A model generated the notes under the pieces. The model was not told the origin of the DNA and did no database searches. It saw nothing but the letters and a program-made list of their open reading frames with translations. A stretch of 33,223 nt of DNA from Singulisphaera sp. GP187 (GTDB taxonomy: Bacteria > Planctomycetota > Phycisphaerae > Phycisphaerales > SM1A02). Of this stretch, positions 1 through 33,223 are shown in pieces. Position 1 is the first letter of the stretch. Each line of letters begins with the position of its first letter. The position numbers were made by a program, and so were the translations under genes. The stretch lies in assembly GCA_945871445.1 (NCBI GenBank), contig CAMBWI010000023.1:1-33223 (forward strand). The letters are read 5' to 3'.

Positions 1-123
1 AGCGACGACATTAAAAATATTACCCACAGTCTCACCGAGGCTCTCAGTGATCGGAAAGAATGCGGAAAGCAACATCACAAATCCTGTAATGATTGCGATC
101 CACATCGGAATGAGGCGCTTCAT
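1..123 (-). CDS. Membrane protein, N-terminal part only (runs off the window)
   Basis: The minus strand from 123 down to the window edge encodes 41 residues beginning MKRLIPMWIAIITGFVML, a positively charged start followed by a hydrophobic segment, so an inner-membrane protein or signal anchor. The ATG overlaps the TGA of the upstream FnIII membrane-protein gene (ATGA, 120-123), so the two are almost certainly translated from one message. The family cannot be recognised from this fragment. In other genomes a DUF6754-type gene is often followed by another membrane protein, but I cannot confirm that here. Confidence 0.7.
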   Translation of the reverse strand, partial: MKRLIPMWIAIITGFVMLLSAFFPITESLGETVGNIFNVVA

Positions 124-1403
124 GATCCCAGCATTCCCTTCAGCCATTGGAGTGCGGCAGGCAGTACGCTCTGTGGTGCAATCGCAGCTCCAGTTGCAAG
201 CACAACTCCAATGATGATCAAGATTGCGGCGATTGCCTTTGAGAGATCCTGACCTTTGAGCGATCCAATTTGATCTGGTTCGCCGGAGAGATATGCGCTT
301 GCCGCCATAAATTCTTCGCCGATCAATGTGTAATCACATGCGGCGACAAAGAATGGAAGCTGACTACTTTCGGCCGTTCCTGCAATCTGAATTGCGCCGA
401 TTGAATTTCCGGTCTCGGCCAAGATCAAACTCTCTGCAAAGAAGCAGCCCATATAAAAACAAGCAGCAGGTTTTTCGCGCACCATACGCCCAGAGACATA
501 CGCGACGAATCCAAACTGCTCATCGGTGATGTATCGGATTGAATCGGCGTTGTATGCATCTGCTCGACCTGCGGCAAGGTATGACGCTTGCACAGCTTCG
601 CGTGCTGCTTCCATAACCAACGATCGACTTGTCGGCACTTCGATCGCCGCGTCGTATTCCGCAGCTGTTCTAGAAACATTTCCCAGCACGGTCAATCCCG
701 CGACAGTCTGAATGTTGTCCATGTCTTGAATGCCTGGCACAAACAAAATCGATCGCCCCATTTCTGTGGCACGGCCAACTGCATCCTTGATCGCTTCGAG
801 TGCTGCGATGCGGCGAACTTTCATAGGTTGACCTCGACGCGCAGCGAGGATGAAATAGATCACGCAACCACACACGAACAAAATGGCGCAGAATAAAGGC
901 ATTTTTGCGCCAATGAAGAAGTTCCAGTGACCTCTCACCGCCGTCTTCGTCATCGTCACAGCACTTGAACCATTTGGACTGACCGCGGTCACACGGAAGA
1001 AATAAGCGGAATCGACATTGAGTTTCGATGCAACCGCACTTGTCTCTGCGATGGGTACTTCTGTAACCAAGATCCAAGGGCCTTGACCAGCTTCGACCAC
1101 TTCACTTCCCTCGACAATCCACTTCGTTGCAGAAGTTGTTCCTGCAACAGGTTGCCACGAAACTTTGATCACGCCTCCCGCGTCCCAAGGAACATCTGCT
1201 CCAGTGATCGTAAGCGCCGCAGGTGGCGCAGTGACTTCTTGGCTCAGTTCGTTCAGCGAAACATTGCTGGAGGTGCTTAGTTTGTTTTCAGTAGTGTTTT
1301 CAGCAGTGGTCGCAATTGCGCCAAAAGAGCCCTGCGCAATGACAGAAAGAATGAACGCAATCGAAAGAATCTGCCAGCGATTTGCGGTTTCAGTCCAGAC
1401 CAC
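120..1403 (-). CDS. Membrane protein with fibronectin type III region and DUF6754-like domain
   Basis: 427 residues. A hydrophobic N-terminal segment (about 10-28) is a signal peptide or anchor. Residues about 58-155 look like a fibronectin type III fold (Trp/Tyr/Phe spacing, and a late strand ending in RVTAVSPNG). Membrane segments follow at about 167-188 and 388-410. The cytoplasmic stretch between them (FVPGIQDMDNIQT, then repeated Ala-rich helices and a YISGR-like strand) resembles proteins annotated DUF6754. That family name is from memory of similar proteins, not from a search. No enzymatic motif is visible. The start is GTG at 1403: in-frame upstream codons contain no ATG/GTG before a stop, and a TATCTT box lies six bases upstream. 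It is coupled by ATGA overlap to the truncated membrane protein downstream. Function unknown; probably envelope-associated. Confidence 0.7.
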   Translation of the reverse strand: MVWTETANRWQILSIAFILSVIAQGSFGAIATTAENTTENKLSTSSNVSLNELSQEVTAPPAALTITGADVPWDAGGVIKVSWQPVAGTTSATKWIVEGSEVVEAGQGPWILVTEVPIAETSAVASKLNVDSAYFFRVTAVSPNGSSAVTMTKTAVRGHWNFFIGAKMPLFCAILFVCGCVIYFILAARRGQPMKVRRIAALEAIKDAVGRATEMGRSILFVPGIQDMDNIQTVAGLTVLGNVSRTAAEYDAAIEVPTSRSLVMEAAREAVQASYLAAGRADAYNADSIRYITDEQFGFVAYVSGRMVREKPAACFYMGCFFAESLILAETGNSIGAIQIAGTAESSQLPFFVAACDYTLIGEEFMAASAYLSGEPDQIGSLKGQDLSKAIAAILIIIGVVLATGAAIAPQSVLPAALQWLKGMLGS

Positions 1404-1409
1404 GAGAGC

Positions 1410-1415
1410 AAGATA
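1410..1415 (-). promoter_or_regulatory. Putative -10 box, leaderless type, for the 120-1403 gene
   Basis: TATCTT on the minus strand ends exactly six bases before the GTG start at 1403, with no Shine-Dalgarno sequence between. This matches the TAnnnT-N6-start pattern seen at several other unit heads in this window. No clear -35 element was found. Inference only. Confidence 0.4.
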
Positions 1416-1471
1416 GTCCCATTTCAGAATTCATGCGAACGCACCGCCCGCGCAAATTTCATCCCCCCAAT

Positions 1472-2599
1472 TCAATCTCCAACAAGTTCAACATTCGCTC
1501 GCGGAACAGTCACGCGTTGCCCACTTTCGAGCGCAACTTCAAGCACGCGTGCCTTCGATCCCGAACCAAGAACCGCTGGCTGCTCTGGGAGCGCGTTTAC
1601 GGATCCCAAGAGTCCAAAGTGTGGATCGCGAATGATTCGAACAGGCGTACCGATATCCAAAATTCCAGCGGTTGCACCACCTGTGAAAATTTCACCAGAA
1701 CTTGCCTCACCGAGTGGAACTGCAATTTCTGGGCGCATCACACCTGCGCGAATCTGCGTTGCGCCGTTGACACTCGCCATTTTCCCCGCATGTGCAAGCA
1801 ACAATTGAAACGTTCGCTTTGCCATCGCGATATCGCCGAAGCCTTCAGTCACCAGTAATGTGATTCCAATCTTCTCACTGCCCGTGACTGCGACACCTAA
1901 GTCATATCCAAGAACATCGCGAAGATCCGCATCATCGATTCCACCGCAGATCAGCGCAGAGACTCCAACTTCACGCGCACGGCGAATGCCACCTGCGGTC
2001 ATTCGTGCGCCGCCGACAACGACCGCGCCTTTCATCGACGCATCAATATGCTCTTCGCGCAAATCTTCGGCGTGAGATTTTCCTGCGATCATCAATGGAC
2101 CCCAAGTTTCGCCGCCGACGCCGAAAATTCCCTGCACAAAGAGCGCATCGGTTTCAACCACAACGCCTTCGTTGGGGATCACTTCAATAATTTTCCCAGC
2201 GACATACGCGCAGACTTGCACCGGAGTCTGAGCACCACGAATGATGACCATGCCCGTAGATTCTGAAACGCTTTCGAGCGTTCCTGTCGCGGTTGATTTC
2301 GCTTCCGTCTTCATCATGCCGAAAATGCCCTTGCTTCTCGCGAGTGCATCACCCACTTGAACAGAATCGCCCACGCACTTCAGCATTAGGGGCATCAATT
2401 CAGCTGGATTGACGCTGAGCATTCCAGCAACCTTGATTGGAAAGACATCGCCTTCAAGAAAAGTCTGCGCAACAACGGTTTTTGCCGAAACGCTTTCGCC
2501 GACTTTCACTCGCACTTCGCCCGTGACAGGCAAAAGTCTCCGCACGCGGTATGTCGTGCGTGCTGTCACTTTTAATCCTGGTGTATATGCCTTTGCCAT
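1472..2599 (-). CDS. Uncharacterised MutL-associated protein with barrel-sandwich-like N-terminus
   Basis: 375 residues, no signal peptide or membrane segment, so cytoplasmic. Residues about 18-95 have the Gly-rich spacing of a barrel-sandwich (lipoyl/RnfC-like) fold, including VKVGESVSAKTVVAQ and VGDSVQVGDALARSKG. A middle region (about 185-290) contains KGAVVVGGARMTAGGIRRA and a LICGGIDDADLRD segment. The last 60 residues look like a small beta-barrel (KARVLEVALESGQRVTVPRA). No lipoylated Lys motif is obvious. It lies 27 bases downstream of the MutL-type ATPase gene on the same strand, which suggests an operon and a joint role. I recall this pair occurring together in other bacteria without a known mutase nearby, but cannot verify it here. 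Function unknown. Confidence 0.75.
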   Translation of the reverse strand: MAKAYTPGLKVTARTTYRVRRLLPVTGEVRVKVGESVSAKTVVAQTFLEGDVFPIKVAGMLSVNPAELMPLMLKCVGDSVQVGDALARSKGIFGMMKTEAKSTATGTLESVSESTGMVIIRGAQTPVQVCAYVAGKIIEVIPNEGVVVETDALFVQGIFGVGGETWGPLMIAGKSHAEDLREEHIDASMKGAVVVGGARMTAGGIRRAREVGVSALICGGIDDADLRDVLGYDLGVAVTGSEKIGITLLVTEGFGDIAMAKRTFQLLLAHAGKMASVNGATQIRAGVMRPEIAVPLGEASSGEIFTGGATAGILDIGTPVRIIRDPHFGLLGSVNALPEQPAVLGSGSKARVLEVALESGQRVTVPRANVELVGD

Positions 2600-2626
2600 T
2601 TGGATTTGCTTTTATTTGTTGCGAGA

Positions 2627-4414
2627 CTATTCGTAAACTTCCAGAGCTTTCAGCCATCGCTCGACGCACGCGCGTCGTTCAACTGCGGATGTCGGCAACT
2701 TCAGTGGACGACCTCGCGCATCAAGCACGATGCCGACTGTTCCACCACGCACTTCGCGCGTCACAGGCTCTCCAGGACCAGCGCCCATATCAAGTCCGCG
2801 TTCGGGGCGAACCTCAAGCATCCCAACTTCACCGTGACCAAAGCGAACGAGACGCATCTCGCCGCCGATCAATTGTCCTTGCGCGACAACTTCATTTGTT
2901 CGGCGCAGCGTGAAATCGAATGCAGGTCGACCCGCACGCACTTCTCCGCGTGGAGCAATACACCAACCAAGAACAACCAAACAGTCCTTCTCAAAAACTT
3001 CCATCGCCGCACGAGGATTCACAGATGCCAGCACTCCAAGGTGTGGCATCATGAAGATCGAGTCTTTTGCAAGTTCGGTAAAGCCTTCAGGTTCGAATGC
3101 ATCGATCATCATCAGCGCAGTCTGTTCCATTCGCGGAGCGTGACTGAGCACCCCGCCAGACGCCACCATCAAATCGAGTGCCATGTTGTCGACAAGTGAT
3201 CCGCCGGCTTCCTTCTGACTGAACGCGTCGCCAACTGTGCGCTGCTGCTGAACGCCTTTCAATGTTGTCGCGAAAGACTTGTGTTGGATATATGCCAATC
3301 GAAGTGCTTCTCGCGAAACTGCTTGCTCGAAGACGAGCGCTTCAAGTGTTTGGGGAATCGTCGTTGGACGAATCATCTTGTTTTTCACACGATTGCGAAG
3401 TTCGCGTTCATCCATATCCAGATGCACCCAGCGCAAGACGTTGTCCATTCCAGTTTCTGCGCAAACATTCGAGATGGAATAACTCATGCCAAGATTCGCG
3501 CTGACAGTTCGATTGAACACGCCACCGAAAACGCTGAACATATCCGTTGTCGCACCACCGATGTCAACTCCAACCACATTGATTCCACGACCCTTGGCGA
3601 TCGTTTGCAAGATGTCGCCCACTGCTCCAGGAGTTGGCATGATCGGCGCGTTGGCCCACGTCATCAGTTTGTCATAACCCGGCGCGTGCGCCATCACATG
3701 TTCAAGAAAGACATCATGAATTCTCTCGCGTGCGGGTCCAAGATTTTCACGCTCAAGGGTTGGCCGCAAATTGTCAACGACAGAAAGAGCAAAACCTTCG
3801 CCAGAGAAAACACGCTGGATTGTCGGTCGCGCTTCCTTGTTGCCAGCAAAGATCAGCGGCAATTTATATTCCCCGCCAAAGCGCGGACGCGGGCGAGCAG
3901 GCGCGATGAGTTCTGCAATCTCAATCACTTTCTTTGTATCGCCGCCATCTGTTCCACCTGAAACCAACACCATGTCCGGTCGGAGTTCGCGAATACGCTG
4001 AATCTGTTCGTGCGGCTTGCGGCGATCGTTGCTTGCGATGGTGTCCATCACGATTGCACCAGCACCAAGTGCTGCACGCTTCGCGCTCTCTGCGGTCATC
4101 TCGCGCACAACACCTGCGACCATCATTTGCAATCCGCCGCCTGCGCTTGAAGTCGATATATATAGATCACATCCATCGGGATCTGACGCATTCTTGCGGC
4201 GGATGATCGTGCCATCATCTGCGATGAGTTTGTATCCAGAAAGTTCCTGAAGTTCAGTCACAGAATTTGCGACGCCAAGCGTGACATCAGCAAATGGTTC
4301 TTCGACAGTCGTCGGCGCCTCGCCTCGAAACGTCTGTCGAAAGACACCGTCCTTTTCCTCGATGAGGATGGCCTTTGTCGTGGTACTTCCGCAATCAGTT
4401 GCAACGATTCGCAT
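2627..4414 (-). CDS. MutL/GlmL-family ASKHA ATPase (putative B12-mutase reactivase-like)
   Basis: 595 residues from the ATG at 4414. The open frame extends 50 codons further upstream, but that extension does not resemble the family and overlaps a thioredoxin relic. The N-terminus MRIVATDCGSTTTKAIL is the first phosphate motif of the actin/Hsp70/hexokinase superfamily. VSGGTDGGDT and, later, VVGVDIGGATTDMFSV supply further nucleotide-binding motifs. This matches the MutL/GlmL family, known beside glutamate mutase and ornithine aminomutase, where the protein is thought to handle or reactivate the cobalamin enzyme. No mutase subunit is visible in the window. The likely partner is the 375-residue protein immediately downstream. 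A TACTCT box lies nine bases before the start and there is no Shine-Dalgarno. The family assignment is good; the substrate enzyme is unknown. Confidence 0.85.
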   Translation of the reverse strand: MRIVATDCGSTTTKAILIEEKDGVFRQTFRGEAPTTVEEPFADVTLGVANSVTELQELSGYKLIADDGTIIRRKNASDPDGCDLYISTSSAGGGLQMMVAGVVREMTAESAKRAALGAGAIVMDTIASNDRRKPHEQIQRIRELRPDMVLVSGGTDGGDTKKVIEIAELIAPARPRPRFGGEYKLPLIFAGNKEARPTIQRVFSGEGFALSVVDNLRPTLERENLGPARERIHDVFLEHVMAHAPGYDKLMTWANAPIMPTPGAVGDILQTIAKGRGINVVGVDIGGATTDMFSVFGGVFNRTVSANLGMSYSISNVCAETGMDNVLRWVHLDMDERELRNRVKNKMIRPTTIPQTLEALVFEQAVSREALRLAYIQHKSFATTLKGVQQQRTVGDAFSQKEAGGSLVDNMALDLMVASGGVLSHAPRMEQTALMMIDAFEPEGFTELAKDSIFMMPHLGVLASVNPRAAMEVFEKDCLVVLGWCIAPRGEVRAGRPAFDFTLRRTNEVVAQGQLIGGEMRLVRFGHGEVGMLEVRPERGLDMGAGPGEPVTREVRGGTVGIVLDARGRPLKLPTSAVERRACVERWLKALEVYE

Positions 4415-4423
4415 GAACCAACA

Positions 4424-4429
4424 AGAGTA
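4424..4429 (-). promoter_or_regulatory. Possible -10 box for the mutL-like gene
   Basis: TACTCT on the minus strand, nine bases before the ATG at 4414. The spacing is longer than the six-base pattern at other genes, so support is weak. The intergenic stretch 4415-4497 shows nothing else. Confidence 0.25.
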
Positions 4430-4497
4430 GAGTCTGAAAGGGCATTCGGGAACTTCGGTCAACCAAGAAGATGGGTCTTTGCCAATTTTTTGCCTAA

Positions 4498-4734
4498 GTC
4501 TTCCATATTGACCGCCGTTTCTTTGATCAAAATTCCTTCTTTGAGCACCCGCCACGCATCGCATATGGATGCTTGTTCAAAGGTGATGAACTTGCAAAGG
4601 CGTATCGCATCAATGCAATCCCAACGCTCGTCATTATCAACAAGGGTGGAACCATTGCCAAAGCCAAGGTTGGGGCGAGTGGCAACCCAGAGAAAGACCT
4701 TCGCGAGTCGATCACGAAAGCATTGGCGAAGTAA
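4498..4734 (+). pseudogene. Thioredoxin/TlpA-like C-terminal remnant
   Basis: The open frame after the TAA at 4495 and up to the TAA at 4732 has no usable ATG. From about 4573 it reads LFKGDELAKAYRINAIPT, then LVIINKGGTIAKAKVGASG and a helical end. This is the last half of a thioredoxin fold: the cis-Pro motif (AIPT), the hydrophobic beta strand, the turn Asn-Lys-Gly-Gly and the C-terminal helix. The N-terminal half with the CxxC active site is missing in all three plus frames, because the sequence upstream is the start of the divergent mutL-like gene. About the first 25 codons of the open frame do not look like thioredoxin and may be frameshifted. The reading is a decayed or truncated gene, not functional as a redox enzyme. 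This is the only gene-poor stretch over 300 bases (4415-4743). Confidence 0.6.
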
Positions 4735-4743
4735 GCGAGCGAT

Positions 4744-5211
4744 TCACTTCTTCGTATCGCTGGCCTTGGTATCGCTGGCCTTCGTATCGCTGGCCTTGGT
4801 ATCGCTGGCCTCGGTATCGCTGGCTTTCGTATCGCTGGCTTTCGTATCGCTGGCCAAGCGCTGCTCTTCGAGCGCTTCAATTCGAAGGCACAAATATTCC
4901 ACCGCACCAGATCGCTCCAAAAATGTTGCGAGTGTCGACCATGTTGTTGGGTGGATGACAACCGAAACAAACGGCTGAAGAAAATGCATCGCTGCGGCTC
5001 CAACTCCAGAAAGCGGCCGACTGGATTCCAGAAAAAGCATCGCAGGCTGCGCCATTCTGCGCTTCACGATTTCCTGCGCTACGCGTTCGACAAGTTCTGC
5101 TTCATCTGGATTTGGCTTGGCAGGTCCTGGTGGCTCGATGTGAAATGCCTTTGCCCACCCTTTGCTCAATGCGCCGCGCATTCGCTGCCATGAATTTGAA
5201 TGATCGCTCAT
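4744..5211 (-). CDS. Unknown protein with C-terminal ASDTK pentapeptide repeats
   Basis: 155 residues from the ATG at 5211. The GTG two codons upstream is also possible, but the ATG gives a perfect ATGA overlap with the stop of the upstream gene. The N-terminal two thirds (SNSWQRMRGALSKGWAKAF, a charged helix EAELVERVAQEIVKRR, then a hydrophobic stretch FVSVVIHPTTWSTLATFL and a helix near LRIEALEEQ) resemble no family I know. The tail is seven tandem copies of Ala-Ser-Asp-Thr-Lys/Glu, then Lys-Lys-stop. The repeat is low complexity and hydrophilic and probably disordered. It is encoded by a 15-bp DNA repeat with only silent or near-silent differences, implying recent expansion. Translation is likely coupled to the membrane protein before it. 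Confidence 0.65.
   Translation of the reverse strand: MSDHSNSWQRMRGALSKGWAKAFHIEPPGPAKPNPDEAELVERVAQEIVKRRMAQPAMLFLESSRPLSGVGAAAMHFLQPFVSVVIHPTTWSTLATFLERSGAVEYLCLRIEALEEQRLASDTKASDTKASDTEASDTKASDTKASDTKASDTKK
4754..4858 (+). repeat. 15-bp tandem repeat, seven copies, in coding sequence
   Basis: Units begin with gtatcgctgg at 4754, 4769, 4784, 4799, 4814, 4829 and 4844. The last five bases vary slightly (ccttc, ccttg, cctcg, ctttc). The unit is a multiple of three, so copy number can change without breaking the minus-strand gene. Confidence 0.95.
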
Positions 5212-5627
5212 TGCCACACCTCTGGCGAAGTATGTGCGAGAGCGAATTCTCGAAGTTGCTTCGTTGTTTCTGCCGAAAGATTTGTGAAATCAAAAACCAA
5301 TCCTCGCAATTGTCCTCGCTGCGATGAGGAGCGCGCCAAGAGCGCACGCCGTTCCTGCCAGCGAATGCATCCAACTTCATTCCAACGAAGCCGACTCGTC
5401 GAAAGTGGATAGATGACCTCTGCAACTTCTGCATCGATGCGATATCGCGTTGCGAGAAAGAATCGTGTCAGCGACATGAATAGCCCAAGCGCGCTGATCG
5501 CTCCCCAGAACCAATCGCCCGCAAGTTGTGCGATCAATGTCGCAACCACTGCGATCGCCGCAACAGCCCAGAGTGTTGCGATTGGGCGCAAACGTGCGGG
5601 ATGAACCGTCCACTGCATCTGGGTCAT
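5208..5627 (-). CDS. Small membrane protein, unknown
   Basis: 139 residues from the ATG at 5627. In-frame alternatives are a TTG at 5666 and ATGs at 5639 and 5618, and none has a convincing ribosome site. Two hydrophobic segments form a hairpin near the N-terminus (LWAVAAIAVVATLIAQL and WGAISALGLFMSLTRFFLA). A soluble C-terminal part follows with Tyr-Arg-Ile-Asp, TSRLRWNEVGCIRWQERR and GLVFDFTNL. This layout resembles small bacterial proteins with a two-helix anchor and a PH-like cytoplasmic barrel, but that is only a structural impression. It is coupled by ATGA overlap to the repeat protein downstream and diverges from the kynurenine cluster, so it is unlikely to be part of that pathway. Confidence 0.6.
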   Translation of the reverse strand: MTQMQWTVHPARLRPIATLWAVAAIAVVATLIAQLAGDWFWGAISALGLFMSLTRFFLATRYRIDAEVAEVIYPLSTSRLRWNEVGCIRWQERRALLARSSSQRGQLRGLVFDFTNLSAETTKQLREFALAHTSPEVWQ

Positions 5628-5680
5628 AAGCACAATCATCGCAGAATATCCGCAGATTTGTCGCAAATGAGCAGCAGAAC

Positions 5681-5692
5681 TTGTTTTAACAA
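5681..5692. promoter_or_regulatory. Inverted repeat TTGTT-TT-AACAA upstream of the kynurenine cluster
   Basis: A 12-bp element with perfect 5-bp arms, 27-38 bases before the HAAO start and 15 bases before its putative -10 box. Its place suggests an operator, but no regulator gene is adjacent and such short palindromes arise by chance. Confidence 0.25.
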
Positions 5693-5706
5693 ACGATCGC
5701 TTTCGG

Positions 5707-5712
5707 TACGCT
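5707..5712 (+). promoter_or_regulatory. Putative -10 box, leaderless type, for HAAO
   Basis: TACGCT followed by exactly six bases and the ATG at 5719, with no Shine-Dalgarno sequence. It would make the first base of the kynurenine-cluster mRNA the start codon. No good -35 at 16-18 bases. Confidence 0.45.
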
Positions 5713-5718
5713 ACTTAC

Positions 5719-6333
5719 ATGAGCACCATCAATCCAACCGCGGTTGTCAACGCGCCATTTCCTGCGAATGATTCGCTGGGCGATCCCACTGGTTGGGACG
5801 GCGCTGGCGGCGTCGCAAGCGCGATCAATTTGTCTGCGTGGACCGCTGCGAATCGTCACTTAATGGTGCCACCAGTATCAAACAAATATCTTTTTAGCGG
5901 CAAGGATTTCTTTGTGATGTTGATCGCTGGCCCAAATGCTCGGAACGATTTTCATATGACGAATTCCGAGGAATATTTTATGCAGCTGCAAGGTGATGTA
6001 TCCGTGCGCGTTCGTGATGCCCACGGAATACGCGACATTATTTTGCGCGAAGGCGAAGCAATGTTCATTCCTGGTGGAGTTCCACATCGACCACAGCGAG
6101 GACCCAACACGCTTGGACTTGTTGTTGAGCGCAGACGCCCTCCGACCGAAACTGAGCACATGATTTTTTTCTGTGAGAAGTGTGACGCATTGGTCTATGA
6201 CCAAGAATTTGCATGCTCTGACATCGTCAAGCATTTTCGCGACGCAATGGAAGCATTCTGGGCCGACCCGAAACTCTGCACGTGCCCATCGTGCGGAACT
6301 CGCGTTCCAAAGCCTGCGCCACGAACAGCGTGA
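5719..6333 (+). CDS. nbaC: 3-hydroxyanthranilate 3,4-dioxygenase
   Basis: 204 residues. It opens the ring of 3-hydroxyanthranilate to 2-amino-3-carboxymuconate semialdehyde, using Fe(II) in a cupin fold. His79, Glu85 and His123 occupy the iron-ligand positions, with the same 6- and 38-residue spacings as His51/Glu57/His95 of the Ralstonia enzyme. A rubredoxin-like site is formed by Cys152, Cys155, Cys189 and Cys192 (CEKC and CPSC), the second metal site typical of the bacterial enzymes. The protein carries about 28 extra N-terminal residues compared with the Ralstonia enzyme. The ATG at 5719 is nevertheless favoured by the six-base spacing to a TACGCT box. It is the first gene of the plus-strand kynurenine cluster; ACMSD, which uses its product, follows after 81 bases. 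Confidence 0.95.
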   Translation: MSTINPTAVVNAPFPANDSLGDPTGWDGAGGVASAINLSAWTAANRHLMVPPVSNKYLFSGKDFFVMLIAGPNARNDFHMTNSEEYFMQLQGDVSVRVRDAHGIRDIILREGEAMFIPGGVPHRPQRGPNTLGLVVERRRPPTETEHMIFFCEKCDALVYDQEFACSDIVKHFRDAMEAFWADPKLCTCPSCGTRVPKPAPRTA

Positions 6334-6402
6334 ATAGAAAAATATCTTTGCTTGCTTTGGCGCAAGCGCCGCTGCGAAGGAAATTACTGACGCACGAATC
6401 GC

Positions 6403-6408
6403 TAAACT
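6403..6408 (+). promoter_or_regulatory. Putative -10 box, leaderless type, for ACMSD
   Basis: TAAACT, then six bases, then the ATG at 6415, with no Shine-Dalgarno. It suggests an internal promoter within the kynurenine cluster. Just upstream (around 6379-6390) there is no recognisable -35. Confidence 0.4.
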
Positions 6409-6414
6409 CTCATT

Positions 6415-7431
6415 ATGCGGCCCCCGCGCACTATCGACCTTCATACGCACATGCTCCCCGAGCGGTGGCCTGACCTTCGAGAACGATATGGGTCGGGAGG
6501 CTGGGTTTCGCTCGACCACTGCGCACACTGTCGCGCTCGAATGATGATTGACGGCAAACTGTTCCGCGAAATCGAATCCAATTCCTGGGATCCTTCGCGG
6601 CGCGTTTTGGAATGCGATGCGGCTGGAGTTGATATGCAAGTGCTTTCCACTGTGCCGGTGATGTTTTCGTATGGTGCGAAAGCCACAGATGCACACGATT
6701 TGTCGCAGTTGCTCAACGACCACTTTGCAGGAGTTGTGCGAGCAATGCCCGATCGATTCATTGCTCTGGGAACGGTGCCAATGCAAGATGCCGCGCTTGC
6801 AACGCGCGAGTTGGAACGCTGCGTGAAACAACTTGGATTTCCTGGCGTGCAAATCGGAACCAATATCAACGGCCAAGACTTGGACGATCCCGCATTCGCA
6901 CCATTCTTCGCAGCGGCGGAAGAACTTGGCGCCGCGATTTTCGTGCATCCATGGGATGTGGTTGGACGCAATGAGATTCCGCGCTTCTGGATGCCTTGGC
7001 TGGTTGGAATGCCAGCGGAAACTACGCGCGCAATTTGCACGCTTGCATTCGGCGGCGTACTCGACCGACATCCCACACTTCGGATTTGTTTCGCGCATGG
7101 TGGCGGATCGTTCCCATACATGCTCGGTCGCATCGAGCATGGATTCAATGCGCGCCCAGACTTATGCGCGACGCATTCGAAGACGCCACCACGCGATCAT
7201 CTCAAGCGACTCTTCTTTGACAGTATTGTTCTTGATGATGAGGCGCTGCGATATCTCGTGCGAACTGTTGGTGCAGAGCGCATTGCAATGGGATCGGACT
7301 ATCCATTTCCGCTGGGCGAAATCCCACCCGGGAAATTACTGCGCGCAGCAGATTGGATTACAGATGCGCAGCGAGCTCGGATGCTGGCAGGGACTGCAAT
7401 TGAATTTCTTGGTTTAGATTTCTTGGCTTAG
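6415..7431 (+). CDS. nbaD: 2-amino-3-carboxymuconate-6-semialdehyde decarboxylase (ACMSD)
   Basis: 338 residues, amidohydrolase-superfamily TIM barrel. It decarboxylates the unstable product of HAAO to 2-aminomuconate semialdehyde and so keeps carbon out of quinolinate/NAD synthesis. Zinc-site residues are visible: His10 and His12 (DLHTH), His178 (FVHPW), His228 (FAHGGGSFPY) and Asp295 (GSDYPFPLGE). These closely match His9, His11, His177, His228 and Asp294 of the Pseudomonas enzyme. Length is normal. The stop codon TAG lies inside a 14-bp tandem repeat that runs on into the spacer before kynureninase, so the last few residues (LGLDFLA) are repeat-encoded. The position between HAAO and KynU fits a catabolic kynurenine operon. 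Confidence 0.95.
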   Translation: MRPPRTIDLHTHMLPERWPDLRERYGSGGWVSLDHCAHCRARMMIDGKLFREIESNSWDPSRRVLECDAAGVDMQVLSTVPVMFSYGAKATDAHDLSQLLNDHFAGVVRAMPDRFIALGTVPMQDAALATRELERCVKQLGFPGVQIGTNINGQDLDDPAFAPFFAAAEELGAAIFVHPWDVVGRNEIPRFWMPWLVGMPAETTRAICTLAFGGVLDRHPTLRICFAHGGGSFPYMLGRIEHGFNARPDLCATHSKTPPRDHLKRLFFDSIVLDDEALRYLVRTVGAERIAMGSDYPFPLGEIPPGKLLRAADWITDAQRARMLAGTAIEFLGLDFLA

Positions 7432-7481
7432 ATTTCTTGGTTTAAATTTCTTGGTTTAAATTTCTTGGCTTGAATTTTTGG
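7404..7481 (+). repeat. 14-bp minisatellite across the ACMSD stop codon
   Basis: Units start with atttcttgg at 7404, 7418, 7432, 7446 and 7460, with a degenerate sixth at 7474. The trailing five bases are tttag, cttag, tttaa, tttaa, cttga. Because 14 is not a multiple of three, each unit rotates the reading frame, and stops (TAG, TAA, TGA) occur in nearly every unit. Confidence 0.95.
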
Positions 7482-7493
7482 ATTGACCACAAC

Positions 7494-8795
7494 ATGACGC
7501 ATACTGCTCCCAAAACAATCTTTGATCTTGCGGCATCGGATATGAAGCCCACCCGCGATTTTGCACTCTGGTGCGATGCGCACGACCCCCTTGCGTCTTT
7601 TCGAGATGCGTTCGAGATTCCATTCAATGCAAAGGGCGAACCACTTGCGTATTTCGTTGGCAACTCACTTGGATTGATGGCGCGTGCAACGCGCGATCGC
7701 ATAAAAGAAGAACTTGATGATTGGTCTGCGATGGGCGCAGAAGGACATGTTCATGGCCTGCGTCCGTGGATTAAATATCACGAGTTTTTTAGGGAAAATC
7801 TCGCCGAATTGACTGGTGCGCTTGCGCATGAAGTCGTCGCAATGAATTCGCTCACTGTCAATTTGCATTTTCTGTTGATGAGTTTTTATCGTCCGCATGG
7901 ACAGCGACGACGAATCGTGATGGAGCGTGGCGCATTTCCAAGCGACCGATTTGCCGTGCATTCGTTTGTGCGTGCGATCGGTGGTGATCCAAGCGTCGAT
8001 GTGATCGAAGTCGCGCCACGCGATGGCGAAGAATGCTTACGACACGATGACATTGAGGCAGAGATCGCACGCCAAGGTGATGCACTTGCGCTCGTCATGT
8101 TTGGCGGCGTTCAGTACTACACAGGGCAAGTGCTCGATATTGCTCGCATCACGCGCGCAGCACATACCGTCGGTGCAAAGTGTGGATGGGATCTTGCGCA
8201 TGCCGTTGGCAATGTCGCACTTTCGCTGCATGACTGGAATGCTGACTTTGCCTGTTGGTGCTCGTACAAATATCTCAATGGCGGACCTGGCGCGGTCGCC
8301 GGCGCATTCATTCACGAGCGGCATCACAAAAATCCGCCACCACGACTTGAAGGTTGGTGGGGAACAAATCCTGCAACTCGATTTCAGATGGGACCGAACT
8401 TTGATCCATGTCCAGGTGCTGATGCCTGGCAAGTTTCCAATCCGCCAATTCTTTCGCTCGCTCCCCTGTTGGCAAGCTTCGATCAATTTCATCAAGCGAA
8501 GATGCCACGGCTGATTGCCAAAGCTCGAGCAATGACTGGGTTCATCGAACTCTCACTCCGCACGCGCGATGCGCAACATATTCGGGTGATCACGCCAAGT
8601 TCGACCAGCGAGCGAGGCTGTCAATTATCTCTCTGCATCAATCGCGATCCAGTCGCTGCACGAAAACTTTTCGATTCACTCCTTCCGCAAGGAATCGTCT
8701 GCGACTTCCGGCATCCAAGTGTCATCCGAATTGCGCCAGCGCCGCTGTACACGCGCTTCATTGATTGTTGGAGATTGATCGAAGCTCTAAGCTGA
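7494..8795 (+). CDS. kynU: Kynureninase
   Basis: 433 residues from the ATG at 7494; a TTG eight codons upstream is possible but lies in the repeat. This is a PLP enzyme of aminotransferase fold type I that cleaves kynurenine or 3-hydroxykynurenine to (3-hydroxy)anthranilate and alanine. The cofactor Lys is K259 in CWCSYKYLNGGPG. Other family signatures are FVGNSLGLM near the start, the loop AMNSLTVNLHFLL, the phosphate/aspartate region CGWDLAHAVGN, and a C-terminal QVSNPP segment. Length is slightly above typical bacterial KynU (about 415). No clear Shine-Dalgarno or -10 hexamer sits before the start. It is placed before KMO and after ACMSD, so here it probably acts mainly on 3-hydroxykynurenine. 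Confidence 0.95.
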   Translation: MTHTAPKTIFDLAASDMKPTRDFALWCDAHDPLASFRDAFEIPFNAKGEPLAYFVGNSLGLMARATRDRIKEELDDWSAMGAEGHVHGLRPWIKYHEFFRENLAELTGALAHEVVAMNSLTVNLHFLLMSFYRPHGQRRRIVMERGAFPSDRFAVHSFVRAIGGDPSVDVIEVAPRDGEECLRHDDIEAEIARQGDALALVMFGGVQYYTGQVLDIARITRAAHTVGAKCGWDLAHAVGNVALSLHDWNADFACWCSYKYLNGGPGAVAGAFIHERHHKNPPPRLEGWWGTNPATRFQMGPNFDPCPGADAWQVSNPPILSLAPLLASFDQFHQAKMPRLIAKARAMTGFIELSLRTRDAQHIRVITPSSTSERGCQLSLCINRDPVAARKLFDSLLPQGIVCDFRHPSVIRIAPAPLYTRFIDCWRLIEALS

Positions 8796-8818
8796 ACGAG
8801 CGAATCGCCATCGCGTCC

Positions 8819-8824
8819 TACACT
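8819..8824 (+). promoter_or_regulatory. Putative -10 box for kmo
   Basis: TACACT, seven bases before the ATG at 8832, within the 36-base gap between kynU and kmo. No Shine-Dalgarno is present. It may be an internal leaderless promoter. Confidence 0.35.
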
Positions 8825-8831
8825 TCACCTC

Positions 8832-10184
8832 ATGTCCAAAAGTGTCATCATCGTTGGTGCAGGACTGGCTGGATGCTTGCTTGCGGTCTATCTCGCTCGT
8901 GCGGGATGGAATGTTGATCTTCGTGAACGCCGCGGAGATCCGCGCGCACAAGGAAACATTGCTGGGCGTTCTATCAATCTTGCGATCAGCGCTCGTGGAC
9001 TGAAGGCTTTGCGACGAGCTGGTCTTGAAGAGACGATTCTCAAGGATGCGATTCGCATGCCTGGGCGAATGATCCATTCTCGTTCTAGAAACCTTGCATT
9101 TCAGAACTACAGCAGTGATCCATCGCACGCAATCCAAAGCGTCTCGCGCAGTGCGCTCAATTTGGCACTCTTGAATGCAGCTGCAGCAGAGTCGCGCGTG
9201 ACGATCACCTTCCAACAGAGGTGCGTGCATTTAGACGCAGCACGCGGCAGCGTTTCATTTATCGACGACAACACTTCTCAAGAAAGTTCAGTCAGTGCCG
9301 CCCTGATCGTGGGCGCTGATGGCGCATACAGCGCGTTACGTGGCATCATGCAGAAGAATGAAGGCTTTGATTATGACCAGTCGTGGCTCAGTCATGGTTA
9401 TAAAGAGATGTGCATTCCCGCTGTGACTTCCGGCAAGTATGCGCCGTTTGCGATGGAACCGAAAGCGCTTCATATTTGGCCGCGTGGCGGATCAATGATG
9501 ATCGCTCTTCCCAATCTTGATGGCTCATTCACATGCACGCTTTTTTGGCCAAACAAATCAACTGCGACCAACGCAAACGGATTCGATTCAATTCGCGACC
9601 CTGCGACTGCACGAGCGCATTTCGAGCGTGAATACTCTGATGCACTCGCGGTGATGCCGACATTCGACAACGACTTCGCAAAGAACCCTGTCGGCGCAAT
9701 GCTGACAATTCGCTGTCAACCTTGGTCGATGCACGGCCGAGCGGTTTTGCTTGGGGACGCCGCTCATGCCATCGTCCCATTCTTTGGCCAAGGTGCGAAC
9801 GCAAGTTTTGAAGATTGCGAATCGCTGACCGACGCACTTGCGGCGCACCCGAATGACATCGCACGCGCACTTGCCGCATACGAGAATGATCGAAAGCGCA
9901 ATGCAGACGCAATCGCCGAAATGGCGTTGACTAATTTTATAGAGATGCGCGATAAAACTGCATCGCGTCTCTTTCGACTGCGAAAGAAGTTCGAACACTT
10001 TCTGCACGGTGTCGTGCCACAGTTTTATACTCCGCGATACGACATGGTCAGCTTCGCAACGATTCCTTACGCAGATGCGCTTGCACGATCGCGCAAGCAA
10101 GACCTTGTGCTGACTGTTGCGGCGATCGCTGCGCCACTCTTGCTTATCGCATTTGCGCTTGTTGCGTGGAAGTTGTCTCGATGA
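8832..10184 (+). CDS. kmo: Kynurenine 3-monooxygenase, with C-terminal membrane anchor
   Basis: 450 residues. This FAD- and NADPH-dependent aromatic hydroxylase converts kynurenine to 3-hydroxykynurenine. The FAD dinucleotide motif is at 9-14 (VGAGLAG), with an Arg after the second strand (LRERRG). The second FAD motif GDAAHAIVPFFGQGANASFEDC begins near 308. Family-specific segments include GNIAGRSINLAISARGL and IMQKNEGFDYDQSWLSHGYKE. The last 27 residues form a hydrophobic helix (LTVAAIAAPLLLIAFALVAW) ending in Lys-Leu-Ser-Arg, a tail anchor reminiscent of the mitochondrial outer-membrane enzyme. The stop overlaps the ATG of the EamA transporter (ATGA), so both membrane-associated proteins are translationally coupled. 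Confidence 0.95.
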   Translation: MSKSVIIVGAGLAGCLLAVYLARAGWNVDLRERRGDPRAQGNIAGRSINLAISARGLKALRRAGLEETILKDAIRMPGRMIHSRSRNLAFQNYSSDPSHAIQSVSRSALNLALLNAAAAESRVTITFQQRCVHLDAARGSVSFIDDNTSQESSVSAALIVGADGAYSALRGIMQKNEGFDYDQSWLSHGYKEMCIPAVTSGKYAPFAMEPKALHIWPRGGSMMIALPNLDGSFTCTLFWPNKSTATNANGFDSIRDPATARAHFEREYSDALAVMPTFDNDFAKNPVGAMLTIRCQPWSMHGRAVLLGDAAHAIVPFFGQGANASFEDCESLTDALAAHPNDIARALAAYENDRKRNADAIAEMALTNFIEMRDKTASRLFRLRKKFEHFLHGVVPQFYTPRYDMVSFATIPYADALARSRKQDLVLTVAAIAAPLLLIAFALVAWKLSR

Positions 10185-11149
10185 CAACGAGCGCTGCGAA
10201 GCCACGCGCGCGAATTGGCATTTCGACTGGTGTCGCGTGTCTTTTGCTCACTCTGCTCAGCTGGTCAACAGTTCCACTCTTTTTACGACACCTTTCCGAT
10301 CATGTTGATTTCTGGACGAATAATGGTTGGCGTTATGGAGCGAGCGCAATCTTCTGGATGCCTGTGATTGGTTGGACGATTTGGCGCAAAAGACTCCCCA
10401 CTGGAATTTGGATCGCCGCACTCATTCCCACAATCGCAAATATTTTTGGACAAGTAGCATTCACTGCGGCATTTCACGAGATGAATCCTGGGCTCGTCAC
10501 ATTTGGCTTGCGTACGCAACTGATATGGGTCGCAATCGGTGCATACATGCTCGTCCCAAGCGAACGACCAATCATCTTGAGTCGTCGATATCTCTTTGGT
10601 GCATTCATCCTGCTTGCGGGGCTCTTTCCCATCTTGCTTGGTGGCGATGATTCACTCGGTGGATTCAATTTCAAAGGCACAACACTCTCAATTCTCAGCG
10701 CGCTTGGATATGGAATGTATGGACTCAGTGTTCGTCGCTGGATGGGGAAGTATCACCCCGTGCTCGCATTCGCCGTCATTTGCCAAATGACCGCGGTGGG
10801 ATTGATTGCGCTGATGCTTGTCTTCGGCCGCGATCATGGCGCATATGTTCCGCAACTGCCTGCTGACATTCTTTTATATCTCGCGCTCAGCGCATTTATT
10901 GGAATCGCTATTGGCCACATCCTTTACTACATCAGCATCGCGCGCATTGGCATCGTGATCACCAGTGGTGTATTGCAACTTCAGCCATTTCTTGTCAGCG
11001 TGGCAAGCTTCTTTTTTTTCGGAGAAACATTTTGGTGGTGGCAGTGGGTCGCTGGCTTCATCGCAATCGGTGGCGCGTATTTAATGTTGACTGCAAATGG
11101 AAGCGGCGCAAAACAAATTGCGATGGCTGCTTCTGAAGGATCGGATTAA
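10181..11149 (+). CDS. EamA-family (DMT superfamily) transporter
   Basis: 322 residues from the ATG at 10181, chosen because it overlaps the kmo stop as ATGA and follows a GGAAG at suitable distance; an in-frame start five codons earlier is less likely. About ten hydrophobic helices are arranged as two similar halves, the layout of the drug/metabolite transporter superfamily. Features include an N-terminal LLTLLSWSTVPLFLRHL and a second half ALSAFIGIAIGHILYYISIARIG followed by FFFGETFWWWQW near the end. Its position inside the kynurenine cluster suggests it moves tryptophan, kynurenine, anthranilates or an end product, but the direction and substrate cannot be read from the sequence. Family assignment is firm. 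Confidence 0.85.
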   Translation: MTTSAAKPRARIGISTGVACLLLTLLSWSTVPLFLRHLSDHVDFWTNNGWRYGASAIFWMPVIGWTIWRKRLPTGIWIAALIPTIANIFGQVAFTAAFHEMNPGLVTFGLRTQLIWVAIGAYMLVPSERPIILSRRYLFGAFILLAGLFPILLGGDDSLGGFNFKGTTLSILSALGYGMYGLSVRRWMGKYHPVLAFAVICQMTAVGLIALMLVFGRDHGAYVPQLPADILLYLALSAFIGIAIGHILYYISIARIGIVITSGVLQLQPFLVSVASFFFFGETFWWWQWVAGFIAIGGAYLMLTANGSGAKQIAMAASEGSD

Positions 11150-11270
11150 TGAACATCACAATCTGCCAAGATAAACCAGCTTGGCCATACTCCACCAGAT
11201 CCGTTTTTCTCTAGCGTTCATCAAGTCAAGACAACCGTTGTTTCACGCCGACCATATCCTTACACCCACG

Positions 11271-12758
11271 ATGCCCGCTTCCATCACTGCCAATCGCGTC
11301 ATTGCGAATCTGATTGATGGACGCTTTACGTCAGCCCACGGCGGTGCAATCATTTCTGTCTATGACCCAGCGACTGGTGCATTGATCGCCACCGCGCCCG
11401 ATAGCACTGCGCATGACATCGACACAGCAGTGGATGCCGCAGCGAGTGCATTCCCAGCATGGAGCGCACTTCCACCATCTGCACGCGCACAAAAATTGTA
11501 TGCACTCGCCGATCTTGTCGAACGTGACATTGACGAATTCGCGCGCATTGAATCGCTCGACACAGGAAAGCCTCTCGCACTTGCACGATCGCTCGATATT
11601 CCAAGAGCCATTTCCAACCTGCGCTTCTTTGCCGATGCAATCTTGGCAGACGACAACGAAACATTTTCACATGGTGGTGCAACATCTGTTGTTCATCACC
11701 GCGCGCTGGGAGTTGCTGCGTGCATCTCGCCCTGGAATTTGCCGCTCTATCTCTTCACTTGGAAGATCGCGCCTGCGCTTGCAGCAGGCTGCACAGTTGT
11801 TGGAAAACCAAGCGAAGTGACTCCTCTGACTGCATGGATGCTCGCGGAGCGTTCTGTTGAAGCAGGATTTCCAAACGGCGTGATCAACATTGTGCATGGT
11901 CGCGGACCACTTTCTGGTGCAGCACTTGTTTCGCATCCGCGCGTCGCATGCATCACATTCACTGGAGGTACCGCAACTGGCGAATTGATCGCGCGTGCGG
12001 CAGCGCCAACTTTCAAGCGAACAGCGCTCGAACTTGGTGGTAAAAATCCAACGATTGTCTTTGCCGATGCGATAACGCCAATACATCTGCGTGCAACAGT
12101 CGACGGTGTCGTGCGCGCTGCGTTCACAAATCAAGGACAAGTCTGTCACTGCGGTTCTCGCATTCTTGTGGCGCGCGATGCGTGGGATACATTCGTGCCT
12201 GCGCTTGTCGAGCGCACCAAGAACATGCGAGTGGGCGATCCACTTGATTCATCAACTGAGATTGGCGCACTCGTCTCGGGACAACATTTATTGAAGGTGG
12301 CAACATCCGTTGATAGCGCCGTGCGCGATGGAGGACGCCTTCTCTGCGGCGGAGCGCGAATCGATGCTGCACTTCTTCCAGAGCGCGTGCGCGGCGGCGC
12401 GTTCTACCCTCCGACTCTCATCGAAGGTCTCCCCCCAAGCGCTCGTGCGAATCAAGAAGAAATATTCGGACCAGTTGCGACGATCATTCCATTCGATAGC
12501 GAGGCCCATGCGATTGCAATCGCCAACGGAACTCGCTTTGGACTCTCCGCAAGTGTGTGGACCAGCGACGATGCGTGCGCAGATCGCGTTGCAACTTCGC
12601 TCGACTGTGGAACTGTTTGGATCAATTCGTGGATGGTGCGCGACTTGCGCGTGCCGATTGGTGGAATGCGTTCAAGTGGACTCGGCCGCGAAGGTGGACG
12701 CGATGCGCTGCGATTCTTCGCAGAGCCTGTTGTGATTGTGCACTCGAAAGGGAAATAA
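11271..12758 (+). CDS. nbaE: 2-aminomuconate-6-semialdehyde dehydrogenase
   Basis: 495 residues from the ATG at 11271; the frame stays open 30 codons further upstream but that part is not ALDH-like. It oxidises 2-aminomuconate semialdehyde with NAD+ to 2-aminomuconate. The catalytic Cys is C292 (NQGQVCHCGSRI) and the general-base Glu is E254 (LELGGKNP); the interval is four residues longer than in common ALDHs. The oxyanion Asn lies in ISPWNLPLYLFTWK, with KPSEVTPLTAWM for cofactor binding. EEIFGPVATIIPF and the C-terminal MRSSGLGREGG are typical. It is identified as AMSDH rather than a generic ALDH from its neighbours (ACMSD upstream, deaminase directly downstream). The stop TAA abuts the next ATG. 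The 121-base gap before it has a TATCCT box ten bases from the start. Confidence 0.9.
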   Translation: MPASITANRVIANLIDGRFTSAHGGAIISVYDPATGALIATAPDSTAHDIDTAVDAAASAFPAWSALPPSARAQKLYALADLVERDIDEFARIESLDTGKPLALARSLDIPRAISNLRFFADAILADDNETFSHGGATSVVHHRALGVAACISPWNLPLYLFTWKIAPALAAGCTVVGKPSEVTPLTAWMLAERSVEAGFPNGVINIVHGRGPLSGAALVSHPRVACITFTGGTATGELIARAAAPTFKRTALELGGKNPTIVFADAITPIHLRATVDGVVRAAFTNQGQVCHCGSRILVARDAWDTFVPALVERTKNMRVGDPLDSSTEIGALVSGQHLLKVATSVDSAVRDGGRLLCGGARIDAALLPERVRGGAFYPPTLIEGLPPSARANQEEIFGPVATIIPFDSEAHAIAIANGTRFGLSASVWTSDDACADRVATSLDCGTVWINSWMVRDLRVPIGGMRSSGLGREGGRDALRFFAEPVVIVHSKGK

Positions 12759-13160
12759 ATGAGTCAAGACTGTCATTCAACCCGAGCGCCTGAACCCGTT
12801 GGACCATATCCGCATGCGAAACGAGCAGGCGACTTTGTTTTCCTAAGCGGTGTCGGTCCGCGACAACTCGGCAGCGCGATCATCCCAGGCGTTGACCCGT
12901 TTGATTTCGAAACGCAATGCCGTGCGTGCTTTGAGAATGTCAAGCTTGTTGTCGCTGACGCTGGGCTCGCGTGGACCACCGTCGTTGATGTGACGGTCTA
13001 TCTCACAAATATGAAGCGTGACTTCCCAACATACAACCGCATCTATGGGGAATACTTTGCCGGCGCAGGCAATCCAAATCCGACGCGAACCACGCTTGAA
13101 ATCGTCGGGCTCCCAACGCCAATTTCTGTCGAAGTGAAAGCGGTTTGCTGGGTGAAATAA
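12759..13160 (+). CDS. nbaF: RidA-family 2-aminomuconate deaminase
   Basis: 133 residues, the RidA/YjgF trimer fold: GPYPHAKRAGDFVFLSGVGP at the N-terminus, FENVKLVVADAGLAWTTVVDVTVYLTNM in the middle and the signature PTRTTLEIVGLP before a final beta strand. In kynurenine and 2-nitrobenzoate catabolic clusters, members of this family hydrolyse 2-aminomuconate to 4-oxalocrotonate and ammonia. The start follows the AMSDH stop with no gap (TAAATG), and AAAGGG upstream is a good Shine-Dalgarno. It ends one base from the end of the convergent kynB gene. A general imine-deaminase role is possible, but the context strongly favours the aminomuconate step. Confidence 0.88.
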   Translation: MSQDCHSTRAPEPVGPYPHAKRAGDFVFLSGVGPRQLGSAIIPGVDPFDFETQCRACFENVKLVVADAGLAWTTVVDVTVYLTNMKRDFPTYNRIYGEYFAGAGNPNPTRTTLEIVGLPTPISVEVKAVCWVK

Positions 13161-13161
13161 A

Positions 13162-13818
13162 TCACACTCTCCGCAGCGCTGCGCGAATAGGACTACCGTC
13201 GAATCCTTCAAGCTTCAGCGGCAATGCAGAAAGTTCATAACTCCCAGCATCAACGCCTTTCAACACAAGCCCTTCGATAATCGCAACATCGCGCGCAAAG
13301 AATCGTGCGTGCGATGGAAGATCCTTTGAATCCGCAGTATCGACGCTCGGCGTATCAACGCCAACAAGTTTGACTCCCGCATCTGCAAGCCAATCGACAA
13401 ACGCAGGCTCGAGCCCCAGAAAGTCTGCAGACCAAACATCCGGATTTGCATTCGAACCCGTCGCTATCAACAAACGTGCGACAGACGGCACCCACTTCTC
13501 TGCCACATCGAGATCGGCAAGTCCGAATCGCGTGATCACGCCCAAACGATCCGCTCGAACACGCACAACTTCACATGGCCCCCAATACAAATAAAGCGGC
13601 TGTAGTTCCATCGTCCGACCATCCAATCCATAATGACTCGGCGCATCAGCATGCGATCCCAAATGAACGGTTGTTCGAAGCGCGCTGAGCGTGAACACAT
13701 CTCCACGCTTCATATCGAAACTTACCTCGCGTGTTGGAGGAACATCTCCTGGAAACACAGATAGACGCGAAGAAATTCGCGGTGAAATATCGATGATTTC
13801 TCCGTGCTCGCTCAACAT
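13162..13818 (-). CDS. kynB: Kynurenine formamidase (arylformamidase, cyclase family)
   Basis: 218 residues. It hydrolyses N-formylkynurenine to kynurenine and formate with a binuclear zinc centre. The metal motif HLGSHADAPSHY has His52, His56, Asp58 and His62 in the positions known for KynB. ISPRISSRLSVFPGD at the N-terminus, LVGVDTPSVDT, the LPSHARFF loop and SYELSALPLKLEGFDGSPIRA near the end also follow KynB closely. It is on the strand opposite the rest of the pathway and directly follows the SDR gene (TGAATG junction), so it is transcribed with the SDR/membrane-protein run while converging on the main cluster. No signal peptide; cytoplasmic. Confident as KynB rather than a generic cyclase, because of the motif match and the context. 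Confidence 0.92.
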   Translation of the reverse strand: MLSEHGEIIDISPRISSRLSVFPGDVPPTREVSFDMKRGDVFTLSALRTTVHLGSHADAPSHYGLDGRTMELQPLYLYWGPCEVVRVRADRLGVITRFGLADLDVAEKWVPSVARLLIATGSNANPDVWSADFLGLEPAFVDWLADAGVKLVGVDTPSVDTADSKDLPSHARFFARDVAIIEGLVLKGVDAGSYELSALPLKLEGFDGSPIRAALRRV

Positions 13819-14637
13819 TCAACTCTGCATCGCAGTTCGACCGCCATCGACTGGAAGATTGACACCCGTGAGATAACTCGCAGCTGGCGATGCCAAGAAA
13901 AGCGCGACCGCCGCAATTTCTTGTGCTTCTCCAAGTCGCCCCATTGGAATCGTCGCGATCGCACCGCGTTCGATCTCCTCGATGCTCGACCCAGAACGAG
14001 ATGCACGACCTTTGAAAATCGCATCAAGCCTTGCTGTCTTTGTGAACCCTGGCAAGATTGTGTTGACTGTTATCCCGAGTGGCGCAAGTTCGCCAGCAAG
14101 CGAGCGCGCCCAATTGGCAACCGACGCACGAATTGTATTGGAAACTCCAAGCCCACGAATGGGAGTCAAGACAGATGTGCTGGTGATGTTGATGATCCGT
14201 CCATACTTTGCATCGCGCATTCCTGGCGCACATGCTTGCACGATTGCTTGACCAGTCAACACATGTTGTTCGAATGCGCGCGAAAAATCTTCTGGCTTGG
14301 CATCAATTGCTGGACCAGGAGCAGGACCACCGGTGTTATGCAAAACAATGTGCACCGCACCATGCGCAGCAATGTGTGCATCAACAGCAACTCCAACAGC
14401 ACGCCAATCTGCGTAATCCACAAGCAACATTCGATGCGTTTGTGACGATCCGCAAGGTGATGAAAGTTCGGCGAGCACCTTCTTTAAGCCATCTGCATTG
14501 CGCCCAACGACTGTGACCGATGCACCAGCGTTTGCGAATGCGTGAGCACAAGCGCGACCGATGCCTTGCGTCGCTCCACCAACAAGTGCGTGACGAGAAA
14601 GAAGTGAATATTGAATTGATTCGTCGATGCTTTTCAT
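13819..14637 (-). CDS. Atypical short-chain dehydrogenase/reductase lacking the Tyr/Lys pair
   Basis: 272 residues. Rossmann fold with the cofactor motif GGATQGIG (20-27), LHNTGGP in place of NNAG (99-105), an Ile-Asn-Ile-Thr-Ser strand (149-153) and the terminal YLTGVNLPVDGGRT. Where classical SDRs have YxxxK, this one reads VSNTIRAS: Ser166 and Arg170. The substitution recurs, from memory, in a subgroup of FabG-like SDRs near aromatic-degradation genes, whose chemistry is uncertain. It overlaps the preceding membrane-protein gene by ATGA and abuts kynB, so it probably belongs functionally with the kynurenine genes. It may bind a nucleotide and a pathway intermediate without doing standard carbonyl reduction. 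Confidence 0.85.
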   Translation of the reverse strand: MKSIDESIQYSLLSRHALVGGATQGIGRACAHAFANAGASVTVVGRNADGLKKVLAELSSPCGSSQTHRMLLVDYADWRAVGVAVDAHIAAHGAVHIVLHNTGGPAPGPAIDAKPEDFSRAFEQHVLTGQAIVQACAPGMRDAKYGRIINITSTSVLTPIRGLGVSNTIRASVANWARSLAGELAPLGITVNTILPGFTKTARLDAIFKGRASRSGSSIEEIERGAIATIPMGRLGEAQEIAAVALFLASPAASYLTGVNLPVDGGRTAMQS

Positions 14638-15200
14638 ATACGAGAGATTATCGCACTACGTCGAGTCAGGAATACCGCACCGAGCACGGTCGACAGAGAT
14701 GCGATCCCCGTCATCGAGAGATAGATGGACTGCGCACGACCATGAACAGCATCAAGTGCATCCTTCGCAAGAGTGGCCGCAGAAGCATCGTGAGCGACAA
14801 CAGCTGCCCAATACTGCGCTGATGCATCACGCAATTCAATTCCCGACATCGTTAAGGCGATTGCAAACAAAACGGCTACGCCCAGCAGAGCAATTACTCC
14901 ACGGCGCAACCAGCGCATCGGCCCTAAGGGCTGTGCTGGAATTCCTCCTATAAATAAAGAAAGGAGTGCCGGGATATAAATGCTTGACCAACTCATGACA
15001 TCGAATGGCATTCGCGTGATTTGTCCGCCGACATACCGCGAAAGCATTTCAGCTTCAATGCCTGCGAATGATGGATCAGCGAGATTTGTCACGCCTGCTT
15101 GCTTCATCGCAACGAATGTCCATCCTGCATACGCCCCAACGACTACGAGAGCCGCAGTCCATGCGGAAGCGATTGCGACAAAGAATGCAAGTCGTATCAA
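14634..15200 (-). CDS. Four-helix membrane protein, unknown (DUF4149-like layout)
   Basis: 188 residues from a TTG at 15200; no in-frame ATG exists before residue 32, inside the family-like part. There are four hydrophobic segments, at about 3-29, 71-87, 99-117 and 162-182. Between the first two lies a soluble loop with EAEMLSRYVGGQITRM, and between the last two a helix with HDASAATLAKDALDAVHGR. The arrangement resembles small integral proteins annotated DUF4149, but this is an impression only. The stop overlaps the SDR start (ATGA), and nine bases separate it from the upstream DUF1579-like gene, so it is an operon member. Role unknown. Confidence 0.7.
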   Translation of the reverse strand: MIRLAFFVAIASAWTAALVVVGAYAGWTFVAMKQAGVTNLADPSFAGIEAEMLSRYVGGQITRMPFDVMSWSSIYIPALLSLFIGGIPAQPLGPMRWLRRGVIALLGVAVLFAIALTMSGIELRDASAQYWAAVVAHDASAATLAKDALDAVHGRAQSIYLSMTGIASLSTVLGAVFLTRRSAIISRI

Positions 15201-15209
15201 TTGAGAACT

Positions 15210-16118
15210 CTACTGAACCATTCCATTCATCGTTCTCGACATGTCGGAGACTTGACCTTGCATCGTGTTCATCTGCGCCTGCATTTGTTGACGCTGCTTC
15301 ATCATTGCCGACATCAACTGTTGATTTTCAGCAGCTGTCTGCGGAGCGCGAGTCACCGCCAAACCTTGCGGAGTCTGCACGATGAAACTTCCAGAGTTTG
15401 TGCCAGCGTTTCCGTCTGCACCCTGCGCTGTCATTGGTGCGCCATGTGGCGTATTGGGAGTGGAAATCCCTGGAACAGCACTTGTGCGAGTGAGTGTCAA
15501 TTTCACCGATCCCGCAGGCTCATCGTCGATCTGAAATTGTGTGTCCCAAATGATCGAGCCATCAAATCCAAACATAAATGTTGTTGACATTGATCGGGGT
15601 TTTCCACCAACAGTTGTCAAAGAATTTGATGTCACGAATGTCAATGCACGCGCCGCATCATCGTGCATGCCCGTTGAAAGAAACATTGATCGATCGCCAT
15701 TGGTGATTTCACTGCGCGTAAATCCAACCCCTGGAGTGAAACCCATCAGATCAATCGATTGCAACGCGGCGCCATCTGTATTCCACAACACATGATCGCC
15801 TGAAAGAAAATTGCCGCCAAGAATCCAGCCGAACTGAGACTCTCCGCGAAATGGGCCATTCGTTTTTCCATCGGCAGATGTTGCGACACCTTGCACATCC
15901 CACGTCCCAACAAATTGTGTGAATAGCGCAAGTGCTTGTGCATCATCTTCACTCGCTGGAGTGATCGGGCCAGATGGCGCGCGAACAGCCGGTGGCGCAG
16001 TTGTCCCAGCCGGCGGCGATTGACTCTGGGAAGAAGCAGCGAAAACGCAGACGAGTGCTGCACTTGCAGCAATACCAAAGACGACGCCTGCAACAAACGG
16101 ATTTGATTTATTGATCAT
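15210..16118 (-). CDS. Exported DUF1579-like protein
   Basis: 302 residues from the ATG at 16118, which overlaps the stop of the dCMP deaminase gene as ATGA; the frame continues 22 codons upstream without family likeness. An N-terminal hydrophobic segment (about 9-30) is a signal peptide or anchor. Residues about 60-220 fit DUF1579: FVGTWDVQG, ESQFGWILGGNFLSGDH, IDLMGFTPGVGFTRSE and MFGFDGSIIWDTQFQ. The remaining C-terminus is Gln/Met-rich (QQLMSAMMKQRQQMQAQMN) and probably a coiled coil. DUF1579 proteins have a lipocalin-like barrel and no known activity. No link to its operon neighbours is evident. Confidence 0.8.
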   Translation of the reverse strand: MINKSNPFVAGVVFGIAASAALVCVFAASSQSQSPPAGTTAPPAVRAPSGPITPASEDDAQALALFTQFVGTWDVQGVATSADGKTNGPFRGESQFGWILGGNFLSGDHVLWNTDGAALQSIDLMGFTPGVGFTRSEITNGDRSMFLSTGMHDDAARALTFVTSNSLTTVGGKPRSMSTTFMFGFDGSIIWDTQFQIDDEPAGSVKLTLTRTSAVPGISTPNTPHGAPMTAQGADGNAGTNSGSFIVQTPQGLAVTRAPQTAAENQQLMSAMMKQRQQMQAQMNTMQGQVSDMSRTMNGMVQ

Positions 16119-16588
16119 GAACGAGAGTTTACCGAAGCGGGAAATGTGCGGTATCGCACTCCAGCCTCCGCAAACAACTCGCATGCCAAATCATGTGATC
16201 GCTTCCAATACTCATCGCCTTCGCCTGAAACTTCATATGTCACGACTTCGACGAGCCCTGCTTGAATAATCGCCAGCGAACACTGCACGCAAGGACTGAA
16301 AGTGGCATACATCGTGCATCCAACTGGACTGACTCCGTTGCGTGCACACTGCACGATCGCATTCAGTTCTGCGTGGCAGATCAAGTCATACTTCACAGGT
16401 CGCTGAAGTCGCTCGGGATGATCAGCGATCCCCTGCGGTAATCCATTAAAACCTGTGCTGATGATCTGCTTGGACGGTGAGACGATCACTGCGCCAACTC
16501 CGCGCGATGGATCCTTGCTCCACGTTGCGATTCGCCCCGCGAGTTCGAGAAATCGTAAATGCCAATGATCGGAAAGTTGGGGTGCCAT
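16115..16588 (-). CDS. dCMP deaminase family protein
   Basis: 157 residues. Zinc-dependent deaminase fold: HAELNAI gives His72 and the proton-shuttling Glu74, and SPCVQC gives Cys100 and Cys103. The N-terminal WSKDPSRGVGAVIVS and ISTGFNGLPQGIADH match the dCMP deaminase/ComEB group, which makes dUMP for thymidylate synthesis. The activity could extend to other cytosine nucleotides. The gene starts 13 bases after the protease-like gene and its end overlaps the DUF1579 gene by ATGA. It looks like a housekeeping enzyme carried in a mixed operon. Confidence 0.88.
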   Translation of the reverse strand: MAPQLSDHWHLRFLELAGRIATWSKDPSRGVGAVIVSPSKQIISTGFNGLPQGIADHPERLQRPVKYDLICHAELNAIVQCARNGVSPVGCTMYATFSPCVQCSLAIIQAGLVEVVTYEVSGEGDEYWKRSHDLACELFAEAGVRYRTFPASVNSRS

Positions 16589-16601
16589 TTTTTCGTTTTG
16601 C

Positions 16602-18836
16602 TCAGCTCGTCCGCTTCAATTCTATCGCATGCAAATTCATCAACGGACCCTTCAACCATCCACCAGTCTTCACTTCGATAATTGCTCGGCCAACCGATTC
16701 GACATGAATCGATCCAATGCCAACGCTCTTGAAATCTGACCAATCAGCCGTAGCTTCGGTCTTTCCCTTCAGTTTTATTTCTCCTAGAGAGACTTCGAAA
16801 TCTTGTCCAGCACAATCTTGTTCACAAGATTGAATGACCGTTACGGCATAATCACCAGGCTTGATGAATTCCATAAGCCATCTTGCATAATCATTCGAAT
16901 CGACCCAAACTTCCAGCGCACTCGGCGTGTCCTCAACCTGCGTGAAGCGCAATGTCGCTCCAATAATTTCTGCAGCATTCGCATCAAGACGAATGACTGC
17001 TCCTTCTTGGAGTACCACGATTCCTGACGACAACGGATCTTCGAGTGGCAAAGGTTCAGTGCGATTCTTCGCTTGTGTCATCAATCGATCGATCGCGGCT
17101 TTCACAACAGCGGATGAGAGTGCGTATGACTTTGTGCGATCGGCACGCGCAATATTGACACCAACAATGTTCCCATCCAAATCGACAAGTGGTCCCCCAA
17201 TTTGATCACTGCGCAAGACTGTGTCGTGCTGAATGACTGGTCCAAATCCACTTGAGCGCTTACTTGCAGGGAAATTTGGGGTGGATGGTGATGGTCCAAA
17301 TTCCATCGGCCGTGCTGCGAGTCTCACGCGGATCACTTCTTCCCGACCATCTTTCGCTCGAATGACTTCGATCACTTCCCCAGCAGCATGCTTTCGCACG
17401 GCCTCGCCAAGATCCTCTTGTGTTGCAATCGAGATTCCCGCGATGCGGGTTACAAAATCTCCAACACGAAGTCCCGCTCGTCCCGCTGGCATTCCTGATG
17501 GGACCTGCACCAAGATGACTCCACTGACATCTCCATTTTTGCTTCGTTCTTCTGGACTCGATTCTCGTGCGCGCACTCCAAGATATGAACCCGTGACCTC
17601 GCTACGTCCTGGGCGATACTCATCGAGACTTCGCACGCCAAATGCGAGTGGACTTCCGTTACGACCAACCGTCACCAGAATTGATCCCAGTGCTGGTGTC
17701 TTATCGATAGCAAATATTGGCGCATCGAGCACCTCGGACGTTTGAATAAGAACAAGATCCAGTTCTAGATCGACTGCAACGCGCTTGCCGGAAATCATCA
17801 ATCCATCTGGCAGAGCAACGGATAAATCATCGCTGGTCATGCCAACTTCCGATGCTTTTGCAAGAATGAAACCACTTGCATCTGCGACCGTGCCGTAACA
17901 AGCAAGTTTTCCGTCAACGAAAACGCCAACGGTCATCATGATCGCCTGATCAACAGCGTGAGCAATACCCTGAAGATTTTTTTCTTCTCCTTTATAGAGG
18001 GCTTTTTCTGAAGGCATCTGAATCATGACTTGTCTTTGATTTGGGCCGAACTTATCACTCTTTCCTTCTCGCTCCAGATCAGCGTCTGCGCCCTGCGCTG
18101 CATTTTGCTGCATGTCAGTCATGCGACTCTTTGCGAAGTCGATAGTTGTTGCTGAATTCTGGCTTGGCTCTTGACCAGCAGTTGAGTTCACACCAATGAG
18201 TCGACCATCCAAATCAAAAACTCCCCCTCCAGAATCTCCCGAAGAAAGTGGCGAATCCATAGTGATCACGCCTTCGTTGACACCGAGCATCCGCCCAAGG
18301 CGCAATACAGGCGGACGAAATGGATCTTTCTCAATTCCATATGTGTGACCAAATGAAATGATCCAATCCCCTTCTTCGAGTCCTTCCATCGAACCAAGTT
18401 CCGCAACAAACAAATTGTGCCCCGTGGGATCAAACCGAATCAATCCACAATCCTTCAGGCCATCCCAGTACAGGCCCGCCGTCTTTCCCTTCGCTGTTGT
18501 GCCATCCATAAAATAGATTGTCACATCAAGATTTGGAATGCGACAAACATGTCCAGCGGTCATGATCCAACCATCCTTCGAGATGATCGTTCCGCTTCCA
18601 CCGCTTTTTGGACCAAGCGTGTCCAAGATTTCCAAACCAACACTCGCTCTCCTGACTTTTGCTTGAGCGCTTTGAACACGTGCTTCAAGAGATTTCCCTG
18701 CGGCGATGTCCTTGATTGACTGGTCGACAAAGAGCGTCGTTGGTGGATCGATCGCAAGAACGAGTGTGGCGTAAGGTGTCGCAAGCAACGCCAACGCACT
18801 CGCAAGAATCGAATGAAGACCGATCATTCGGAGCAT
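16602..18836 (-). CDS. Exported trypsin-like protease with degenerate second protease fold split by a PDZ domain
   Basis: 744 residues with a signal peptide (about 1-29), so periplasmic. Residues about 60-235 are an HtrA-type serine protease with an intact triad: His96 (TAGHV), Asp129 (LKDCGLI) and Ser202 (SSGDSGGGVFD). Residues about 285-410 resemble the first half of a second protease barrel in which His is replaced (Ser329 in FILAKASEV) while Asp360 is kept. A PDZ domain follows at about 415-510 (SYLGVRA, GMPAGRAGLRVGDFVTRI). After it comes what looks like the missing second half of that barrel (SDQIGGPLVDLDGNIVGVNIA, with Ile546 in the nucleophile position). The last 140 residues are a beta-rich domain ending GPLMNLHAIELK, similar in style to DUF5077/carbohydrate-binding sandwiches. 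A TATAGC box lies nine bases upstream. It is downstream of a Ser/Thr kinase gene. Confidence 0.85.
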   Translation of the reverse strand: MLRMIGLHSILASALALLATPYATLVLAIDPPTTLFVDQSIKDIAAGKSLEARVQSAQAKVRRASVGLEILDTLGPKSGGSGTIISKDGWIMTAGHVCRIPNLDVTIYFMDGTTAKGKTAGLYWDGLKDCGLIRFDPTGHNLFVAELGSMEGLEEGDWIISFGHTYGIEKDPFRPPVLRLGRMLGVNEGVITMDSPLSSGDSGGGVFDLDGRLIGVNSTAGQEPSQNSATTIDFAKSRMTDMQQNAAQGADADLEREGKSDKFGPNQRQVMIQMPSEKALYKGEEKNLQGIAHAVDQAIMMTVGVFVDGKLACYGTVADASGFILAKASEVGMTSDDLSVALPDGLMISGKRVAVDLELDLVLIQTSEVLDAPIFAIDKTPALGSILVTVGRNGSPLAFGVRSLDEYRPGRSEVTGSYLGVRARESSPEERSKNGDVSGVILVQVPSGMPAGRAGLRVGDFVTRIAGISIATQEDLGEAVRKHAAGEVIEVIRAKDGREEVIRVRLAARPMEFGPSPSTPNFPASKRSSGFGPVIQHDTVLRSDQIGGPLVDLDGNIVGVNIARADRTKSYALSSAVVKAAIDRLMTQAKNRTEPLPLEDPLSSGIVVLQEGAVIRLDANAAEIIGATLRFTQVEDTPSALEVWVDSNDYARWLMEFIKPGDYAVTVIQSCEQDCAGQDFEVSLGEIKLKGKTEATADWSDFKSVGIGSIHVESVGRAIIEVKTGGWLKGPLMNLHAIELKRTS

Positions 18837-18909
18837 TCATTGAATGCTATACGGTGGTTATTCAACAAACTTGAAATGATTGGAAATCGCACTGAAAATC
18901 ACTGCAAAT

Positions 18910-19770
18910 TCACAGCGAAATGTTTTTTACCGTTGATTGGAGAGATCTCAACTTGTTCGCAACCTTCTCCATCGAATTTATTCGGCGATCGATCTTCAAC
19001 TGCAAGCATTCAGAAACGAGAAGAGACAATTCTCCACTCAACCCTTGAACGCGTTCAGATGCTGGGATTGTCGCAGGCACCTCCTCTGGCGGACGCGACT
19101 TGGACTTCCCCGGAACGAGGACTGTTTCGGCATAATCACGCACCAACGCCCGATACATCGTTGCGCCAAAGTTATAAACATCTGTCCGTTCGACAATCGC
19201 GTCCTTCGAGGCTTGCTCGGGTGCCATATATCCAGGCGAACCTTGAAATCGCGATTTGATTGTTCCGATCTTGCAAGACTGTCCCAAGTCGATGATCTTT
19301 GCCATCTTTTCTGTATCACGACCAACAGGCATCATGATGTTGCCAGTTTTCATGTCAGCATGAACAAATCCTTTTTCATGCATATGCGCCAAACCTTCGG
19401 CAACCTCTGCAAAGATGCGAACATAATCGCGGAGCAACTTTGGTGGATCTTCTTCGAGCGTAGAGGAATCAATCATCTCAAGAACAAGCCCAACTTCCAT
19501 CACCTTTACAATCGGACGAGCACGCTTCAGAGCGATCATTTTCCGAATTGCAGGATGATCTAATTCGCGAAGAGTTGCATACTCCGTTTCGACCTGCTTC
19601 AGATAACGATCATCCTTGTCGCGAGTTTCGTTAAAAACAACATGCTTCAGGGTATAAGTTGCGCCAGTTTGGCGATCTTTGATGGCATAGAGTTTGCTCC
19701 GTGCCCCCTCTCCAAGCATGGCCACAACCTTGTAACCAAAAAGATCGTCAAGAATGACTTTCGCACTCAC
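18910..19770 (-). CDS. Soluble serine/threonine protein kinase
   Basis: 286 residues, essentially one Hanks-type kinase domain with no membrane segment or sensor domain. Motifs: glycine loop LGEGARSKLY (19-28), ATP Lys42 (YTLKHV), catalytic loop HADMKTGNIM (Asp139, Lys141, Asn144), the metal-binding Asp161 in Asp-Leu-Gly (usual DFG), and the SPGYMAPEQ activation segment. The residue before the catalytic Asp is Ala rather than Arg (a non-RD kinase), so control by activation-loop phosphorylation is less likely. The start is GTG at 19770. The 73-base gap to the protease gene, in the same orientation, permits co-transcription. Predicted active; substrates unknown. Confidence 0.92.
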   Translation of the reverse strand: MSAKVILDDLFGYKVVAMLGEGARSKLYAIKDRQTGATYTLKHVVFNETRDKDDRYLKQVETEYATLRELDHPAIRKMIALKRARPIVKVMEVGLVLEMIDSSTLEEDPPKLLRDYVRIFAEVAEGLAHMHEKGFVHADMKTGNIMMPVGRDTEKMAKIIDLGQSCKIGTIKSRFQGSPGYMAPEQASKDAIVERTDVYNFGATMYRALVRDYAETVLVPGKSKSRPPEEVPATIPASERVQGLSGELSLLVSECLQLKIDRRINSMEKVANKLRSLQSTVKNISL

Positions 19771-19895
19771 TTTGATAAGTCACTTTCTTTCAGAACTGAG
19801 ATACACAATTTCGGATTCACCACATTTGATGAATGCAAAGCAAGTTGAAACATATCAACTTTGACATATTGCATTGGCTTATAAATATATCGAAC

Positions 19896-19921
19896 AAATT
19901 TGAGAATGTGAACTCAAATTT
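19896..19921. promoter_or_regulatory. Inverted repeat in the AT-rich gap 19771-19996
   Basis: AAATTTGAG and CTCAAATTT, perfect 9-bp arms with an 8-base spacer. It lies 126-151 bases upstream of the kinase start and about 75 bases beyond the end of the amidase gene, in a notably AT-rich 226-base gap. It could be an operator for the kinase gene or a weak transcript-end hairpin after the amidase gene (no long U-run). Nothing else recognisable was found in the gap. Confidence 0.35.
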
Positions 19922-19996
19922 CGAAATTAGCGGAAATCTATTTATGGACATTCAACGGCGGAAATTGCCATAAATCCGATAAATCAGTTGCGCAGA

Positions 19997-20788
19997 TCAG
20001 GGTCGACGAATTTGAGCTTCAAATTCTGCCGTAGGGAAGAATTTCCCTGGACTTCTGACCTTCGAGAGGTCGGAATGCAGATAGACCGCAGATCCTGGAA
20101 TGCCAAATTGAGCCTGTAAAGCACGCACGATTGTGATCAATTCGTGAATTTGACGATCTGTGAACTCTCGTCGATTCCCATTTCCAATCATGCAAATTCC
20201 AATGGAATGACGGTTGTATTGATCGGCATCTGCTGTCGAAAGGCTTGTCCGGTCGACCCCGCTTCTCCCATCAGATGCGCCTGCAGCAGCGACATGAGCG
20301 CCCGCAAGTTGACGATTCCATCGATATCCAACTTCGACGAGCCCATCACCAAGACCCTGCCCATTGCCAATCACAAAGTGATAGCCGAGTCCAGAAAGAC
20401 CAGAGGCCGTGTGCTGCCTATTGAGGGTGATCGAATCCCCTGCTGGAGTCGCGGAATGATGGATGACGATCGCTTGCCATTGTCCTGGAATTGGATGTGC
20501 ATCCCGCGGAAGAATGAGGGATGCATCATTGGTCGGCGAAAGTCCGACAACGGTAGCGCTGACAGCCGCATCAACAGATGGAGCGCCGCGATCGCCAACG
20601 AGGAGAATTCCTGCAACTGCCGTCATTCCTCCAACAAAACTTGCCCACACTGTGAAGCGTCGACGGGTAGTTCGGATTTCAGTGGAATCTCCGCCGGTTG
20701 AGGAGGTTTGCGAAGAAGAAGACCGCGAAGTCTTTGCGAGAATGGAATGGGTTGTTTGCATGGTCACTACTTCGTTTGTTCCGATCAT
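19997..20788 (-). CDS. N-acetylmuramoyl-L-alanine amidase / PGRP-fold exported protein
   Basis: 263 residues from the ATG at 20788 (another at 20761). A basic TRRRFTVW followed by a hydrophobic stretch (about 47-64) looks like a Tat-type or ordinary signal anchor, placing the domain outside the inner membrane. Residues about 95-260 are an Amidase_2/PGRP domain: IVIHHSATP (zinc His110), LGYHFVIGNGQG, NRHSIGICMIGN and VYLHSDLSKVRSPGKFFP (His238). The third zinc-ligand position, normally Asp or Cys before Pro-Gly, is Ser246. In animal PGRPs that change marks non-catalytic, peptidoglycan-binding members, so activity is uncertain. Last gene of the probable rex operon, 56 bases after a small lipoprotein gene. 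Confidence 0.87.
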   Translation of the reverse strand: MIGTNEVVTMQTTHSILAKTSRSSSSQTSSTGGDSTEIRTTRRRFTVWASFVGGMTAVAGILLVGDRGAPSVDAAVSATVVGLSPTNDASLILPRDAHPIPGQWQAIVIHHSATPAGDSITLNRQHTASGLSGLGYHFVIGNGQGLGDGLVEVGYRWNRQLAGAHVAAAGASDGRSGVDRTSLSTADADQYNRHSIGICMIGNGNRREFTDRQIHELITIVRALQAQFGIPGSAVYLHSDLSKVRSPGKFFPTAEFEAQIRRP

Positions 20789-20844
20789 CTTTATCGGAAG
20801 GAAAACGCAGAAGCGTGAGTAAATTTCGCAAATTCAACCGCGAA

Positions 20845-21096
20845 TTAATTTTGCGGAGCAAGTCGCGCACGCAGCGCAGGCTGCGGATTTCCAAACTCAT
20901 CTGGAACGAGCAATGGTTGATTTTGCTGTCGAAGCGTGTCATAAGTATCGAATTGATTCCTTGGACTTTTCTCGGGGAAAAGTGGCTTCTGACAACCGAC
21001 TGTGCCCGTGATGGATATCAAAATGATTGCTGCAGACACTACTGATTGGGCCTTTGAGATCGATCGCTGTCTATTGGTTGTGGTACTACTTTTCAT
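20845..21096 (-). CDS. Small lipoprotein, unknown
   Basis: 83 residues. Charged N-terminus, hydrophobic segment (18-33) and a lipobox ending Gly-Cys35, followed by QKPLFPEKSPRNQFDTYDTLR, a Pro/Asn-rich mature part of under 50 residues. The mature sequence has no recognisable domain; I recall similar short lipoproteins with a Pro-Leu-Phe-Pro...Tyr-Asp pattern in planctomycetes but cannot verify it. TAGGAAC just before the ATG is a good Shine-Dalgarno. It starts six bases after the preceding lipoprotein gene ends, so the same message is likely. Confidence 0.75.
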   Translation of the reverse strand: MKSSTTTNRQRSISKAQSVVSAAIILISITGTVGCQKPLFPEKSPRNQFDTYDTLRQQNQPLLVPDEFGNPQPALRARLAPQN

Positions 21097-21102
21097 TTGT
21101 TC

Positions 21103-21768
21103 CTATTTCTGCACTCTCAGTTCGCGCTGTGCTGGAAAAACTTTATCAGTCATTCCATCTTGAAACTCCAACTTCGCAGTAATGCTGCCCTGACAATGCC
21201 AGTCCGCCTTTTCTAGTGGAATCTCGAATGTGTAATGACTCCCAAACATCCCCGATCGCCAGGCATCGCGAACTTGGCCTGGCGAAAAATCTGCTTGACC
21301 AAGTGTTTGGGATTTCCCGCCAACTGGCAGTTCGAAGATTGAAATTTTCACACTTCCGACAATCTGCAGAAAGCGGCCAAGGCCATCTGATGGTTCGAGA
21401 TAGACCCTTGCAATACACCGACTATCCAAAGCACTTGATTTGGCTTCGCCATCCGCTTCGGAGACAGTCTTAACCGTCAGAAATCCACTCTTATCGCCAA
21501 TTTGCACCATTGCAACTTGAGGAGTTGCGCCAAGAATTGCTGGGTCAATCGAGGACTTTTCCTGCGCCGCCTTCGCAGATTGTGCGAGTTGTTGTTCCAG
21601 TTCGACCTGCTTCGCTTCGGCGGATTTCACTTTCTCCTGCAGATCACGAACTTGTCGACGCAGCGCATCATTCTGGTTGGGGGTCATGATCGTTGGATTG
21701 CAACCACACACGATCATCATGGATGTGATTGCGACAATTGATATTGCCCGCTGAAGTGTCTCGTTCAT
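21103..21768 (-). CDS. Lipoprotein with coiled coil and beta-rich C-terminal domain
   Basis: 221 residues. Signal sequence with a lipobox at Cys23 (VCGC). A heptad-like coiled coil follows at about 35-72 (LRRQVRDLQEKVKSAEAKQ). The C-terminal part, about 85-215, is beta-rich (VAMVQIGDKSGFLTVK, ARVYLEPSDGLGRFLQ, TAKLEFQDGMTDKVFP) and suggests a C2-like or immunoglobulin-like sandwich; no named family is certain. AGAAGGAG four bases before the ATG is the strongest Shine-Dalgarno in the window. The ATG overlaps the rex stop (ATGA), so it is translated from the rex message. Location: membrane-anchored, outside the cytoplasm. Confidence 0.78.
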   Translation of the reverse strand: MNETLQRAISIVAITSMMIVCGCNPTIMTPNQNDALRRQVRDLQEKVKSAEAKQVELEQQLAQSAKAAQEKSSIDPAILGATPQVAMVQIGDKSGFLTVKTVSEADGEAKSSALDSRCIARVYLEPSDGLGRFLQIVGSVKISIFELPVGGKSQTLGQADFSPGQVRDAWRSGMFGSHYTFEIPLEKADWHCQGSITAKLEFQDGMTDKVFPAQRELRVQK

Positions 21769-22448
21769 GCCGCTCCTTCTGAGATCAAACGCATTTGATC
21801 ACGAATTGAAACATCCATCGAAAGTTGCTCAAGTGCGACGCTCACATCAATATTTGTCACGCTGACTCCTTCTGTGACTGAGATTCTCATCGGCGCAAAG
21901 TTGAGGATTCCTCGAATACCAGCGTCACACAATTGCGTTGCGACAGATTGTGCTGCAGACCGAGGGACTGCCAGAATTCCAATCGCAACGCGGTGCGTTC
22001 GTATGGCTTTGCGAAGTGCGCTTGTCGGCTGAACCTTCAAGGTGCCAATGCGCTTCCCCTCCATCCGTGGATTGGCATCGAAAATGGCAGAGATTAAAAA
22101 ACCATCCTGTGCAAACCCGCCATACGCCAATAGAGCGCGACCGATATTGCCAACTCCCACCAAGACTGTGGACCAGCGACGATTCGCACCAATGACTCGA
22201 CGAATCGATTCGTTCATCTTGACACAGTTGTAACCCACCCCAGCTCTGCCTGCTTCGCTCGCTTGTCGTGATTGAACGACCCACGCAAGATCTTTGCGAA
22301 CTTGTGCGCTCGAAAGTCCAAGTTTTTCCCCCAATTCACGCGAACTGAGTGTTGGCTGTCCTTGAGCGATCAAGGGCTGAATCTCGCGCAGATACAAACT
22401 GAGTCGTTGCGCAGTTGGTCGGGGTATTCGTCGAACCGTTGGTGGCAC
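21765..22448 (-). CDS. rex: Redox-sensing transcriptional repressor Rex
   Basis: 227 residues from a GTG at 22448; upstream in-frame codons reach TAG without another start. The N-terminal winged helix contains PRPTAQRLSLYLREIQ, LSSRELGEKLGLSSAQVRKDLAW and GVGYN. The Rossmann domain has VLVGVGNIGRALL (98-103) and FDAN, and ends ILNFAPM...VTNIDVSVALEQL, all diagnostic of Rex, which senses the NADH/NAD+ ratio. The usual FG..G..G wing is altered and about six residues longer (VVQSRQASEAGRAGVGYN). A TAGAAT box lies exactly six bases upstream. It is the first gene of a run with two lipoproteins and an amidase-fold protein, and diverges from metF across 28 bases, so it may control itself and metF. 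Confidence 0.93.
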   Translation of the reverse strand: MPPTVRRIPRPTAQRLSLYLREIQPLIAQGQPTLSSRELGEKLGLSSAQVRKDLAWVVQSRQASEAGRAGVGYNCVKMNESIRRVIGANRRWSTVLVGVGNIGRALLAYGGFAQDGFLISAIFDANPRMEGKRIGTLKVQPTSALRKAIRTHRVAIGILAVPRSAAQSVATQLCDAGIRGILNFAPMRISVTEGVSVTNIDVSVALEQLSMDVSIRDQMRLISEGAA

Positions 22449-22454
22449 TTCATC

Positions 22455-22460
22455 ATTCTA
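22455..22460 (-). promoter_or_regulatory. Putative -10 box, leaderless type, for rex
   Basis: TAGAAT (minus strand), exactly six bases before the GTG start at 22448. It overlaps the palindrome TCTAG-TG-CTAGA (22457-22468) at the centre of the rex/metF gap. Confidence 0.5.
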
Positions 22461-22464
22461 GTGC

Positions 22465-22470
22465 TAGAGT
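22465..22470 (+). promoter_or_regulatory. Putative -10 box, leaderless type, for metF
   Basis: TAGAGT, exactly six bases before the ATG at 22477. It is divergent from the rex box; the two hexamers are only four bases apart, so the promoters would compete or be co-repressed. Confidence 0.45.
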
Positions 22471-22476
22471 GTCCGC

Positions 22477-23385
22477 ATGCATCTTGTTGATGTTCTTGCT
22501 CGCGACTCATTCACAGCAAGCTTTGAGTTTTTCCCGCCAAAGAACGAGGCTAGCTGGGATTTGTTCTTTTCAACCATCAAAGATTTTGGGAAGTTACGAC
22601 CATCGTTTGTCTCGGTGACATATGGCGCTGGAGGATCGACGCGGCAATTCACTCATGATCTTGTTGTGCGGATTGGCAAAGATACGGGACTTGATGCGAT
22701 GCCACACTTGACCTGTGTCAATCATTCTGCAAATGACATAGACCAAATTTTATTGCGATATGCAGAAGCTGGAGTCTCAAATATTCTTGCGCTTCGCGGC
22801 GATTTGCCAAACGGAACATCAACACTTGCGAGTGACTATTCGTATGCGACTGATCTCGTTCGCGCAGTACGATCATTTGCCCAGTCTGGTCGACATCCAG
22901 ATCTGCGCGGATTTGGTATCGCTGTGGCGGGTTATCCAGAGGGACATCCGCAAACTCCCAACACTCTCCTTCAGATGGATCACTTGAAAGCAAAATGCGA
23001 TGCGGGCGCAGACTTAATCATCTCGCAACTTTTCTTCGATAATCATGCGTTTTATGATTGGCGCGAACGATGTGAATTGGCTGGAATCAAGACGCCGATT
23101 CTTGCTGGCATTATGCCGATCACATCAGTAACTGGATTGAAGCGTATGGCAGAGTTGGCTGGCGGAACAAAGTTTCCTGCAGCGCTCTTGCGTGCGGTGC
23201 GTCGCGCGCAAGATGATGCTGATGCCGTCAGTCGAGTTGGAATTCATTGGGCGACCGAACAATGTCGCGATCTCTTGGATCACGGCGTTCGCGGGATTCA
23301 TTTTTACACACTCAACCGCAGCGATGCGACGCGAAAGATTTATGAAAATCTTGGCGTCAGTTCTACGGACGCGCTTCGCCAGTGA
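22477..23385 (+). CDS. metF: Methylenetetrahydrofolate reductase
   Basis: 302 residues, complete. FAD TIM-barrel enzyme reducing 5,10-methylene- to 5-methyl-tetrahydrofolate for methionine synthesis. Signatures: SFEFFPPKN with the catalytic Glu, VSVTYGAGGSTR, MPHLTCVNHS, ILALRGDLP, AGADLIISQLFFDN, PILAGIMPITS and the C-terminal GIHFYTLNRSDATRKI. Cytoplasmic. No Shine-Dalgarno; a TAGAGT box lies six bases upstream. The 3' end overlaps the end of the convergent 678-residue protein gene by 23 bases, so transcripts must run into each other. Confidence 0.95.
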   Translation: MHLVDVLARDSFTASFEFFPPKNEASWDLFFSTIKDFGKLRPSFVSVTYGAGGSTRQFTHDLVVRIGKDTGLDAMPHLTCVNHSANDIDQILLRYAEAGVSNILALRGDLPNGTSTLASDYSYATDLVRAVRSFAQSGRHPDLRGFGIAVAGYPEGHPQTPNTLLQMDHLKAKCDAGADLIISQLFFDNHAFYDWRERCELAGIKTPILAGIMPITSVTGLKRMAELAGGTKFPAALLRAVRRAQDDADAVSRVGIHWATEQCRDLLDHGVRGIHFYTLNRSDATRKIYENLGVSSTDALRQ

Positions 23386-25399
23386 TTGGCGCGGGCGCGG
23401 GTGCGACAATTGGCGCTGGCGCTGGCGCTGGTGCGGGCGCGGCAATTGGTGCTGGCGCGGGTGCGACAATTGGCGCGGGCTCGGAAATTGGCGCTGGCGC
23501 GGGTGGGACAATTGGCGCTGGCGCGGAAATTGGCGCTGGCGCGATAGGAATTTCCGCAGGAATTGGCTGCGCCGTAGGATTTGTAGATCGAAGCCAAATC
23601 GCTCGCAAGACTTCAGTCAGAAGTTGGTCGTTTGGATTACGCGACAGAATTTCCAGTCCTTTTTCTACCAAAGTTTTGTCGCCAAGTTGATGACCAACAT
23701 ACGCAGCGACGAGACCATAATCAGCGAAATATTTTGAACCTTCACTCATCGTGAGAGAGTCTGCAGCAATAAAGCGTAGACGCTCTTCTGAACCGAGAAT
23801 GTCAAGACTGTATTTAGTATCGATCATCTCTGGCCAGGTCATGAACAGACGGCGCAGTGACATCGCAGCGGAAACTTGAAGACCAGAAGCAACTTGACTG
23901 TTCACCAATCCTGCCACAGGAAGTGGATTCGAAGGAGCAATCAATGCACCAGATGTAAATGCCCGCTCGGCGGTGAGATAATACTTCCCACGCATTGACT
24001 GATCGCCAGATTGAAGCATTATATCAAGAGCTTCTTTTGTGCCCCCATCGAGTTGAGAGATCATCTGCCCGTGAGCCATGAGCAAATACGCATCGTCACC
24101 AGTCAGCTTTCGAACTTTTTTCGCTTGAGGTTTTGGCGAGTTAGTGGCAGATGATAGACCTGGATTTGAATCATCACTCTTTGGGGCATTTAGATCTTTC
24201 GGCGCATTTGACGCATCTGTAGTTCCAGATTGCTCCGTCGCTACAGAAGTTTGGGATTGAATGACCTCTTCACCATTTGATGACTTCGCAGTTCGAGAAC
24301 CGAGCAATCGTTCTGTCTCGTCGATTGGTGTGGCAGGATTCATATCAAATCCATCGCGAATCTTTTGAATAACTGCACCAGTCGCTCGCAAAGAATCGAT
24401 ATCAACAGGAGTATCTTCTGCAACGATCTCTCCCTGCATTCGTTTGTATCTATTCCCAACCCCAGCCAAAACGCGGTCGTACGGAGTTTTGACTTGCGCA
24501 ACTTGTTTGATTTCGCGCATTCCTTGACGCATTTCAATTGGTTGCTTCGGCGCTCCACTCGCAGTCGATGGAGTTTGAGAATCTAGTTTTGCGCCAGTTG
24601 CCATGGCACTCTCTGTGCCTTCTTCGCCTGTGAGATTGACGATCCCAGACAAATAAGAGCGTTGAAGTTTTTTACCATTCGCACGCCCTGAACGCAGATC
24701 CGCGCGCATCAGTGCGCTGCCATATACCCCATAGTTGAGCGATTCGATGAGATCAGTGCCTGGAACAGCAACAATACCAATGAATGGACTGGAGATTATT
24801 CGCAAAGGCCGTTGATCTGCAGTACGCATCATGGACAACGTAGTTGGTTGATACATCATCGAAAGATCATTGGTCGTTGAAGACTGACGTGTCAACAAAT
24901 CCAATTCCATTCGAGAATTATTTACTGCAGATTGTGCTGTTGGTGTGAACAAAGCACTATCCCATCCTGCACGCGACGTTCCTGCAACTGCGCCGGATGC
25001 CGCGGTTGTGCCGATTCCAGATGCCACGAAATCTCTGCGATACGCCGTTGCACCAATTCCGGTCGCCACACTAAATCGATCGTTCATTGGGATCGCGGCG
25101 ATGGATCTTGCGCTTGAAGTTGCTGCATTTGCGCGAAAGGCTTGTGTCGTCTCACCACCTGTTGCTCCACGAAAATCATCGGCAGCTGTATAGCCCACTG
25201 AACCTCGGAAACCACGTCCACCCGCAACATCGCCCGTGACCACGAGATTTCTTGATCGATAATCTTGCGTTGCTCGAGGAGCATTCGAGGAGGTGCCTTG
25301 TTGCAACGAGCGATCAAGCGCACCACCGTTTCCAACTTGCAAATTTCCATCGAGAGCGTTTTGCGCCAAGACAAGAGAAATGAACATCGCACTGAACAT
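23363..25399 (-). CDS. Large exported protein with Pro/Ala repeat tail, unknown
   Basis: 678 residues. The first 13 residues are hydrophobic (MFSAMFISLVLAQ), a very short signal-like stretch, so export is probable but not certain. The N-terminal 180 residues are Gly/Ala/Ser-rich with repeated GIGTTAASG-like patterns. A middle region (about 190-370) contains RIISSPFIGIVAVPGTDLIESLNYGVY and NRYKRMQGEIVAEDTP. Residues about 440-610 are helical (DDAYLLMAHGQMISQLDGG, EKGLEILSRNPNDQLLTEVL) and look like tetratricopeptide-style packing. The last 60 residues are Ala-Pro-Ala-Pro-Ile repeats. I do not recognise the family. A TACACT box sits six bases before the ATG, divergent from the anti-sigma-like gene across 23 bases. 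Confidence 0.75.
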   Translation of the reverse strand: MFSAMFISLVLAQNALDGNLQVGNGGALDRSLQQGTSSNAPRATQDYRSRNLVVTGDVAGGRGFRGSVGYTAADDFRGATGGETTQAFRANAATSSARSIAAIPMNDRFSVATGIGATAYRRDFVASGIGTTAASGAVAGTSRAGWDSALFTPTAQSAVNNSRMELDLLTRQSSTTNDLSMMYQPTTLSMMRTADQRPLRIISSPFIGIVAVPGTDLIESLNYGVYGSALMRADLRSGRANGKKLQRSYLSGIVNLTGEEGTESAMATGAKLDSQTPSTASGAPKQPIEMRQGMREIKQVAQVKTPYDRVLAGVGNRYKRMQGEIVAEDTPVDIDSLRATGAVIQKIRDGFDMNPATPIDETERLLGSRTAKSSNGEEVIQSQTSVATEQSGTTDASNAPKDLNAPKSDDSNPGLSSATNSPKPQAKKVRKLTGDDAYLLMAHGQMISQLDGGTKEALDIMLQSGDQSMRGKYYLTAERAFTSGALIAPSNPLPVAGLVNSQVASGLQVSAAMSLRRLFMTWPEMIDTKYSLDILGSEERLRFIAADSLTMSEGSKYFADYGLVAAYVGHQLGDKTLVEKGLEILSRNPNDQLLTEVLRAIWLRSTNPTAQPIPAEIPIAPAPISAPAPIVPPAPAPISEPAPIVAPAPAPIAAPAPAPAPAPIVAPAPAPITGEARP
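23386..23555 (+). repeat. Imperfect GC-rich repeat encoding the Pro/Ala tail
   Basis: Irregular tandem array of ggcgctggcgcggg / acaattggcgc units. On the minus strand it encodes runs of Ala-Pro-Ala-Pro with Ile/Val/Ser/Glu breaks; the plus strand reads as Gly-Ala repeats, which is a shadow frame. Array boundaries are approximate. Confidence 0.85.
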
Positions 25400-25405
25400 G
25401 CTTCA

Positions 25406-25411
25406 AGTGTA
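25406..25411 (-). promoter_or_regulatory. Putative -10 box, leaderless type, for the 678-residue protein gene
   Basis: TACACT (minus strand), exactly six bases before the ATG at 25399. It shares the palindrome TGTACA (25408-25413) with an opposing TACAAC lying seven bases before the plus-strand ATG at 25423. Confidence 0.45.
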
Positions 25412-25422
25412 CAACTCGCACC

Positions 25423-26049
25423 ATGTTGAAGCGCATTTTTTCTTCGAAGCGCTCGATCAGTCCAATCCCGCTGACGATTGCGTTGGCGATTGTTGCGGGA
25501 AGCGTACTGATCGGCGTTTTCGGTATGCGACTGCAAGAACGCGATTATGGATCGTTGCTGCCACTTGCTGATATGGCAGATTCCGCACGACAGATTCAAT
25601 TGCGAATGCAACTTGAAGCGATTCACCGTCCAACTGAATCACCAACGCCAACACGCGGCGAACTCGCCGATCTTGTCAGTTCAACGATCAAAAGCGAATG
25701 GCGACCGCCAGATCTTTCTGCGAAGGGATTCGTGCCAATTTTGGCGGGAAAAGCAATTCTCTTTGGAGATCAGGTTGGTATCACAATTCTGTATGAACGA
25801 GCGGGAGAGTCTGCTGATCGTTTCTTAGCGCTCTTCGTCACAAGCGATCACGGCCAGTTTGCATCCTTCGATGAATTCGGAAGAATTGAACCATTCTCAA
25901 CAAATCGCTCGATCATTGAGCGCGATGATGAAACGGATCCTGATTCGAGTGCGACGCTTGTCTTCAGCGACGGCGATTTGCTTTTTCTTGCTCGAGCAGA
26001 TGATGTCGCCACGCTGGACGAGATTCGAGGCGATCTCGGTGCTCCATAA
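25423..26049 (+). CDS. Single-pass membrane protein resembling anti-sigma factor C-termini
   Basis: 208 residues. A basic cytoplasmic tail (MLKRIFSSKRS) is followed by one membrane helix (about 16-35). The extracytoplasmic part has a helix (LADMADSARQIQLRMQLEAI), a strand-rich domain (FVPILAGKAILFGDQVGITILYERAG, FLALFVTSD) and an ending LVFSDGDLLFLARADDVATLDEI. The final two strands plus helix resemble the periplasmic domain of planctomycete anti-sigma-like proteins, but no zinc-binding anti-sigma motif is present and no sigma gene is adjacent. It diverges from the large repeat-tailed protein and precedes metG by 69 bases. Treat as unknown membrane protein. Confidence 0.7.
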   Translation: MLKRIFSSKRSISPIPLTIALAIVAGSVLIGVFGMRLQERDYGSLLPLADMADSARQIQLRMQLEAIHRPTESPTPTRGELADLVSSTIKSEWRPPDLSAKGFVPILAGKAILFGDQVGITILYERAGESADRFLALFVTSDHGQFASFDEFGRIEPFSTNRSIIERDDETDPDSSATLVFSDGDLLFLARADDVATLDEIRGDLGAP

Positions 26050-26118
26050 AATCAAGTCGATGGCCGCTGGGCATACCGCTCGGCATGATGGCATGAGTGC
26101 TCTACTATCTCGATTCGA

Positions 26119-27699
26119 ATGACCTCACCAGCTTTTATCACGACGCCGATTTATTACGTCAATGACCGGCCACATATCGGGCACGCATACACATCGACGA
26201 TCTGCGATGTTTGGGCGCGCGCGAGCAGATTGGTCGGGCGCGACGTTTTCTTTCTGACTGGAACTGATGAGCATGGATCGAAAGTTGAAAAAAGCGCGAC
26301 CGCACGCGGAATCTTGCCGCAAGCGCTTGCTGACGAAAATGCTGCAGAATTTCAGCGAGTTCTTGCGACATTTGGATTGACGAACGACGATTTCATTCGA
26401 ACGACTCAATCACGACATATTGATCAGGTCCAAGAGTTTCTACGGCGACTGATGGCGACGGGCGATGTCTATCTAGGCACCTTCGAGGGATGGTACGACG
26501 AGGGACAAGAGGAGTATCACACAGAAAACAAAGCGCGCGAATTGAATTATCAAAGTGCCATCAGCGGAAAGGCGCTTATTCGTGCGACAGAACAGAATTA
26601 TTATTTCAGACTCAGCGCATTTGCTGATCGGTTGGCGAAGCACTTTGCGGATCATCCGACTTTCGTTCGCCCCACAGAGCGTGCGAATGAAATGCTTGGT
26701 CGAATGCGAGAGGGATTGCAGGATGTCCCGATCACGCGTACGAATTTTTCTTGGGGCATTGCGATGCCAGATGCGCCTGGGCATGTTGTGTATGTATGGA
26801 TTGATGCGTTGTTGAACTACATCACCGCGCTTGGGCTGGGTATGCCTCAAGCCGGCGGGCTGGGTTCGCCTCAAGCTAAACGCGCGAAATATTGGCCCGC
26901 CGATTATCACGTTGTCGGTAAAGAAATTCTCTGGTTCCACGCAGTCATTTGGCCCGCACTCTTGATGGCGCTCAAATTGCCACTTCCCAAGTGCGTTTAT
27001 GCGCACTCATTCTGGATTGCCGACGGTAAAAAAATGAGCAAGACTCTCGGCAATTTCGTAGACCTTCCAACCATCGAGCGTTACACCGCAACGTATGGAC
27101 TTGATGCATGGCGTTGGTACATGTCAACCCAAGGTCCTCTTGGCACAACGGATGCTGATTTCAATGGGAAACATTTCCATGAGACGTACACGAACGATTT
27201 AGTGAACACCGTCGGCAATTGTCCCAGCAGAGTTGGTGCGATGATCGGCAAATATTTCGGTGGCAAATTGCCCGCCGATGCACAGGCGGGAGGCGAGTGG
27301 CCGAGTCGATGCGATGCAGCAACTGCGAAATGGGAGCAATGCATGGAAGTCTTCGATCTTTCGGGGGCGGCGCGCTGTGCGATGGATCTCCTTCGACAAG
27401 TCGATGTCATGATCAATGACACTGAACCATTTAAGCTTGCGAAAGATCCAGCAAATACCCCTCGACTCTCATCGATTCTCAATCAGTGTGCGCAAACAGT
27501 GCGTATTGCCGGCGTAATGCTTGAACCATTCTTGCCTCAGCGAATGGAAGAGCTCGCCAAAGCTTTTGGCGGAATGCCTGGTAAAGATATAAATTGGTCC
27601 GCTCGGAAAAAATACGGCGCAATTTCAGATGGACACGCCATTGAAAAAGTTGCGCTGTTTCCTCGCGTTGATGCGACGGCGATCAGTCAGGCTGTCTGA
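26119..27699 (+). CDS. metG: Methionyl-tRNA synthetase
   Basis: 526 residues, complete class I synthetase without the C-terminal tRNA-binding extension. It starts TSPAFITTPIYYVND with the HIGH motif at 19-22; FFLTGTDEHGSK follows. The connective-peptide region reads FEGWYDEGQEEYHTENKA, with none of the zinc Cys pairs of the E. coli type. KMSKS is present as KKMSK (304-308), and the anticodon-binding helix bundle follows. Two small Gly/Gln/Ala-rich stretches (GMPQAGGLGSPQA, and KLPADAQAGGEW) look like local insertions; the second is encoded by an inverted repeat cccgcc...ggcggg (27271-27290). A TACTAT box lies ten bases before the ATG and there is no Shine-Dalgarno. Confidence 0.95.
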   Translation: MTSPAFITTPIYYVNDRPHIGHAYTSTICDVWARASRLVGRDVFFLTGTDEHGSKVEKSATARGILPQALADENAAEFQRVLATFGLTNDDFIRTTQSRHIDQVQEFLRRLMATGDVYLGTFEGWYDEGQEEYHTENKARELNYQSAISGKALIRATEQNYYFRLSAFADRLAKHFADHPTFVRPTERANEMLGRMREGLQDVPITRTNFSWGIAMPDAPGHVVYVWIDALLNYITALGLGMPQAGGLGSPQAKRAKYWPADYHVVGKEILWFHAVIWPALLMALKLPLPKCVYAHSFWIADGKKMSKTLGNFVDLPTIERYTATYGLDAWRWYMSTQGPLGTTDADFNGKHFHETYTNDLVNTVGNCPSRVGAMIGKYFGGKLPADAQAGGEWPSRCDAATAKWEQCMEVFDLSGAARCAMDLLRQVDVMINDTEPFKLAKDPANTPRLSSILNQCAQTVRIAGVMLEPFLPQRMEELAKAFGGMPGKDINWSARKKYGAISDGHAIEKVALFPRVDATAISQAV

Positions 27700-27738
27700 A
27701 CTATTCGCAATTCGATTTCTATCCTGTGATTCGCACGC

Positions 27739-28407
27739 TTACCGCGCACGACGACGTGGACGAATTCCGACAATCCCAGAAACCGCGAGAATCGCAAAGA
27801 CTCCAGGCATCGGAACATAGCGAATGTCCACGCTCACTGCGTCAAGACTGATATTGTTCGTCTGACTATTGAAACCCAACTCAAAGCGTGTCGCTGGGAA
27901 TGGCAATCCCTGAAGCATCCACCTGAAAGCACGAGTCTGTATTTGACCCTGCCCACCAGGCGCGGCTGTGTCTGATCGAAGTTCCATAAATCCAGGATTG
28001 ATTGAAATGGTGTTTCCATTGTTATCTGAAATATCCAAGCGAACTGAATTTGTGTTGATGATCGTTCCGATTGTCGAAACATTCAAAATGACTTCATTCA
28101 CCTGAGCAGTCAGTCCGGCATAGATTGAAATTGAAAGTGGATTACTCGCTCCATACAGATTGCCGGTACTTGTAATGAATGCGCCAGGGCCAAAGTTGAA
28201 GAGCGCTGCATTCGCTTCGGTTCCCGCATAATTTGTCAGATTCGGACCGCTAAATGGACTGGTGAAACTTTCCCATCCATAAAAATCTGAATCCGGTGAT
28301 CCGCGCCATGGTGGCACAATCGGATTAATGAAGTCTGCAGAAGCAGGCGCCAGAATGAAAGATGAAAGCGCAAGCCCAGCAACACACAATAATTTTACAT
28401 TGAACAT
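27739..28407 (-). CDS. Exported protein with PEP-CTERM-like sorting tail
   Basis: 222 residues from the ATG at 28407; a TTG 12 codons upstream would place charged residues ahead of the signal peptide. The signal peptide MFNVKLLCVAGLALSSFIL ends near Ala-Ser-Ala-Asp. The mature part is beta-rich and Asn/Thr/Ser-rich with few charged residues (NVSTIGTIINTNSVRLDISD, ARFELGFNSQTNNISLDAVSVD). It ends VPMPGVFAILAVSGIVG, then Arg-Pro-Arg-Arg-Arg: a short motif, a hydrophobic helix and basic residues, which is the Phycisphaerae form of the PEP-CTERM/exosortase signal. Probable surface protein of unknown role. It has a good promoter and an unusual hairpin between Shine-Dalgarno and start. Confidence 0.82.
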   Translation of the reverse strand: MFNVKLLCVAGLALSSFILAPASADFINPIVPPWRGSPDSDFYGWESFTSPFSGPNLTNYAGTEANAALFNFGPGAFITSTGNLYGASNPLSISIYAGLTAQVNEVILNVSTIGTIINTNSVRLDISDNNGNTISINPGFMELRSDTAAPGGQGQIQTRAFRWMLQGLPFPATRFELGFNSQTNNISLDAVSVDIRYVPMPGVFAILAVSGIVGIRPRRRAR

Positions 28408-28436
28408 ATTTTTTACTTGCCAAAGCAAGTCCTTTT
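28408..28436 (-). promoter_or_regulatory. Shine-Dalgarno separated from its start by a hairpin
   Basis: On the minus strand: AAAAGG, then ACTTGC-TTTG-GCAAGT (perfect 6-bp stem, 4-base loop), then AAAAAAT and the ATG at 28407. Unfolded, the ribosome site is too far away; folded, the hairpin brings AAAGG to seven bases from the start. Inference, comparable in principle to the T4 gene 38 initiation site. Confidence 0.5.
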
Positions 28437-28470
28437 CTCTCAACCTCTACTGAACAAATCTGACATATGA

Positions 28471-28498
28471 ATTATGTCCCCAGAGTTGAGAAAGTCAA
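28471..28498 (-). promoter_or_regulatory. Sigma-70 type promoter for the PEP-CTERM-like gene
   Basis: TTGACT (28493-28498), a 16-base spacer and CATAAT (28471-28476), each five of six to consensus. It predicts a 5' leader of about 55-60 bases containing the ribosome-site hairpin. The best conventional promoter seen in the window. Confidence 0.65.
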
Positions 28499-28537
28499 AA
28501 GAAACCAAGCAAATTCCCGTAAAATGCGGCGCGTTTT

Positions 28538-30067
28538 TTAGTACGCCTTCGCCCAAATCACCCTTTGAGGGCTCAAAGCGCCAGTTATCACGCACTTTCC
28601 AGGCTCATTCCCAACTTCGAGCGGGATGCAGCGAACGGTCACACCAAGTCGATCTTTAATCTGCGCTTCAACTTTAGGGTCGCCACAGAAGTGTGCAAGT
28701 GCAAAACCACCATGAATTGGTGTTGGCACATTCTCTGCCACCTTGGGCGCAGAAAAATATTCTTCGAACTCTTTCGCATCATCAATCACTTTCGTATTTG
28801 CGATTCGAAAATCGTTTGCGCGTTTAAAAAGTCCATCTTGAATCTCTTGCAGAAGTGCAGAAATCCCCTGAATGAAATCGCCACGCTTGACAGCCAATTT
28901 TTCCTTATGCGGTTTATCACGCCGCGCCATAAAGACACTGTCAGCAGCCATATCGCGAGGACCAACTTCGACTCGCACAGGAACACCCTTCTTGATCCAA
29001 TTCCATGCCTTATCGCCGCCGCGCATATCACGCTCATCAAGCTGCACTTGCACTGGTCGACCATCGAATGATTGTTTGCGAAGTTCATCTGCAAGCGAAC
29101 GCGTCCAAGCTTGAATCGCCGCTGTATCTTCGGGCTTGTGAACGACGGGAATAATCACCACATGTGCGGGAGCCAACTTGGGCGGCAAGATCAAACCATC
29201 ATCATCGGAGTGAGTCATAATCATCGCGCCGACAAGTCGAGTGCTGACTCCCCACGAAGTTGTCCAAGCAAACTGGCGTTCCCCCTGCGCATCCAAGAAT
29301 TGAATCTCGCTTGACTTCGCAAAGTTCTGTCCCAAGAAATGGCTCGTTCCAGCTTGAAGCGCGCGGCGATCTTGCATCATCGCTTCAATGCAATACGTAT
29401 CGACCGCTCCTGGGAATCGCTCGCCATCGGTCTTGCGACCTTGCAGAACAGGCATCGCCATCCAGCCCTCTGCGAAGTTGGCGTACACCTTGAGCATCTT
29501 CATCGTCTCTTCAACTGCTTCTTCACGGGTCGCATGAGCAGTGTGACCTTCTTGCCAAAGGAATTCTGTTGTTCGCAGAAAAAGTCGAGTCCTCATTTCC
29601 CACCGAACAACATTTGCCCATTGATTGATGAGCAACGGCAAATCGCGATAACTCTGAACCCACTTTGCGTATGTCGCGCCGATGATTGTTTCTGAAGTTG
29701 GGCGGACCACAAGTGGTTCCTCTAATTCTCCAGCAGGAACAAGCTTTCCATCGGGCCCCATTTCCAGTCTGTGATGGGTGACGACCGCACATTCCTTTGC
29801 AAATCCGTCAACATGCGCCGCTTCTTTTTCCAAGAACGACACAGGAATAAAAAGTGGGAAATATGCGTTGCTATGCCCAGTCTCTTTGAACATTCCATCC
29901 AAGACTCGCTGCATATTTTCCCAAATCGCATATCCCCAAGGCTTGATGACCATGCATCCACGAACCGCAGAATTTTCTGCAAGATCCGCAGCGCGAACTA
30001 CTTGTTGATACCACTCAGAATAGTTTTCAGAACGCGTTGGAGTGATCGCCGTCGTTGGGTTTGCCAT
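28538..30067 (-). CDS. proS: Prolyl-tRNA synthetase (archaeal/eukaryotic type)
   Basis: 509 residues from the ATG at 30067 (a GTG directly before is less likely). Class II synthetase lacking the editing insertion of the E. coli type. It has a start-proximal NYSEWYQQVVRAADLAENS, motif 2 RTRLFLRTTEFLWQEGHTAH, the substrate region LVVRPTSETIIG and motif 3 GLILPPKLAPAHVVIIP with the anticodon-binding domain behind it. It ends ...IWAKAY, the Tyr-terminated tail of the short archaeal-like ProRS, with a C-terminal domain where only some zinc Cys are present (FCGD, KCVI). The TATGCT box six bases upstream fits the ATG choice. Downstream of a CHAD gene, 39 bases apart. Confidence 0.95.
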   Translation of the reverse strand: MANPTTAITPTRSENYSEWYQQVVRAADLAENSAVRGCMVIKPWGYAIWENMQRVLDGMFKETGHSNAYFPLFIPVSFLEKEAAHVDGFAKECAVVTHHRLEMGPDGKLVPAGELEEPLVVRPTSETIIGATYAKWVQSYRDLPLLINQWANVVRWEMRTRLFLRTTEFLWQEGHTAHATREEAVEETMKMLKVYANFAEGWMAMPVLQGRKTDGERFPGAVDTYCIEAMMQDRRALQAGTSHFLGQNFAKSSEIQFLDAQGERQFAWTTSWGVSTRLVGAMIMTHSDDDGLILPPKLAPAHVVIIPVVHKPEDTAAIQAWTRSLADELRKQSFDGRPVQVQLDERDMRGGDKAWNWIKKGVPVRVEVGPRDMAADSVFMARRDKPHKEKLAVKRGDFIQGISALLQEIQDGLFKRANDFRIANTKVIDDAKEFEEYFSAPKVAENVPTPIHGGFALAHFCGDPKVEAQIKDRLGVTVRCIPLEVGNEPGKCVITGALSPQRVIWAKAY

Positions 30068-30073
30068 CACCCA

Positions 30074-30079
30074 AGCATA
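30074..30079 (-). promoter_or_regulatory. Putative -10 box, leaderless type, for proS
   Basis: TATGCT (minus strand), then six bases and the ATG at 30067; no Shine-Dalgarno. Lies in the 42-base gap after the CHAD gene. Confidence 0.4.
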
Positions 30080-30109
30080 AGCGCAAGACGGACAAAGGGA
30101 TGTTGCCGA

Positions 30110-31147
30110 TCACGATTGCTTGATGCGTTGATTCATCATCTGCAACATCTCAGCTGCGGTTGCCTTGAGCGCACAACGAGATTGCTTGCGCGCAGAGCGA
30201 ATTGCCTTTGCACGCAGCGCAAGAGCCCGCTTGGCTAATGCACGACCTTCTGCAGTGGTGCCTTCAATCTTGTCTGCGAGAAACGCGAGATCACGCGCGC
30301 GTCCAAGATTTTCCGCTGCGGATCGAAGTCGATTGCGAGCTGAATATTCTTTGCGACCGATGCACGCGCTCAAAACCGCCATCTGATCTGCGAGCCGCTG
30401 AAATTTCTTGCGCGTCTCATGCAAATCCAACTCTCCAAGTCCAAGCCACGCACGATGGGCCAAACCACGGGCGTTTTGCCATGTCTTGGAAAATTGCCCA
30501 GTCACACCATACCAATCCAGCGGTGCGCCCGAACAGAGTCGCATCGATCTCTGGGCAATGTCGACATATTTCAAGGCGTCTTCGATGCACTTGGGTGATG
30601 GCGCAAGGTGCGTCCCATGAGTTGCTCCATCGGGTGCTGTGGTCAACGGTTGACCACGCAGCGCGCAGAGTTCTTCAAGCAATGACGCCAGCGCATCGCG
30701 CTGTCGTGTTTCAGCCAAACTTGCTTTTGCACTACGAATTCCAACGCGCGATAAAATGCGCCCCTGAGGAAATCCAGGCTGAAGTAAATCACGCAGTGAT
30801 TGCAATCGCTTTAAACCTCGTCGCGAACGGTGGACACCTGCGAGTCGCTCGTCCAGCGGAAGCAACTCGTTGGACGCCAAGACAATTCCATTTCGCACTG
30901 CCGAAAATTCTGCTGCGAGCACCGCACGCGCAGTCACGCGTGCTGGCTGAGAACAATCGAGTCGCAAGACGGCGCGATCAATTGTGGCAGTATCTGACGA
31001 ATTGGAATTCGCGAGATTCTCTTGCGAATCGATCGGTGAGCCCTGCGATGAAGAATCACGAATCTTTCGCAAGCGATCAGCGGCCTTCAACGCTTCGCGA
31101 GGAAGAAGAGTTTCAGTCTCCCGGATGATCTTTAAATCCTGATTCAT
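30110..31147 (-). CDS. CHAD domain protein
   Basis: 345 residues, all-helical and very Arg/Ala/Leu-rich. Two His-rich helix pairs mark the CHAD fold: AGVHRSRRGLKRLQSLRDLL (about 104-123) and ELDLHETRKKFQRLADQMAVL (about 242-262), with many conserved Arg/Lys (ARNRLRSAAENLGRARDLAFL). CHAD proteins bind inorganic polyphosphate through this basic surface and are often found with CYTH triphosphatases or polyphosphate granules; no CYTH domain is present here. Cytoplasmic. The N-terminal 60 residues are a low-complexity linker. Same orientation as the lipoprotein gene upstream, with a 19-base gap. Confidence 0.87.
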   Translation of the reverse strand: MNQDLKIIRETETLLPREALKAADRLRKIRDSSSQGSPIDSQENLANSNSSDTATIDRAVLRLDCSQPARVTARAVLAAEFSAVRNGIVLASNELLPLDERLAGVHRSRRGLKRLQSLRDLLQPGFPQGRILSRVGIRSAKASLAETRQRDALASLLEELCALRGQPLTTAPDGATHGTHLAPSPKCIEDALKYVDIAQRSMRLCSGAPLDWYGVTGQFSKTWQNARGLAHRAWLGLGELDLHETRKKFQRLADQMAVLSACIGRKEYSARNRLRSAAENLGRARDLAFLADKIEGTTAEGRALAKRALALRAKAIRSARKQSRCALKATAAEMLQMMNQRIKQS

Positions 31148-31166
31148 TCGACGACTCGCTCAAACT

Positions 31167-31700
31167 CTATTGTGCGGACTTCGGTTGATCCTTCGGCTGA
31201 TCTAACACCGCTTGTGGCGTATTGCACGTTGGCGCATCAACTGGCACCAACCAGAATTGAAGCATCGTTGGATAGAAAGGTTGAGCGGTTGATCCGACGA
31301 AATGCACTGTGGCGATTTGGTAGATGCCTTGGGTTGGATAGACAACATCAACTTCTGCACGACCGCCTGACAATCGAACTTGCCGAACAGACCACACCAT
31401 CGTGTCGCTCGCTGTCATTGGTCGCCCAATATCAAGTCTCTTTCCAACGCCTCTCCAAACTTGGACGGGGGTCGTCGGAGGCAAATTGAAAACCAACTCT
31501 TGCTCTGGTGAAGTTCGTTGATGGCTAAATTTCAGCGCATCAGCCATCAAGTTTGGCATCGGCTGCAAACTTGGATCTGCCTTTGGCGCTCCCGCATATT
31601 CCGGATATGTCATAGATGCAGCGCACCCTGACAGAAACAATGCGCTCACGAAAACTGCGGTCAGTGAAATTGCGTTCAGTAGATTATGTTTGCGCATCAT
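31167..31700 (-). CDS. Lipoprotein, unknown
   Basis: 177 residues from the ATG at 31700, chosen because GAGAGG lies five bases upstream and the reading begins with a proper signal peptide; the frame stays open another 69 codons inside nusG, which is a shadow. Lipobox LSGC with Cys26. The mature domain (about 60-160) is beta-rich: ELVFNLPPTTPVQVWRGVGKRL, RQVRLSGGRAEVDVVYP, QIATVHFVG and LQFWLVPVD. A conserved-looking Trp/Val pattern suggests a small sandwich, but I do not know the family. It follows nusG by 52 bases, where most bacteria have rplK. Confidence 0.78.
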   Translation of the reverse strand: MMRKHNLLNAISLTAVFVSALFLSGCAASMTYPEYAGAPKADPSLQPMPNLMADALKFSHQRTSPEQELVFNLPPTTPVQVWRGVGKRLDIGRPMTASDTMVWSVRQVRLSGGRAEVDVVYPTQGIYQIATVHFVGSTAQPFYPTMLQFWLVPVDAPTCNTPQAVLDQPKDQPKSAQ

Positions 31701-31752
31701 CAATCCTCTCGTCGAATCGTCTGCGATTCGTTTCTCGTCCAACCGACGCGCA

Positions 31753-32592
31753 TCACTTCTCTGCGCGTTGAACAAACCAATATTCCATATCGATCGGTGC
31801 CTGACGACCGAAAATCGTGACGAGCACCCGGACCTGGCCCTTGTCCGGGAATACTTCGTCGATCGTTCCTTCGTAGCCTTGGAAAGCACCTTCTTTGATG
31901 GTGACATTGTCGCCCTTGTGCAAATCCATTTTCAATTGCGGTGCTTCTTGCGCAGGTTTCGAATCGAACAACATCTTTTCGACTTCGACAACTGACATCG
32001 GAGTCGGACGACCAGCAGTACCGACGAAATCGCCAACACCAGTGGTCTCTTTAATTAAGAAGAACACATCCTGCGGAATGCGACCATCTGGTTCGAGGCG
32101 CATTTCAACGAAGACATATCCTGGATAAAGTTTAGTTTCGGTGACAGTTTGCTTGCCTTGCTTGCCGAGCACTTTCACCTTTTCGGTCGGAACCATAATT
32201 CGACCAACGAGCGATTCCATTCCTTCGATCTGAACCTTTCGCAGCAAAGTTCCGCGGACAGAATCTTCTTTATTGCTTGCAACACGAAGCACAAACCAAT
32301 CCATTCCTTCGCGGAACATTGGCATATCGCCTTCGGCAATTGGCGCAATATCTCTTGGCTCCGCCGGAATCGTAATGCGAGTTGTCTCCACACCCATCAC
32401 TCGAGCGGTTGTTGCAGGTCGCGCTTCGCCAGAGCGAATCGCTCGGAGATTTCGCGGGCCTGCAGGTTCGGCGACAACAACTTCAGCCTTGGACTTTCGT
32501 TTGGCTTTCGGCTTTACTTTGCCTTCAACTGGTGTCGCTTCATTCTCTTTGGAAGCGGAAGAATTGAGATCGTTTTCGTCAGATGTATTCAT
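31753..32592 (-). CDS. nusG: Transcription termination/antitermination protein NusG with long N-terminal extension
   Basis: 279 residues from the ATG at 32592, one base after the secE stop. Residues about 98-215 are the NGN domain (MDWFVLRVASNKEDSVRG, TETKLYPGYVFVEM, TTGVGDFVGTAGRPTPMS) that binds RNA polymerase. A KOW domain follows (HKGDNVTIKEGAFQGYEGTIDEV) and contacts ribosomal S10 or Rho. The first 97 residues are an extra, charged, probably disordered region with a basic patch (KVKPKAKRKSK) absent from E. coli NusG. Essential housekeeping gene. Downstream is a lipoprotein, not the usual ribosomal-protein genes. Confidence 0.95.
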   Translation of the reverse strand: MNTSDENDLNSSASKENEATPVEGKVKPKAKRKSKAEVVVAEPAGPRNLRAIRSGEARPATTARVMGVETTRITIPAEPRDIAPIAEGDMPMFREGMDWFVLRVASNKEDSVRGTLLRKVQIEGMESLVGRIMVPTEKVKVLGKQGKQTVTETKLYPGYVFVEMRLEPDGRIPQDVFFLIKETTGVGDFVGTAGRPTPMSVVEVEKMLFDSKPAQEAPQLKMDLHKGDNVTIKEGAFQGYEGTIDEVFPDKGQVRVLVTIFGRQAPIDMEYWFVQRAEK

Positions 32593-32593
32593 T

Positions 32594-32992
32594 TCAGATA
32601 CCTGGCTCCAAAACACGAAGTTGCACGAAGAGGAAGAAGAATGCTTGGTCGAAGACAAAGCAGAACAACGCAATCACCACGCTTGTAAAAATCACGATGA
32701 TTGTTGAACTTGTGATTTCTCGCCGTGTTGGCCAACTGACTTTCTTCATTTCGGTTTCCGTCGCAACCATAAAATCAACGCTCTTTACATTGCTTGCTGT
32801 CAGCATGTAGATGAACGGGCAGCACAATGCGACAAAGAGACCGCCGATTCCCCACGAAAGATAAATCGGGTTGATTCCCCAATTCACTGTTGCGAAGATG
32901 TCATGCAACCACCAACCACCAAGCATGGCGATCACTCCACCTGCTGTCGCTGATATCACACGAGTCCAATAGCCTTGTCCAAGCTTGTACAT
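32594..32992 (-). CDS. secE: Preprotein translocase subunit SecE
   Basis: 132 residues with three membrane helices (about 12-32, 42-63 and 93-122), the three-helix form also found in E. coli. The conserved amphipathic helix before the last membrane segment reads ETEMKKVSWPTRREITSST (about 77-95), the hallmark of the family. It forms the SecYEG channel with SecY. Located between tRNA-Trp and nusG, the classical order. The gap to the tRNA (33000-33108) contains a T-rich 12-bp repeat on the minus strand; no strong promoter was found in it. Confidence 0.95.
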   Translation of the reverse strand: MYKLGQGYWTRVISATAGGVIAMLGGWWLHDIFATVNWGINPIYLSWGIGGLFVALCCPFIYMLTASNVKSVDFMVATETEMKKVSWPTRREITSSTIIVIFTSVVIALFCFVFDQAFFFLFVQLRVLEPGI

Positions 32993-33069
32993 ATCTTTAA
33001 TGGTTCCGTTTCGAAATGAATCTGTCTGAATGATGCGAACTGGTCAATGCGTATCAACGCTCAATCGGG

Positions 33070-33108
33070 AAAACACGCCAAAAAACACGCCAAAAAACAC
33101 GCCCAAAA
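33070..33108 (-). repeat. 12-bp repeat directly after the tRNA-Trp 3' end
   Basis: CACGCC (plus strand) recurs at 33074, 33086 and 33098, separated by A-runs. A fourth copy, at 33109, is the tRNA discriminator and acceptor stem itself. On the transcript this gives GGCGTG followed by T4-T6, three times over. The T-runs could end tRNA transcription or serve as processing sites. Confidence 0.85.
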
Positions 33109-33181
33109 CACGCCGAGAGGGGATCGAACCCACGACCTGCGGATTTGGAATCCGCTGCTCTACCAGCTGAGCTATCGGCGT
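33109..33181 (-). tRNA. tRNA-Trp (anticodon CCA)
   Basis: 73-base cloverleaf on the minus strand. Acceptor arms ACGCCGA/TCGGCGT pair perfectly. D-stem GCTC/GAGC, anticodon stem GCGGA/TCCGC with loop TTCCAAA (anticodon CCA, reading UGG), variable loop AGGTC and T-loop TTCGATC. The T-stem GTGGG/CCCTC has one T-T mismatch (50:64). The discriminator base is G, as for bacterial tRNA-Trp. The terminal CCA is not encoded. Upstream of secE-nusG, the common bacterial order. Bases 33182-33223 beyond it show nothing recognisable. Confidence 0.95.
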
Positions 33182-33223
33182 CTCGGCGAAAAGAAACCAC
33201 GTTTATTTCCGCTTGATTTTGTG

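Follow-up and report, generated by a model that had tools for sequence, protein, structure and literature searches.

Probable leaderless genes behind a fixed TAnnnT box in planctomycetes of the order Phycisphaerales

The window, meaning the whole 33,223-nucleotide stretch of DNA analysed here, comes from the genome of an uncultured planctomycete of the order Phycisphaerales and includes HAAO, an ACMSD-like amidohydrolase gene, kmo, rex, metF, metG and proS. A TAnnnT hexamer stands a few bases before the start codon of these genes and several others (Table 1). The first-pass annotation had reported seven hexamers ending exactly six bases before a start codon, and all seven were read in the sequence where it had placed them; for proS the six-base spacing is true for ATG 30067 and not for GTG 30070. 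As had also been claimed, the seven genes lack a Shine-Dalgarno (SD) sequence, none having AAGG, AGGA, GGAG or GAGG between -20 and -4, while the three operon-internal SD sites named alongside them are present. Five looser cases had been listed as well. The spacers of kmo (7 bases), the mutL-like gene (9), metG (10) and AMSDH (10) were as described, whereas the protease gene, credited with nine to ten bases, has TAGCAT with seven bases before ATG 18836. With starts chosen blind to the motif, 18 genes of the window contig lead a unit, and five of these carry the box beginning at -12. The remaining two of the seven, ACMSD and proS, fall outside this count because the blind start of ACMSD is 6451 instead of 6415 and because proS was assigned to the class of genes with a 21-60 bp gap.

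Table 1. Hexamers of the window and the genes that they precede; promoter elements and leaderless genes are predictions.
Feature	Positions	Strand	Remarks
DUF6754 protein gene, predicted leaderless	120..1403	-	Pfam PF20539
-10 box TATCTT (predicted)	1410..1415	-	spacer 6 to GTG 1403, DUF6754 gene
-10 box TACGCT (predicted)	5707..5712	+	spacer 6 to ATG 5719, HAAO
HAAO (3-hydroxyanthranilate dioxygenase) gene, predicted leaderless	5719..6333	+	Pfam PF06052
-10 box TAAACT (predicted)	6403..6408	+	spacer 6 to ATG 6415, ACMSD
ACMSD-like amidohydrolase gene, predicted leaderless	6415..7431	+	Pfam PF04909; name ACMSD from the first-pass annotation
TACACT	8819..8824	+	spacer 7 to kmo ATG 8832
TAAACT	16126..16131	-	spacer 7 to ATG 16118, 302-residue protein; absent from the first-pass list
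rex-type redox repressor gene, predicted leaderless	21765..22448	-	Pfam PF06971 and PF02629
-10 box TAGAAT (predicted)	22455..22460	-	spacer 6 to GTG 22448, rex
-10 box TAGAGT (predicted)	22465..22470	+	spacer 6 to ATG 22477, metF
metF (methylenetetrahydrofolate reductase) gene, predicted leaderless	22477..23385	+	Pfam PF02219
678-residue protein gene, predicted leaderless	23363..25399	-	no Pfam match at E 1e-5
-10 box TACACT (predicted)	25406..25411	-	spacer 6 to ATG 25399, 678-residue protein
TACAAC, possible off-consensus -10	25410..25415	+	for ATG 25423; shares the two bases TA with the opposite -10
TACTAT	26103..26108	+	spacer 10 to metG ATG 26119; longer, possibly a few-base leader
proS (prolyl-tRNA synthetase) gene, predicted leaderless	28538..30067	-	Pfam PF09180, PF00587, PF03129
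-10 box TATGCT (predicted)	30074..30079	-	spacer 6 to ATG 30067, proS

The offset count that the first-pass annotation had proposed was run on 820 of the 2258 kb (36%) of the window's genome, whose assembly is 82% complete, using a home-made gene finder that picks starts blind to upstream sequence. The main peak lies at -12, where 42 of 385 unit-leading genes carry TAnnnT against a background of 4.17 per offset (Poisson P ~1e-27). This background, about 1 in 92, makes the earlier figure of 1 in 64 per offset a conservative one. Chance within the window is rejected as an explanation, since the peak persists when the window contig is removed (37 of 367 leading genes, background 4.09). Beside the peak there is a shoulder of 15, 15 and 21 boxes at -13, -14 and -15, and offsets -11, -10 and -9 carry 2, 5 and 5. 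The box has a sharp T-A-nnn-T spacing in place of a diffuse AT-rich region, and its preferred forms, here at GC 0.50, are TAnnCT or TAnnAT. A -35 signal is small: at least four matches to TTGACA at a spacer of 17 occur in a fraction of 0.12 of the -12 genes versus 0.06 of all leading genes. Gene context matters. Divergent leading genes have the box at -12 in 31 of 214 cases (background 2.35) and genes overlapping or abutting their upstream neighbour in 2 of 99 (0.30). Operon-internal genes also carry it (9/175, background 0.61), including 7 of the 76 that lie 1-20 bp behind a neighbour (0.30), where stop codons supply part of the signal (TA[CT]nnT, 1/76). A raw whole-genome count of TANNNTNNNNNNATG shows no excess (383, versus 382 for the reversed pattern), so that only gene-anchored counts are informative.

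The same box emerges when no pattern is supplied. An unseeded search for two 7-mer motifs between -46 and -1 returned TAcaCTt from the leading genes of the window's genome, most often at -12, with a log gain of 290 versus 90 for shuffled bases. Among the pooled sequences of the genus, the motifs were nCTtGcn and taGAAag, of which taGAAag peaks at -12; in a pool of named loci they were TacnATc and nAaGaAn, both with a peak at -12. These two pools contain some overlapping or orthologous stretches, all the named loci surrounding metG, and their counts are therefore not independent. An AGGA-type SD was one of the two motifs both in Escherichia coli and in the pool from outside the order, and a pool of other families gave an SD plus an uninformative motif. 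Most single small samples yielded mostly noise, the exceptions being E. coli, which gave the SD, and sample G057, which gave TACgAT at -12 among others.

On these sequence counts, the signal holds across the order Phycisphaerales when its genomes are pooled, with two of the ten other samples of the order not significant when taken alone (G010, 1/53; G051, 1/62). The 642 leading genes from nine strata of named loci hold 59 boxes at -12; the named loci number 80, and two further strata, of 2 and 5 loci, were too short to be used. In one stratum boxes are equally frequent at -17 and -12 (7/60 each), and one small stratum has the box in 4 of 7 internal genes. Four pooled planctomycetes from outside the order show no significant excess (4/190 at -12, background 3.13); one genome from outside it, G091, reaches 2/52 at a nominal P of 0.008. 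The Deinococcus control, plasmid MP1 of D. radiodurans, has 6 of 75 (background 0.57), and E. coli under the same pipeline has none among 81 (background 1.74). A general effect of composition is rejected on the E. coli and outside-order figures.

Conservation points in the same direction. For the seven window genes, 87 orthologous upstream regions were compared: 64 place the box at -12, 10 at -13 and 6 at -14, while the 29 offsets from -45 to -17 hold 7 matches in total. Taken gene by gene, it is at -12 in 3 of 3 counted orthologues of the DUF6754 gene (a further one, L281, was left out as aligned to a wrong start), 11 of 14 for HAAO with the other 3 at -13, 15 of 17 for metF with 2 at -13, and 14 of 15 for proS with 1 at -13. 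For rex the figure is 12 of 17, two of them counted from a start 9 bases further downstream than the aligned one, with 1 more at -14. The 678-residue protein is looser, its 12 orthologues having 3 boxes at -12, 4 at -13 and 5 at -14. ACMSD has the box at -12 in 6 of 9 orthologues; in the other 3, ACMSD begins within the HAAO stop codon, the two sharing a single base (TGATG, judged by visual inspection). Beyond the seven, all six aligned orthologues of the 302-residue protein have TAnnnT at -13, one of them via a start 18 bases further downstream than the aligned one. The metG box is at -16 in 8 of 12 and at -14, -15, -15 and -17 in the remaining four. Two of three aligned protease upstreams have a box at -12, and on the side of ATG 25423 all nine aligned orthologues retain GTACAAC close to the start. 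The kmo and kynureninase genes had no usable aligned upstreams. In 201 start-aligned pairs of leading genes unselected for the motif, window genes included, identity tops at -11 and -12 (0.78 and 0.71); in 53 pairs of internal genes it is highest from -10 to -8.

Turning to translation, SD 4-mers occur in 3 of the 42 genes with the box at -12, a background level, versus 65 of 175 operon-internal genes; the control region has them in 42 of 385 leading and 20 of 175 internal genes. The anti-SD sequence CCTCC is intact at all eight 16S ends that were read, two of them from the window's genus; a search for the 16S gene of the window's own genome did not find it. A single frame on contig C13 contains six S1 repeats. 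Over eleven genomes of the order, the window's included, the -12 genes start with ATG in 64 cases, GTG in 17 and TTG in none, whereas TTG begins 57 of 933 other leading genes (0/81 versus 57/933, Fisher P 0.011; in the window's genome by itself, 0/42 versus 21/343). This absence of TTG fits a purine at the predicted +1 position.

From the box, its fixed offset, its enrichment, its conservation and the lack of an SD, all read directly from the sequence, we infer that the hexamers are very probably sigma70-type -10 elements from which leaderless mRNAs start at the start codon. A box ending six bases before the start codon suggests that transcription begins on that codon. RNA polymerase with the housekeeping (sigma70-type) factor would thus recognize the hexamer and initiate at the start codon's first base, giving an mRNA with neither a 5' leader nor an SD, and the ribosome would accept such messages via the 5'-terminal AUG or GUG. 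Many operon-internal genes would use an ordinary SD instead. By motif count, about one fifth of unit-leading genes and one quarter of divergent genes may be leaderless, before correction for mispredicted starts. The leaderless reading given by the first-pass annotation thus gains support from the offset peak, the concentration in divergent genes, conservation in the genus, the SD deficit and the missing TTG starts, and it also fits the loss of the box where ACMSD joins an operon.

Some genes may depart slightly from this scheme, as the boxes at -13 to -15 and that of metG near -16 suggest leaders of 1 to 4 bases. It could be argued that the boxes are real -10 elements throughout and that transcription starts a few bases upstream of the codon, leaving near-leaderless mRNAs with 1 to 5 base leaders. 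The shoulder and the retention of the metG box at -16 would agree with such leaders; as a general account they are unlikely, since the six-base spacer dominates and the lack of TTG among the 81 -12 genes points to a +1 at the start codon itself. There is less to be said for the hexamer as a ribosome-recruiting signal, AT-rich and bS1-dependent or otherwise non-SD, in leadered mRNA. Leaderless and RPS1-dependent initiation were not separable for planctomycetes in the available part of Nakagawa et al. 2017 (PMC5397173), a six-repeat S1 frame exists, and some operon-internal genes carry the box. Such a signal is nevertheless very improbable given that the box is strongest in divergent leading genes and rare in overlapping or abutting ones, is missing from the three ACMSD orthologues that overlap HAAO, has a sharp spacing in place of diffuse AT-richness and shares its geometry with the Deinococcus control.

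The peak might also arise artificially from composition, from in-frame stops or from the way starts were chosen: the starts are predicted, and the -12 and -15 offsets share the reading frame of the start, so that TAG or TAA stops could supply the TA there. In-frame stops are rejected as its source because TA[CT]nnT, which is never an in-frame stop, still peaks at -12 (23/385 versus 2.17). The -18 and -9 offsets show no peak (6 and 5 versus 4.17), the same pipeline finds nothing at -12 in E. coli, and 80 boxes fall between -14 and -12 among the 87 orthologous upstreams, which together make an artefact of any kind scarcely credible.

If genes are leaderless, the DNA between divergent neighbours may be very short. 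The rex and metF boxes stand back to back across GTGC, and the divergent start codons in the window are 28 and 23 bp apart over boxes that adjoin (22455-22470) or overlap (25406-25415); relatives are arranged alike, and both pairs are candidate promoters, TACAAC being off consensus. The rex/metF pair is retained in 10 of 17 metF upstreams. Divergent pairs with a gap of 15-40 bp number 16 of 107 in the window's genome, and three relatives of the genus have 8 among 52. Elsewhere, seven further genomes of the order have 1/106, those outside it 0/36, E. coli 1/19 and Deinococcus MP1 1/18. Only in some of these gaps does each of the two genes have a box. Gaps tend weakly to be shorter in pairs that have one box or more (P 0.036). 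Sharing of a symmetric box by divergent pairs beyond chance is rejected, both sides having one in 11 of 107 pairs versus 10.8 expected under independence, and thus only the short gaps remain unusual. A tentative idea, somewhat doubtful as it stands, is that leaderless transcription shrinks regulatory DNA in the genus: across spacers of 15-40 bp with adjoining or overlapping -10 boxes, both start codons would be transcription starts, any -35 contact would fall in the partner's coding sequence, and polymerase could serve one gene at a time. Were such promoter competition to occur at rex/metF, a redox repressor would be tied to its neighbour.

The searchable literature yielded no description of leaderless genes in Phycisphaerales. 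Nakagawa et al. 2017 (PMC5397173) included one planctomycete and proposed "leaderless mRNA and/or RPS1" for the phylum, and Planctomycetes do not figure among the leaderless groups named in the accessible portion of Zheng et al. 2011 (PMC3160421). According to the StartLink paper (PMC9581028), GeneMarkS-2 predicts leaderless transcription in 21.6% of bacterial species, possibly including this order. The mechanism is one already known from other bacteria; the lineage seems new to it. If confirmed, a planctomycete order would join the lineages that rely on leaderless genes, and start prediction guided by the SD only may misplace some start codons in these many environmental genomes. Leaderless genes may also explain the very short divergent spacers of these small genomes. 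The extent to which an SD-competent ribosome works from 5'-terminal start codons becomes testable.

Mycobacterium tuberculosis reportedly has leaderless transcripts beside SD genes. Its leaderless set, like the one predicted here, is extensive (Cortes et al. 2013, PMC3898074), with the difference that it belongs to Actinobacteria and that its 5' ends were mapped. The box itself resembles the TA-led leaderless genes of certain lineages in Zheng et al. 2011 (PMC3160421), where TANNNT lies about 12 bp upstream, measured from the first T; that paper gives TAtaaT for medium-GC groups, unlike the TAnnCT and TAnnAT favored here. In Deinococcus-Thermus, similarly, the -10 region lies beside the ORF and the mRNA is leaderless (Zhong et al. 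2025, PMC12340547), although the phylum is unrelated and experiments are reported there, the case here being made from sequence. The divergent pairs recall the bidirectional promoters of E. coli (PMC12825309), whose opposite-strand -10 elements are shared or adjoining and whose common start-site spacings are 18, 10 and 23 bp; what would set the planctomycete pairs apart is that the predicted start sites are the start codons of two protein genes.

By direct reading of the sequence, the seven TAnnnT hexamers reported by the first-pass annotation (ahead of DUF6754, HAAO, ACMSD, rex, metF, the 678-residue protein gene and proS) are present at their coordinates. Forty stretches together with the window cover 820 of the 2258 kb of the window's own genome (assembly of 2.26 Mb in 96 contigs, 82% complete). 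Gene calling used a dicodon model; each start was set from the coding score and the type of start codon alone, with upstream sequence ignored. A gene was counted as leading if its upstream neighbour is divergent or lies on the same strand at a distance above 60 bp; 385 of the 654 genes called are of this kind. Across this sample, the genome-wide count by offset that had been proposed peaks as anticipated where the box ends six bases before the start codon (-12), with 42 of 385 leading genes against a background of 4.17 (mean over offsets -40 to -18). Boxes at -13, -14 and -15 number 15, 15 and 21, while -11, -10 and -9 give 2, 5 and 5. The peak remains after removal of the window's contig (37/367, background 4.09). 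In-frame stop codons were considered as its source and ruled out, since the TA[CT]nnT subset alone still gives 23 boxes against 2.17. Pooling -15 to -12 yields 93 boxes versus 16.7, an excess estimated at about a fifth of leading genes before correction for wrong starts.

A two-motif expectation-maximisation search, randomly seeded and free to place motifs anywhere from -46 to -1, recovered TAcaCTt from the own leading genes, most commonly at -12 (weight 0.29; log gain 290 versus 90 for shuffled sequences). For E. coli and for the pool from outside the order, the search instead gave the Shine-Dalgarno (SD) sequence as one of its two motifs, in the form aAGGAAa or cAGGAaa. In the own genome the box begins with TA and ends in T; between them comes usually G or C, next a base of any kind, and lastly C or A. 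Little -35 signal accompanies it.

Conservation among relatives shows a -10-like element held at a constant distance from the start. For the seven window genes, upstream regions from relatives aligned at the start gave 87 distinct sequences after omission of loci whose alignment fell short of the first ten residues or lacked a nearby start, which left three orthologues for DUF6754. The box lies at -12 in 64, -13 in 10 and -14 in 6; the 29 offsets between -45 and -17 together give seven matches. As the species are related, these are not independent events. The T, A and T are constant while the bases between and beside them vary. In 201 leading-gene pairs from 44 genes, window genes included, that were not selected by motif, identity peaks at -11 and -12 (0.78, 0.71). 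Even when only the 125 pairs that lack TAnnnT at -12 are taken, the maximum stays at -11, -12 or -8 (0.71, 0.66, 0.69), while 53 operon-internal pairs peak between -10 and -8, where the SD lies. The ACMSD set is a natural experiment on box versus operon position: six of nine orthologues carry the box at -12, and in the other three it is absent and ACMSD, by eye, shares one base with the HAAO stop codon.

Features of the window and their coordinates
Feature	Position	Arrangement	Remark
rex / metF	22448-22477	divergent, 28 bp between start codons	back-to-back -10-like boxes
678-residue protein gene / gene at 25423	25399-25423	divergent, 23 bp between start codons	boxes overlap in TA
metG box	26103-26118	TAnnnT at -16	
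Kynurenine-pathway cluster	5719-13160		Pfam matches for 3-HAO, ACMSD-type amidohydrolase, FAD-binding kmo candidate; other gene names putative, from the first-pass reading of sequence alone
Short tandem repeats	4750-4860 and 7425-7475	TATCGCTGGCC-type and TTTCTTGGTTTAAA-type	by eye only
678-residue protein gene, C-terminal part	23385-23550	imperfect GGCGCTGGCGCGGGTGCGACAATT-type repeat	by eye only

Both short divergent arrangements are retained by many relatives. Ten of 17 metF upstreams share the rex/metF arrangement A(T/G)TCTA-GTGC-TAGAGT, four with ATTCTA as in the window and six with AGTCTA. In the sampled part of the genome, boxes at -15 to -11 occur on 68 of 214 sides of divergent pairs (background about 12), an excess estimated at roughly a quarter before correction for wrong starts. 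Among divergent pairs, a gap of 15-40 bp is found at 16 of 107 in the own genome and at 8 of 52 in three relatives from the genus, but is rare elsewhere. Since only part of these gaps have boxes on both sides, and pairing genome-wide does not exceed chance (11 pairs with both, 10.8 expected), the most economical reading is that leaderless promoters do no more than make short gaps possible.

The -12 box extends to genus relatives without the own genome (15/187 leading genes, background 1.43), other genera of the family (11/212, 0.87) and four other families of the order (13/230, 1.04). In four genomes of planctomycetes from outside the order the count is 4/190 (background 3.13, P 0.38), and in three 50-kb regions of E. 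coli K-12 it is 0/81 (1.74). The order, which is probably Phycisphaerales, is a provisional limit, because two genomes within it are not significant singly (G010, 1/53; G051, 1/62) and one outside it, G091, reaches a nominal P of 0.008 (2/52). Loci of relatives selected through their metG protein (the best 80 of 196 confirmed matches, at 57-93% identity) agree: nine strata with 642 leading genes hold 59 boxes at -12, although these loci are not independent as all surround metG. In the mid-GC stratum L033-L046 a box at -17 is as common as one at -12 (7/60), perhaps from metG orthologues. Of 12 aligned metG orthologues, 8 have the box at -16, four bases beyond the main class, and its retention near that position suggests that very short leaders may also occur.

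On the translation side, the observation that some operon-internal genes have SD sequences and the box genes lack them held up, with an SD 4-mer at 65 of 175 internal genes versus 3 of 42 -12 genes; the control region of leading genes gives 42/385. A 16S search matched 19 of 41 genomes, the window's own 16S not being found, and all eight 16S ends read carry CCTCC, two from the window's genus. On contig C13 an open frame encodes six S1 repeats. Start codons of -12 genes, pooled from the own genome and ten more genomes of the order, are ATG in 64 cases and GTG in 17, and never TTG; other leading genes use TTG in 57 of 933.

Among the papers listed, titles and opening abstract text yielded no description of leaderless genes in this order, although GeneMarkS-2 predictions may cover the group. 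In passages of two papers, Phycisphaerae are mentioned once, in a table of anti-SD classes (PMC10783764), and Planctomycetes are reported to have no clear spacer range (PMC2784483).

We infer that the box functions as a promoter, with transcription starting at the start codon and translation being leaderless. Given an optimum of 7 bp from the -10 element to the start site, as stated in PMC12825309, and the bacterial leaderless genes with a TA-type box described by Zheng et al. 2011 (PMC3160421), a box that stops six bases short of the start codon would place +1 on the codon's first base. The mRNAs of -12 genes are thus very probably leaderless. Two initiation modes would be in use in the cell: 5'-terminal start codons at many unit heads and SD sequences at many internal genes. 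The same -12 box occurs on plasmid MP1 of Deinococcus radiodurans, in 6 of 75 leading genes (background 0.57).
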